This document shows, piece after piece, positions 1 through 45,634 of a DNA stretch of 45,634 bases. Origin of the DNA: Agreia sp. PsM10 (GTDB taxonomy: Bacteria > Actinomycetota > Actinomycetes > Actinomycetales > Microbacteriaceae); the NCBI RefSeq assembly GCF_030433855.1, contig NZ_JARUXC010000022.1, positions 1-45,634 of the forward strand. The letters are read 5' to 3'. The notes under the pieces are model-generated. The model did no database searches and had not been told where the DNA came from. It saw only the letters and a list, made by a program, of their open reading frames with translations. Within the stretch, counting starts at the first letter, position 1. Every line of letters starts with the position of its first letter. Made by a program: the position numbers and the translations under genes.

Positions 1-68
1 ACACACCCACGGGTGGTCCGTCGAGTAGAAGGTCAAACACCCTCCCGGGCTACACACCCATTCTCAAT

Positions 69-100
69 GTCGAGTAGCGAGGAACGAGCGTATCGAGACC
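69..100. repeat. REP-like intergenic repeat unit
   Basis: The stretch reads gtcgagtagcgaggaacg and continues to tatcgagacc. On the other strand it begins ggtctcgatacgctcgttcc. I know closely similar units as abundant dispersed intergenic repeats of Microbacteriaceae genomes. This is recalled knowledge, since the window holds only one clear copy. It lies just past the end of the marR gene, where such elements usually sit. Bases 1-107 contain no gene that I can support. Confidence 0.45.
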
Positions 101-107
101 GCCGACC

Positions 108-554
108 TCACTCGCCGCGCAGCGCCTCCACCGACGGAGACTCGAGCATCGCCGTAAGAATACGTCTGAGCGTGACCCGGTCTTCGGCATCCAGCCCGTC
201 GGTGAGCACATGGTCGACGCGCGCCACCCTCGGCAGCAGGGCCTCGAGCTCCGCGGCGCCGGCCTCCGTGAGGTGCAGCACGTTGCGCCGTTTGTCCGAT
301 GCATCCCTGACGCGTTCGAGGATTCCACGGCGTTCGAGGCGCGCGACCAGGTCTGCGATGGTCGACCTGTCGAGGTCGAGGCGGGCGCACAGCTCGGTCT
401 GGCTCGCACCCGGAGACTGCGAGAGCACGTTCATCACGCCGAACTGCACGCTCGTGATCTCCGACGAGACCTCGCGCTGCCAGGCGGCGACGTGCGCCTG
501 CTGGGCGCGGCGGATGAGATAGCCGGTGTACTGCGAGACGTCGTGCGATTCCAT
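108..554 (-). CDS. MarR-family transcriptional regulator
   Basis: A 148-residue protein of the usual MarR length. A winged helix-turn-helix spans about residues 35-100 (QTELCARLDLDRSTIADLV recognition region, then the wing LERRGILERVRDASDKRRN with the DxR-type wing signature). The ATG at 554 begins MESHDVSQYTG, the normal start of the N-terminal dimerisation helix; the frame stays open far upstream but only as antisense to other genes. It is the last gene of a minus-strand run, 35 bases after the maleylpyruvate isomerase gene, so it is probably co-transcribed with the gentisate genes. MarR proteins of such clusters usually repress the operon and are released by the aromatic substrate. That role is inferred from context. 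I could not identify a convincing operator. Confidence 0.88.
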   Translation of the reverse strand: MESHDVSQYTGYLIRRAQQAHVAAWQREVSSEITSVQFGVMNVLSQSPGASQTELCARLDLDRSTIADLVARLERRGILERVRDASDKRRNVLHLTEAGAAELEALLPRVARVDHVLTDGLDAEDRVTLRRILTAMLESPSVEALRGE

Positions 555-589
555 GTCGCTTCGGATTATGTCAGGCGAGCGCCGGGCGC

Positions 590-1357
590 CTACAACCACC
601 GGGGCGCGGCCGGGGCGGGCTCGCCGTCGGCCGTGGTCACGCCCGCGCTCCCTCGACCGGTGGCCCAGCGGGCCAGGGCCGCACTCGATCCGCGCACCGT
701 GATCGAGCCGGCGGCATCCAGACCCGCGGCGTGCGGCCCGGCGACTGTGTGCAGCGCGCGATCGGTGGGCTCGAGCACGAACCGCGGCAGGCCCTCGGCC
801 TCGCGACGCCTGGCCCACGAACCCGTGACATCGACGAGGATGCGATCGAGCAGCTCGGGCGGAAAGTCCTCGAAGCGGGCCCCGGCATCGAGGTCGACGG
901 CGTGGATCCAGACCTCGCGGGTGCGCATCCACACCGTCTCGGAGACGGGAACGGTGCGACCCTGCGCCGTGCGCACCTCTCGGGACCAGGCCTCGTCGGG
1001 CAGGTCGCGCCACTCGACGGTGAGGTGGATGGCCGCGTGGTCCGAGAGGTTGCGCAGCGCCTGCACCGGCAGCGTCGCCGAGAAGTCGATCTCCTCGGCG
1101 CGCTGGGTGGCGGATGCGTACATCGGCGTCTCGACGCCGGTCGCCGCCCACTCCACCAGCCGAGTGAGCGCCCGCGCGTTGAGACCGACGTGGGCGATGA
1201 GGTGGCGTCGACCCCAACCGGCAAGCAGCGACGGGCCGTCGAAGTCGGCGTCGCTCAGCCGTGAGAGCGCCCGCGAGTAGTACGCCTGGCCTCGACGGGC
1301 GAGGAGAAGACCCTCGACGACCGCCGGATCGGTGACCAGATCGGTGCGCGCGGCCAC
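590..1357 (-). CDS. Mycothiol-dependent maleylpyruvate isomerase
   Basis: A 255-residue DinB-fold protein of the maleylpyruvate isomerase family. It converts maleylpyruvate to fumarylpyruvate with mycothiol as cofactor, the second step of the actinobacterial gentisate pathway, in the cytoplasm. The expected zinc ligands are visible: H56 in HLIAHVGLNA, and E148 and H152 in REVWIHAVDLDAG. Their spacing (92 and 4 residues) equals that known for the Corynebacterium glutamicum enzyme. The C-terminal part (about 165-250) is the small alpha/beta domain of this family. The gene starts 3 bases after the fumarylpyruvate hydrolase gene stops, which indicates one operon. Many related DinB proteins have unknown roles, but the pathway neighbours make this assignment strong. 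Confidence 0.9.
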   Translation of the reverse strand: MAARTDLVTDPAVVEGLLLARRGQAYYSRALSRLSDADFDGPSLLAGWGRRHLIAHVGLNARALTRLVEWAATGVETPMYASATQRAEEIDFSATLPVQALRNLSDHAAIHLTVEWRDLPDEAWSREVRTAQGRTVPVSETVWMRTREVWIHAVDLDAGARFEDFPPELLDRILVDVTGSWARRREAEGLPRFVLEPTDRALHTVAGPHAAGLDAAGSITVRGSSAALARWATGRGSAGVTTADGEPAPAAPRWL

Positions 1358-1360
1358 CCG

Positions 1361-2197
1361 TCAGGCCTCCACGCGCACCGGGTTGCTGAGCGTGCCGATG
1401 CCCTCGACGGTGGTCGTGAGCGTGGCTCCGTCGCCGAGGTAGCGGGCGGGCTTGCGGGCATGACCGACTCCGCCGGGGGTGCCGCTCGCGATCACGTCGC
1501 CCGGATTGAGGGTCACGATCTGCGAGATGTACGAGACGAGCGCAGCTGGGTCGAACACGAGGTCGGAGGTGTTGCTCTTCTGCATGACCTCGCCGTCGAC
1601 CTCGGTGCGGATCTCGGTGTCGACCGCGTATTCGTCGGCGGTGACGAGCACCGGTCCGAAGGGGGTGGAGTTCTCGAACGTCTTTCCCTGGAACCACTCG
1701 GGCGTGCGGTACTGGAAGTCGCGCATGGTCACGTCGTTGAGCACCGAGTACCCGGCGATCGCCTCGGCGGCCTCGTCTTCGCTGAGGCGGCGGGCGGTGC
1801 GGCCGATCACCACGGCCAGCTCGCACTCCCAGTCGACGGCGTACGAGGCGTACTCGGGCAGCACGATCTCGTCGTGGGCGCCGATGAGCGCCTCGGGGTA
1901 CTTGGCGAACAGAGTGGGGAACTCGGGCAGCTCGCGCCCCATCTCGAGGATGTGGTTGCGGTAGTTGAGCCCCACGCACACGATCTTGCTGGGCGCGGGA
2001 ACCACGGGCGCCCAGTCGGCGGGGGCGATATCGGCGACCGGGCGTGTGTCGCCGTCGGCCGTCTCGGCCACCCGCCGCCAGTCGGAGCGCGCGAGCAGGG
2101 CGCCCACGTCGGCGACGCCGGGGATCTCGGTGGCGGTGTCATCGTCGATGCGCACGGCGACGGTGCCGACGGGGGTGCGGAGGGTGGCGAGTCTCAT
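1361..2197 (-). CDS. Fumarylpyruvate hydrolase (FAH superfamily)
   Basis: A 278-residue member of the fumarylacetoacetate hydrolase superfamily. The N-terminal cap (about 1-65) precedes the FAH fold with PSKIVCVGLNYRNH (catalytic-dyad His82), the metal-binding pair E124 and E126 in DWECELAVVIG, and D155 in LNDVTMRD. The end carries NPGDVIASGTPGGVG, a family hallmark. In a gentisate operon it should split fumarylpyruvate to fumarate and pyruvate. Because it is a small FAH protein of loose specificity, sequence alone would also allow acylpyruvase or 2-oxo-hept-3-ene-dioate-type activity; the neighbouring genes decide it. It lies 16 bases after the dioxygenase gene and 3 bases before the isomerase gene. 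Confidence 0.9.
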   Translation of the reverse strand: MRLATLRTPVGTVAVRIDDDTATEIPGVADVGALLARSDWRRVAETADGDTRPVADIAPADWAPVVPAPSKIVCVGLNYRNHILEMGRELPEFPTLFAKYPEALIGAHDEIVLPEYASYAVDWECELAVVIGRTARRLSEDEAAEAIAGYSVLNDVTMRDFQYRTPEWFQGKTFENSTPFGPVLVTADEYAVDTEIRTEVDGEVMQKSNTSDLVFDPAALVSYISQIVTLNPGDVIASGTPGGVGHARKPARYLGDGATLTTTVEGIGTLSNPVRVEA

Positions 2198-2213
2198 GGG
2201 CGGTGCTTCCTGT

Positions 2214-3287
2214 TCAGGCGGAGGGGACGAAGGTGCGGGAGAAGTTGAGGCGGTCCATGATCGGACCGTCGGTGAAGCGGAAGAGGTCGAACTGCGTGTC
2301 GGCGTGCAGCGACCACGGCACCCAGCTGGGCACCACGAACAGGTCGCCGGTCTCGAGGCGCGTCTCGGTGTCGGCGAGCACCACGGTGCCCGAGCCCTCG
2401 AAGACCTGCCACACGGCCGAGCCCACCTCGTGCGTGGGGGCGGTCGAGATGCCCGCGCGCAGCCGGTGGAACTCGCAGCGGATGGTCGACATCACGTCGC
2501 CGCCGGTGGTGGGGTTCGTGAACCGGATGGCAGCGTGACCCTGTTCGAGCGTCGCCGGGAAGCCCTCGTCCTCGAGTGCGAGCTGCTCGCGCAGCGCCGC
2601 GTCGGTGTGCTCCCAGCGGTACGCGCTGAGCGGTGACGAGACCGTGTTCTCGAGAACCGACAGGGGCCGGAGGCCGGGGTGCGCCCACAGCCGCTCCGAC
2701 CGCGAGACCGCGGGCGAGGCCTCGTCGGTCACCCGCTCCGAGCCGAACTCGAAGAATCCGACATCCATCTGGCTCGAGAACGGGATGTCGAGGCCGTCGA
2801 TCCAGGCCATCGGGTTCGCGGTGTCGTTGTGGTGGCCGTGGAAGTTCCACCCCGGGGTCAGCAGCAGGTCGCCCCGGCGCATGGCCACGGGGTCGCCGTT
2901 CACCACGGTCCAGACGCCCTCGCCCTCGACCACGAAGCGGAAGGCGTTCTGCGAGTGCCGGTGCTCGGGCGCTGTCTCGTGGCCGCCCAGATACTGGATG
3001 GCGCACCACAGCGTGGGGGTCGCGTACCCGGTGCCCGGCAGGCCCGGGTTGGTGAGGCCGACCGCGCGGCGCTCGCCGCCGCGGCCGACCGGAACGAGGT
3101 CGCCGGAGCGCTGCGCGATGTCGAAGAGGGTCTTCCATCGCCAGACGTGCGGCACGGCCTGCGGCGAGGGGGTCATGGGCATGAGGTCATCGCGCTGGGT
3201 CCACAGCGGCGCCATGTCGTTGGCCGCGAAGTCGCGGTAGAGCTGTTCGAGTTCCGGGGTGTCGGCCGAGCCGTCCATCTGCTGCAC
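2214..3287 (-). CDS. Gentisate 1,2-dioxygenase
   Basis: A 357-residue bicupin enzyme that opens the ring of gentisate between C1 and C2 to give maleylpyruvate, using Fe(II) and O2. The N-terminal cupin holds iron-ligand histidines H109 and H111 in EHRHSQNA and H150/H152 in NFHGHH. The second cupin (from about residue 250) keeps the fold but not the full metal set, as is normal for the family. I chose the GTG at 3287 because GGAGG lies 7 bases upstream of it; the ATG at 3278 is a close alternative and upstream codons look non-coding. It is the first gene of the operon, preceded by a good promoter at 3354-3381. The related salicylate dioxygenase activity cannot be excluded, but the isomerase gene downstream fits gentisate. 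Confidence 0.92.
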   Translation of the reverse strand: MQQMDGSADTPELEQLYRDFAANDMAPLWTQRDDLMPMTPSPQAVPHVWRWKTLFDIAQRSGDLVPVGRGGERRAVGLTNPGLPGTGYATPTLWCAIQYLGGHETAPEHRHSQNAFRFVVEGEGVWTVVNGDPVAMRRGDLLLTPGWNFHGHHNDTANPMAWIDGLDIPFSSQMDVGFFEFGSERVTDEASPAVSRSERLWAHPGLRPLSVLENTVSSPLSAYRWEHTDAALREQLALEDEGFPATLEQGHAAIRFTNPTTGGDVMSTIRCEFHRLRAGISTAPTHEVGSAVWQVFEGSGTVVLADTETRLETGDLFVVPSWVPWSLHADTQFDLFRFTDGPIMDRLNFSRTFVPSA

Positions 3288-3353
3288 TGCAGGTCCTCCA
3301 TCATCGGCGTCGTCGCCGTCTCGTCGTTGGTCGGTCAATTCGTCAGTACCCCA

Positions 3354-3381
3354 ACTATATAGAGCGCGGCGATCAGCGCAA
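3354..3381 (-). promoter_or_regulatory. Predicted promoter of the gentisate operon
   Basis: On the minus strand TTGCGC (3381-3376) and TATAGT (3359-3354) are separated by 16 bases, a good sigma-70-like pair. Transcription would begin near 3347, giving a leader of about 60 bases to the GTG at 3287. The -35 half lies inside the 3' end of the lactonase gene (stop at 3373). No clear MarR palindrome was found around it. Confidence 0.6.
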
Positions 3382-4299
3382 GGGGAGATCCCGGGGAAGC
3401 GGCGCGGGGATCCACGCTCGGGTCGGCAGGCCGCGCACGGGGGCCGCTGCCGAGAACGCATAGCCGTCGTCCGCCCGCCGGCGTCGGAGCCACTGGCGCA
3501 TGATCGGCATTCCCGTCGTGATCAGAAGCGTGTCGAGCCGATCTCCGACGAAGGCGATGCTCGACACGTGGGAGTCGGGCACGAGGATGCTCTGGTCGAC
3601 GAGAGGCTCGCCCTGGGGCGAGTATCTGTCGACGCGGCCCTGGTCGAACACCGTGACCCACAGGCATCCCTCGGCGTCGATCGCGATGCCGTCGGGCATG
3701 CCGTCGACCGTCACGAAGGGGCGCCGGGCACCCGTCGCCGAATCGGTCGCCGTGTCGCCGTAGTCGCGCGCGACGATCGTGCGCGCCGCGGTGTCGGCGT
3801 GGAAGAGCGTCGATCCGTCGGGAGACCAGGCGATGCCGTTCGAGATTCCGATGCCTCGCTGCAGGGTGGTGAGGGTGCCGTCGTGCTCGAGGCGCAGCAG
3901 CAGCTGCCGCCCGTCGGGCCCGTCGGAGTTCAGCGTTCCGATCACGAGCCGCCCCTGCGGATCGATGTGCCCGTCGTTGAACCGCTCGCTCTCGTCGAGC
4001 AGCGGCTCGGACTCGGTCACGGCGCCGAGCGGGCTGACCGTGGCGAGGCGCCGGCCGAGCCCGCACACCCAGCCGCCGCCCTCGGCGGGCAGGGCGCATC
4101 CGAGCTGGTCGCCGAGCTCGAGCACGCTGAGCAGGCGTACCGAGCCTCTGTCGACGGCGGCGACGTGCAGCCGCCCCAGTTCGATGTCGACCCACGTCAG
4201 GCGTCGGGATTCCGCGCTCCACACCGGCCCCTCGGGAAGGATTCCTCGGGGGCTCGCGACCCGGGTCAGAGTGAGCTCGGGGGATTCGTCACGGTGCAT
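3373..4299 (-). CDS. SMP-30/gluconolactonase family lactonase
   Basis: A 308-residue six-bladed beta-propeller protein of the SMP-30/gluconolactonase/LRE-like family, cytoplasmic (no signal peptide). The conserved metal and substrate residues are present: E23 in ILPEGPVW, N108 in RFNDGHIDPQG, N154 in GISNGIAWSPDG and D203 in GMPDGIAID. Such enzymes hydrolyse sugar lactones (for example glucono- or arabinono-lactone). AAAGGAG stands 5 bases before the ATG. The gene is divergent from the dipeptide-type ABC operon and shares its regulatory region, so it may process an oxidised product of the sugar imported there. It reads towards the gentisate operon, whose promoter overlaps its end, so read-through is possible. 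The substrate is unknown. Confidence 0.85.
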   Translation of the reverse strand: MHRDESPELTLTRVASPRGILPEGPVWSAESRRLTWVDIELGRLHVAAVDRGSVRLLSVLELGDQLGCALPAEGGGWVCGLGRRLATVSPLGAVTESEPLLDESERFNDGHIDPQGRLVIGTLNSDGPDGRQLLLRLEHDGTLTTLQRGIGISNGIAWSPDGSTLFHADTAARTIVARDYGDTATDSATGARRPFVTVDGMPDGIAIDAEGCLWVTVFDQGRVDRYSPQGEPLVDQSILVPDSHVSSIAFVGDRLDTLLITTGMPIMRQWLRRRRADDGYAFSAAAPVRGLPTRAWIPAPLPRDLPLR

Positions 4300-4356
4300 T
4301 GCGGCTCCTTTGCCGAGGTCTGTAGTGAGTGAACGTCAGAAATATAACAATTTCAT

Positions 4357-4408
4357 AAACCGTGCGCATAGTCAGTTTAAGCCGTTATGCTGACTGAGCG
4401 CTCGGTTT
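4357..4408. promoter_or_regulatory. Long inverted repeat, candidate TetR double operator
   Basis: Arms 4357-4375 (aaaccgtgcgcatagtcag) and 4390-4408 (ctgactgagcgctcggttt) match at 16 of 19 positions around a 14-base centre. Each arm is itself close to palindromic: ACTGAGC/GCTCGGT at 4393-4406 and ACCGTGC/GCATAGT at 4359-4372. It can therefore be read as two operator copies whose centres are 34 bp apart. Palindromes with a GCGC core flanked this way are typical of TetR-family sites. The region lies between the divergent lactonase gene and ABC operon (4300-4499), which otherwise holds only promoters and ribosome-binding sites. The TetR encoded at 9760-10407 is the obvious candidate ligand. Confidence 0.6.
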
Positions 4409-4499
4409 AACGGCGTTCAAGGGTGAAGTCGATTCGCGAGTGCTCGCGCTCGTCCTCGACGATCAACCCCTCCTCACAAAGACGTAAAGGATGGAACCA

Positions 4500-6050
4500 G
4501 TGAAGAAGACCTCCCGCCTGGTGGCGGCGCTCGCGGCCGGGGCACTCGCTCTCGGCCTGGCCGCCTGCAGCCCCGGCACCAACGACGCAGGCTTGACCAC
4601 GGGCAGCTCGACCACCGCCCCGCTGCTGACCCTCGGCCAGATCATCGAACCCACCTCGTTCGACCCCGCCGTCTCGCAGGAGGGCAACTCGATGCCCTAC
4701 TACCAGGCGGTCTACGACACCCTCATCAAGCGGGCGCCCGACGGCAGCCTCGAACCGATGCTGGCCACCGAGTGGACCTACAACGACGACCGCACCGCGC
4801 TCACCCTCACGCTGCGCGACGACGTGACGTTCAGCGACGGCGCCGCGTTCGACGCCGACGGAGCCAAGGCCAACATCGAGCACTTCATCGAGACCAAGGG
4901 ACCGCAGGCGAACCAGGCGGCGAGCATCACGTCGGTCGAGGCCACCGACGCCACGACCCTCGTCATCACCCTCAGCGAGCCGGACCCCTCGCTCGAGTAC
5001 TCGCTCGCGAGCTCGCTCGGCTTCATGGCGAGCCCGGATGCGATCGGCTCCGAGGACATCGCGTCGACCCCCGTCGGCTCCGGCCCGTACACGCTCGACA
5101 GTGCATCGACGATCGTCGGCTCGGAGTACACCTTCGTGCGCAACGCCGACTACTGGGGAGACGCGCTGCCCTACGACTCCATCAAGTTCGTGCTGCTGAC
5201 CGACGAGACCGCCCGGGTCAACGCCCTGCGCTCCGGCCAGATCAACGCCGCCGTGTTCACGGCGCCGTCGACGGCGCAGGAGCTCGAGTCGTCGGGCTTC
5301 ACGGTGGAGGGACAGCTCGGAGACTTCTCGGGCTTCGTCTTCTTCGACCGCACCGGACAGCTGAACCCGGCTTTCGCCGACCCCCGCGTGCGGGAGGCGC
5401 TCACCATCTCGATCGACAAGGAGGCGCTGCTCGAGAACGTGGGCCAGGGCCGAGGCGAGCTCACCAACCAGATCTTCCCGAGCGACGACTTCTCGTACGA
5501 CAAGGCGCTCGACACCGACGACCGCTTCGCGTACGACCCCGACCGCGCCAAGCAGCTGCTCGCCGACGCCGGCTACGCCAGCGGCCTCACCGTGACGATG
5601 CCGATCAGCCCCGTGTTCGACCCCTCGATCTACACCACGATCGAGCAGAACTTCAGCGACATCGGGGTCACCATGGAGCGCGTCGAGTTCGGCCCCGGCC
5701 AGACGATTCCGGCCCTGCTCGGCGGACAGTTCGCGATCACCTACTTCACGCTCGCGACGTTCAACGACTGGACCACGGTGCGGCAGTACCTGGCTCCGGA
5801 TGCTCCCTGGAACTCGCTGAAGACCGAGGACGCCGACCTGGCCGAGCTCATCAAGGCCTACCAGTACGCCACGACCGACGACGAGCGCACCACGGCCGGC
5901 CAGGCCATGAACGAGTACGTCGTCGACAACAACTGGTTCGGCGTGTTCTCCCGAGTGCTCAGCACCTACGGGCACGACGACACCGTGTCGGTCGAGCTGC
6001 AGACGCAGCAGGCCGTGCCGTCGATCTACAACTACTCGCCCGCCAACTGA
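4500..6050 (+). CDS. ABC transporter substrate-binding lipoprotein, family 5
   Basis: A 516-residue extracellular solute-binding protein of the dipeptide/oligopeptide/nickel class (SBP family 5). The lipoprotein signal peptide ends in GLAAC with the acylated cysteine at residue 23. The mature part shows the standard family pattern: a start like LGQIIEPTSFDPAVSQEG, then YDTLIKRAPDGSLEPMLATEW and LTLTLRDDVTFSDGAAFDA. I prefer the GTG at 4500, because AAAGGA lies 8 bases before it; the in-frame ATG at 4491 sits directly on that ribosome-binding site. It is the first gene of an operon with two permease domains, two ATPases, a TetR, a GH3 glycosidase and an esterase-like hydrolase. Although the family is named for peptides, many members bind oligosaccharides or glycosides, and the GH3 gene favours a sugar ligand here. 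Confidence 0.9.
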   Translation: MKKTSRLVAALAAGALALGLAACSPGTNDAGLTTGSSTTAPLLTLGQIIEPTSFDPAVSQEGNSMPYYQAVYDTLIKRAPDGSLEPMLATEWTYNDDRTALTLTLRDDVTFSDGAAFDADGAKANIEHFIETKGPQANQAASITSVEATDATTLVITLSEPDPSLEYSLASSLGFMASPDAIGSEDIASTPVGSGPYTLDSASTIVGSEYTFVRNADYWGDALPYDSIKFVLLTDETARVNALRSGQINAAVFTAPSTAQELESSGFTVEGQLGDFSGFVFFDRTGQLNPAFADPRVREALTISIDKEALLENVGQGRGELTNQIFPSDDFSYDKALDTDDRFAYDPDRAKQLLADAGYASGLTVTMPISPVFDPSIYTTIEQNFSDIGVTMERVEFGPGQTIPALLGGQFAITYFTLATFNDWTTVRQYLAPDAPWNSLKTEDADLAELIKAYQYATTDDERTTAGQAMNEYVVDNNWFGVFSRVLSTYGHDDTVSVELQTQQAVPSIYNYSPAN

Positions 6051-6057
6051 TCCGGAT

Positions 6058-6086
6058 GGGGTCCCCGCGCCAGTCGCGGGGGCCCC
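6058..6086 (+). terminator. Intercistronic hairpin after the SBP gene
   Basis: GGGGTCCCCGCG (6058-6069) and CGCGGGGGCCCC (6075-6086) form a 12-bp stem with one G-U pair and a 5-base loop. It lies between the binding-protein stop and the first permease start and has no following T-run. Such structures usually protect the upstream mRNA or cause partial termination, so that the binding protein is made in excess over the permease. Confidence 0.7.
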
Positions 6087-6106
6087 GCCCACGAAAGGCC
6101 CCACAC

Positions 6107-7048
6107 GTGCTGTCCTTCATCGCCAAGCGCACGCTGCTGGCGCTCTCGCAGATGCTCGTCATCTCGGCGGTCGCGTTCTTCCTCCTCTACCTGTCGTCGA
6201 GCGGAATCGCCCGCACGATCCTGGGCGAGCAGGCCACCGAGGAGCAGGTCGCCGCCAAGACCGCCGAACTCGGGCTCGACCGACCGCTGCCCGTGCGCTA
6301 CGTCGAATGGCTCCTCGGCGTCTTCCAGGGCGACCTCGGCCGCTCCTACTTCACACCGCAGGACGTGAGTGATGCGCTCATCAGCCGCCTGCCCACCACC
6401 CTCTCCCTTCTCATCGCGACCACGATCATCGCGGCCCTCATCGCCTTCGCGCTCGGCATCGCCGCCGCGGTGTACCGGGGATGGCTCGACCGACTCGTGC
6501 AGATCCTCTCGATCGCGGGCTACGCGATCCCCGGATTCCTCTTCGCACTGCTGCTCGTGATCGTCTTCGCGATCAACCTCGGCTGGCTGCCCGCCACCGG
6601 CTACGTGCAGCTCACCACTGATCCGCTCGGCTGGCTCAAGACCGTGATCCTGCCCATCGCGGCCCTGTCGATCGGCGTGATCGCGGCCACGGCGCAGCAG
6701 GTGCGCGGAGCGGTGATCGACGTGCTGCGCCAGGACTACGTGCGCACCCTGCGCAGCCGCGGCCTCAGCGAACGCGAGATCATCTTCAAGCACGTGCTGC
6801 GCAACGCGTCCGGCACCGGCCTCACCGTGCTCGGCCTGCAGTTCGTCGGACTCCTCGGCGGCGCGATCGTCGTCGAGCAGATCTTCGCCCTCCCCGGCCT
6901 CGGAACCGTTGCCATCCAGTACACCTCGCGCGGAGACATCCCGGTCGTGATGGGCCTGCTGATCATCACCTCGCTGATCGTCGCCGTCGTCAACCTGCTC
7001 GTCGACCTCGGCGTCGGCTTCCTCAACCCGAAAGCGAGAGTCGCATGA
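6107..7048 (+). CDS. ABC transporter permease, DppB type
   Basis: A 313-residue inner-membrane permease of the dipeptide/oligopeptide class with about six membrane segments. It has the N-terminal helix typical of DppB (LSFIAKRTLLALSQMLVISAVAFF) and the ATPase-contact region RQDYVRTLRSRGLSEREIIFKHVLRNA (EAA-type loop, about residues 205-230). The start is a GTG at 6107 with GAAAGG 8 bases upstream; the frame upstream of it is only the shadow of the preceding gene. It overlaps the next gene by ATGA, so both halves of the membrane channel are translationally coupled. It partners with the permease domain of the following fusion protein. Confidence 0.92.
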   Translation: MLSFIAKRTLLALSQMLVISAVAFFLLYLSSSGIARTILGEQATEEQVAAKTAELGLDRPLPVRYVEWLLGVFQGDLGRSYFTPQDVSDALISRLPTTLSLLIATTIIAALIAFALGIAAAVYRGWLDRLVQILSIAGYAIPGFLFALLLVIVFAINLGWLPATGYVQLTTDPLGWLKTVILPIAALSIGVIAATAQQVRGAVIDVLRQDYVRTLRSRGLSEREIIFKHVLRNASGTGLTVLGLQFVGLLGGAIVVEQIFALPGLGTVAIQYTSRGDIPVVMGLLIITSLIVAVVNLLVDLGVGFLNPKARVA

Positions 7049-8955
7049 GCACCTCCGACAAGCCGGAGACGACACTCCACCGCTTCCTCGCCAATCCCCT
7101 CGCACTCGGCGCGGCGATCGTCCTGCTGGTCATCGTGCTCTGCTCGGCGCTCGCCCCCGTGCTGGCCGGAGCCGACCCCGCCTTCTCCGCGATCCGCGAC
7201 GCGTTCCTCGCCCCGTTCTCGGCCGGCCATCCGCTGGGTACCGACTCTGCGGGCCGCGACATCTGGGCGCGCCTGCTGTACGGCGGCCAGATCAGCCTGC
7301 TCGGGGCGCTGCTCGCACTCGTCGTCGCCGCGCTGATCGGCATCCCCGCCGGCCTGCTCGCCGGCTACTACGGCCGCTGGTTCGACTCGGTCTCGGTGTG
7401 GATGGCGAACCTCGTGCAGTCGATGCCCGGAATCGTCGTGCTGCTCGCCGCCCGCGCCGTGCTCGGCCCGTCGATCTGGATCTCGATGCTGATCTTCGGC
7501 GTGATCCTCTCGCCCGGTTTCTACCGGGTCGTGCGCACCGCCGTGATCAACGTGCGCGGCGAGCTGTACGTCGACGCGGCGAAGGTCTCCGGTCTGCGAG
7601 ACAGCGCCATCATCGGCCGGCACATCCTCACGGTCGTGCGCGGACCGATCATCATCCAGGCGTCGCTGCTGCTCGGAATCGCGCTGGCGATCCAGTCGGG
7701 GCTCGAGTTCCTCGGGGTCGGCGACAACTCGGTCCCCTCCTGGGGCAACATGCTCAACGAGGGCTTCCGCAGCATCTATCGCGCGCCCATCACCCTTCTC
7801 TGGCCCTCGCTCGCCATCGGCCTGACCTGCGCGGCCCTCGTGATCATCGGCAACGGTCTGAGGGATGCGCTGGAGGAACGCGGGTTGAGCTCGGCTCGCC
7901 GCGACCGACGCAAGAACGTGGGCACGGCGACCGCCGCCATGGCCGCCCTTCCCGCTGTCGACGAGGCCGCTCTCGACGAGGCTGCCCCGCTGACGCGTCC
8001 CGGTGTGAACACCGCCGACGAGTCGGAGACCATCGTCACCGCCCCGCTCGCCGATCTCGAGTTCGTGCCGGAACCTGTGTGGTCCGACTCGACGCCGCTC
8101 GAGACGCCCGAGCCCGACCCGAGCGCCGTGCTGAGCGTGCGTCGCCTGCGCGTCGGCTACGGCTCCGGGCCGCACGACAAGACCGTCGTGCACAACGTGA
8201 GCCTCGACGTGCACGCCGGAGAGGTGCTCGGCCTCGTCGGCGAATCCGGATCGGGCAAGACCCAGACCGCCTTCGCGGTGCTGGGCCTGCTGCCCACCGG
8301 CGGACGGGTCACGAACGGCAGCGTGCTGTTCGACGGCGAGGAGCTGACCACCCGCTCCCGTGCCTCGATGCGCGAGCTGCGCGGAACCGGAATCGCGTAC
8401 ATCCCGCAGGAGCCGATGTCGAACCTCGACCCGTCGTTCAAGGTCGGTTCGCAGCTCTCGACGCCCATGATGCGACGCCTCGGCCTCGACAAGCGGGCGG
8501 CCCGCACGCGCGCCCTCGAACTGCTCGACCGTGTCGGCATCCGGGAGCCGGAGCGCACCTACGATTCGTACCCGCACGAGATCTCGGGCGGCATGGCGCA
8601 GCGCGTGCTGATCGCCGGCGCCGTGTCGTGCCGGCCGCGCCTGCTCATCGCCGACGAGCCCACCACGGCCCTCGACGTGACCGTGCAGGCCGAGGTGCTT
8701 CGCCTGCTGCGCGAGCTGCAGTCGGAGCAGGAGATGGCGGTGATCCTCGTGACCCACAACTTCGGCGTGGTCGCCGACATCTGCGACCGCGTGGCCGTGA
8801 TGAACAAGGGAACGATCGTGGAGCAGAACGACGTGGAGTCGCTGTTCGCCCGGCCCCGACACCCCTACACGCAGACCCTGCTCGGATCGACGCTCGAGGG
8901 CGGACCCTCGCGCATCGACCTCGACAGGGCCGAAGCAGAAGGAGCACACAGATGA
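7045..8955 (+). CDS. ABC transporter permease-ATPase fusion, DppC-DppD type
   Basis: A 636-residue protein joining two normally separate subunits. Residues 1-285 are a DppC-type permease (N-terminal helix, then PLGTDSAGRDIWARLLYGG, and an EAA loop near RGELYVDAAKVSGLRD). Residues about 286-360 are a linker rich in Ala, Asp, Glu and Pro. From about 365 follows a DppD-type ATPase: Walker A GESGSGKT at 399-406, Q-loop in IPQEPMSNLDP, signature SGGMAQR, Walker B LLIADEPTTALD near 533, and the H-loop in VTHNFG. The C-terminal PRHPYTQTLL is the oligopeptide-ATPase tail. The linker is continuous open frame with normal codon use, so this looks like a true fusion; such fusions are known in actinobacteria. 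It overlaps both neighbours by ATGA. Confidence 0.92.
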   Translation: MSTSDKPETTLHRFLANPLALGAAIVLLVIVLCSALAPVLAGADPAFSAIRDAFLAPFSAGHPLGTDSAGRDIWARLLYGGQISLLGALLALVVAALIGIPAGLLAGYYGRWFDSVSVWMANLVQSMPGIVVLLAARAVLGPSIWISMLIFGVILSPGFYRVVRTAVINVRGELYVDAAKVSGLRDSAIIGRHILTVVRGPIIIQASLLLGIALAIQSGLEFLGVGDNSVPSWGNMLNEGFRSIYRAPITLLWPSLAIGLTCAALVIIGNGLRDALEERGLSSARRDRRKNVGTATAAMAALPAVDEAALDEAAPLTRPGVNTADESETIVTAPLADLEFVPEPVWSDSTPLETPEPDPSAVLSVRRLRVGYGSGPHDKTVVHNVSLDVHAGEVLGLVGESGSGKTQTAFAVLGLLPTGGRVTNGSVLFDGEELTTRSRASMRELRGTGIAYIPQEPMSNLDPSFKVGSQLSTPMMRRLGLDKRAARTRALELLDRVGIREPERTYDSYPHEISGGMAQRVLIAGAVSCRPRLLIADEPTTALDVTVQAEVLRLLRELQSEQEMAVILVTHNFGVVADICDRVAVMNKGTIVEQNDVESLFARPRHPYTQTLLGSTLEGGPSRIDLDRAEAEGAHR

Positions 8956-9785
8956 GCGAGCAGCTGCTGTCGGTCGACAAGCTCGGCGTCGACTTCACGA
9001 GGCGACGCACCACCTTCACGGCGCTCGAGGAGATCACCTTCTCGATCGCGGAGGGGGAGACCGTGGGTCTCGTCGGCGAGTCGGGATCGGGCAAGACCAC
9101 CATCGGCCGGTCGATCCTCGGGCTGGTGCCGCCGACCCGCGGAACGCTCACCTTCCGCGGCGAGGACATCACGCACGCCTCGCGCGCGAAGCGCCGCGAG
9201 CTGAGCCGCGATATGCAGGTGGTGTTCCAGGATCCGTACACGTCGCTCAATCCGTCGCTCACGATCGAGGGCATCCTCGCCGAACCGCTGCGCGCGCAGG
9301 GCATCGACCGACGCGAAGCGGGCCGGCGGGTGAAGGAGCTGCTCGACCGCGTGCGCCTGCCCAGCGACGCGGCGGGTCGCCTGCCGCGAGAGTTCTCGGG
9401 AGGCCAGCGCCAGCGGGTCGCCATCGCCCGGGCGCTCGCCCTGCGCCCGCGTCTGATCGTGTGCGACGAGCCCGTCTCCGCCCTCGACCTCACGACGCAG
9501 CAGCGCGTTCTCGACCTCTTCATCGAGATCCAGCGCGACACCGGATGCGCCTACCTGTTCGTCTCGCACGACCTCTCGGTGATCCGCCACGTGAGCCACA
9601 GGGTGATCGTTCTCAACCGCGGAAAGATCGTGGAATCCGGGGGCGTCGAGAAGGTCACCAGCGATCCGGACGACCCGTACACTCAACGTCTGATGATGTC
9701 CGCGCCGCTTCCCGATCCGGGGGCACAGCGCGAACGTCGCGAGGAATTGGAGAAGCTGCGTGTCGACAGCGAACGAGCAGCCTGA
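8952..9785 (+). CDS. ABC transporter ATP-binding protein, DppF type
   Basis: A 277-residue ATPase, the second nucleotide-binding subunit of the dipeptide-type importer. Walker A GESGSGKT starts near residue 42. It has the Q-loop in VFQDPYTSLNPS, the signature FSGGQRQRVAIARAL, Walker B LIVCDEPVSALD and the H-loop in VSHDLSVIRH, all intact. The ATG at 8952 overlaps the stop of the fusion gene by four bases. With the ATPase domain of that fusion it should form the heterodimeric motor, so this importer, unlike the two others in the window, has its own complete energy module. Its end overlaps the TetR start by 26 bases. Confidence 0.93.
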   Translation: MSEQLLSVDKLGVDFTRRRTTFTALEEITFSIAEGETVGLVGESGSGKTTIGRSILGLVPPTRGTLTFRGEDITHASRAKRRELSRDMQVVFQDPYTSLNPSLTIEGILAEPLRAQGIDRREAGRRVKELLDRVRLPSDAAGRLPREFSGGQRQRVAIARALALRPRLIVCDEPVSALDLTTQQRVLDLFIEIQRDTGCAYLFVSHDLSVIRHVSHRVIVLNRGKIVESGGVEKVTSDPDDPYTQRLMMSAPLPDPGAQRERREELEKLRVDSERAA

Positions 9786-10407
9786 GCCGGTCAAGCCGGG
9801 TGCGACGCGACGCAGTCCGAGGGGCGAGAGCCGTCGGGCGCTGATTCTGGATGCCGCCGCCGAGGAGTTCGCCGCCCACGGGTACCACGGCGCATCCATC
9901 GCCGCGATCGCCGAGAAGGCGGGCATCTCGCAATCGGGCGTGCTGCACCATTTCGCGTCGAAGGACATCCTGCTCGACGCCGTGGTGCAGAGCCGCTTCG
10001 GCGAGGACGCCGCGATCGTCGACCGCCTCGGACTGGGCAATGCCTCGCCGTTCGCCGGCTACGACACCCTCATGTCGCGCAACACCGACGACCGCGTCTG
10101 GGTCCAGTTCCTGATGGTGATCATGGCCGAGGGCCTCACCGAGAACAACCCGGCCCACGAGCTCATCCGGGTGCGCTACGAGCGGGTCAAGGAGCGCATG
10201 AAGCAGCGTCTGCTCGCGCACGCCGGCGACGAGTTCGACGTGGCACCCAACCTCGACCGCGGCGACCTGGTCGTCCTCTTCCTGGCCGTGCTCGACGGCC
10301 TGCAACTGCAATGGCTCTACGACGATTCCGTCGACATGCGGCGCGTCGTGCGTCTCATGGTCGAGCTCGTCACCTCGTACACACAACCTTTGGATCCCCA
10401 GGAATGA
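9760..10407 (+). CDS. TetR/AcrR-family transcriptional regulator
   Basis: A 215-residue regulator. The N-terminal DNA-binding domain (about residues 20-70) reads RRALILDAAAEEFAAHGYHG, then AIAEKAGISQSGVLHHFASK, a standard TetR helix-turn-helix. The remainder is a helical ligand-binding domain. The start is a GTG at 9760 inside the end of the ATPase gene, with GGAG 7 bases upstream. The stop overlaps the ATG of the GH3 gene (ATGA). A regulator embedded and translationally coupled within the operon suggests autoregulation. The long inverted repeat at 4357-4408 upstream of the operon is its likely target. The effector is unknown; a glycoside or its aglycone would fit the context. Confidence 0.9.
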   Translation: MSTANEQPEPVKPGATRRSPRGESRRALILDAAAEEFAAHGYHGASIAAIAEKAGISQSGVLHHFASKDILLDAVVQSRFGEDAAIVDRLGLGNASPFAGYDTLMSRNTDDRVWVQFLMVIMAEGLTENNPAHELIRVRYERVKERMKQRLLAHAGDEFDVAPNLDRGDLVVLFLAVLDGLQLQWLYDDSVDMRRVVRLMVELVTSYTQPLDPQE

Positions 10408-12230
10408 CACCGAAACTCTCCCGCCACCACGACGGAACGCTCTACCGCGACCTCAACGGCAACGGCGTCATGGATGCGTATGAGAACCCGAACCTGTCGG
10501 TCGCGGAGCGCGTCGACGACCTGATCGGCCGCATGTCGCTCGCCGAGAAGGCCGGGCTGATGATCCACTCGATCGTGAGCGTCAACGCCGCCGGCGACCT
10601 CGACAGCCCGCTCATGTCGGCCGGGCGGGTGCCCGCCGACGAGTTCGTGCTCAACCGGCACGTCACCCACCTGAACGTGCACCGCATCCCCGACCCGCGG
10701 TCGATGGCGCGCTGGTCGAACCAGATCCAGGAGCTCGCCGAGTCGACGCCGCTCGGAATCCCCGTGACCATCTCCACCGACCCGCGGCACTCCTTCACCG
10801 AGAACTGGGGAGCGTCGTTCAGCGCGGAGCACCTGTCGGCGTGGCCGGAGCCCATCGGGCTCGGGGCCCTCTCCGACGAGGACACCGTGCGCGAGTTCGC
10901 CGACATCGCGCGGCAGGAGTACACGGCCCTCGGCATCCGGTCGGCCCTGCACCCCACCCTCGATGTGGCCACCGAGCCGCGCTGGGCGCGCCAGTACAGC
11001 ACCTTCGGGCAGAGCGCCGAGCAGGTCGCGCGGTTCGGCGTCGCGTACGTCGACGGCTTCGAGGGCGTCGACGGGCTCTCGAGCAGCAGCGTCGCCTGCA
11101 TGGCCAAGCACTTCCCGGGCGGCGGGCCGCAGCGCGACGGCGAGGACCCACACTTCCCCTACGGCCGCGAGCAGGACTACGTGGGCGACATGTTCGAGTA
11201 CCACCTCGCGCCGTTCCGCCGCGTGCTGGCCCGCGGGGTCTCGGCCATCATGCCGAGCTACGGCATCCCGATCGGCCTCAGCCTCGACGGCGAGCGCATC
11301 GAGGAGGTGGCCTTCGGCTTCAACCGCCAGATCCTCACGGGGCTGCTGCGCGAGCAGCTGGGCTTCCAGGGCGTGATCTGCTCCGACTGGAGCCTCATCA
11401 CCGAGTCCCGCTTCGGCGGCGCGCACCTCCCCGCCCGCGCGTGGGGCGTCGAGCACCTCGGCGAGCTCGACCGTGTGCAGCGCGCCGTCGAGGCGGGCTG
11501 CGACCAGTTCGGCGGCGAGGACACCCCCTCGTGGATCGTCGAACTCGTCGAATCGGGTCGTCTGAGCGAGGAGCGCGTCGACGAGTCGGTGCGCCGGCTG
11601 CTGGCCGTGAAGTTCGAACTCGGCCTCTTCGACGACCCCTATGTCGACGAGGATGCCGCGGTGGAGATCGTCGGCTCGTCGCAGTTCCGGGCTGCGGGGC
11701 ACCGCGCCCAGGTGCACTCCGCCACCGTGGTCGTCGACTCCGACGATCGCCCGAGCATCCCCGTCGCGCGGGGCAGCCGCATGTATTCGCCCGAGATCCC
11801 CGACGTCGAGATCTCGGCCGCAGGGTTCGCGCCGGCGACCCTCGATGAGGCCGAGGTGATCGTCACCCGCATCAGCGCGCCGTTCGATCCCCGCGACGAG
11901 TACCTTCTCGAGCCCGCATTCCACGCCGGCTCGCTGGAGTTCGCCGACGCCGACGTCGAGCGCCTGCGAACGCTGTCGCAGCACGCGCCCGTGATCGTCG
12001 TGATCCACCTCGAGCGCCCCGCCCTGCTGGCGCCGCTGCTGCCGCACTCCGCGGCCATCCTCGCCGTCTACGGCTCGTCGGATGCGGCGGTTCTCGAGGC
12101 GCTGGCCACCGAGGGCGCGGCCAGGGGCTCGCTGCCGTTCGACGTGCCCCGCAGTCTCGACGAGATCGTGGCCGCGCGCTCCGACGTGCCCGGTGACACC
12201 ACGAGCCCCCTGTTCCGCGCCGGGGTCTGA
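10404..12230 (+). CDS. Glycoside hydrolase family 3 protein
   Basis: A 608-residue GH3 enzyme without a signal peptide, hence probably cytoplasmic. The nucleophile is D328 in GVICSDWSLITESRFGG; KHFPGGGPQRDGEDPHFPYG is the conserved loop of the TIM-barrel domain. Residues 16-27, DLNGNGVMDAYE, form a full EF-hand-like calcium loop, known at the N terminus of some GH3 enzymes. A reduced second alpha/beta domain follows (about 400-600), and there is no fibronectin-III domain. The acid/base residue cannot be placed with certainty. GH3 covers beta-glucosidases, beta-xylosidases and others, so the substrate is open. Coupled to the TetR gene and downstream of the importer, it likely cleaves the imported glycoside. 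Confidence 0.9.
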   Translation: MTPKLSRHHDGTLYRDLNGNGVMDAYENPNLSVAERVDDLIGRMSLAEKAGLMIHSIVSVNAAGDLDSPLMSAGRVPADEFVLNRHVTHLNVHRIPDPRSMARWSNQIQELAESTPLGIPVTISTDPRHSFTENWGASFSAEHLSAWPEPIGLGALSDEDTVREFADIARQEYTALGIRSALHPTLDVATEPRWARQYSTFGQSAEQVARFGVAYVDGFEGVDGLSSSSVACMAKHFPGGGPQRDGEDPHFPYGREQDYVGDMFEYHLAPFRRVLARGVSAIMPSYGIPIGLSLDGERIEEVAFGFNRQILTGLLREQLGFQGVICSDWSLITESRFGGAHLPARAWGVEHLGELDRVQRAVEAGCDQFGGEDTPSWIVELVESGRLSEERVDESVRRLLAVKFELGLFDDPYVDEDAAVEIVGSSQFRAAGHRAQVHSATVVVDSDDRPSIPVARGSRMYSPEIPDVEISAAGFAPATLDEAEVIVTRISAPFDPRDEYLLEPAFHAGSLEFADADVERLRTLSQHAPVIVVIHLERPALLAPLLPHSAAILAVYGSSDAAVLEALATEGAARGSLPFDVPRSLDEIVAARSDVPGDTTSPLFRAGV

Positions 12231-12236
12231 CCCGGC

Positions 12237-12256
12237 ATCGGGCGCGCACGCCCGAT
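12237..12256 (+). terminator. Short hairpin between GH3 and hydrolase genes
   Basis: ATCGGGCG and CGCCCGAT form a perfect 8-bp stem with a 4-base loop, 6 bases after the GH3 stop. There is no T-run. It could reduce read-through to, or stabilise the mRNA upstream of, the next gene. Confidence 0.55.
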
Positions 12257-12287
12257 CGCACACTCGAGACACGAGAGAAGGACAATG

Positions 12288-13499
12288 ATGACCGATATCG
12301 CCTCCGCCCCTAAGAACTCCGCCCCCGAGAACTCCGCCCTGGAGGGCTCGACGCTGAATGGCTCGACGCTGAAGGGCTCCGTCGCCGAGGGCTACGAGCA
12401 GGTCGCCGAGACCCTCGAGGCCGAGCTCGCCGCCGACGCGGGCTACGCGTTCCAGCTGACGGCCTACCGGGGCAGCGAGCTCGTGGTCGACGTGCACGCG
12501 GGCGAGGGCATGGCGGGCGATTCTCTGATGATCCCGTTCTCGGTGTCGAAGAACTCCATCGCCTTCTCGATCGCCCTCCTCGTCGACCGCGGGCTGCTCG
12601 ATCTCGACGCGCCGGTGGCCGAGTACTGGCCGGAGTTCGCCGCCGAGGGGAAGCAGCACGTGCTCGTGCGCGAGCTGCTCTCGCACCAGGCGGGCCTGCC
12701 CGAGGCGCTGCCCGCCCTCTCCGACGAGGAGTTCGCCGACGACCGCAGCGGCGCCGCGCGGCTCGCCGCCCAGCTGCCGTGGTGGCGGCCGGGTGCGGCC
12801 TTCGGCTACCACGGCCTCACCATCGGGGTTCTGGCATCGGAGCTCGTGCGGCGCGTCACCGGTCTCGGCCTGCAGGCGTTCTTCGATGCCGAGATCCGCG
12901 CGCCGCGCTCGCTCGACTTCTACCTGGGACTGCCCGAGGCAGAGGAGTCGCGGGTGCTCGAGCTGCAGCCCATGATCGCGCCGACCTCGGGGTCTCCGGC
13001 GGACATCCCGTTCACGCGCCGGCCCGGCCAGATCGGGCGACAGGTCTTCGCGTCGATCGCCCGGACGCGCTCCGAGCAGGAGGCGATCGCCCATGCCCGC
13101 TGGCAGCGATCGGTGGGCTCGCCCGCCGCGTACAGCACGGTGAGCGCCCGGGGCATAGCGGGGCTCTTCGCCGAGGGCGTGGTCGGACTGACCGGCCCCG
13201 CGCTCATCTCGCCGCACACGCTGCAGCTGATGGCGCAGCCGCAGGTCGTCGGACGCGACCTCGTGATCGGCATCGACCGCAGCTACGGCGTCGTGTTCCA
13301 GAAGCCCACCGACAACCTGGCGTTCGGCGGCTTCCGAGCCTTCGGACACGACGGCGCCGGCGGGGCGCTCGGATTCCACGACCCGCAGACCGGCATCAGC
13401 TTCGGCTACACCGTGCGCCGCACGCCCCCTCCCGGAGGTGCCGACGCTCGCGCGATCACGGCGGCGAAGCAGCTGCAGAAGATCGCCCTCGCGTCGTGA
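12288..13499 (+). CDS. Serine hydrolase, class C beta-lactamase/esterase family
   Basis: A 403-residue protein of the beta-lactamase class C/DD-peptidase/EstB superfamily without signal peptide. The nucleophile motif is S85-V-S-K88 (PFSVSKNS) and the tyrosine motif is Y174-H-G (GYHGLT). A third HDGAGG-like box lies near residues 350-355. Members acting in the cytoplasm are usually esterases or amidases rather than beta-lactamases. The first about 27 residues are a low-complexity run (NSALEGSTLNGSTLKGS) resembling pentapeptide repeats and unrelated to the fold. I chose the second ATG (12288), 5 bases after GAAGGA; the ATG at 12285 is nearly as good. As the last gene of the operon it might deacylate the imported glycoside, which is inference. 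Confidence 0.85.
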   Translation: MTDIASAPKNSAPENSALEGSTLNGSTLKGSVAEGYEQVAETLEAELAADAGYAFQLTAYRGSELVVDVHAGEGMAGDSLMIPFSVSKNSIAFSIALLVDRGLLDLDAPVAEYWPEFAAEGKQHVLVRELLSHQAGLPEALPALSDEEFADDRSGAARLAAQLPWWRPGAAFGYHGLTIGVLASELVRRVTGLGLQAFFDAEIRAPRSLDFYLGLPEAEESRVLELQPMIAPTSGSPADIPFTRRPGQIGRQVFASIARTRSEQEAIAHARWQRSVGSPAAYSTVSARGIAGLFAEGVVGLTGPALISPHTLQLMAQPQVVGRDLVIGIDRSYGVVFQKPTDNLAFGGFRAFGHDGAGGALGFHDPQTGISFGYTVRRTPPPGGADARAITAAKQLQKIALAS

Positions 13500-13507
13500 A
13501 CGGGGGC

Positions 13508-13535
13508 TTGCCAAAAACCGAGCGACCGCTAGGAT
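13508..13535 (+). promoter_or_regulatory. Predicted leaderless-type promoter of the Sde182-like gene
   Basis: TTGCCA (13508-13513) and TAGGAT (13530-13535) are separated by 16 bases, and the ATG follows 7 bases after the -10 box. Transcription should begin at or within a base of the ATG. AGGA within the -10 box could alternatively serve as a ribosome-binding site if transcription starts further upstream. Confidence 0.6.
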
Positions 13536-13542
13536 TTCGGCT

Positions 13543-15027
13543 ATGACCCTGCGCAACGATGCGACCCCGACCGCCCGCGCCCGCACCATCGTCACGGCCG
13601 ACCCGGAACTCGACGACCTCAACTCGATGATCCGGTTCCTGCTCTACTCCAACGAGGTCGATGTGGTCGGCCTCGTCTACGCGAGCAGCCGGTTCCACTG
13701 GTCGGGCGACGGCACGACGCCGTTCTTCCTGCCCGAGCGCGAGTACACCGAGCCGCAGCTGTCGTGGCGCTGGGCCCCGGGCGAGCGGTTCATCGACGAC
13801 GCGGTCGACGCCTACGAACAGGTGCTGCCGAACCTCCTCGTTCATGACCCGCGGTACCCGAGCGCCGACGCGCTGCGAGCGGTCGTGCGCATGGGCAATG
13901 TGCAGTTCGAGGGCGACGTCTCAGAAGCGACGCCCGGCTCGCAGCTGATCGCCGAGGCGCTGCTCGACGACGACCCGCGGCCCGTTCACCTGCAGGTCTG
14001 GGCCGGAACGAGCACCATCGCCCGCGCGCTCATGTTGATCGAGGAGCGGTACTCGCAGACGCCCGCGTGGCCCGAGATCCACGCCGCCCTCTCGCGCAAG
14101 GCGATCATCACCAAGTTCGCGTCGCAGGACGGGACCTACGACAGCTACATCCGCCCCGTCTGGCCCGACATCCGGGTCACCGACGTCGCGACCATGGCCT
14201 GGGGCTACCTGGCACGGCGGGTCATCGAGCAGCCCGAGCTCGAGTATCTCGGGGCCGAATGGATGCGCGACCACGTCACATCCGTCGGCCCGCTGGGCGC
14301 GCTCTACCGCACCTGGGGCGACGGCCGGCAGATGGTGCCGGGCGATCTCACCGACTACTTCCACCTGAGCGGCAAGACCGCCGACGAGCTGCGAGAGTTC
14401 GGCTACGGCGTGTGGACCGAGCCGCAGCCGCTCGGCGAGTGGATCAGTGAGGGCGACACGACCAACATGCTCAACCTGCTGGTTCCCGGGTTGCGCGGCC
14501 ACGAGCATCCGGCGTACGGCGGATGGGGCGGCCGGGCGCGGCGCGTCGACGAGGGCCCCGACACCTGGGAGACGCGCGGGGCCGCCGATACCGCCCCCGA
14601 TGGGTCAGTGCCTGATGAGACCGCGCCTGACGAATACTCGGTGACGCGGTGGTTCGCCGACGCGCAGAACGACTTCGCGGCGCGACTGCAATGGAGTGTT
14701 CAGTCCACTTTCGAGGGGGCGAACCATGCCCCGGTCGTCGAGGTCGAGCAGGTCGACAGGGATGTGCGGCCGGGCGAGCAGGTGCAGCTGTCGGCCGTGG
14801 TCACCGACCCCGACGGCGACGCCGTGACCGTGCGGTGGTGGCAGTACCGGGAGGCTGGCAGCTATGACGGCGCGGTGGTGCTCTCGGGCGACGACTCGGC
14901 GGATGTCGTCGTGACCGTGCCCGCCGACGCCGTCGCCGGGCAGACGATCCATGTGATCGTCGAGGCGGTCGATGACGGGGTTCCCGCGCTGAAGGGATAT
15001 CAGCGGGTCATCCTCACCGTCGTGTGA
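13543..15027 (+). CDS. Sde182-like protein (DUF1593, nucleoside hydrolase-like)
   Basis: A 494-residue protein without signal peptide. Residues about 14-340 match the Sde182 nucleoside-hydrolase-like domain (formerly DUF1593). The start TADPELDDLNSMIRFLLYSNEVDVVGL carries the acidic calcium-binding cluster (D20, D24, D25) typical of the nucleoside hydrolase fold. YASSRFHWSG, VWAGTSTIARAL and KFASQDGTYDSYI are also characteristic. The C-terminal 90 residues (ANHAPVVEVEQVDRDVRPGEQ onward) are the beta-sandwich domain of the family. Sde182 was described as a cellulose-associated protein; the activity of the family is not settled. It follows the operon after 43 bases but has its own promoter. Confidence 0.85.
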   Translation: MTLRNDATPTARARTIVTADPELDDLNSMIRFLLYSNEVDVVGLVYASSRFHWSGDGTTPFFLPEREYTEPQLSWRWAPGERFIDDAVDAYEQVLPNLLVHDPRYPSADALRAVVRMGNVQFEGDVSEATPGSQLIAEALLDDDPRPVHLQVWAGTSTIARALMLIEERYSQTPAWPEIHAALSRKAIITKFASQDGTYDSYIRPVWPDIRVTDVATMAWGYLARRVIEQPELEYLGAEWMRDHVTSVGPLGALYRTWGDGRQMVPGDLTDYFHLSGKTADELREFGYGVWTEPQPLGEWISEGDTTNMLNLLVPGLRGHEHPAYGGWGGRARRVDEGPDTWETRGAADTAPDGSVPDETAPDEYSVTRWFADAQNDFAARLQWSVQSTFEGANHAPVVEVEQVDRDVRPGEQVQLSAVVTDPDGDAVTVRWWQYREAGSYDGAVVLSGDDSADVVVTVPADAVAGQTIHVIVEAVDDGVPALKGYQRVILTVV

Positions 15028-15155
15028 AAGGGGCCACGCTGCAACGCAGGAGGAAGGGCACCCGTTCGACCTTCTCGCACGTGGCCACCCGTTTCTTCCT
15101 GAGTTGCGGCAGCGCGACCGTTGTCAACACCCCGTCGGCGTGCGGCCGGCCTGCC

Positions 15156-15161
15156 TAGTCT
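15156..15161 (+). promoter_or_regulatory. Leaderless-type -10 box of the photolyase gene
   Basis: TAGTCT lies 6 bases before the GTG start at 15168, so the start codon probably coincides with the first transcribed base. No good -35 hexamer is at the usual distance. The 140-base gap before it (15028-15167) contains a ggccacg/cgtggcc inverted pair that may help end the preceding transcript. Confidence 0.5.
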
Positions 15162-15167
15162 GGGCTG

Positions 15168-16634
15168 GTGACGCGCACCCGATGGATCTTCGCCGGACAG
15201 CTCGGTCCGACCTTCGACGACGGCGGCCCGATGATGATCGTCGAGGCGCGCTCGGTCTTCGGCCGGCGCCCGATGCATCGGGCCAAGGCCCATCTGCTGC
15301 TGTCGGCGATGAGGCACCGCGCCGCGGAGCTCGGCGATCGGGTCGAGTACCTCAGGGTCGACCGCTATTCCGAGGCGGTCGACGGGCGCGACGATCTCGA
15401 GGTCATCGACCCCACCTCCTGGGCCGCCCGACGTTTCGTGCGCGATCGGGGCGTGCACGTGCTGCCGAGCCGCGGCTTCGTCACGAGCGAGGCCGACTTC
15501 GCCGCGTGGGCCGACTCCCGCGTGGGCAAACGCCTGCTGCTCGAGGACTTCTATCGCGGGGTGCGCGAGCGCACGGGAATCCTGATGCGCGGCGACCAGC
15601 CCGAGGGCGGCCGGTTCAACTTCGACCACGACAACCGCAATCCTCCGCCCAAGAACGCCCCGGGTCTCGGGCTGCCCGACCCGTGGTGGCCTGTCGAAGA
15701 CGAGATCGATCTCGAGGTGCGGGCCGACCTCGACCAGTGGCAGCGCGAGGGCATCGTGCAGCTCGTGGGCGACGACGGCCCCCGCCGCTTCGCCGCCACC
15801 GCGGCCGAGGCCGAGCGGGCCCTCGCCGACTTCGTCGAGGTGCGCCTCAACGACTTCGGACCCTTCGAAGACGCGATGCTCTCGGGCGACTGGACCATGG
15901 CGCACTCCCTGCTCAGCGCTCCCATGAACCTGGGCCTGCTCGACCCCATGCAGGCCATCGAGACCGTCGCCGACGAGTACCACGCCGGACGCGCGCCCCT
16001 GGCGAGCGTCGAGGGCTTCGTGCGCCAGATCATGGGGTGGCGCGACTACGTCTGGCACCTCTACTGGCACCTGGGCGAGGGCTATCGCACGAGCAGCAAC
16101 GCATTGGATGCCCACACCCCGTTGCCCGAGGCCTTCCGGCTTCTCGACGCGGCGGCCATCCGGTCGAACTGTCTGAGCCAGACGATCGACGGGATGCGCA
16201 GGAACGGCTGGGCCCATCACATCCAGCGGCTGATGGTGCTCGGGAACTGGGCACTGCAGCACGGCTACGACCCGGTCGAGCTGAACGACTGGTTCGTCGA
16301 CATGTTCGTCGATGGAACGCCGTGGGTGATGCCGGCGAACGTGATCGGCATGTCGCAGCACGCCGACGGAGGCATCGTGGCCACCAAGCCGTACGCGTCG
16401 GGCGGGGCGTACATCGACCGCATGTCGGACTACTGCGGGGGATGCGTGTTCAATCCGAAGGTGCGGCTGGGCGAGGACGCCTGCCCGTTCACCGCCGGGT
16501 ACTGGGCATTCCTCGACCGGGTCGAGCCGCGCATCCGGCACAACCACCGCATGGCCCAGCCGCTCAGCGGCCTGCGCCGCCTCGCCGATCGCGAGGCCGT
16601 GGTCGATCAGGAGCGGCACCGCGAGGAGTGGTGA
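15168..16634 (+). CDS. Iron-sulfur bacterial cryptochrome/photolyase (FeS-BCP, PhrB-like)
   Basis: A 488-residue flavoprotein of the FeS-BCP class, which includes Agrobacterium PhrB, a (6-4) photolyase with a [4Fe-4S] cluster. The four cluster cysteines are C335 (IRSNCLSQT), C423 and C426 (DYCGGCVF) and C439 (EDACPF); their spacing of 88, 3 and 13 residues is exactly that of PhrB. The N-terminal alpha/beta antenna domain (about 1-130) includes the WIFAGQL start typical of the family. FRQIMGWRDYVWHLYW and MVLGNWALQHGYDP lie in the FAD domain. It should repair UV (6-4) photoproducts or act as a blue-light receptor in the cytoplasm. GTG start with a leaderless-type promoter. It stands alone, with no carotenoid or phytochrome genes nearby. 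Confidence 0.93.
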   Translation: MTRTRWIFAGQLGPTFDDGGPMMIVEARSVFGRRPMHRAKAHLLLSAMRHRAAELGDRVEYLRVDRYSEAVDGRDDLEVIDPTSWAARRFVRDRGVHVLPSRGFVTSEADFAAWADSRVGKRLLLEDFYRGVRERTGILMRGDQPEGGRFNFDHDNRNPPPKNAPGLGLPDPWWPVEDEIDLEVRADLDQWQREGIVQLVGDDGPRRFAATAAEAERALADFVEVRLNDFGPFEDAMLSGDWTMAHSLLSAPMNLGLLDPMQAIETVADEYHAGRAPLASVEGFVRQIMGWRDYVWHLYWHLGEGYRTSSNALDAHTPLPEAFRLLDAAAIRSNCLSQTIDGMRRNGWAHHIQRLMVLGNWALQHGYDPVELNDWFVDMFVDGTPWVMPANVIGMSQHADGGIVATKPYASGGAYIDRMSDYCGGCVFNPKVRLGEDACPFTAGYWAFLDRVEPRIRHNHRMAQPLSGLRRLADREAVVDQERHREEW

Positions 16635-16648
16635 GCGGGCAGGTTCGG

Positions 16649-16654
16649 TAGGGT
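16649..16654 (+). promoter_or_regulatory. Leaderless-type -10 box of the DUF805 gene
   Basis: TAGGGT lies 7 bases before the ATG at 16662. It may be a -10 box giving a leaderless transcript. Alternatively GGTAGGG acts as a ribosome-binding site on a transcript shared with the photolyase gene, which ends 14 bases earlier. The two readings cannot be separated from sequence. Confidence 0.35.
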
Positions 16655-16661
16655 GCCACGT

Positions 16662-17051
16662 ATGAGCTACACGACGACCGAGCCCCGCATGTCCTTCGGC
16701 ACCGCGATCAGCACGGGGTTCCGCAGGTACGCCGAGTTCACGGGCCGGTCCGGCGTCGCGGAGTTCTGGTGGTTCATGTTGTTCATCGTGCTGGTGAACT
16801 CGGCGGCGAAAGCGCTCGACTCCACGCTTCTCGGAGCGGACAGCGGCGACGCCGGACTCTTCGCGACGCTCTGGGCGCTCGGAACGCTGGTTCCCGTGCT
16901 CGCCATCGCGGTGCGCCGCCTGCGCGACGGAGGCAACCGGTGGACCCAGCTGTTCTGGCTGCTGCTGCCGATCGCCGGGCTGATCGTGATCATCATCCGT
17001 TTCTGCGACCCGTCGAAGCCGGTTCCCGTTCAGGATGCCCCCGTCTTATAG
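16662..17051 (+). CDS. DUF805 family membrane protein
   Basis: A 129-residue integral membrane protein of the DUF805 (YhaH-like) family, function unknown. The family pattern is visible: FGTAISTGFRRYAEFTGRSGVAEFWWFMLF at the N terminus, then the central AVRRLRDGGNRW motif and a final RFCDPSKP. There are about four membrane segments, at residues 30-50, 65-85 and 100-115 plus the partly hydrophobic start. I chose the ATG at 16662 rather than the GTG at 16653, because the family homology starts there and GGTAGGG is 8 bases upstream. A small hairpin (17063-17077, TCCCC/GGGGA) follows the gene. Confidence 0.9.
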   Translation: MSYTTTEPRMSFGTAISTGFRRYAEFTGRSGVAEFWWFMLFIVLVNSAAKALDSTLLGADSGDAGLFATLWALGTLVPVLAIAVRRLRDGGNRWTQLFWLLLPIAGLIVIIIRFCDPSKPVPVQDAPVL

Positions 17052-17080
17052 CTGAGGAAAACTCCCCGAAGAGGGGACTG

Positions 17081-17108
17081 TTACGGACCGTCACGCTTTC
17101 GGTAGCGT
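17081..17108 (+). promoter_or_regulatory. Predicted promoter of the G5/Excalibur lipoprotein gene
   Basis: TTACGG (17081-17086) and TAGCGT (17103-17108) are spaced by 16 bases. This would give a leader of about 55 bases, with AGGGGGA before the ATG at 17169. Confidence 0.5.
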
Positions 17109-17168
17109 CACAGGGACGCCGGTTCGGCAGTGCAGCGCTGACAACGCCCGGAACGTCAGGGGGACTCC

Positions 17169-17795
17169 ATGTCGTATTCGCGTGCGCGCTCGATGATGAT
17201 CGGTGTCGCGCTCGCGGCGACCGTGCTGGTGACGGCGTCGTGCGCATCCGGTGCCCCGACGGCCGGCACGGCCCAGCCGGCAGGACTCGTGGCCAAGACG
17301 ACCGCGACGGCCAGCGCCAAGCCGACGCCCAAGCCGGTCGTGGTCGTGACCAACGTCGACGTGGCGGAGCCCATCCCGTTCGCCGCCGTTTCGGTCGACG
17401 ATGCGAACCTCGATGTCGGCCAGAACGTCATCTCAACCGCCGGGGCGGAGGGCACGAAGGTCACGACCTGGGCCGTGACGACCGTCGACGGGGTGGAGAC
17501 CGGCCGCACGGTGGTGTCGATCACGACGAGCGTCGCGCCCGTCGACCAGGTGACCTCGGTGGGCACGCGTGTGCCGCCGCCGCCCGCTCCCGAGCCCGCC
17601 CCTGAGCCCGCACCCGTCGCCGATGGCGGCGGCTGCGACTCGAACTACTCCGGACCGTGCGTTCCCATCGCGTCGGATGTGGACTGCGCGGGCGGATCGG
17701 GCAACGGCCCCGCCTACGTGGCCGGCCCGGTCTTCGTCGTGGGCTCGGACATCTACGATCTCGACAGAGACGGCGACGGCGTCGCGTGCGACTAG
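17169..17795 (+). CDS. Secreted G5- and Excalibur-domain lipoprotein
   Basis: A 208-residue exported protein. The signal peptide ends at VTASC, a slightly weak lipobox with cysteine 25, followed by an Ala/Thr/Pro/Lys-rich spacer. Residues about 58-132 resemble a G5 domain (VDVAEPIPFAAVSVDDANLD, and TTWAVTTVDGVETGRTVVS). A Pro-rich linker (PPPPAPEPAPEPAP) leads to a C-terminal Excalibur-type calcium-binding motif, DLDRDGDGVACD, preceded by four cysteines. G5 domains are linked to cell-wall glycan binding and Excalibur to calcium-dependent extracellular proteins, so a cell-envelope role is likely, but its partner is unknown. Its TAG stop shares the palindrome CTAG with the stop of the convergent gene. 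Confidence 0.8.
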   Translation: MSYSRARSMMIGVALAATVLVTASCASGAPTAGTAQPAGLVAKTTATASAKPTPKPVVVVTNVDVAEPIPFAAVSVDDANLDVGQNVISTAGAEGTKVTTWAVTTVDGVETGRTVVSITTSVAPVDQVTSVGTRVPPPPAPEPAPEPAPVADGGGCDSNYSGPCVPIASDVDCAGGSGNGPAYVAGPVFVVGSDIYDLDRDGDGVACD

Positions 17796-18916
17796 CGCTC
17801 GCCTACTGAGCCGACGGGGGAGCCCGCGGCCAGGTCGCGCAGCGGCACGAGAGCCGGCCTCTCCGTCGTGCTCTCGATCGTGATGGTCTCGCGGCCCGCG
17901 GACGAACGCAGAATCGCGTCCATCACCTCGAGCACGTGCAGGGCGAGGCGACCGGATGCGCGGTGCGGCCGATCCTCGACGATCGCCTCGGCGAGATCCG
18001 CGAGACCGACGCCCCGGCCCGCGTCGACGAAGCCCGCGGCATCCGGAACCGTCACCCACTCGTCGTTCTCGCCGGTCGCGATCTCGACCGGCTTCGAGAA
18101 GTGGTTGGGATCGGGGACCGCGAGCGTTCCCGCGGTGCCGAAGACCTCGAAGAGGGGCGAGCGCGTCTTCCACACCTCGAAGCTCACGGTCACGGTCGAC
18201 GTGACGCCGCCGACATGGTCGAGCAGCGCGGTGATGTGCGTGTCGACGCCCACCTCGATCGGTGTGCCCGCGGCGGGACCGGTCTCGATCGTTCGAGGGC
18301 GAGCCGAGCGCACGGCGAGCCCGGAGACGCTAGCGACGGGGCCGAAGAGGTGCACGAGCGCGGTGAGGTAGTACGGGCCCATGTCGAGGAGCGGTCCTCC
18401 GCCGGGCTGGTAGTAGAAGGCCGGGGCCGGGTGCCACCGTTCGTGACCGGGGGCCGACCAGAAGACGTTCGCCGCGAACGGTTCTCCGATCGCCCCGGAG
18501 TCGAGCGTCTGCCTGGCCGTCTGGATGCCGGTGCCCAGCACGGTGTCGGGCGCGCTGCCGTAGCGCAGTCCGAGCGACTCGGCCAGGTCGAGCATGGGCG
18601 CGGCCTCTGCGGGGTTCAGGCCGAGCGGCTTCTCGGCGAACACGTGCTTGCCCGCGCGCAGGGCCCGGGTTCCGACCTCGACGTGCGCCGCAGGAATCGT
18701 GAGGTTGAGCACGGCGTCGACGCCGGGGTCGGCGATCAGCTCGTCGACCGTGAGGGCGCGCACACCCTCGTGGGCCGCAGCGACCTCGCGCGCGCGATCC
18801 ATGTCGAGATCGGCGACGGCCACGACCGTGAGGCCCGGCAGCGCGGGCATGCTCGCGAAATACTGCTCGCTGATCTTGCCGACCCCGACGATGCCGACAT
18901 TCAGCGTGCTGCCCAC
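17792..18916 (-). CDS. Gfo/Idh/MocA family oxidoreductase
   Basis: A 374-residue NAD(P)-dependent sugar dehydrogenase-like enzyme. The Rossmann motif GIVGVGKISEQYF is at residues 8-20, the catalytic-region EKPLG at 95-99, and the C-terminal alpha/beta domain has GGGPLLDMGPYYLTALVHLFG, a family hallmark. The start is a GTG at 18916 with AGGGGG 5 bases upstream, inside the 3' end of the ThuA-like gene (16-base overlap), so the two are translationally coupled. In other bacteria Gfo/Idh/MocA and ThuA proteins cooperate in forming and processing 3-keto sugars; that role is plausible here but unproved. Control is probably by the divergent LacI regulator. Confidence 0.9.
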   Translation of the reverse strand: MGSTLNVGIVGVGKISEQYFASMPALPGLTVVAVADLDMDRAREVAAAHEGVRALTVDELIADPGVDAVLNLTIPAAHVEVGTRALRAGKHVFAEKPLGLNPAEAAPMLDLAESLGLRYGSAPDTVLGTGIQTARQTLDSGAIGEPFAANVFWSAPGHERWHPAPAFYYQPGGGPLLDMGPYYLTALVHLFGPVASVSGLAVRSARPRTIETGPAAGTPIEVGVDTHITALLDHVGGVTSTVTVSFEVWKTRSPLFEVFGTAGTLAVPDPNHFSKPVEIATGENDEWVTVPDAAGFVDAGRGVGLADLAEAIVEDRPHRASGRLALHVLEVMDAILRSSAGRETITIESTTERPALVPLRDLAAGSPVGSVGER

Positions 18917-19617
18917 AGCAGCCCCCTCTCGATGATGGTTCTCACGTTCGTGTCCTGCAGGATCTCGACCCGGTGCCCCGGCGTCGAGACGAAGATGCGC
19001 CCCGCGCCCCACTGCCTGGTCCAGATGGCCGGCGAGGTGACGGGACGGTTCCAGGGGTCCCACGGACGCACGGCCTGGGTGGTGGTCGCGAGAACGTCGT
19101 TGTAGTCGTCGTGCAGAACCCAGTACTGCTCGGTCACGAGCTCGAAGTCGGAGATGCCCTGCGTGATCGGGTGCTCGGCGGCGGCCGCGGTCATCTCGAT
19201 GCGGTGGGGCATGTAGTTATCGGACTGCTCGCCGGTGCGCTCGTCGGGGTGCTTGCCCGGATGCGACGCGAACTGTCCGCCGATCAACTGCAGGTAGTCG
19301 GAGTTGTTGCGGTACGAGTCGGCGATGCCGCCGTGCCAGCCGGCCAGGCCTGTTCCGCTCTCGACCGCCTCGCGGAGGCCCTCGAACTCCTCTTTCTCGA
19401 TGGTGTTCATGGTGTTGGCCTGAACGATCAGGTCGACTCCGGCCATGGCGTCGCTGTCGGCGTAGACGGCCGGCGACTCCTCGACGCGCACGGTGAAGCC
19501 GTTCTGTTCGAGGAACGGGATGAACAGCTCGGTGGCCTCCACGGGCTGGTGGCCGTCCCAGCCGCCGCGCACGACCAGCGCCGTCTTCGTCATGGGGTGA
19601 GGGGGCTGATCGGTCAT
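18901..19617 (-). CDS. ThuA-like domain protein
   Basis: A 238-residue protein of the ThuA-like (class I glutamine amidotransferase-like fold) family, cytoplasmic. Typical features are ALVVRGGWDGHQPVEATELF near the N terminus, GLAGWHGGIADSYRNNSDY near residues 91-109, GGQFASHPGKHPDERT, and the C-terminal GHRVEILQDTNVRTIIERGLLWAA. ThuA of Sinorhizobium acts with ThuB in trehalose catabolism through 3-keto sugars. The ATG at 19617 has GAAGGA 5 bases upstream; an internal ATG at residue 9 is less well placed. It is the first gene of a two-gene operon with the oxidoreductase and diverges from the LacI gene at 19793. Confidence 0.88.
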   Translation of the reverse strand: MTDQPPHPMTKTALVVRGGWDGHQPVEATELFIPFLEQNGFTVRVEESPAVYADSDAMAGVDLIVQANTMNTIEKEEFEGLREAVESGTGLAGWHGGIADSYRNNSDYLQLIGGQFASHPGKHPDERTGEQSDNYMPHRIEMTAAAAEHPITQGISDFELVTEQYWVLHDDYNDVLATTTQAVRPWDPWNRPVTSPAIWTRQWGAGRIFVSTPGHRVEILQDTNVRTIIERGLLWAAR

Positions 19618-19659
19618 CGTCGTCCTTCGGTTCGGGGCCGGTCGCATCCGCATCGAAAG

Positions 19660-19667
19660 TTGCGCAA
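19660..19667. promoter_or_regulatory. TTGCGCAA operator box 1
   Basis: A perfect 8-bp palindrome TTGCGCAA lies downstream of the predicted ThuA promoter. It is identical to box 2 at 19765-19772, 105 bp away. Palindromes with a central CG are typical of LacI-family operators, and the adjacent LacI protein is the likely ligand. Confidence 0.6.
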
Positions 19668-19694
19668 ATCGGCGCTGGATGCGAAGCGGACTCC

Positions 19695-19723
19695 ATTGTG
19701 GTCGTGCCGGTCCTACTGCACAA
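19695..19723 (-). promoter_or_regulatory. Predicted promoter of the ThuA/oxidoreductase operon
   Basis: On the minus strand TTGTGC (19723-19718) and CACAAT (19700-19695) are spaced by 17 bases. Transcription would begin near 19688, with operator box 1 about 20 bases downstream of that point, a position suited to repression. Confidence 0.4.
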
Positions 19724-19764
19724 GCGGTCACGAGATCTCAGGGGTCCCGAATATTCGTCTAAAC

Positions 19765-19772
19765 TTGCGCAA
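19765..19772. promoter_or_regulatory. TTGCGCAA operator box 2
   Basis: A second exact copy of TTGCGCAA lies 8 bases upstream of the -10 box of the LacI gene, within the -35/-10 spacer, where binding would block that promoter (autorepression). The flanks extend the symmetry weakly (ACTTGCGCAACT). Confidence 0.6.
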
Positions 19773-19780
19773 CTCGTGGC

Positions 19781-19786
19781 TACACT
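19781..19786 (+). promoter_or_regulatory. Leaderless-type -10 box of the LacI gene
   Basis: TACACT lies 6 bases before the GTG at 19793, which places the start codon at the expected first transcribed base. No ribosome-binding site precedes the GTG, in keeping with a leaderless transcript. Confidence 0.55.
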
Positions 19787-19792
19787 CAGGGT

Positions 19793-20857
19793 GTGGATTC
19801 CCGAAGCCCGGCATCGCCCCGCGCGACCCTCGCGCGGGTGGCCGAGCACGCGGGCACGAGCATCCCGACGGTGTCGAAGGTGCTCAACGGCAAGACCGAC
19901 GTCTCGGACGAGATGCGTGCGCGTGTGCTCGAGGCGGTGCACGCCGTGGGGTACACCCGGTCGCCCCGGCGACAGGTCGCTAGCGGTTCGAGCGCACCGA
20001 CGGACCCGGCGGGCGCGGTCGCCGGTCCGCGTTCGATCGATGTGGTCGTGGGGCATCTCGAGGGGAGCTGGATCACCCGGGTGCTGGAGGGCATCGAGGA
20101 GGAGGCTTCCGATGCCGGCATCGACCTGACCCTCTCGGTGGCGCGATCCGATGGATCCTGGATCGGACGACTGCTGGGCCGTTCGACACTCGGGGCGATC
20201 GTGGTGCTGGTCGACATGTCGCCCGCCGAGCTGCACGCCCTCGCCGACGCTCCTGTGCCCGTTGTGATCGTCGACCCCGGGAAGAGGCCGCCCGATGGTG
20301 TGTCGAGCGTGGCCGCCACGAACTGGGACGGCGGACGCATGGCTGCCGAGCACCTGCTTGCACTCGGCCACACGCGGTTCGGCATCATCGCGGGCAGGCC
20401 GGCTCACCTGTACAGCAGCGCACGAGTCGACGGCTTCACGACCGCTCTGCGCTCGGCCGGCATCACCGTGCCGCCGGAGCTGATCGCGCACGGCGACTGG
20501 GATCGGGAGACGGCCCGCGTCGAATCCGCTCGGATGCTGGCCTCGGAGCGGCACAGGCCGACGGCGATCTTCGCGTGCTCCGACGGCATGGGGCTGGGCG
20601 TCTACGACGCCGCCCTCGAGGCGGGGCTTCGGGTTCCGGGCGACCTCAGCGTCGTGGGTTTCGACGACCTGCTCGAGCCCGCGTGGGCGACGCCGCCGAT
20701 GACGACGATCCACCAGCCCATCCGGGAGATGGGCGCGGCGGCGTTCGGCATGCTCATGCAGGCCCGACGAAGCTCCAGAATATCTATGGCCCGGCAGCCC
20801 GGCATCGAGTTGCAGACCCGGCTGGTGACCCGAGCATCCACGTCGCCGCCGCGCTGA
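19793..20857 (+). CDS. LacI-family regulator of the ThuA/oxidoreductase genes
   Basis: A 354-residue LacI-type repressor. The helix-turn-helix is at about residues 11-34 (ATLARVAEHAGTSIPTVSKV) with the hinge region to about 60. Residues about 80-345 are a periplasmic-binding-protein-like sensor domain with conserved NWDGGRMAAEHLLALGHTRFG, AIFACSDGMGLGVYDAALEAGLRVPGDLSVVGFDD and TTIHQPIREMG. It begins with a GTG and appears leaderless. It is divergent from the ThuA operon, and the intergenic region holds two TTGCGCAA boxes, so it very likely represses both directions. The inducer is unknown, presumably a sugar or sugar derivative handled by the divergent enzymes. Confidence 0.92.
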   Translation: MDSRSPASPRATLARVAEHAGTSIPTVSKVLNGKTDVSDEMRARVLEAVHAVGYTRSPRRQVASGSSAPTDPAGAVAGPRSIDVVVGHLEGSWITRVLEGIEEEASDAGIDLTLSVARSDGSWIGRLLGRSTLGAIVVLVDMSPAELHALADAPVPVVIVDPGKRPPDGVSSVAATNWDGGRMAAEHLLALGHTRFGIIAGRPAHLYSSARVDGFTTALRSAGITVPPELIAHGDWDRETARVESARMLASERHRPTAIFACSDGMGLGVYDAALEAGLRVPGDLSVVGFDDLLEPAWATPPMTTIHQPIREMGAAAFGMLMQARRSSRISMARQPGIELQTRLVTRASTSPPR

Positions 20858-20910
20858 CGCGGCCAGCGGCGCCGACGTCGCCGCCGCGCCGACGCGGGCC
20901 GCTGCGTCGG

Positions 20911-21405
20911 CTAGCGCCAGAACCCTCGGTGCGGTTCGGCGGCCTGCTCCTCGAGGGCGGGGCCCGCGACCACGACGGTGCGCTGGCCACGCGCCAGCAC
21001 CTCCCTGCTCGGTAGGTCGAGGGTGGGGTTCTCGGGGTCGTCGCCGGTGAGGGGAATGAGCGCCTGCTCGGGGAGCGCGTAGACCATGCGCCCGATGCCC
21101 GCCCAGTAGATGGCGCCCGTGCACATGGCGCACGGCTCGCAGCTCGTGTAGAGGGTGAAGCCGCGCAGCTCGTCGAGGGAGTACTGCTTCGTGGCGAGCC
21201 GAACGAGATTGGTCTCGGCGTGGCCGGTGGCGTCGGAGTGCGTCACGACCGTGTTCTCGGCGGACAGCACCTCGGTGCCGTGCTCGTCGACGAGCACCGC
21301 TCCGAACGGGTGGTTGCCGTGCTGCTTCGCCTCGATCGAGACGAAGATCGCCCGGCGCAGGTGCGAGAGGTCGGATTCGGAGACGGCGGTCGAGAAGGTC
21401 GGCAT
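20911..21405 (-). CDS. Nucleoside deaminase (CDA/guanine deaminase-like)
   Basis: A 164-residue zinc-dependent deaminase of the cytidine/deoxycytidylate deaminase superfamily. Zinc ligands H62 and the catalytic E64 are in GHAETNLVRLA; C92 and C95 are in SCEPCAMCTGAIYW. Length and the overall pattern (IEAKQHGNHPFGAVLVD at the start) are like guanine or general nucleobase deaminases rather than tRNA adenosine deaminase, whose RNA-binding extensions are not evident. It acts on a free base or nucleoside in the cytoplasm. A -10 box 6 bases before the ATG suggests a leaderless transcript. The 53 bases to the convergent LacI gene are very GC-rich. Confidence 0.88.
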   Translation of the reverse strand: MPTFSTAVSESDLSHLRRAIFVSIEAKQHGNHPFGAVLVDEHGTEVLSAENTVVTHSDATGHAETNLVRLATKQYSLDELRGFTLYTSCEPCAMCTGAIYWAGIGRMVYALPEQALIPLTGDDPENPTLDLPSREVLARGQRTVVVAGPALEEQAAEPHRGFWR

Positions 21406-21411
21406 GAGATC

Positions 21412-21417
21412 AACCTA
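21412..21417 (-). promoter_or_regulatory. Leaderless-type -10 box of the deaminase gene
   Basis: On the minus strand TAGGTT lies 6 bases before the ATG at 21405. No ribosome-binding site lies between them, which supports a leaderless transcript. Confidence 0.5.
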
Positions 21418-21447
21418 GGGGATTCGCGTGTTGACGGACGTGCGAGG

Positions 21448-21471
21448 CCTTTCGGCAGGCTCAGGGAACGG
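21448..21471. repeat. Single arm of the cttcgacaggctcaggg repeat family
   Basis: The sequence cctttcggcaggctcaggg followed by aacgg matches one arm of the palindromic repeats at 29076-29124 and 33201-33253, with one changed base in the core (ttcggcagg for ttcgacagg). The second arm is missing, so this looks like a decayed copy. It lies between the deaminase and oxidoreductase genes. Confidence 0.6.
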
Positions 21472-21475
21472 CCCG

Positions 21476-22501
21476 CTACGGCGCGATGTCGATGAGCACC
21501 TTGCCGACGACGCCCTGCTCCACCGCGTCGTGCGCCGCCGCGGTCTCGGCGAGCGCGAAGCGCGTGAACGGCAGCCCCGTCTCCTCGCCGGCGCCCAGCA
21601 CGCCCGCGGCCAGCGCCTCGGAGACCGAGGTGATGGCATCCTGCTTCTCGTCGTCGCTCACCGTGTAGGTGAGCAGGAAGCGCAGGCGCGCGTTGCGGCC
21701 CATGGCCGGGCCGATCGGAAGCGACACGCGGTCGTCGCCGTCGGAGGCGTAGCTCACGATGGTGCCGCCGCGGGCGATGATCTTCTCGTCGAGCTCGGCA
21801 TTGGCCTGCAGGTTGACCTCGACGATCGTGTCGACGCCCTTCGGCGCGAGCTCCTTGACGGCCGCGGCCACATCGTCGGTCTTGTAGTTCAGGATGTGCT
21901 CCGCTCCGGCACGGCGGGCCAGCTCGGCCTTCTCGTCCGACGAGACCGTCGTGATGACCGTCGCACCCGCCCAGGTCGCGAGCTGGATCGCCGCGTGGCT
22001 CACGGCACCGGCGCCGCCGGAGACGAGCACCACACGGCCCTCGAGCGAGCCCGGCGACAGGCGGTCGGGCAGGTTCTCGTTGGCCGCCAGCGCCAGCGCT
22101 GCGGTCAGAGCCGGGATGCCGAGGCTCGCGCCGTCGTCGAACGTCGCGTCATCGGGCAGCGCGACGGCATGGGTCGCCGGCAGGGTCACGTACTCCTGGG
22201 CAGTGCCGGCGCTCGTGCCGAAGGCCACGTCCCACAGCCAGACGCGGTCGCCCACGGAGAACTCGGTCACGCCCTCGCCGACCGCGTCGACGACGCCCGC
22301 GCCATCCTGGTTCGGAACCTTCGGCGCATCGAACGGGCCGCTGCCCGCTCCGGCGCCCGCGCGGGACTTCCAGTCGGTGGGATTGACCCCCGAGACCACC
22401 ACGCGCACGCGAACCTCGCCGGCGCCCGGGTCGACGGGCTCGCGCTCGGTGAGCGTGAGGACGCCGGAATCTCCCGTGTGGTCGTAGGTGACTGCGCGCA
22501 T
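21476..22501 (-). CDS. Zinc-free quinone oxidoreductase (MDR superfamily)
   Basis: A 341-residue NADPH-dependent medium-chain dehydrogenase/reductase of the quinone oxidoreductase type. The N-terminal GroES-like domain shows VVVSGVNPTDWKSRAG and PKVPNQDGAGVVDAVGEGV. The cofactor motif SGGAGAVSHAAIQLATWAGA is at residues 161-180. The catalytic zinc cysteines of alcohol dehydrogenases are absent, as expected for this class. The protein probably reduces quinones or enones in the cytoplasm. It is read from a promoter shared with the region divergent from the large glycosidase gene at 22816, but no functional link is evident. Confidence 0.9.
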   Translation of the reverse strand: MRAVTYDHTGDSGVLTLTEREPVDPGAGEVRVRVVVSGVNPTDWKSRAGAGAGSGPFDAPKVPNQDGAGVVDAVGEGVTEFSVGDRVWLWDVAFGTSAGTAQEYVTLPATHAVALPDDATFDDGASLGIPALTAALALAANENLPDRLSPGSLEGRVVLVSGGAGAVSHAAIQLATWAGATVITTVSSDEKAELARRAGAEHILNYKTDDVAAAVKELAPKGVDTIVEVNLQANAELDEKIIARGGTIVSYASDGDDRVSLPIGPAMGRNARLRFLLTYTVSDDEKQDAITSVSEALAAGVLGAGEETGLPFTRFALAETAAAHDAVEQGVVGKVLIDIAP

Positions 22502-22709
22502 TCTGTGCTTCTTTCTGTCGTGGCTTCACGGATCGGCTGCCACAACTCAGGAAGAACCGAGGTGGCACGTACGAAAACCGCTCGGACTCGACGTTATTCC
22601 TGTGAACGGGCGAGCAGAAGCCCCCTCGGAGCTGCACGGCGATGCAGAAAGGCGCCTGCGCGGGCTTTCGCCACAAGAGCCCCGCAAATTCGAGCATCCC
22701 TCGACCCTG

Positions 22710-22739
22710 CCGAAACATTCCGAAAGATCCCGAAAGCCC
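22710..22739 (+). promoter_or_regulatory. Three helically phased CCGAAA repeats
   Basis: Units ccgaaacatt, ccgaaagatc and ccgaaagccc follow one another with an exact 10-base period and abut the -35 box of the glycosidase gene. The unit resembles the half-site gccgaaag of the inverted repeat at 34371-34397 in front of the arabinoside transporter genes. It may be a binding array for the same LacI protein or for an activator. Confidence 0.45.
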
Positions 22740-22769
22740 TTGCGGCCCGGAAGAGCCCTGCAGTAACGT
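22740..22769 (+). promoter_or_regulatory. Predicted promoter of the large glycosidase gene
   Basis: TTGCGG (22740-22745) and TAACGT (22764-22769) are spaced by 18 bases. Transcription would begin near 22776, with GAGAGG before the GTG at 22816. Confidence 0.4.
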
Positions 22770-22815
22770 CCATCAGCAAGAGCGTCTGTCTCAATGGTGA
22801 GAGGTAACAATTTCC

Positions 22816-25800
22816 GTGGCATCCATGCACAAAGAACGACCTTCAGCGCGTCGGCGAATCACCAGGGGGCTCGCGGTCCTGGCCGCATCCACCCTGATCG
22901 CCACGGGCTTCGCGGCGACAACAGCCGCCCCGGCCTTCGCGGCCAACGACGACATCGGCTACCCGACTTTCGCGGGCGACGCCGACCCGGTTCCCGCGAC
23001 GGGCGACTACGACACCCGCAACCAGCTGCAGTCGATCTTCGACTCGGATGTGGCGGCGGGCGCCGGAACCGACCCGTCGAAGGACTTCTGGTTCGACAAG
23101 ATGCTCGCCCGCACCGGCACCGCCGGCAGCAACGGCGACAACAACCAGTGGCTCTTCACCCGCGGCCGCACCGTGTTCATGAAGGAGCACAGCCCCGAGG
23201 TTCTCGGCTTCGGCGGCCAGGTGGCCTACTGGGAGTCGATCGACAACCGCGGCGCCTACGACATCGTGCTGCGCGTCGGTGGAACCCCCGTCGCCCTCAC
23301 CGAGGTCACCGCCGAGCGCAAGCAGACGCCGAGTTATTGGCGCAGCGTGCACACCAATGAGGCCCAGGGCCTGCGCGTCGTTCAGACCAAGTTCATCACC
23401 AACGGCAACGTGGCCGTCACCAACCTCGACGTGTCGAGCACCGGCGGGGCCAGCATCGAGCTGCGCGCCGCCTCCGGCTACGCCACCACGGTCGAGGGCG
23501 ACGAGCTCACCGGCGTGGTCTCGTCCGCCAACAACCTCACCACGGTCTTCCCCCGGTTCTCGGGCGACGGCTTCACCGTCGACGCAGGCCAGCTGACCCG
23601 CACGCTGGATGTGCCGGCCGGCGGTACGGCCAGCGCCAAGGTGCAGCTCGGCTTCGTGACGCCGGAGATCGAGGAGAGCCGTACGGAGTACGACGCCGTG
23701 CGCGCCGCCACCCCTGCCGCAGCCTTCACCACGAGCGTGACCACCTACAACAAGTGGTGGGCAGACAACGTGCCCTACCTCGACACCCCGGAAGACAACA
23801 TCGACAAGACGCTGTTCTACCGCTGGTGGCTCATGCGATTCAACTTCCTCGACGCGAACATCCCGGGCAACGACTACCAGTTCCCCACCTCGATGGAGGG
23901 CGTGCTCGGCTACAACAACGCGATCGTGCTCACCACGGGCATGTTCATCGACGACCTCAAGTACTTCCGCGACCCGATCTACTCGTACGGCCCCTGGGTG
24001 TCGGCGGGCGAGACGAGCAAGAGCTACAAGTTCGTCGACAACCCCGGCGACCCCGCCAACTGGTCGAACAGCTACACGCAGTACATCTCCGAGGCCGCGT
24101 GGCGCGCCTACCAGCTGCACGGCGGGCCCGCACCCATCGCATCCAACCTCGCCGAATACGCCGAGTACGACGTGAAGGGCCTGCTCGACGCCTACGACAC
24201 CGACGACAGCGGCCTGATCGACTACAACTGGGGCGCGATGACGGGCAACGATGCCGACGCCGTGTCGTTCCACGAACGGCCCAACGCCAGCATGGACCGC
24301 ACCGAGAACGCCTACCTCTACTCGAACGCGCTGGCGTCCGCCGAGGCCTACCGGCTGGCAGGCAACACCGCCAAGGCCGACGAGATGGACGACTTCGCGC
24401 AGACCATCAAGGACAAGGTCGTCGAGCTCCTGTGGGACTCCGACGAGAACCTGCTGAAGCACCGCTTCACGTCTGACGGGCAGCTCGCGAAGTGGAAGGA
24501 GATCAACAACTACTACCCCTTCACGGTCGGCCTCATGCCGAAGCCGGGCGACGCGGACTACAACGACGACTACGTCGACGCCCTGCGCCTGTTCGCCGAC
24601 GACAAGCAGTACCCGATCTTCCCGTTCTACACGGCGAACCAGGCCGACCAGGCCGACTACGGCGGACCGGGCAGCAACAACTTCTCCGTCATCAACTCCA
24701 CGGTCACCTTCCGCATGCTGGCCAGCGTTCTGCGCAACTACCCGACCGACGCGATCGACTCCGAGTGGTACAAGAAGCTGCTCTACTGGAACGCCTGGTC
24801 GCACTACCAGAACGGCGGAGACAACCGGCTGCCCGACCAGAACGAGTTCTGGTCGAACGGCTCGGCCGACCCCCAGAACATCGGGTACCGCTCGTGGATC
24901 CACCACACGATCCTCGGAACCACGAACTTCACGATGATCGAGGATGCGATGGGCCTGCGCCCCCGCACCGACGCCAAGATCGAACTCGACCCGATCGACA
25001 TCGAGTGGGATCACTTCACCGCGAACAACATCAAGTACCGCGACAGCGACCTCACGATCACGTGGGACGCGCCCGGCGGCACGAAGTACTACGGCGCCGA
25101 CGTTCCCGAGGGCTACTCGGTGTTCCTCGACGGCGAGCTGGCCTTCACGGTCGACAAGCTCAGCCACGTGACCTACGACCCGGCCACGGGCCAGGTCGAG
25201 GCTCCGGACGGCGTCACGGTCACGACCGAGACGACGAAGGATGTCACGGCTCCTCGAGACGTACAGTTCGCGTCGACCGACCGCGTCGTCGACCTGTTCG
25301 CCAAGGCGGGCGCCGACATCGACCCCCGCAGCGTCGGATCGACGAATCTCGCAGCGGGTCAGCCGGTCACGGCCACGTTCTCGGCGGGCTCTCGCCCGCC
25401 GGCCGGCGCGGTGAACGGCACGACCATCAACGAGCCCTTCTGGGGAACCGCCGGTTCTCCGAACGCGAAGGACTCGATCGAGGTCGACCTCGGCTCGGCG
25501 AAGTCCTTCGACGACATCCGGGTCTTCTTCTACAACTCCTCGTCGACCGCCACGGTGCAGGGCTACTCCGAGCCCGCGCAGTACACGATCGAGTATCAGG
25601 ACGGCAGCACCTGGAAGCCGATCCCGGCCCAGGCCAGGACACCCGTCTATCCGCGGGCCAACCTGAACCAGTCCCAGTTCCCCGAGATCACGGCGCAGAA
25701 GGTCCGGGTCACCTCGACCCATGCGGCCGGGTTCAAGACGGGAATCAAGGAGGTGCAGGTCTTCTCGACCGGCGTCGAGGCCCCGGCCTCGACGAACCAG

Positions 25801-28800
25801 AAGCCGCAGGTGGATGCGTGGCGTGACGCCGCGTACACGGCCGCCGGCCAGGCGCGCCTCATCGGCACGGCCAAGGACGACGGCCTGCCGGGCACCGACC
25901 TCACCACGAGCTGGAGCGTCGTGAGCGCACCGGCAGACGGCCTCGCCGTCTTCGAGAGCCCGGATGCCGCCACCAGCGTCGTGCGCTTCACCGCGGCCGG
26001 CGACTACACGCTGCGCCTCACGGTGAACGATGGAGAGCTCTCGAGCACGAAAGACGTGGTCGTCACCGCCGAGGTCGCCGCGGGCGGCAACAACGTCGCG
26101 GGATCAGCGACGCCCACGGCCGAGTTCACCGCCGGCTGGAACAACGTGAACGCCGTGAACAACGGCACGATCCTGCACTCCGGCGGCGCCCAGACCGAGC
26201 TCTGGGGCACGTGGTCGGGCTCTCGCCCGGCGACGCGCTGGCTGCAGTACGACTGGTCGAGCCCCGTGCGGGTCAACTCGCTCGAGGCCAGCTTCTGGGC
26301 CGACCAGACGAGCGCCACCAGCGGTGCCGGCGTCAACATTCCGAAGTCGTGGAAGGCCCAGTACTGGGACGGCGCGGCCTGGGTCGACGTCGAGAACCCC
26401 AGCGCCTACGGGGTGGCGCGATCGGCGCCGAACTCGGTCACGTTCGACGCGGTCACCACCACGAAGCTGCGACTCGTGCTCTCGGCAGCAGGCCCGGGCA
26501 CGGGCAACGATCCCTACGCGGGTGTCGCGGTCAGCGAGTGGAAGGTGTTCGCCGAGGCCCCCGAGTCTCTCGACCCGGTCTCCGTTCGCACCAGCGTCGG
26601 GGTGGCCCCGGTTCTTCCGGCGACGGTCGACGCTGTCTTCGCAGACGGTTCGCGCCAGGCCACTCCGGTTGCCTGGGCTCCGATCGACGCGGCCAACTAC
26701 GCGAACGAGGGCAGCTTCGAGGTCATCGGCCTCGTCGACGGGGCATCGGCTCCGGCGAAGGCCACCGTCTGGGTCCGCGCGACGCCTCCGGGCCAGATCA
26801 ACACGATCGACCCGGTCTCCGTGAAGACGAGGGCGGGCGTCGCCCCGGCCCTGCCGTCGACCGTCACCGTGCAGTACAACGACGGATCACGGCAGAGCGG
26901 CGTGGCCGTGGACTGGGCCGACATCGACGCGGCCCAGTACGCCACAGACGGAACGTTCACCGTGGCCGGCACCGTGGAGAACTCTCCCGTCGCCGCCTCG
27001 GCCACCGTTCAGGTCGGCACAGGCTCGCCCGTCGACTCGACGAAGCCCGTCGTGACGATCACCCCGTCGAGTGCCGTCCCGGCATCCGGCTGGTACACGG
27101 GCCCCGTGACCGTGACTCTCTCGGCCACAGACAACGCCGATCCGGCCCCCGTGCTCGAGTACGCGGTCGACGGCGGAGCCTGGACGGCCTACACGGAGGG
27201 CGTCGCGGTCTCGGCCGACGGCAGCCACACCGTTCAGGCCAGGGCGCGCGACGCCGCGGGCAACGTGTCGACGGTCAAGGAGCTCACCTTCACGATCGAC
27301 GCGACGAAGCCCGCCATCGTGAGCGTTCCGGATGCGATCGGTCGCACGGTCAAGGCCAGTGCGAGCGACTCCGGGTCGGGAGTCGCGAGCCTCGAGTACC
27401 GGATCGGCGACGCCGTGGAGTGGACCGCGTACACACGCACCATCCTCGTCGGACTCGACGAGACGGTCGTGCACCTGCGCTCCGCCGACAAGGCGGGCAA
27501 CGTGACCGAGGCCGAGCCGGTGACCGTCGCCGCCAGCGACGGAAACCACCGACGCAACGTGGCGCTGTTCGCCGTACCCACGGCATCCGTCACCGCCGGC
27601 TGGAACTCGGTGAACGGACTCAACGACGATGTGCTGCCGACCTCGTCGGGAGATGTCACCCCGAACGACAACGCCAACGTCTGGGGCGCCTGGCCCGAGA
27701 TCGGCACCCAGTGGGTGCAGTACGACTGGACGGAGGAGGTGACCGTCGATGAGGCGCAGCTCTACTTCGTCTCGAACCTCGACGGCGCGGGCGTGGGCAT
27801 CTCGGTGCCGAAGTCGTACATCGTGCAGGCCTGGAACGCCGAGACGTCGACCTGGGTCGAGGTGGCCAACGCATCGGAGTACCCGACCGCGATCGACACC
27901 TTCAACACGGTCACGTTCGACCCGGTCACGACCACGAAGCTGCGTGTCGAGCTGAAGGCCGCCGGCACTGCGTCGGGTGCCGGAAGCCTCGGCATCAAGG
28001 AGTGGCGCGTCTTCGAGAAGGCCGAGGTCGTGGTGCCCGACACCACGGCGCCGGTGCTCACCGTCGCCGTCGCCCCCGAGGCTCCCGCGTCCGGCTGGTT
28101 CACCGGCACGGCCACGATCACCGCATCGGCGATCGACGACCGTGACGACGTACCGAAGGTCGAGGCCAAGGTCGGCGACGCCGAATGGGCACCGTACACG
28201 GCGGCCATCGCGGTCTCGACCGACGGCAGCACAACGGTGCTGCTGCGGGCGACGGATGCCGCCGGCAACGTCTCGGAGACGCAGACCGTGACCGTGAAAC
28301 GCGACACCACGGCGCCGACGGTCACGCAGGCCTTCGATTCGGCCGCGCGCACTCTCACGCTGACGGCGTCGGATGCCTCATCGGGCATCGCCCAGGTCGA
28401 GTACCGCGTCGCGGGCGGCGAGTGGACGGTCTACTCCGCCCCCTTCGGCACCGGCGACGCGGCCGTGACGATCGACTACCGGGCGAGCGACCTGGCGGGC
28501 AACCGTTCGGACAGTGCCTCCGTCGATGTTCCGGCCAAGCCGACAGGGCCCGTCGACCCGACGGATCCGACCGACCCGACCGACCCGGGAACGCCGACCG
28601 ATCCGGGCACCCCCGGTGAGCCGTCGGGCGGCCTGACCGGCCTCGAGAAGCTGAACCTCGGCGTCACGACGGTCTCCCCGGGCGGACAGGTTCCGGTGTC
28701 GTTGAGGAACGCCGAGCCCGGCGCGGTCTTCCGCATCGAGCTGCGCAGCACCCCGGTCACGCTGGGAACGCTGACGGTGGCTGCCGACGGCACGGCTCAG

Positions 28801-29067
28801 GCCGTCGTGACGATCCCCGTGTCGACCGAGGCCGGAGCGCACCGCATCGTGCTCGTGAACCCGGGCGGCGAGCTGTCGGCGCCGATCACCGTGGTGGTCG
28901 CGGGAGGCCCCGGGCCCGACGCGATCGCATCCACAGGAATCGGGGAGCCGGTGGGCTTCATCGCCTGGGCCGCGACCCTCGCGCTGATCGCCGGACTGGG
29001 TCTGTACCTCACGACCCGGTCGCGTCGTTCGACGCGCACGACGGACTCCGCCGCGCTGCTGGAGTAG
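22816..29067 (+). CDS. Giant secreted (alpha/alpha)6 glycosidase, probable GH121 beta-L-arabinobiosidase
   Basis: A 2083-residue exported enzyme. A signal peptide ends near residue 43 (TAAPAFA/AND). Residues about 45-760 form an N-terminal sandwich and an (alpha/alpha)6-barrel of the MGH1/GH63-like clan; candidate catalytic acids are E361 (FPTSMEGVLGYNNA), D494 (NASMDRTENAYLY) and E677 (LPDQNEFWSNG). Then follow F5/8-type-C modules (about 841-986, 1092-1251, 1577-1735), a PKD-like domain (987-1090), two bacterial Ig-like domains (1252-1402), OmpL47-like domains (1407-1572, 1742-1909), a Pro/Thr/Asp linker, a last Ig-like domain and a membrane helix (2047-2067) with a basic tail. The pre-helix motif is IASTG, not LPXTG. 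Architecture and the GH43, GH127 and ABC neighbours point to GH121, which releases beta-L-arabinobiose from extensin-type chains. GH63-, GH142- or mannosylglycerate-hydrolase-like activity is the alternative. Confidence 0.75.
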   Translation: MASMHKERPSARRRITRGLAVLAASTLIATGFAATTAAPAFAANDDIGYPTFAGDADPVPATGDYDTRNQLQSIFDSDVAAGAGTDPSKDFWFDKMLARTGTAGSNGDNNQWLFTRGRTVFMKEHSPEVLGFGGQVAYWESIDNRGAYDIVLRVGGTPVALTEVTAERKQTPSYWRSVHTNEAQGLRVVQTKFITNGNVAVTNLDVSSTGGASIELRAASGYATTVEGDELTGVVSSANNLTTVFPRFSGDGFTVDAGQLTRTLDVPAGGTASAKVQLGFVTPEIEESRTEYDAVRAATPAAAFTTSVTTYNKWWADNVPYLDTPEDNIDKTLFYRWWLMRFNFLDANIPGNDYQFPTSMEGVLGYNNAIVLTTGMFIDDLKYFRDPIYSYGPWVSAGETSKSYKFVDNPGDPANWSNSYTQYISEAAWRAYQLHGGPAPIASNLAEYAEYDVKGLLDAYDTDDSGLIDYNWGAMTGNDADAVSFHERPNASMDRTENAYLYSNALASAEAYRLAGNTAKADEMDDFAQTIKDKVVELLWDSDENLLKHRFTSDGQLAKWKEINNYYPFTVGLMPKPGDADYNDDYVDALRLFADDKQYPIFPFYTANQADQADYGGPGSNNFSVINSTVTFRMLASVLRNYPTDAIDSEWYKKLLYWNAWSHYQNGGDNRLPDQNEFWSNGSADPQNIGYRSWIHHTILGTTNFTMIEDAMGLRPRTDAKIELDPIDIEWDHFTANNIKYRDSDLTITWDAPGGTKYYGADVPEGYSVFLDGELAFTVDKLSHVTYDPATGQVEAPDGVTVTTETTKDVTAPRDVQFASTDRVVDLFAKAGADIDPRSVGSTNLAAGQPVTATFSAGSRPPAGAVNGTTINEPFWGTAGSPNAKDSIEVDLGSAKSFDDIRVFFYNSSSTATVQGYSEPAQYTIEYQDGSTWKPIPAQARTPVYPRANLNQSQFPEITAQKVRVTSTHAAGFKTGIKEVQVFSTGVEAPASTNQKPQVDAWRDAAYTAAGQARLIGTAKDDGLPGTDLTTSWSVVSAPADGLAVFESPDAATSVVRFTAAGDYTLRLTVNDGELSSTKDVVVTAEVAAGGNNVAGSATPTAEFTAGWNNVNAVNNGTILHSGGAQTELWGTWSGSRPATRWLQYDWSSPVRVNSLEASFWADQTSATSGAGVNIPKSWKAQYWDGAAWVDVENPSAYGVARSAPNSVTFDAVTTTKLRLVLSAAGPGTGNDPYAGVAVSEWKVFAEAPESLDPVSVRTSVGVAPVLPATVDAVFADGSRQATPVAWAPIDAANYANEGSFEVIGLVDGASAPAKATVWVRATPPGQINTIDPVSVKTRAGVAPALPSTVTVQYNDGSRQSGVAVDWADIDAAQYATDGTFTVAGTVENSPVAASATVQVGTGSPVDSTKPVVTITPSSAVPASGWYTGPVTVTLSATDNADPAPVLEYAVDGGAWTAYTEGVAVSADGSHTVQARARDAAGNVSTVKELTFTIDATKPAIVSVPDAIGRTVKASASDSGSGVASLEYRIGDAVEWTAYTRTILVGLDETVVHLRSADKAGNVTEAEPVTVAASDGNHRRNVALFAVPTASVTAGWNSVNGLNDDVLPTSSGDVTPNDNANVWGAWPEIGTQWVQYDWTEEVTVDEAQLYFVSNLDGAGVGISVPKSYIVQAWNAETSTWVEVANASEYPTAIDTFNTVTFDPVTTTKLRVELKAAGTASGAGSLGIKEWRVFEKAEVVVPDTTAPVLTVAVAPEAPASGWFTGTATITASAIDDRDDVPKVEAKVGDAEWAPYTAAIAVSTDGSTTVLLRATDAAGNVSETQTVTVKRDTTAPTVTQAFDSAARTLTLTASDASSGIAQVEYRVAGGEWTVYSAPFGTGDAAVTIDYRASDLAGNRSDSASVDVPAKPTGPVDPTDPTDPTDPGTPTDPGTPGEPSGGLTGLEKLNLGVTTVSPGGQVPVSLRNAEPGAVFRIELRSTPVTLGTLTVAADGTAQAVVTIPVSTEAGAHRIVLVNPGGELSAPITVVVAGGPGPDAIASTGIGEPVGFIAWAATLALIAGLGLYLTTRSRRSTRTTDSAALLE

Positions 29068-29075
29068 TCGCACCC

Positions 29076-29124
29076 CCCGTCGACAGGCTCAGGGAACGGA
29101 CCGTTCCCTGAGCCTGTAGAAGGG
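29076..29124. repeat. Palindromic cttcgacaggctcaggg repeat, near-perfect copy
   Basis: Arms 29076-29099 and 29101-29124 match at 22 of 24 positions around one central base, with the core acaggctcagggaacgg and its complement. It begins 8 bases after the glycosidase stop and ends 37 bases before the GH43 start. As RNA it forms a very strong hairpin, so it may end or separate the two messages. I recognise the family from actinobacterial genomes. Confidence 0.8.
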
Positions 29125-29161
29125 CACCCCGCTCGACCGCACGATCAACGAAAGATCACAC

Positions 29162-32100
29162 GTGAAACGCACCATTCGCACGACCGCCGCGCTGCTCGCC
29201 ACCGGCCTCGTCGCATCCGGCCTCGCGCTCGTCGCCGCCGCATCGGCGAACGCGGCCACGTCGAACCCCATTCTGGGCGACGGGTCGTACTACTCGGCAG
29301 ACCCGGCGACCCTCGTGGTCGACGACACGCTCTACATCTACGCGGGCCGCGACGAGGCGTCCGCCACCCAGAACGACTTCATCATGAACGAGTGGCAGGC
29401 GTTCTCGACCACAGACGTCGACTCCGGGGTCTGGGAGCACCACCCCGCGCTCATGCGCCCCGAGGCCGTCTTCGACTGGGCGACACCCGGACGCGCCTAC
29501 GCCGGCCAGGTCGTCGAGGGTATCGACGGGCGCTACTACTGGTACGTGCCGGTGCACGAGGCCGCGAGCACCTCGGAGGACAAGTTCGGCATCGGCGTGG
29601 CCGTGAGCGACAACCCGCTCGGCCCCTGGACCGACCACGCTGGCGGCCCGATCGTGTCGCAGAAGATCCTCGGCAACACGATCCACAACATCGACCCCAC
29701 CGTGTTCGTCGACGACGACGGAGAAGTGCAGATGTACTGGGGCAGCTTCGGCCAGGCCCGGCGCATCGAGCTCGCAGCAGACATGAAGACGCTCGTGGGC
29801 AGCGCGCAGACGGTCACCGGACTCACCGGGTTCTTCGAAGCCCCGTGGCTGTTCGAGCGCAATGGCACCTACTATCTGGCCTACGCGGGCAACGACGTGG
29901 GCAGCACCTGCACCCCGGCGAACTACCACGCGTGCATCGGCTACGCCTCGGCGCCCAGCGCCACCGGCCCGTGGACCTACCGCGGCACGGTTCTCGCTCC
30001 GGTCTCATCGACCACCAGCCATCCGGCGATCACCGAGTTCGACGGCGAGTGGGTCATCGCTTACCACACGGCGGATGCGGTGGGCGGCAACCACTTCAGG
30101 CGCTCGGTGGCCATCGACACGGTCGAGTGGGACGACACTCAGACGCCGGCCCGCATGAAGCTCGTGACGCAGACTCCCGAGAAGCAGGCGAACACCACGC
30201 CGCGCACGAACATCGCGCCCTGGGCGCAGGTCACCGTGTCGAACGACCCGGTTCCCACCCAGTACTGGGTGAAGGCCCTCAACGATGAGATCGTGCGCCC
30301 CAATCCGCTGCCGCCGGACATGTGGGGCAGCTGGACCGGGACCCGGCCCGCGGAGCAGTGGCTGCAGTACACGTGGCCGCATCCGGTGCGCATCTCGAGC
30401 ACCGAGATCAAGTTCTTCCGCGACGTGGCGCCGGGCACGGGCAACGGGGTCTCGAACCCGGAGTCGTGGACCCTGCAGTACTGGAAGGAGGGCGCCTGGG
30501 TCGACGTGCCGAACGCCAGCCCGTACGGCACCTCGACCACGTCGCCGCAGTCGACGACCTTCGACGCCGTCACCACGACGCAGGTGCGCGCGGTGCTCAA
30601 GGCGTCGCCCGGCACGGCCAATCCATCGGAATACTCCGCCCTCGCTGTGGAGGAGTGGAAGGTCAACGCCGATTCGGCGACGGGCTACACCCCGGCGGCG
30701 GTCAGCACGCTCGTCGGCGAGCTCCCCGAGCTGCCCGAGACCGTCGACGTGACGTATGCGGGCGGCGTCACCCTTCCCGTGACGGTCGCGTGGTCGCCGG
30801 TGGATGCGGCCGACGTCGCGGCGCCCGGCACATTCACCGTGTCGGGTTCCGCGCAGGGATACGCCACGTCGCAGGTCGAGGCCACCGTCACGGTGCTCGG
30901 CGGTGACGAGCTGCGCACGAACGTCGCGCTCGACGCGACGGCCGCCGCGAGCTACACGGCGCCGTGGAATGCGGTCGCCGGGCTCAACGACGGAACCGAG
31001 CCGACGGCATCCGGCGATGTCACGCCCGACGACAACGCCCAGGTCTGGGGCGCCTGGCCGCAGGTCGGGCCGCAGACGATCGAGTACGAGTGGGCGAGTC
31101 CGGTGCGCATCGACGAGAGCGCCCTGTACTTCGTGCACAACCTCGACGCTTCAGGCGATGGGATCGCGGTGCCGAAGTCGTGGTCGCTCGAGTACTGGGA
31201 CGCGGCGACGGAGACCTGGGTCGCCGTGCCGAACGCCTCCGCCTACGGCACCGAGGTCGACGCCTACAACACCGTGACCTTCGACGCCGTGACCACGACG
31301 AAGCTGCGTGCGCAACTCGTCGCCCAGGGAACGGTGGAGGGCAGGTCGAGCCTCGGAGTGAAGGAGTGGACGGTGCTGGGCGAACCCGCCGATCTCGCCG
31401 CTCCGACCATGGCGCTCACCGTCACCGGGTCGCAGGGCGCCGGCGGCTGGTACCTCTCGAACAGCACGGTGCGGGCCACGGCTGTCGACGACCGAGACAT
31501 CCGCAGCCGCATCGAGCTGAAGTCGGGGTCGGGCGCGTGGACGGCGTTCGAGAACGTGCGCTTCGCCGAGATCCTCGTGAGCGCCGAGGGCGCCACCGAG
31601 GTGCGGGCGAGGGCGACGGATGCCTCGGGCAACGTCAGCGAGGAATCGCTCGTGACCGTGTCGATCGACAAGACGCTGCCCACCGCGCAGGCCACGGTCG
31701 ACGCGGCCGCGCGCCAGGTGACCGTCACGGGCGCCGACGCGGTGTCGGGACTCGCGACCACCGCGGGGCTCGAGTACTCGATCGACAACCAGCTCGGCTG
31801 GCAGGCCTACACGGCCCCGGTCGTGGTCGACGAGCAGAAGCACGACGTGTTCTACCGGGCACGCGACGCGGCCGGCAACGTGTCGGTCGCCGGCAAGGCC
31901 ACCGTCCCGATCTCGAGCACGGTTCCGCTCACCGGCAACATCGCGCCCCTCGCCACCGCGACCGCGTCGTTCTCGTCGAGCTGGACATCGGTCGGCGCCA
32001 TCAACGACGGCGCCGCCGACGGATCGAGCTGGGGAACCTGGCCCGAAGTCGGCGAGCAGTGGGTGCAGCTCACCTGGGATCGCATCGTCGACGTCGACAG

Positions 32101-33184
32101 CTCGGAGCTGAAGTTCTTCTCCGACTCCACCGACGAGGCCGGCGTTGGCGTGATCGTGCCGCGCAGCTGGCGCATCCAGTACCTCGACGTGAGGACGGGC
32201 CAGTGGCTCGACGTCGACGCGACGGGAGAATACGGCCGCGATCGCGAGGCCTTCAATCCGGTGTCGTTCGACGCCGTGAGCACGACCGCCCTGCGCACGG
32301 TGATGCAGGCCTGGGGCGAGACCGCGGCCGGCGGGTCGAGCGGCATCTACGAGTGGCGGGTCTTCGCCGCGGAGGCCGTCGACCCCGAGCCCGACATCGT
32401 GGCCCCGACCGTGGTGCTCGAGCAGGCGCCCGTGCCGCCGGCATCCGGCTGGAACACCGGCGACGTGACCGTGTCGGTCACCGCGAGCGACGACGTGGAC
32501 GACGCGCCGGCCGTCTCGGTGCGCGTCGACTCGGGCGATTGGGCGCCGTACACGGCGCCGATCGTGGTGTCGGCCCAGGGTGTCTCACAGGTCGATGCCC
32601 GGGCGGTGGATGCCGCGGGAAACGTCTCGGAGATCGGCTTGGCGAGCGTGAAGATCGACTCGGTCGCGCCGGTGAGCTCGGCCACGGTGGTCGGCGACGC
32701 TCTCCGGGCCGCTGCCGCTGCTGCTGCCGCGCCGGTGACGGGGACTCCGGAGAAGCCCGTTCGCATCACGATCAGCGCGAGCGACGAGACGTCGGGCGTC
32801 GCCCTCACGGAGTATTCGCGTGGTGGCGACGAGTGGATCGCCGCGGGCGACGACGAGATCGTGTTCGACGAGGTGGGCAGGCAGACGCTGAGCTTCCGCT
32901 CGGTGGATGCCGCCGGCAACGTCGAGGAGACGCGCACGCTCGAGGTGCAGATCACCGCGGGGGAGGTTCCGGTCGACCCGCAGGAGCCTGGGACGCCGGG
33001 TGTCCCGACCGCACCGGGGGTTCCGTCTGTTCCTGCGGGATCGTCGGGCGGATCGGGAGTGTCCTCAGGAGACACTCTGCCGGCGACGGGCGCCGAGCCG
33101 CTGCTGCCTGCGCTGGCGGCGTTGCTGCTGGTGGCCGCGGGAGCGCTGCTCCTCCGGCGCCACTACTCCGCGCCGGTCGAGTAG
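29162..33184 (+). CDS. Cell-wall-anchored GH43 glycosidase, probable alpha-L-arabinofuranosidase
   Basis: A 1340-residue surface enzyme. A signal peptide ends near residue 31 (ASANA/AT). Residues about 36-335 are a five-bladed GH43 propeller with base D47 (YYSADPATLV), D178 (NIDPTVFVDDDG) and acid E226 (GFFEAPWLFE). Then come an F5/8 type C module (347-504), a bacterial Ig-like domain (510-580), a second F5/8 module (582-740), OmpL47-like domains (747-920), a third F5/8 module (924-1070), further OmpL47-like domains, a PGVPTAPG-like linker, and LPATG (1306-1310) with membrane helix and short RR tail, a full sortase signal. GTG start at 29162. In the B. longum extensin system the GH43 enzyme HypAA removes the terminal alpha-L-arabinofuranose; that role fits here but other GH43 substrates are possible. 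Confidence 0.88.
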   Translation: MKRTIRTTAALLATGLVASGLALVAAASANAATSNPILGDGSYYSADPATLVVDDTLYIYAGRDEASATQNDFIMNEWQAFSTTDVDSGVWEHHPALMRPEAVFDWATPGRAYAGQVVEGIDGRYYWYVPVHEAASTSEDKFGIGVAVSDNPLGPWTDHAGGPIVSQKILGNTIHNIDPTVFVDDDGEVQMYWGSFGQARRIELAADMKTLVGSAQTVTGLTGFFEAPWLFERNGTYYLAYAGNDVGSTCTPANYHACIGYASAPSATGPWTYRGTVLAPVSSTTSHPAITEFDGEWVIAYHTADAVGGNHFRRSVAIDTVEWDDTQTPARMKLVTQTPEKQANTTPRTNIAPWAQVTVSNDPVPTQYWVKALNDEIVRPNPLPPDMWGSWTGTRPAEQWLQYTWPHPVRISSTEIKFFRDVAPGTGNGVSNPESWTLQYWKEGAWVDVPNASPYGTSTTSPQSTTFDAVTTTQVRAVLKASPGTANPSEYSALAVEEWKVNADSATGYTPAAVSTLVGELPELPETVDVTYAGGVTLPVTVAWSPVDAADVAAPGTFTVSGSAQGYATSQVEATVTVLGGDELRTNVALDATAAASYTAPWNAVAGLNDGTEPTASGDVTPDDNAQVWGAWPQVGPQTIEYEWASPVRIDESALYFVHNLDASGDGIAVPKSWSLEYWDAATETWVAVPNASAYGTEVDAYNTVTFDAVTTTKLRAQLVAQGTVEGRSSLGVKEWTVLGEPADLAAPTMALTVTGSQGAGGWYLSNSTVRATAVDDRDIRSRIELKSGSGAWTAFENVRFAEILVSAEGATEVRARATDASGNVSEESLVTVSIDKTLPTAQATVDAAARQVTVTGADAVSGLATTAGLEYSIDNQLGWQAYTAPVVVDEQKHDVFYRARDAAGNVSVAGKATVPISSTVPLTGNIAPLATATASFSSSWTSVGAINDGAADGSSWGTWPEVGEQWVQLTWDRIVDVDSSELKFFSDSTDEAGVGVIVPRSWRIQYLDVRTGQWLDVDATGEYGRDREAFNPVSFDAVSTTALRTVMQAWGETAAGGSSGIYEWRVFAAEAVDPEPDIVAPTVVLEQAPVPPASGWNTGDVTVSVTASDDVDDAPAVSVRVDSGDWAPYTAPIVVSAQGVSQVDARAVDAAGNVSEIGLASVKIDSVAPVSSATVVGDALRAAAAAAAAPVTGTPEKPVRITISASDETSGVALTEYSRGGDEWIAAGDDEIVFDEVGRQTLSFRSVDAAGNVEETRTLEVQITAGEVPVDPQEPGTPGVPTAPGVPSVPAGSSGGSGVSSGDTLPATGAEPLLPALAALLLVAAGALLLRRHYSAPVE

Positions 33185-33200
33185 GCCGCGGGTAGCGCTC

Positions 33201-33253
33201 GCCCCTTCGACAGGCTCAGGGAACGGATCGTTCCCTGCCCCTGTCGAAGGGCG
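33201..33253. repeat. Palindromic cttcgacaggctcaggg repeat between convergent genes
   Basis: Arms 33201-33225 and 33229-33253 match at 21 of 25 positions around a 3-base loop; the core is ccttcgacaggctcaggg. It fills the gap between the GH43 gene and the convergent LacI gene and probably works as a bidirectional terminator. Confidence 0.8.
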
Positions 33254-33264
33254 TGCCCTCGCAC

Positions 33265-34299
33265 TCAGCGGCGGGCTATCGTCGATCCCCTGATGACCAG
33301 GCGACCCGGCAGGTTCTCCACTCCGGGAGCCGCTGCCGTTCCATCGATGGCATCGAAGATGCGGGTGGCGGCCATGCGCCCGAGCTGCTGCAGGTTGGCG
33401 TCGATACTCGTGAGCTCGGGGCGCGAGTTCGTGGCCAGGATCTCCCAGTTGTCGAAGCTCACCACGGCCACGTCGTGCGGAACCTCGCGGCCGAGGTCGC
33501 GCATCGTGTCGAGCACGCCCCGCGCGATCTGGTCGGAGCCGGCGACGATGCCGTCGATGTCGGGGAACTGTCGGAAGAGCATGGCCGACGCGTCGCGACC
33601 CCAGTGCTCCGACCATTCCGAGAACATGGGGCGCCCCACCAGCTCGAGGCCGGCGTCGCCGAGCGCATCCATGACCCCTGCGGCCCGGTCCTGGGCGGCG
33701 GCATAGGCGGCCTCCCCGGTGATCATCGCGATCTTCGAACGGCCGCACGCGATGAGATGTTCGACCGCGAGGCGGCCGCCCGCCCGGTTGTCCGGAGTGA
33801 TCGACACGTCGGTGGGGTCTTCGCTCGGGGCGTAGGCGTAGACCACGGGAACGGGGATGTTGTGCCCGAGAGAGGGGCGGGGATCGGTCGAGCGGCCCAC
33901 CACGATGATGCCGTCGACCCGGCGCGTGAGCAGCGCGTTCAGGTGATGCTGCTCGCGGATCGCGTCGCCACGGGCGTCGCAGAGGAAGACGTTGACCTGG
34001 CCTGCGCCGAACGCGTCTTCCGCGCCCATGAGAATGGGGATCACGAAGCGACCCTCGAGGTCGCTCGTGAGCAGGCCGACCGTTCCCGTTCGACCGTTGA
34101 TCAGGCTGCGCGCCAATTCGTTGGGCGTGAACGAGATCTTCTTAGCCGCTTCGAGCACGCGTTGGCGCGTCGCGGCCGCAACCTCGCCGCGGCCGTTGAT
34201 GGCCTTCGACGCCGTCGCAAGAGACACACCGGCGATCTTCGCCACGTCGCTGAGCGTGGCAGCGCGGCCCCCCGCTGTGCCCGTTCTGTTGTCTGACAT
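33265..34299 (-). CDS. LacI-family regulator of the arabinoside locus
   Basis: A 344-residue LacI-type regulator. The helix-turn-helix lies at about residues 14-37 (ATLSDVAKIAGVSLATASKA) and the sensor domain at about 70-340, with DNRAGGRLAVEHLIACGRSKIAMITG, GIVAGSDQIARGVLDTMRDLGREVPHDVAVVSFDN and LTSIDANLQQLGRMAA. I chose the ATG at 34299, with AGAGG 5 bases upstream; earlier codons are non-coding. It is divergent from the ABC importer and GH127 genes. An inverted repeat directly after the importer promoter (34371-34397) is its likely operator. The inducer may be arabinose or beta-arabinobiose, by analogy with related loci. Confidence 0.92.
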   Translation of the reverse strand: MSDNRTGTAGGRAATLSDVAKIAGVSLATASKAINGRGEVAAATRQRVLEAAKKISFTPNELARSLINGRTGTVGLLTSDLEGRFVIPILMGAEDAFGAGQVNVFLCDARGDAIREQHHLNALLTRRVDGIIVVGRSTDPRPSLGHNIPVPVVYAYAPSEDPTDVSITPDNRAGGRLAVEHLIACGRSKIAMITGEAAYAAAQDRAAGVMDALGDAGLELVGRPMFSEWSEHWGRDASAMLFRQFPDIDGIVAGSDQIARGVLDTMRDLGREVPHDVAVVSFDNWEILATNSRPELTSIDANLQQLGRMAATRIFDAIDGTAAAPGVENLPGRLVIRGSTIARR

Positions 34300-34340
34300 G
34301 CGCACCTCTTCCGTGAAGAAAAGGCTACAGGAGAATGCAC

Positions 34341-34370
34341 TTGACGTCGCTGCAGGCCACGCGCTAGCCT
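34341..34370 (+). promoter_or_regulatory. Predicted promoter of the arabinoside transporter operon
   Basis: TTGACG (34341-34346) and TAGCCT (34365-34370) are spaced by 18 bases. The expected start near 34377 lies inside the inverted repeat 34371-34397. The leader to the ATG at 34462 is about 85 bases and ends with AAAAGGAG. Confidence 0.6.
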
Positions 34371-34397
34371 GCCGAAAGGCGTTTCGAAGCTTTCGGC
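34371..34397. promoter_or_regulatory. Inverted repeat, candidate LacI operator
   Basis: Perfect 8-base arms GCCGAAAG (34371-34378) and CTTTCGGC (34390-34397) flank an 11-base centre that contains the palindrome TTCGAA. The site directly follows the -10 box and covers the transcription start, the classical place for a repressor. The LacI gene is divergent, beginning at 34299. Confidence 0.6.
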
Positions 34398-34461
34398 TTC
34401 TGCCCGAACCTGAAGGACCTCGCACGGTCCACTCAACGTAGAGTCAAAAGGAGAATCACAG

Positions 34462-35757
34462 ATGATCACCACAGCAGGTAATCGCATGCGACGGGCGGGA
34501 GGCGTGCTGCTCGCCGGCGCACTCATCGCCGGACTCGCCGCATGCTCCGGTGGCGGAACCGCCGCGGACCCCGCAGCCAGCGCCGGCCCGGAAGGAACCG
34601 ACGACGGAAGCGAGCTCACCCTCTGGACCCGCGCCCCGCTCGAGAAGCAGGCCAACCTGCTCGTCGACGCGTACAACGCGAGCCACGAGAACCAGGTCAA
34701 GCTCACCGTCGTGCCGAACGACGACTACGTGGCCAAGGTCGGTGCCGCAGCCGGCTCCGGAAGCCTTCCCGATCTGTTCGCCGCAGACATCGTCTACGTG
34801 CCGAACTGGGTGGAACAGGGACTGTTCCAGGACATCTCGACCAACATCGACGGCCTCGACTTCAAGGACTCGATCAACAAGGGGCACCTCTCGGCCGGCA
34901 CCGTCGACGACAAGGAGCATGTGCTGCCCTTCGTGCTCGACCTCTCGATGATGTTCTGGAACAAGGAGCTCTACAAGGAGGCCGGACTCGACCCCGAGAA
35001 GGGGCCGACGACCCTCGCCGAGTTCGCCGAACAGGCCAAGGCGGTTCAGGCGCTCAACAAGCCCGACACCTACGGCACGGCCACGGGCCTCAACTGCGGC
35101 GGCTGCCTCGTCTTCACCTGGTTCCCGAGTGTCTGGGCATCGGGCGACGAGGTCATGAACGGCGACGGAACCGAGTCGCTGCTCGCCGAGAAGAACGCGA
35201 AGGACGTCTTCGCCACGTGGGCCGACCTGTGGGCCTCCGGAACGGTGCTGCCGTCGTCGAAGGATGAGGCCGGCCCCACCTGGACCGCCGGATTCACCGA
35301 GGGCAAGGTCGGCGTTATGCCTTACCCCGCCACGCTGCTGAGCTCCACGCCCTTCGATGTGGGCGTCGCCGGCATCCCGGGGCCGGATGGCGGCGCCTCG
35401 ACGTTCGTCGGTGGCGACGGCATCGGAATCTCGAAGGACTCCAAGAAGTCGCCCCAGGCGTGGAACTTCCTCAACTGGCTGATGTCGGAGGACGCGCAGG
35501 TCGAGGTCCTCGCGAAGGACAGCGACGTGGTCTCCCGCAGCGACCTGTCGAGCAACGCCTACTCCGACAAGGATCCGCGCCTGGTCACGATCAACGAGGT
35601 CGCGGCCAAGGGCGACACCCCCGTGTCGAAGAACTTCCAGGAGGCGTTCAACTCGCCGACCGGCCCGTGGCTCGAACTCGTGCGCAACGCGGTTCTCGAC
35701 GGCAGCGACTCGCTCGACGCCGACAACGAGGCCATCACCGAGGTGCTCTCGCAGTAA
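34462..35757 (+). CDS. Carbohydrate ABC transporter substrate-binding lipoprotein, family 1
   Basis: A 431-residue sugar-binding lipoprotein. The lipobox GLAAC places the acylated cysteine at residue 28, followed by a Gly/Ala/Ser spacer and the family-1 fold (ELTLWTRAPLEKQANLLVDAYNA, GSLPDLFAADIVYVPNWVEQGLF, WNKELYKEAGLDPEKGPTTLAEF). An unusual CGGC pair sits in GLNCGGCLVFTWFP, perhaps a disulfide near the sugar site. AAAAGGAG lies 8 bases before the ATG. It heads the operon with two permeases and the GH127 enzyme, and probably binds beta-arabinobiose or a related arabino-oligosaccharide released outside by the two anchored glycosidases. The ligand is inferred from context only. Confidence 0.92.
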   Translation: MITTAGNRMRRAGGVLLAGALIAGLAACSGGGTAADPAASAGPEGTDDGSELTLWTRAPLEKQANLLVDAYNASHENQVKLTVVPNDDYVAKVGAAAGSGSLPDLFAADIVYVPNWVEQGLFQDISTNIDGLDFKDSINKGHLSAGTVDDKEHVLPFVLDLSMMFWNKELYKEAGLDPEKGPTTLAEFAEQAKAVQALNKPDTYGTATGLNCGGCLVFTWFPSVWASGDEVMNGDGTESLLAEKNAKDVFATWADLWASGTVLPSSKDEAGPTWTAGFTEGKVGVMPYPATLLSSTPFDVGVAGIPGPDGGASTFVGGDGIGISKDSKKSPQAWNFLNWLMSEDAQVEVLAKDSDVVSRSDLSSNAYSDKDPRLVTINEVAAKGDTPVSKNFQEAFNSPTGPWLELVRNAVLDGSDSLDADNEAITEVLSQ

Positions 35758-35776
35758 CCGGCGTCACCAGCGTCAT

Positions 35777-35807
35777 CCGGGGCGGGCGCCCGCAACGCCT
35801 GCCCCGG
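35777..35807 (+). terminator. Intercistronic hairpin after the arabinoside SBP gene
   Basis: CCGGGGCGGGCG (35777-35788) and CGCCTGCCCCGG (35796-35807) form a 12-bp stem with one G-U pair and a 7-base loop. There is no T-run. It stands between the binding-protein and permease genes, just like the hairpin at 6058-6086 of the other importer. Confidence 0.7.
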
Positions 35808-35843
35808 CTCCACACCCGCATCACCGCATCGAAAGGCTCCCTC

Positions 35844-36800
35844 ATGAGCACCACCGTCACTCCGGCATCGGCGCCGGTCGCGGCGACCCGGCCCGGTCGT
35901 GCTCCGTCCCGACGCCGCCCGCGACGCTCCAGACAGGGCCAATCCGGAGGGGCCCTCACGGGCTGGCTGTTCGCGCTGCCCACGGCGCTGTTCGTCGTCC
36001 TCCTCTTCCTGGTGCCGCTCGTGCTCGTCTTCCAGATGGCGGCGTCGGACTGGCCGCTGCTCGGCGGCAACCAGGGCATCAACTTCCCCGAGAACTTTCC
36101 CGAGGCCCTCGACAACCGCTTCTTCATCGATTCGGTCATCTTCACCCTGAAGTACACCGTCCTGGCCACGGTGCTGCTCATCGGCCTCGGCCTCGGGCTC
36201 GCACTGCTCGTGCAGGAGTCCAGCCGCTGGAAGGGGTTCCTGCGAACCGCCTTCCTGGTACCCAGCGCGCTCGGCCTCGCATCGGCATCCCTGCTCTTCT
36301 ACGTTCTCTACTCGCCCATCGCGGGCCCGTTCGCCGAGCTCACGAAGTCGTGGGGGTTCACGTTCCTCGGCACCCCGGATGCCGCGCTCTGGTCGACCCT
36401 GTTCCTGATCGTCTGGCGGTTCGCCGGCTTCTACATGTTGTTGATGCTCGTGGGCCTGCAGGGCATTCCCGAGGAGGTCTACGAGGCCGCCCGCATCGAC
36501 GGCGGATCACGCTGGCAGATCTTCCGCGACATCACGGTTCCCCTGCTCAAGCCCACGCTGGCGCTGACCACCGTGATGTGCGTCACCGGATCGCTGCTCG
36601 CCTTCGAGCAGTTCTACATCCTCACCAAGGGCGGCCCCGACAACAGCACCATCACCGTCGTTCAGCTGATCTACAACGTGGCCTTCCAGGGGCCGAACAA
36701 CCTCGGCGTCGCCGGTGCCTTGTCGGTCATCGTGCTCGCCGCCCTCGTGATCATCAACATCGTGCAGATCCGCGCGTTCAGCAAGAAAGCCGAGGACTGA
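35844..36800 (+). CDS. Carbohydrate ABC transporter permease, MalF/UgpA type
   Basis: A 318-residue inner-membrane permease with a basic, Arg/Pro-rich N-terminal tail (about 1-40) and six membrane segments. The EAA loop reads EEVYEAARIDGGSRWQIFRD, then ITVPLLKP, the contact site for an ATPase that is not encoded nearby. GAAAGG precedes the ATG at 35844 by 7 bases; the long open frame upstream is a shadow of the binding-protein gene. It pairs with the permease that starts 4 bases after its stop. Its substrate is presumed to be an arabino-oligosaccharide. Confidence 0.92.
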   Translation: MSTTVTPASAPVAATRPGRAPSRRRPRRSRQGQSGGALTGWLFALPTALFVVLLFLVPLVLVFQMAASDWPLLGGNQGINFPENFPEALDNRFFIDSVIFTLKYTVLATVLLIGLGLGLALLVQESSRWKGFLRTAFLVPSALGLASASLLFYVLYSPIAGPFAELTKSWGFTFLGTPDAALWSTLFLIVWRFAGFYMLLMLVGLQGIPEEVYEAARIDGGSRWQIFRDITVPLLKPTLALTTVMCVTGSLLAFEQFYILTKGGPDNSTITVVQLIYNVAFQGPNNLGVAGALSVIVLAALVIINIVQIRAFSKKAED

Positions 36801-36804
36801 AGCC

Positions 36805-37716
36805 GTGACCGCTCTCATCGAACCGCCCACGACCGTCGCGGCCGACCGCCCGGCCGAGCCGCCCCGCGGGGGCCGCAAGGCGCCTCGCACGACGAGTCTC
36901 GGCGGAATCGCCATCCAGATGCCGTTCTGGGTTCTGACCGCGGCACTCGCCGTGATCTTCCTCTACCCGCTGGTGTGGACCGCGATCTCATCGGTCGCGC
37001 CGCTCGCGGGCACGAATCAGACCGATGGCTGGGGCCTCGGCAACTACATCACGCTGGCGAACTACCAGGACGGCATTCTGCAGTACATCGGCAACTCGGT
37101 GTTCGTGTCGCTGCTGACCGTGGTGCTCACGCTCGTGATCTCGCTGCTCGGGGGGTACGCGTTCGCCCGGTTCAGCTTCCACGGCAAGAACGCGCTGTTC
37201 CTCGCGACGATCGCGATCCTGATGGTGCCGTATGCCACGCTGCTCATTCCGTTGTACGTGCTGCTCAACATGGTCGGCCTGTCGAACTCCCTCGTCGGAG
37301 TGGCGTTGGTGCTCACGATGTTCCAGCTGCCGTTCTCGACCTTCATGATGCGCATCGCGTTCGAGTCGATCCCGAAAGAACTCGACGAGGCCGCGATGGT
37401 CGACGGCTGCAACTCGTGGACGGTGCTGTGGAAGGTGCTCGTGCCGGCCGTGAAGCCGGGGCTCATCACGGTGGGGCTGTTCGCGTTCCTCGCGGCGTGG
37501 AACGACTTCATGGCTCCGCTCATCCTGATCAACGACTCGGCGAAGATGACTCTTCCGCTCGCCGTGTCGAACCTGCGCGGGCAGGTGCAGGGCGTCGTCG
37601 ACTACGGCGCGACCGAGGCCGGCGTCGTCGTTCTCGCACTCCCGTGCATCCTTCTCTTCCTCATCCTTCAACGTCACTACGTGCGCGGCTTCATGTCGGG
37701 CGCTTTCAAGGGGTAA
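36805..37716 (+). CDS. Carbohydrate ABC transporter permease, MalG/UgpE type
   Basis: A 303-residue inner-membrane permease with six membrane segments. The family markers are VNMVGLSNSLVGVALVLT-like central segment, the EAA loop KELDEAAMVDGCNSWTVLWK followed by VLVPAVKP, and the C-terminal QRHYVRGFMSGAFKG typical of MalG proteins. GTG start at 36805, 4 bases after the preceding stop; GH127 begins 2 bases after this gene's stop. Such tight packing shows that transport and intracellular cleavage are made together. Confidence 0.92.
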   Translation: MTALIEPPTTVAADRPAEPPRGGRKAPRTTSLGGIAIQMPFWVLTAALAVIFLYPLVWTAISSVAPLAGTNQTDGWGLGNYITLANYQDGILQYIGNSVFVSLLTVVLTLVISLLGGYAFARFSFHGKNALFLATIAILMVPYATLLIPLYVLLNMVGLSNSLVGVALVLTMFQLPFSTFMMRIAFESIPKELDEAAMVDGCNSWTVLWKVLVPAVKPGLITVGLFAFLAAWNDFMAPLILINDSAKMTLPLAVSNLRGQVQGVVDYGATEAGVVVLALPCILLFLILQRHYVRGFMSGAFKG

Positions 37717-37718
37717 CC

Positions 37719-39728
37719 ATGTCACTCATCACTCGAACCGTCGCAGCTCCGGTGGTTCCCACCTCCGGTGCGCTCCGACCCCTGGGCCTCGACGAGGTTC
37801 GCATCACCGGCGGCTTCTGGCAGGACCGCCAGCAGGTCAATGGAGAAGCCACCCTCCCGCACATCGAGCACTGGCTCGAGAAGGAGGGCTGGCTCGCCAA
37901 CTTCGACCGGGTCGCCGCGGGCCTCACCGCGTCGGAGGGTCGGCGCGGACGCGAGTTCTCCGATTCCGAGATCTACAAGTACCTCGAGGCCGTGGCCTGG
38001 GAGATCGGCCGCCTCGGTGACTCCGGCTCCGATCGGCGCAACGCTCTCGAGGCCCGCTTCCGTGCAGTGGTCGACCGGGTCGCCGCGGCGCAGGATGCCG
38101 ACGGCTACCTGAACACCCGGTTCGGCCATGCGGGCCAGGAGTCCCGCTGGACGCAGCTCGAGTGGGGCCACGAGCTCTACTGCCTCGGCCACCTGTTCCA
38201 GGCCGCCGTCGCCCGGGAGCGCACGGCGCCCGGCGCAGACGACGGGCTGCTGTCGATCGCCCGACGCGCCGCCGACCTGATCGTCGAGAGCTTCGGGGAG
38301 CACGGCATCCAGTCGGTCTGCGGCCACCCCGAGGTCGAAGTGGGCCTCGCCGAACTCGGCCGGGTCACGGGTGAGCAGTCGTACATCGACCTCGCCGAGC
38401 TGTTCGTCGAGCGACGCGGTCATCAGACGTTGAAGGACATCGAGTACGGACGGGCCTACTTTCAAGACGACGTTCCTGTTCGCGATGCGACCGTGCTCCG
38501 CGGGCACGCGGTTCGGGCGAACTACCTCGCCGCCGGAGCGCTCGACATCGCGGTGGAGAAGTCGGACTCCGGGTTGCTCGACGCGCTGAAGGCCCAGTGG
38601 CAGCGCACCGTCGACCGCCGCACCTATGTGACGGGCGGGCAGGGTTCGCACCATCAGGACGAGGCGTTCGGCGAGGACTGGGAGCTGCCCAGCGACCGCG
38701 CCTACTCCGAGACCTGCGCCGGCATCGCGTCGATCATGTTCAGCTGGCGGCTGCTGCTCGAGGAGAACGACGTGCGCTACGCCGACCTGATCGAGCGCAC
38801 CCTGTTCAACGTGGTGGCGACGTCGCCCTCGGCTGAGGGAACGGCGTTCTTCTACGCCAACACGCTGCACCAGCGCACGCCCGGAGAGGCCGGTTCGCCC
38901 GACGAGATCTCGCCGCGCGCGTCGTCGTCGGTGCGCGCGCCCTGGTTCGAGGTGTCGTGCTGCCCGCCGAACGTGGCGCGCACCTTCGCGAGCCTCGCCG
39001 CCTACGTGGCGACCGTAGACGACACGGGGCTGCAGCTGCACCAGTACGCTCCCGCCACGATCGACACGCAGCTGGGCGGTGGCGGCGGGCGCCTCGGCGG
39101 GCGACTCGCGGTGGAGGTCGAGACCGACTACCCGCGCTCGGGCCGCATCGTGGTGCGCGTCGTCGAGGCGCCGTCCGACGAGGTGTCGCTGTCGCTGCGC
39201 GTTCCTTCGTGGGCGACGGGCGCGACGCTCGCCGTCGGCGGTGGCGCGACGGAGGCCGGTGGCTCGACCGAGGCTGGCGGCTCGGCAGAGACCGTGTCGC
39301 CGGGCTATGCCACGGTGACGCGCGTGTTCTCTGCGGGCGACGTGCTCGAGCTCGACCTGCCCATGCGGCCGCGCTTCACGCGCCCCGACTCGCGCATCGA
39401 CGCGATCCGCGGCTCGGTGGCTGTCGAGCGCGGCCCTGAGGTGTTCTCGCTCGAGTCGGCGGGGCTGGCCGGCGTCGGCAGCGGCGAGGAGGAGTTCAGC
39501 CGCATCGAGATCGACGACACGGTCGAGCCTGTCGAATCGCATGTCGATGGGAGGCTGACCGTGACGCTGCGGGTCGCGCCCGAGGCGACGTCGGAGTGGC
39601 CGTACGAGTCGGAGCTGAATGCGGCCTCCGATGCCGAGGCGTTCACGGCGGAGCTGCTGCCGTACCACGCGTGGGGAAACCGCGGCCCGTCGACGATGCG
39701 CATCTGGATCCCGACGCAGCGCCGCTGA
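37719..39728 (+). CDS. GH127 beta-L-arabinofuranosidase (HypBA1-like)
   Basis: A 669-residue cytoplasmic GH127 enzyme. The zinc site of the family is complete: E331 and C333 in RAYSETCAGIAS, C414 and C415 in FEVSCCPPNVARTFAS. E315 in QDEAFGED matches the acid/base position known from HypBA1, and C414 the cysteine nucleophile. It removes non-reducing beta-L-arabinofuranose, for example from beta-1,2-arabinobiose. Residues about 1-430 form the (alpha/alpha)6 barrel, the rest beta-sandwich domains. A low-complexity insert GGATEAGGSTEAGGSAET lies near residues 508-525. It starts 2 bases after the permease stop, with AAGGGG upstream. GH127 also contains a few enzymes of other specificity, but the EC/CC motif set supports this call. 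Confidence 0.93.
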   Translation: MSLITRTVAAPVVPTSGALRPLGLDEVRITGGFWQDRQQVNGEATLPHIEHWLEKEGWLANFDRVAAGLTASEGRRGREFSDSEIYKYLEAVAWEIGRLGDSGSDRRNALEARFRAVVDRVAAAQDADGYLNTRFGHAGQESRWTQLEWGHELYCLGHLFQAAVARERTAPGADDGLLSIARRAADLIVESFGEHGIQSVCGHPEVEVGLAELGRVTGEQSYIDLAELFVERRGHQTLKDIEYGRAYFQDDVPVRDATVLRGHAVRANYLAAGALDIAVEKSDSGLLDALKAQWQRTVDRRTYVTGGQGSHHQDEAFGEDWELPSDRAYSETCAGIASIMFSWRLLLEENDVRYADLIERTLFNVVATSPSAEGTAFFYANTLHQRTPGEAGSPDEISPRASSSVRAPWFEVSCCPPNVARTFASLAAYVATVDDTGLQLHQYAPATIDTQLGGGGGRLGGRLAVEVETDYPRSGRIVVRVVEAPSDEVSLSLRVPSWATGATLAVGGGATEAGGSTEAGGSAETVSPGYATVTRVFSAGDVLELDLPMRPRFTRPDSRIDAIRGSVAVERGPEVFSLESAGLAGVGSGEEEFSRIEIDDTVEPVESHVDGRLTVTLRVAPEATSEWPYESELNAASDAEAFTAELLPYHAWGNRGPSTMRIWIPTQRR

Positions 39729-39760
39729 GGCGGCCCCGACGGGGTCCGCACAGCGCTCAC

Positions 39761-39816
39761 CGAACTGACCCGAAGTGCTCCCTTTCTGAGAATCGAGAGC
39801 ACTTCGGGTCAGTTCG
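39761..39816. terminator. Perfect 20-bp hairpin after the GH127 gene
   Basis: Arms 39761-39780 (cgaactgacccgaagtgctc) and 39797-39816 (its exact complement) enclose a 16-base loop. It lies 32 bases after the GH127 stop, between convergent genes. There is no T-run, so it may act as a strong, factor-assisted terminator, or it may be a mobile palindromic unit. Confidence 0.75.
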
Positions 39817-39852
39817 CGTTCGCCCCTCGTTCCTCGACGGAGGCGGCGAGCC

Positions 39853-39918
39853 GCACTGAGGTGCGGAAAATGGCCGCCTCCACATGCTCGGAAGCGGCCA
39901 TTCTCCGCACCTCAGCGC
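39853..39918. terminator. 25-bp hairpin after the surface-protein gene
   Basis: Arms 39853-39877 and 39894-39918 match at 23 of 25 positions around a 16-base loop; the core is tgaggtgcgga with aatggccgc. On the minus-strand RNA the two mismatches become G-U pairs, so the stem is complete in the transcript of the surface-protein gene that ends at 39927. This points to a terminator for that gene. Confidence 0.7.
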
Positions 39919-39926
39919 GGCAGGTG

Positions 39927-41036
39927 CTAGGCGGTGCGGCGGCGGCGCAGCAGCACGAAGCCGCCGATTGCGAGCAGGGCGCCGGCGGCGGCGACCGAGG
40001 CCGTCGCATCCAGGCCCGTGGCGGCGAGCGTCTTGCCTCCCGCGGCCGGCTTCACGCCGGACGTGAAGTCGGTTCCTGCGATCACGGGAGGAGTGGTCGT
40101 GCCCGGCGTGGTCGTGGGCGGATCCACCGGTGTCGGCGGAGCGACGTCGAGGGTCACGATGAAGTCGATACGGTCGAAGTAGGTCGCCGCTCCCAGCAGG
40201 TCGACACTGTAGAAGCCGTCCGTCTCGGTCACGGGAAGGGTGCGGGTGAGGTCGATCGAGGAGCGGGCCTCGACGTTCGTCACGACGTAGCCCTCCTTCG
40301 GCTCGACCGTGACGCCGAAGCGGGACGGGAAGAAGTACGCCTCGTGGTCGTCGTCGGCCACGTAGAAGTTGCCAAGCTGCCACTCGACGGCCTCGAAGGA
40401 GTCGCCGTTCGAGTACACGGTCGGAACGCCGTATCCGGTCACGAGCGTCTCGGGGTCGCCCGCCAGAACGGTCTGCACGCCCGCCTTGAACGCCGACATG
40501 CCGATGAGTTTCGACTGGCTGGCGGCCGTGACCGTGACCGAGGCCTCGCCCTGCACGCTGCTCGGGCCGCTGAGGGTGTCGATGGTGGTGCCGTCCTGGA
40601 AGATGAACGTGCCATTGCTGAAAGAGATGGTCTCGTCGGGCAGCCGCTCGAGGTCTGCGAGTCCCGTTGCGCCTGTGGCATCGAAGAAGGCCGAGCTCAC
40701 ACCGCTGTTCGGGCCGCCCACGTAGATCTGGGCCGCGCCGACGGGGATGTTCGGAAAGACGTAATCGCCGCTGACGTTCGTGTTGGTCGCCCACCACTTG
40801 CCGTTGACATCGTGCAGGTACACGTAGGAGGAGGTGCGCTTCTCGTCTGTGCGACCGTCGGGGGCGACGAGTGTCGTGTCGAAGAGGCCGTCCGCGTAGC
40901 GGTCGTCGAACTGCGTCACCGTCACAGTCCCGGTGGCGTCGGCGGCGCTGGCCGACCCGGCGACGAGGGGCGTGACGGCGCCGAAAGCGGTCACGATGAC
41001 GGCTCCGACGGCGATCTTCTTCAGGGCGGGGTGCAT
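39927..41036 (-). CDS. Sortase-anchored surface protein of unknown function (LAATG)
   Basis: A 369-residue exported protein. A signal peptide ends near residue 32 (GSASA/AD). Residues about 35-105 resemble an SdrD B-like fold (TVTVTQFDDRYADGLFDTT, then YLHDVNGKWWATNTNVSGDY and VFPNIPVG). The rest of the ectodomain is unfamiliar. A Pro/Thr linker (PPTPVDPPTTTPGTTTPP) leads to KTLAATGLD, a membrane helix and an RRRRTA tail, a complete sortase signal in the LAXTG form common in high-GC actinobacteria. GGAG lies 7 bases before the ATG. It is divergent from the LacI/ABC operon at 41209 and might help capture the same polymer, or be a pilin-like or adhesive protein. No function can be assigned. Confidence 0.8.
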   Translation of the reverse strand: MHPALKKIAVGAVIVTAFGAVTPLVAGSASAADATGTVTVTQFDDRYADGLFDTTLVAPDGRTDEKRTSSYVYLHDVNGKWWATNTNVSGDYVFPNIPVGAAQIYVGGPNSGVSSAFFDATGATGLADLERLPDETISFSNGTFIFQDGTTIDTLSGPSSVQGEASVTVTAASQSKLIGMSAFKAGVQTVLAGDPETLVTGYGVPTVYSNGDSFEAVEWQLGNFYVADDDHEAYFFPSRFGVTVEPKEGYVVTNVEARSSIDLTRTLPVTETDGFYSVDLLGAATYFDRIDFIVTLDVAPPTPVDPPTTTPGTTTPPVIAGTDFTSGVKPAAGGKTLAATGLDATASVAAAGALLAIGGFVLLRRRRTA

Positions 41037-41139
41037 GGGTTTCTCCGATGTGTGACGTGCTCTGGCGCGTCGAGCGTAGCGAGGGATGCTCAGTTCGGTG
41101 CGGCTCGTCGGTGTCTGTTCATGAACCGTTCGCCTCCGC

Positions 41140-41168
41140 TTGCGTCTCGGCGGGAGGCGGGCTAGTGT
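41140..41168 (+). promoter_or_regulatory. Predicted promoter of the second LacI/ABC operon
   Basis: TTGCGT (41140-41145) and TAGTGT (41163-41168) are spaced by 17 bases. Transcription would begin near 41175, inside the operator region 41172-41198, so the LacI protein probably represses its own operon. Confidence 0.6.
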
Positions 41169-41171
41169 TCC

Positions 41172-41198
41172 TGTAAACGTTCTTGTAAACGATTACAA
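41172..41198. promoter_or_regulatory. LacI operator TTGTAAACGATTACAA with extra half-site
   Basis: TTGTAAACGATTACAA (41183-41198) is palindromic at 14 of 16 positions with a central CG, the typical form of LacI-family operators. An 8-base direct copy of its left half, TGTAAACG, lies just upstream at 41172-41179. The operator lies between the -10 box and the ribosome-binding site of the adjacent LacI gene. Confidence 0.7.
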
Positions 41199-41208
41199 AG
41201 GGAACCCC

Positions 41209-42228
41209 GTGACGAAGAAGTCCACACTCGTGCTGGTCGCCGAGCGCGCCGGTGTGTCGATCGCATCCGTCTCGCGGGTGCTCAACGGGCTTCCCGCATC
41301 GGATGGCGTGACCGAGCGCGTGCGCGAGGCCGCCACCGCCCTGGGCTACGTTCCCTCGGCCACGGCCCGCTCGCTCAAGGTCGGCAAGACCATGCAGATC
41401 GCGCTCGCCGTAGCCGACGTCGGAAACCCCGTCTACGTCGCCATGATGCACGAGGTCTCCCGTGTCGTGACCGAGGCCGGCTACCGCCTCGTGCTCTCGT
41501 CGACCGGAAGCGACCCCAGCGACCAGATCGATTTTCTCGCCGGCCTCAACCGCGGGTTCGCCGACGGGCTCATCATGAGCCCCCTGCGCGTGACCGACGA
41601 ACTCGTCGCCGCCCTGCAGGAGACGCGCGTGCCCGTCGTGATCATCGGATCGCTGCCCGCCGGCGTCGAATTCGACAACGTTCGCGCCGACTCGGCCAAG
41701 GGCATCGGCCTCGCCGTGAAGCACCTCGTGAAGGCGGGGCGCGAGCGCATCGCGTTCATCAACGGGCCCGTCGACACCGTTCCGGGCGCCGCTCGTCTCG
41801 CCGGGTACATGCGGGCCATGACCAAGCACGGCATGCCGCTGGTCGCCGACATGCAGGCCGCCGCCTCCGACTTCACCTACCGGGCCGGGCTCGACGCGGC
41901 CCGCGAACTCTTCTCGCAGTCGACCCCCGACGCCGTGGTGTGTGCGAACGACCTGCTCGCCGTCGCGGCGATGAAGGAGCTCAGCACCCGCGGCATCCGG
42001 GTGCCCGAGCAGGTGGCGGTGATCGGCATGGACGACACCGACATCGCCGAGCTCGCCAACCCCTCGATCACGAGTGTCGACCTGGGCTCGGTCAAGCGCG
42101 CGCGGGCCGCAGCGAAGCTGCTCATCCGGCGCCTCGAGACACCGGATGCGCCGGTCGAGCAGGTCGTGATCAAGCCGTCGCTGACCGTTCGCGAGTCCAC
42201 ACCCGGTGCACCGAACCTCACCCCCTGA
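41209..42228 (+). CDS. LacI-family regulator heading the second sugar ABC operon
   Basis: A 339-residue LacI-type repressor. The helix-turn-helix is at about residues 5-27 (STLVLVAERAGVSIASVSRV), followed by the hinge, and the sensor domain at about 60-330 (DSAKGIGLAVKHLVKAGRERIAFING, DAVVCANDLLAVAAMKEL, VPEQVAVIGMDDTDIAELANPSITSVDLGS). GTG start at 41209 with AAGGGA 5 bases upstream. An operator of its own family type overlaps its predicted transcription start, so it is probably autoregulated together with the three transport genes behind it. The inducer is unknown. Confidence 0.93.
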   Translation: MTKKSTLVLVAERAGVSIASVSRVLNGLPASDGVTERVREAATALGYVPSATARSLKVGKTMQIALAVADVGNPVYVAMMHEVSRVVTEAGYRLVLSSTGSDPSDQIDFLAGLNRGFADGLIMSPLRVTDELVAALQETRVPVVIIGSLPAGVEFDNVRADSAKGIGLAVKHLVKAGRERIAFINGPVDTVPGAARLAGYMRAMTKHGMPLVADMQAAASDFTYRAGLDAARELFSQSTPDAVVCANDLLAVAAMKELSTRGIRVPEQVAVIGMDDTDIAELANPSITSVDLGSVKRARAAAKLLIRRLETPDAPVEQVVIKPSLTVRESTPGAPNLTP

Positions 42229-42264
42229 CCCGACCCACCTCCCCACAATCGAAGAGGATGCACG

Positions 42265-43221
42265 ATGACGAGCACACTCGACAGTCGCCCGCGCGCGGGC
42301 ACGCCGACCCCCACGGCCCCGCCCAAGAAGCGTCGACGCTCCCGCGTCGGCGGCGGCGGAGGCCGTGACGCCTGGCTTCTCGTACTGCCGGCCCTGATCC
42401 CCGTTCTGCTGTTCAGCGTCTACCCGCTCGCACAGGGCCTGCTTCTCGGTTTCACCGATTCCAAGGCCGGGCTGAACGCGACGGTCAGCTTCAACGGCGT
42501 CGACAACTACACGCAGCTCATGGGCAACGAGCTCTTCTGGAACTCGTTCCGCATCGGCCTCATCTGGGCCTTCGGCGTGACCATCCTGCAGTTCTTCGCC
42601 TCGCTGGGCCTCGCCCTCCTGCTCAACCTCGACCTCAAGATCCGCTGGATCGCGCGCACCCTGGCCCTGGTGCCGTGGGCCATGCCGCCGGTGATCATCG
42701 CCATCATGTGGCGCCTGATGCTCAACCCCACCTACGGTCCGATCAACGAGGGCATGCGGGCCATCGGCCTGCCGGGCGACATCAACTGGCTCGGCGACTT
42801 CTCGACCGCGCTGCCCGCCGTGATCGTCGTGGGCGTCTGGGCCGGAATGCCGCAGACGACCATCACGCTGCTGGCCGGGCTGCAGAACGTGCCCACCGAC
42901 CTGCACGAGGCCGCATCCATCGACGGGGCAGGCGCGTTCAAGCGCTTCTGGCACGTGACCCTGCCGGCGCTGCGACCCATCATCGTGGCGATCACCACGC
43001 TCGACCTCATCTGGAATTTCAACAGTTTCGCCCTGGTCTACGTGCTCACGGCCGGCGGACCGGGCGGCCAGACGATGCTGCCGATGCTCTTCGCCTACAA
43101 CGAGGCGTTCCGCTACGGCAACTTCGGCTACGCCGCCGCCATGGGAAATGTGATGGTCGTCGTGATCGGCATCTTCCTCTTCTTCTATCTGCGCAGCCAG
43201 GCGAGGAGCCGCATCTCATGA
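42265..43221 (+). CDS. Sugar ABC transporter permease, MalF/UgpA type
   Basis: A 318-residue inner-membrane permease with a basic, Gly-rich N-terminal tail (about 1-33) and six membrane segments. The EAA loop is TDLHEAASIDGAGAFKRFWH, followed by VTLPALRP. WNFNSFALVYVLTAGGPGGQT is typical of the MalF/UgpA side. It starts 36 bases after the LacI gene and ends in an ATGA overlap with the next permease. No ATPase gene is present in this operon as far as the window shows. Confidence 0.93.
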   Translation: MTSTLDSRPRAGTPTPTAPPKKRRRSRVGGGGGRDAWLLVLPALIPVLLFSVYPLAQGLLLGFTDSKAGLNATVSFNGVDNYTQLMGNELFWNSFRIGLIWAFGVTILQFFASLGLALLLNLDLKIRWIARTLALVPWAMPPVIIAIMWRLMLNPTYGPINEGMRAIGLPGDINWLGDFSTALPAVIVVGVWAGMPQTTITLLAGLQNVPTDLHEAASIDGAGAFKRFWHVTLPALRPIIVAITTLDLIWNFNSFALVYVLTAGGPGGQTMLPMLFAYNEAFRYGNFGYAAAMGNVMVVVIGIFLFFYLRSQARSRIS

Positions 43222-44120
43222 CCGCCACCATCGACCGTCCCCAGACCGCCCGCCCCGACCCCGCGCCCCGCAGGCTCTCGTCGGCGAAGCGCACCCGCCG
43301 GGTCACCCGCCCGCTGCAGTACCTGGCGCTCGCGGGCTACATCGTGTTCCTCGGATTCCCCCTGCTGTTCCTGCTCATCACCGCGTTCAAGACGCCGCAG
43401 GAGCTGCAGTCGGCGGCCCCGTCGTTTCTGCCGCAGTCGCTCAACTTCGACAACTTCACGCAGGCCACCGAGAAGGCCAATCTGATTCCGGCGGCACTGA
43501 ACAGTCTGATCGTGTCGGTCGCGACGACCCTCATCGTGACGGTGATCTCGCTGCCGGCGGCCTACGCCCTCGCCCGCTTCAAGACGAAGCTGCGCACGGT
43601 GGCCACGGGCTGGATCCTGCTCAGCCAGGTGTTCCCGTTCATCCTCATCATCATCCCGCTGTTCCTGGTGCTGAAGCAGATCGGGCTCATCAACAGCCTG
43701 GTCGGCCTGATCCTCGTGTACACGGTCTGGTCGCTGCCGTTCGCGCTATGGATGCTGCAGGGGTACGTCGCCGGCATCCCCGTCGAACTCGAGGAGGCCG
43801 GCGCGATGGACGGCGGGTCGAGGCTGCTCGTGCTGCGCAAGATCATCCTTCCGCTGCTTGCCCCGGGCCTCGTCGCCACGAGCCTGTTCACCTTCATCTC
43901 GGCGTGGAACGAGTTCTTCTTCGCGCTCGTGCTCATTCAAGACCCCGCGCTGCAGACCCTGCCGCTCACCCTCGCCCGCTTCGTGGGCGCCGAGGGGCAG
44001 GTGCAGCTCGGCCAGCTCGCGGCGGCGTCGCTGCTCGCCACGATCCCCAGCCTCGTGTTCTTCGCGCTCATCCAGAAGAGGCTCACGTCGGGCCTGCTCA
44101 GCGGCGCGGTGAAGGGCTGA
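43218..44120 (+). CDS. Sugar ABC transporter permease, MalG/UgpE type
   Basis: A 300-residue inner-membrane permease, partner of the preceding protein. Membrane segments begin near residue 36 (YLALAGYIVFLGFPLLFLLITAFK), and the EAA loop is VELEEAGAMDGGSRLLVLRK, then IILPLLAP. The C-terminal QKRLTSGLLSGAVKG is the usual MalG-type end. The ATG at 43218 overlaps the previous stop by four bases, giving translational coupling. Two short alternative GC-rich hairpins (CGCCCG/CGGGCG and CGGGC/GCCCG) follow in the 86-base gap before the binding-protein gene. Confidence 0.93.
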   Translation: MTATIDRPQTARPDPAPRRLSSAKRTRRVTRPLQYLALAGYIVFLGFPLLFLLITAFKTPQELQSAAPSFLPQSLNFDNFTQATEKANLIPAALNSLIVSVATTLIVTVISLPAAYALARFKTKLRTVATGWILLSQVFPFILIIIPLFLVLKQIGLINSLVGLILVYTVWSLPFALWMLQGYVAGIPVELEEAGAMDGGSRLLVLRKIILPLLAPGLVATSLFTFISAWNEFFFALVLIQDPALQTLPLTLARFVGAEGQVQLGQLAAASLLATIPSLVFFALIQKRLTSGLLSGAVKG

Positions 44121-44206
44121 CGCCCGACACCTGCTCGCCGGGCGAAGCCCGCATCCATACCCAACACAGTGCAGTGCCCTCACCAGAAAACAAAGGAGTT
44201 TCACCC

Positions 44207-45499
44207 ATGAGAAGAAAGATTTCGGTCGCCGTCGGCGCCGTCGCCATCATCGGCATGATGTCGGGATGCGCCTTCGGCGGAGGCGGAACGACAGACAGCT
44301 CGTCGAACGACGGCCCCGTCGAGATCACCTTCCAGAGCCTCGCCTACCAGGACTCCACGGTGGCCGCCACGAAGGAGATCGTCGACAGCTGGAACGCCGA
44401 CAACCCCGACATCCAGGTGAAGCTCACCCAGGGAAGCTGGGACAACGTGCACGACCAGCTCGTCACCCAGTTCCAGGGCGGCACGGCCCCGGATGTCATC
44501 CAGGACGAGTCGAGCGACATCCTCGGCTTCGCGAACCAGGGCTACCTCGCCGACCTCAGCGACCACCTCAGCGACGACGTGAAGTCGAGCGTCTCCGACG
44601 ACGTCTGGAAGACGGTGTCGACCGCCGACGGAAAGATCGTCGCCGCTCCGACTCTGCTGCAGACCTACGTGGTGTACGCCAACACCGACGCGTTCGCCGC
44701 GGCCGGCGTCGAGGTGCCCACGGGCGACGAACTCACCTGGGATCAGCTGCAGGACATCTCGAAGAAGCTCACCGCCGACGGAAAGTTCGGTGTCGGCTGG
44801 GGCCTCAAGCAGCCCACCGCCGCGATCATGAACACGGCCCTCGGATTCGACGGCACCTTCTTCGACGTCGAAGACGACGGCACCGCCAAGATCGACATCG
44901 GCGACGACGAGCTGGCCGTTCCGAAGTACGTGCACGACATGGCCTACGAAGACGCGTCGCTCGACCCGATCACGCTCACCCAGAGCGGGTCGGATGTCCT
45001 CCCCGGCTTCCTCGGCGGAACGTACGCCATGTACGTGGGCGGCAACTTCCTGGCGCAGCAGATCAGCGAGTCCGCTCCCGAGGGCTTCAACTGGAAGGTC
45101 CTGCCCCCGCTCGCCGGCTCCGCAGGCCCCGTACAGGCCGCGAACCCGCAGACCCTCTCCGTCGCCGCCGAGAGCAAGAACGTCGAGGCATCGGCCAAGT
45201 TCATCGACTACTTCATGAGCGCGGACAACCTGGCCTCGGTCGCCGAGGGCGACTGGCTGATCCCCTCGACGGATGCCGCGCGCACCGCCGTGGAGACGAA
45301 CACGAACGGCGAGAACGGCTGGAAGGAGCTGCTCGCGACAGGTGAAGACCTCACCGGTGCGCCGTTCCAGAAGGCCACGAACTACCCGCAGTGGAAGGAC
45401 CAGTACGCCACCCCGCTGCTGCAGCAGTACTTCGCGAACTCGATCACCCTTGACGAGCTGAAGCAGAAGCTCACGGAGGGCTGGTCGTCGATCGGCTGA
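44207..45499 (+). CDS. Sugar ABC transporter substrate-binding lipoprotein, family 1
   Basis: A 430-residue binding lipoprotein. The lipobox GMMSGC has the acylated cysteine at residue 21, followed by a Gly/Ser spacer. The fold markers are VEITFQSLAYQDSTVAATKEIVDSWN, FQGGTAPDVIQDESSDILGFANQGYL and the C-terminal YATPLLQQYFANSITLDELKQKL. AAGGAG stands 8 bases before the ATG. It is the last gene visible in the operon; any enzyme or ATPase downstream lies beyond the window. The sugar is unknown. The sequence is complete, with its stop at 45499, before the degenerate end of the contig. Confidence 0.93.
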   Translation: MRRKISVAVGAVAIIGMMSGCAFGGGGTTDSSSNDGPVEITFQSLAYQDSTVAATKEIVDSWNADNPDIQVKLTQGSWDNVHDQLVTQFQGGTAPDVIQDESSDILGFANQGYLADLSDHLSDDVKSSVSDDVWKTVSTADGKIVAAPTLLQTYVVYANTDAFAAAGVEVPTGDELTWDQLQDISKKLTADGKFGVGWGLKQPTAAIMNTALGFDGTFFDVEDDGTAKIDIGDDELAVPKYVHDMAYEDASLDPITLTQSGSDVLPGFLGGTYAMYVGGNFLAQQISESAPEGFNWKVLPPLAGSAGPVQAANPQTLSVAAESKNVEASAKFIDYFMSADNLASVAEGDWLIPSTDAARTAVETNTNGENGWKELLATGEDLTGAPFQKATNYPQWKDQYATPLLQQYFANSITLDELKQKLTEGWSSIG

Positions 45500-45518
45500 C
45501 CTCTCGGCACCCCGAGGC

Positions 45519-45634
<116 letters not shown>

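Follow-up and report, generated by a model that had tools for sequence, protein, structure and literature searches.

The window analysed here, a 45,634-nt stretch of DNA from Agreia sp. PsM10, carries between positions 22816 and 39728 seven genes encoding GH121, GH43 and GH127 enzymes, a LacI-family regulator, a lipoprotein SBP and two permeases (Table 1). We consider it very probable (roughly 0.88) that in this Agreia-like bacterium of the Microbacteriaceae the genes make up a complete hyp/bau-type locus for the utilisation of beta-L-arabino-oligosaccharides. Pfam, phmmer and motif reading placed every gene named in the original prediction where it had been located. The predicted function in beta-L-arabinoside utilisation was also supported by sequence comparison, in that GH121, the SBP and GH127 each resemble an experimentally studied protein of the Bifidobacterium longum system, and neither of the two outcomes that would have refuted it turned up at this level.

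Table 1. Genes and predicted operators of the Agreia sp. PsM10 locus, with positions in the window
Feature	Position	Strand	Basis
Predicted LacI operator upstream of GH121, CCGAAAGCCCTTGCGG	22730..22745	+	PWM 18.0, second-best window hit
GH121 beta-L-arabinobiosidase, HypBA2-like	22816..29067	+	2083 aa; phmmer to 6M5A, Pfam
GH43 alpha-L-arabinofuranosidase, HypAA-like by position	29162..33184	+	Pfam GH43; LPATG tail at aa 1306
LacI-family regulator, BauR-like by position	33265..34299	-	Pfam
Predicted LacI operator between LacI and SBP, CCGAAAGGCGTTTCGA	34372..34387	+	PWM 21.3, best window hit
Beta-arabinobiose-binding lipoprotein SBP	34462..35757	+	6LCE 425 bits, E 2.8e-126
ABC sugar permease 1	35844..36800	+	PF00528; start set by eye
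ABC sugar permease 2	36805..37716	+	PF00528
GH127 beta-L-arabinofuranosidase, predicted HypBA1 role	37719..39728	+	PF07944, PF20736, PF20737

The suggested resemblance of the giant enzyme to GH121 was confirmed by phmmer, with residues 42 to 835 aligning to residues 7 to 863 of 6M5A, the crystallised B. longum HypBA2 (E value of 2.2e-230). The alignment runs end to end over the full HypBA2 catalytic region, which places the catalytic domain within the family. Assignments to GH63, GH142 or a mannosylglycerate-hydrolase-like enzyme (Pfam name MGH1-like) were rejected, as 6M5A scored 771 bits versus 61 for 5MQR. The essential acids of HypBA2, E383, D515 and E713 (PMC7263609), have their counterparts in E361, D479 and E677 of the window protein. 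All three were kept in 71 of the 71 aligned GH121 rows, three of the 73 loci having been filtered out beforehand; for the third catalytic motif, a narrow regular expression missed many loci and the alignment column was checked instead. F5/8C-type and Ig-like modules were also detected by Pfam. Since HypBA2 has 1943 aa (PMC7263609), the window enzyme is longer by only about 7%, and the description of the surface enzymes as much larger is overstated for GH121. At the C terminus we read by eye an IASTG motif and a membrane segment, a tail that had gone unremarked in the original prediction. GH121 is probably secreted and anchored through this IASTG-type tail; two sortases are encoded in the genome, and the GH121 proteins of three close relatives have no sorting tail.

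The LPATG-anchored GH43 was found as described, with a catalytic domain at aa 43-326 (Pfam E value of 3e-34) and a Gram_pos_anchor domain whose score of 20.7 bits exceeds the cut-off of 20. It contains SADPA, IDPTVF and EAPW, which we take to be GH43 motifs. Its best solved-structure match is labelled beta-xylosidase/alpha-L-arabinofuranosidase, and the putative HypAA role is assigned by family and position alone. HypAA itself is an alpha-1,3-arabinofuranosidase of GH43_29 (PMC8939339). At 40% identity, 51 of the 72 GH121 loci had no match to the window GH43, suggesting that this step is frequently absent or carried out by other means; matches were found in none of 14 Streptomyces and 3 of 18 Nonomuraea loci, some of them on short contigs.

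The likely start of GH127 at 37719 was set by eye within a raw ORF beginning at 36975, and the catalytic, middle and C-terminal domains all exceeded the Pfam cut-offs. Alignment to 3WKW and 7EXU (which differs from 3WKW at Glu322) gave E315 as the acid/base and E331, C333, C414 and C415 as the zinc/cysteine site, all of them aligning with 3WKW, in agreement with the full Glu-Cys-Cys-Cys site originally reported. The roles of these single residues (acid/base Glu, Glu-Cys-Cys-Cys zinc site) are presumed ones. A cysteine is the nucleophile in GH127 enzymes (PMC10850190, PMC8106489). The lack of a visible signal suggests that the enzyme is cytoplasmic. Comparison with 3WKW did not indicate close orthology to HypBA1, as the window protein scored 262.7 bits versus 933 for the B. 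asteroides protein that occupies the corresponding slot, and the two proteins share just 31% identity. Two other structures matched the window GH127 with slightly higher scores than HypBA1 did and, in a tree of 26 rows chosen for spread with long branches flagged, it fell on a branch separate and distant from HypBA1. An assignment to GH146 was rejected, as the solved-structure matches at an E value of 0.001 did not include 5OPJ, which we take to be GH146. 5OPJ was matched by the genome's second DUF1680 protein and by an extra DUF1680 enzyme that follows GH121 in the three Streptomyces loci examined for it.

The SBP matched 6LCE with 425 bits, the next-best structure scoring 94 bits; 6LCE is the beta-arabinobiose-binding protein (PMC8106489). 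Permease 1 was 56.6% identical over 281 aa to its B. asteroides counterpart in a tblastn comparison, and permease 2 was 54% identical over 300 aa. Pfam detected an ABC ATPase domain in none of the scanned proteins of the locus, which thus has the make-up of a BauABC importer: an SBP homologous to 6LCE, two permeases and no ATPase gene. One PF17912 (MalK-type) ATPase was found in the genome, and an ATPase other than this protein could serve the importer. The genome also contains araA, adjoined by FGGY kinase and class II aldolase genes.

In the pathway that we propose, the wall-anchored GH43 would take the alpha-1,3-linked terminal arabinose off Ara4-Hyp of extensin-type plant proteins, and the wall-anchored GH121 would free beta-1,2-arabinobiose from Ara3-Hyp. 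The SBP would capture the disaccharide for import by the two permeases, powered by a shared ATPase encoded elsewhere, and the cytoplasmic GH127 would cleave it to two L-arabinose via a zinc-bound cysteine nucleophile, with araB, araD and araA channelling the L-arabinose into central metabolism. LacI would repress both transcription units via a 16-bp palindrome until a pathway sugar relieves the repression. The same enzyme families might instead act on a different beta-L-arabinofuranosyl substrate (for example the arabinosides on arabinogalactan proteins, peptide hormones or rhamnogalacturonan II), as the divergent branch of GH127 and the label on the best structure match of GH43 would allow, but we regard this as unlikely given that the two proteins matched by GH121 and the SBP are reported to be specific for Ara3-Hyp and beta-arabinobiose (PMC6085000, PMC8106489). 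Even less probable is that the surface enzymes serve mainly in attachment or the loosening of wall proteins with arabinose feeding secondary; the sorting-type tails on both enzymes and the discoidin-type modules would suit such a role, whereas the linked importer and cytoplasmic hydrolase, together with the arabinose genes in the genome, argue for use of the sugar.

The LacI HTH and ligand domains exceeded the Pfam cut-offs, and the regulator is 48-49% identical to its B. asteroides counterpart (tblastn). An operator search by raw 8-mer counts was dominated by GC-rich words, and a PWM was substituted. This PWM for a 16-bp palindrome was trained solely on other genera, from six sites (two identical) chosen by a related pattern, and was scanned along the plus strand, the motif being nearly palindromic. 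Over the whole window, the sites listed in Table 1 gave the top two scores, followed by a third of 8.6, and the largest maximum among 20 Markov controls was 16.9; CCGAAAGCCCTTGCGG lies 86 bp ahead of the GH121 start codon. A pattern covering both sites, composed after both were known, matched twice in the 4.01-Mb genome, both times at the locus (reversed control, 0). By a hand estimate, roughly one match would be expected by chance genome-wide, so that the weight of this pattern rests on both matches falling in the locus. In all 29 further SBP loci examined across the order, a site of the LacI-SBP type beat the maximum of its own 50 shuffles (single-base); the loci come from the top scorers among 53 genomes of the order that carry an SBP, and they include two with weak sites, two whose site equals one of the training sites and one from the same genome as a training locus. 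Upstream of GH121, operator scores of several relatives (11.8-18.1) lay in the range of the maxima from window-size controls, which reach 16.9, and so carry weight only through position. In B. asteroides the PWM gave no clear operator, the best site being a weak one (10.0) in the LacI-SBP gap. By sequence, the window has a LacI gene and predicted palindromic operators ahead of both hyp and bau genes, as in a BauR regulon, and we infer that both transcription units are under LacI through these predicted operators.

A total of 70 further non-bifidobacterial GH121 loci were found. LacI, SBP, both permeases and GH127 were present in the DNA examined at 42 of the 72 named GH121 loci (identity cut-off of 38%). 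In 33 of these 42, the order was LacI(-)-SBP-P1-P2-GH127-GH121, with GH43 last in three, matching the B. longum order derived from its locus tags (PMC7263609). Among 398 genomes of the family, taken as the same sample for both counts, GH121 occurred in 11, all within the 43 bearing the SBP, and 32 had the SBP without GH121 (hypergeometric 6.6e-12, relatedness ignored); the 43 are counted by their SBP, which in six of them matches at just 41-48% identity and could have a different sugar as ligand. Among the 11 GH121 sequences, one is at 42% identity on a very long branch. Five of five searched genomes without an SBP at the GH121 locus carry one elsewhere, and a genus search around B. asteroides found GH121 in 4 of 27 genomes. 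That the GH121-GH43 pair stands by chance next to an unrelated LacI/ABC/GH127 sugar operon is highly improbable: the halves are split between contigs in Leifsonia aquatica and in one B. asteroides, and are separated by about 24 kb in Glaciibacter superstes and by >200 kb in Microbacterium Root166, but operator-like sites also precede GH121 in L. aquatica, G. superstes and Root166, GH121 is confined to SBP-bearing genomes in the family sample, and the clustering recurs across several actinobacterial families. The invariant catalytic Glu/Asp/Glu and the frequency of the full core likewise argue that the locus is not a product of chance.

In a GH121 tree of 30 rows chosen for spread, with long branches flagged and Xanthomonas sequences left out, the sampled bifidobacterial GH121 grouped with Microbacteriaceae and Paractinoplanes sequences. 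We tentatively suggest that the actinobacterial LacI-importer-GH127 module, because its SBP is more widespread in the family than GH121, is a common core that in part scavenges beta-arabinobiose freed by others, and that the GH121-GH43 surface pair is a mobile accessory that came under control of the same repressor on gaining its operator. Under the same tentative scenario, the grouping in the tree suggests that bifidobacteria of the gut and the bee gut may have obtained GH121 from actinobacteria of plants or soil and combined it with another kind of GH127. Ara4-Hyp reportedly accounts for 33-75% of the hydroxyproline residues of plant cell walls (PMC6085000). A number of actinobacteria appear capable of harvesting it, and more appear limited to picking up the released disaccharide; a producer/scavenger relation on plant surfaces would follow, with the predicted repressor and operator as readout. 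Streptomyces europaeiscabiei strain 96-14, a scab pathogen, carries GH121, SBP, permeases and GH127. GH121 and GH127 are also reported for S. acidiscabies (PMC13403950). These two cases widen the published picture, in which one paper called the genes unique to Xanthomonas among plant pathogens (PMC6085000).

The system had been put forward as new outside Bifidobacterium; this does not hold, as a 2018 paper had already characterised the enzymes of Xanthomonas and named homologues in actinomycetes (PMC6085000), and 70 more loci were found here. In Xanthomonas euvesicatoria (XeHypBA1/XeHypBA2/XeHypAA), GH43 and then GH121 act on Ara4-Hyp, as we propose for the window. The Xanthomonas enzymes differ in being secreted without a membrane anchor from an operon under HrpX, and XeHypBA1, classed as GH146 (PMC10850190), is extracellular and acts on Ara-Hyp; the organism does not use L-arabinose, and the available part of PMC6085000 describes no importer. 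The GH121 loci of Agreia sp. Leaf283, Paractinoplanes, Streptomyces, Nonomuraea and Glycomyces contain the same families, mostly with the LacI-SBP-P1-P2-GH127 core, in variable order. With B. longum JCM 1217 (hypBA1/hypBA2/hypAA, BLLJ_0208-0210, BauR1 regulon), compared through its solved structures only, the window has in common GH121, GH43, GH127, a 6LCE-homologous SBP, two permeases and LacI, as well as the active-site residues and the predicted anchoring of GH121 and cytoplasmic location of GH127. The gene order is rearranged, GH121-GH43 preceding LacI and SBP; the window GH127 comes from a distant branch, and the window operator has no clear match in B. asteroides DNA. The locus is a well-preserved further example of an already known system, with a predicted on/off switch, in a host related to leaf and soil isolates.

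The seven genes of the locus encode GH121, GH43, a LacI regulator, a sugar-binding lipoprotein (SBP), two permeases (P1 and P2) and GH127, with the LacI gene on the strand opposite to the rest; the genome comprises 106 contigs (4.01 Mb). The original prediction had read these genes as a beta-L-arabinoside utilisation locus, and this reading appears right by sequence comparison, as GH121, SBP and GH127 match the B. longum proteins. Residues 42 to 835 of the window GH121 were aligned to the crystallised B. longum HypBA2 (6M5A) with an E value of 2.2e-230 and a score of 771 bits; among catalytic relatives 5MQR came next, at 61 bits. The HypBA2 acids E383, D515 and E713, essential by mutation (PMC7263609), correspond to E361, D479 and E677 and were identical in all 71 aligned rows. 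The remainder of the protein was assigned by Pfam to discoidin-type and Ig-like modules. The surface enzymes had been predicted to be much larger than those of B. longum, which was wrong on size, GH121 having 2,083 residues versus 1,943 in HypBA2.

By eye, the window GH121 ends in IASTG followed by a membrane-segment tail. Among close relatives, IASTG was seen in L014, L015 and L016, LASTG in L034 and LPNTG in L019, and no sorting-type tail was visible in L017, L018 and L020. Two sortase matches were found in the genome. Among named GH121 proteins, that of Agreia sp. Leaf283 comes closest (98%), which marks the host as an Agreia-like bacterium of the Microbacteriaceae. A dockerin-like C-terminal stretch was noticed by eye in Paenibacillus GH121 proteins (L067, L068, L070, L071). 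The window GH43 (1,340 residues) has a Pfam GH43 domain and an LPATG tail, and its top solved-structure match is an arabinofuranosidase/xylosidase entry; B. longum HypAA is described as GH43_29 (PMC8939339).

Coordinates of the features discussed (window positions unless a fetched locus, L, is named)
Feature	Position	Remark
Arabinoside locus	22816-39728	seven genes
Predicted operator before GH121	22730	plus strand, score 18.0
Predicted operator, LacI-SBP gap	34372	plus strand, score 21.3
Second LacI gene, two sugar permeases	41140-44117	after the locus
Best operator score for that region	40981	7.0
Palindromic repeat	21448; 29076-29124; 33203-33251	core CCCTTCGACAGGCTCAGGGA
Second DUF1680 gene, window's genome	L089:6643-11028	contig 31
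Extra DUF1680 genes, Streptomyces	L031:9472-11628; L025:14133-16349; L024:14096-16234	immediately 3' of GH121

The SBP scored 425 bits against 6LCE, versus 94 bits against the next structure; 6LCE is a beta-arabinobiose-binding protein reported to bind beta-Ara2 exclusively (PMC8106489). No ABC ATPase domain was detected by Pfam in the locus proteins scanned, and the published account of the B. longum cluster likewise gives an SBP plus two membrane proteins (PMC7263609). One MalK-type ATPase was found in the genome by PF17912.

All three GH127 domains were recognised by Pfam in the window GH127, no secretion signal was evident by eye, and in the alignment to HypBA1 both the acid/base Glu and the Glu-Cys-Cys-Cys site are matched. 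It scored 262.7 bits against HypBA1 (3WKW) and slightly higher against 4QJY (286.5) and 6EX6 (282.4); judged on these comparisons, it is not a close orthologue of HypBA1. The B. asteroides GH127 in the corresponding slot scored 933 bits to HypBA1. Because that protein is only 31% identical to the window GH127, whereas the neighbouring LacI, SBP and permeases are 48 to 57% identical, the slot holds different GH127 branches.

A position weight matrix for the predicted 16-bp LacI operator was built from six sites in LacI-SBP gaps of other Microbacteriaceae, Agreia being excluded. Its top two plus-strand matches in the 45.6-kb window were those in the table, the third scoring 8.6, and maxima in 20 Markov controls ranged from 5.6 to 16.9. 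A pattern fitted to both sites matched twice in the genome, both times in the locus (reversed control, 0). Candidate operators lay shortly upstream of GH121 in seven of eight named Microbacteriaceae loci scanned, with scores of 11.8 to 18.1, so that the weight of these sites derives from their position. The seven include L015, L020 and L034, though SBP is absent from those loci; in the exception, L019, GH121 is directly 3' of GH127. In 29/29 further order-level SBP loci, a site in the pre-SBP stretch outscored the maximum of 50 shuffles of that stretch, although two of these sites are weak and some loci overlap with the training set in sites or genome. The best site in the B. asteroides LacI-SBP gap was weak (10.0). 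A BauR (LacI) regulon covering hypBA1, hypBA2 and bauABC has been published for bifidobacteria (PMC5928203). The second LacI/permease region had no strong operator match and seems to be a sugar system of its own. The palindromic repeat gave five matches at up to three mismatches versus 0 expected, arranged as inverted pairs 3' of GH121 and 3' of GH43.

GH121 was found in 2/8 genomes of the genus and 11/398 of the family, the window's own included in both. SBP (E 1e-90) was present in 43 of the 398, including all 11 GH121 carriers, six of the 43 matches being just 41 to 48% identical; at a looser cut-off (E 1e-60) it was found in 53/396 order genomes. The congeneric genome G002 has SBP at 95%, and no GH121 was found there in the genus-level search. 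GH121 was absent from 32 of the 43 SBP-bearing genomes, suggesting that such strains scavenge beta-arabinobiose set free by their neighbours. Bifidobacteria resemble this pattern, several strains having the other genes without hypBA2 (PMC5928203). No importer gene was found in the fetched DNA around GH121 of B. asteroides and two congeners (L059, L062, L107, L108), and in G398 the importer block is on another contig than GH121.

The species-level collection held 72 GH121 loci, 70 of them outside Bifidobacterium, from Actinomycetota and Bacillota. The LacI-SBP-P1-P2-GH127 core was whole in 42, partial in 11 and wholly absent in 19, some being cut by contig ends; GH43 was present in 21, ten of which had the whole core. 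The core genes stood in this order with GH121 after GH127 in 33 of the 42, and in three of these GH43 came last, which is the B. longum order according to locus tags (PMC7263609).

The araA gene lies on another contig than the locus, where genes for a class II aldolase, an FGGY kinase and regulators of the LacI and ROK types stand next to it. About 20 kb away on the same contig is the second DUF1680 gene, whose multidomain product (1,461 residues) scored 574 bits to 8K7X and 533 to 8K7Y, both labelled beta-L-arabinofuranosidase and which we take to be bifidobacterial GH146 beta-1,3 enzymes. All three Streptomyces GH121 loci tested, S. europaeiscabiei 96-14 among them, carry another DUF1680 enzyme; the closest solved structure to that of L031 is 5OPJ. 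By analogy with XeHypBA1, such an enzyme could cleave the final arabinose residue off Ara-Hyp.

In a GH121 tree of 30 rows, the two B. asteroides rows, on a long stem, nested with full support in a group that also holds Microbacteriaceae and Paractinoplanes sequences. Transfer from Xanthomonas has been suggested (PMC6085000); the tree, sampled without Xanthomonas, counters this only to the extent that there is a closer source.

The presumed novelty outside Bifidobacterium did not hold, since Xanthomonas as well as Bifidobacterium enzymes have been characterised (PMC7263609; PMC6085000) and actinomycete homologues published, being named in Streptosporangium, Actinosynnema and Micromonospora (PMC6085000), with Streptomyces genomes listed as having GH121 (PMC6998099; PMC13403950). 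Within Microbacteriaceae, a Cryobacterium paper reports GH127 in most related strains and its loss in its own (PMC12113805), and no account of such a locus was found in the titles, abstract openings and passages searched. The window locus is thus a well-preserved further example of an already known system, to which three details are added here: the predicted operator, the GH127 swap and the nesting of GH121 within the SBP distribution.
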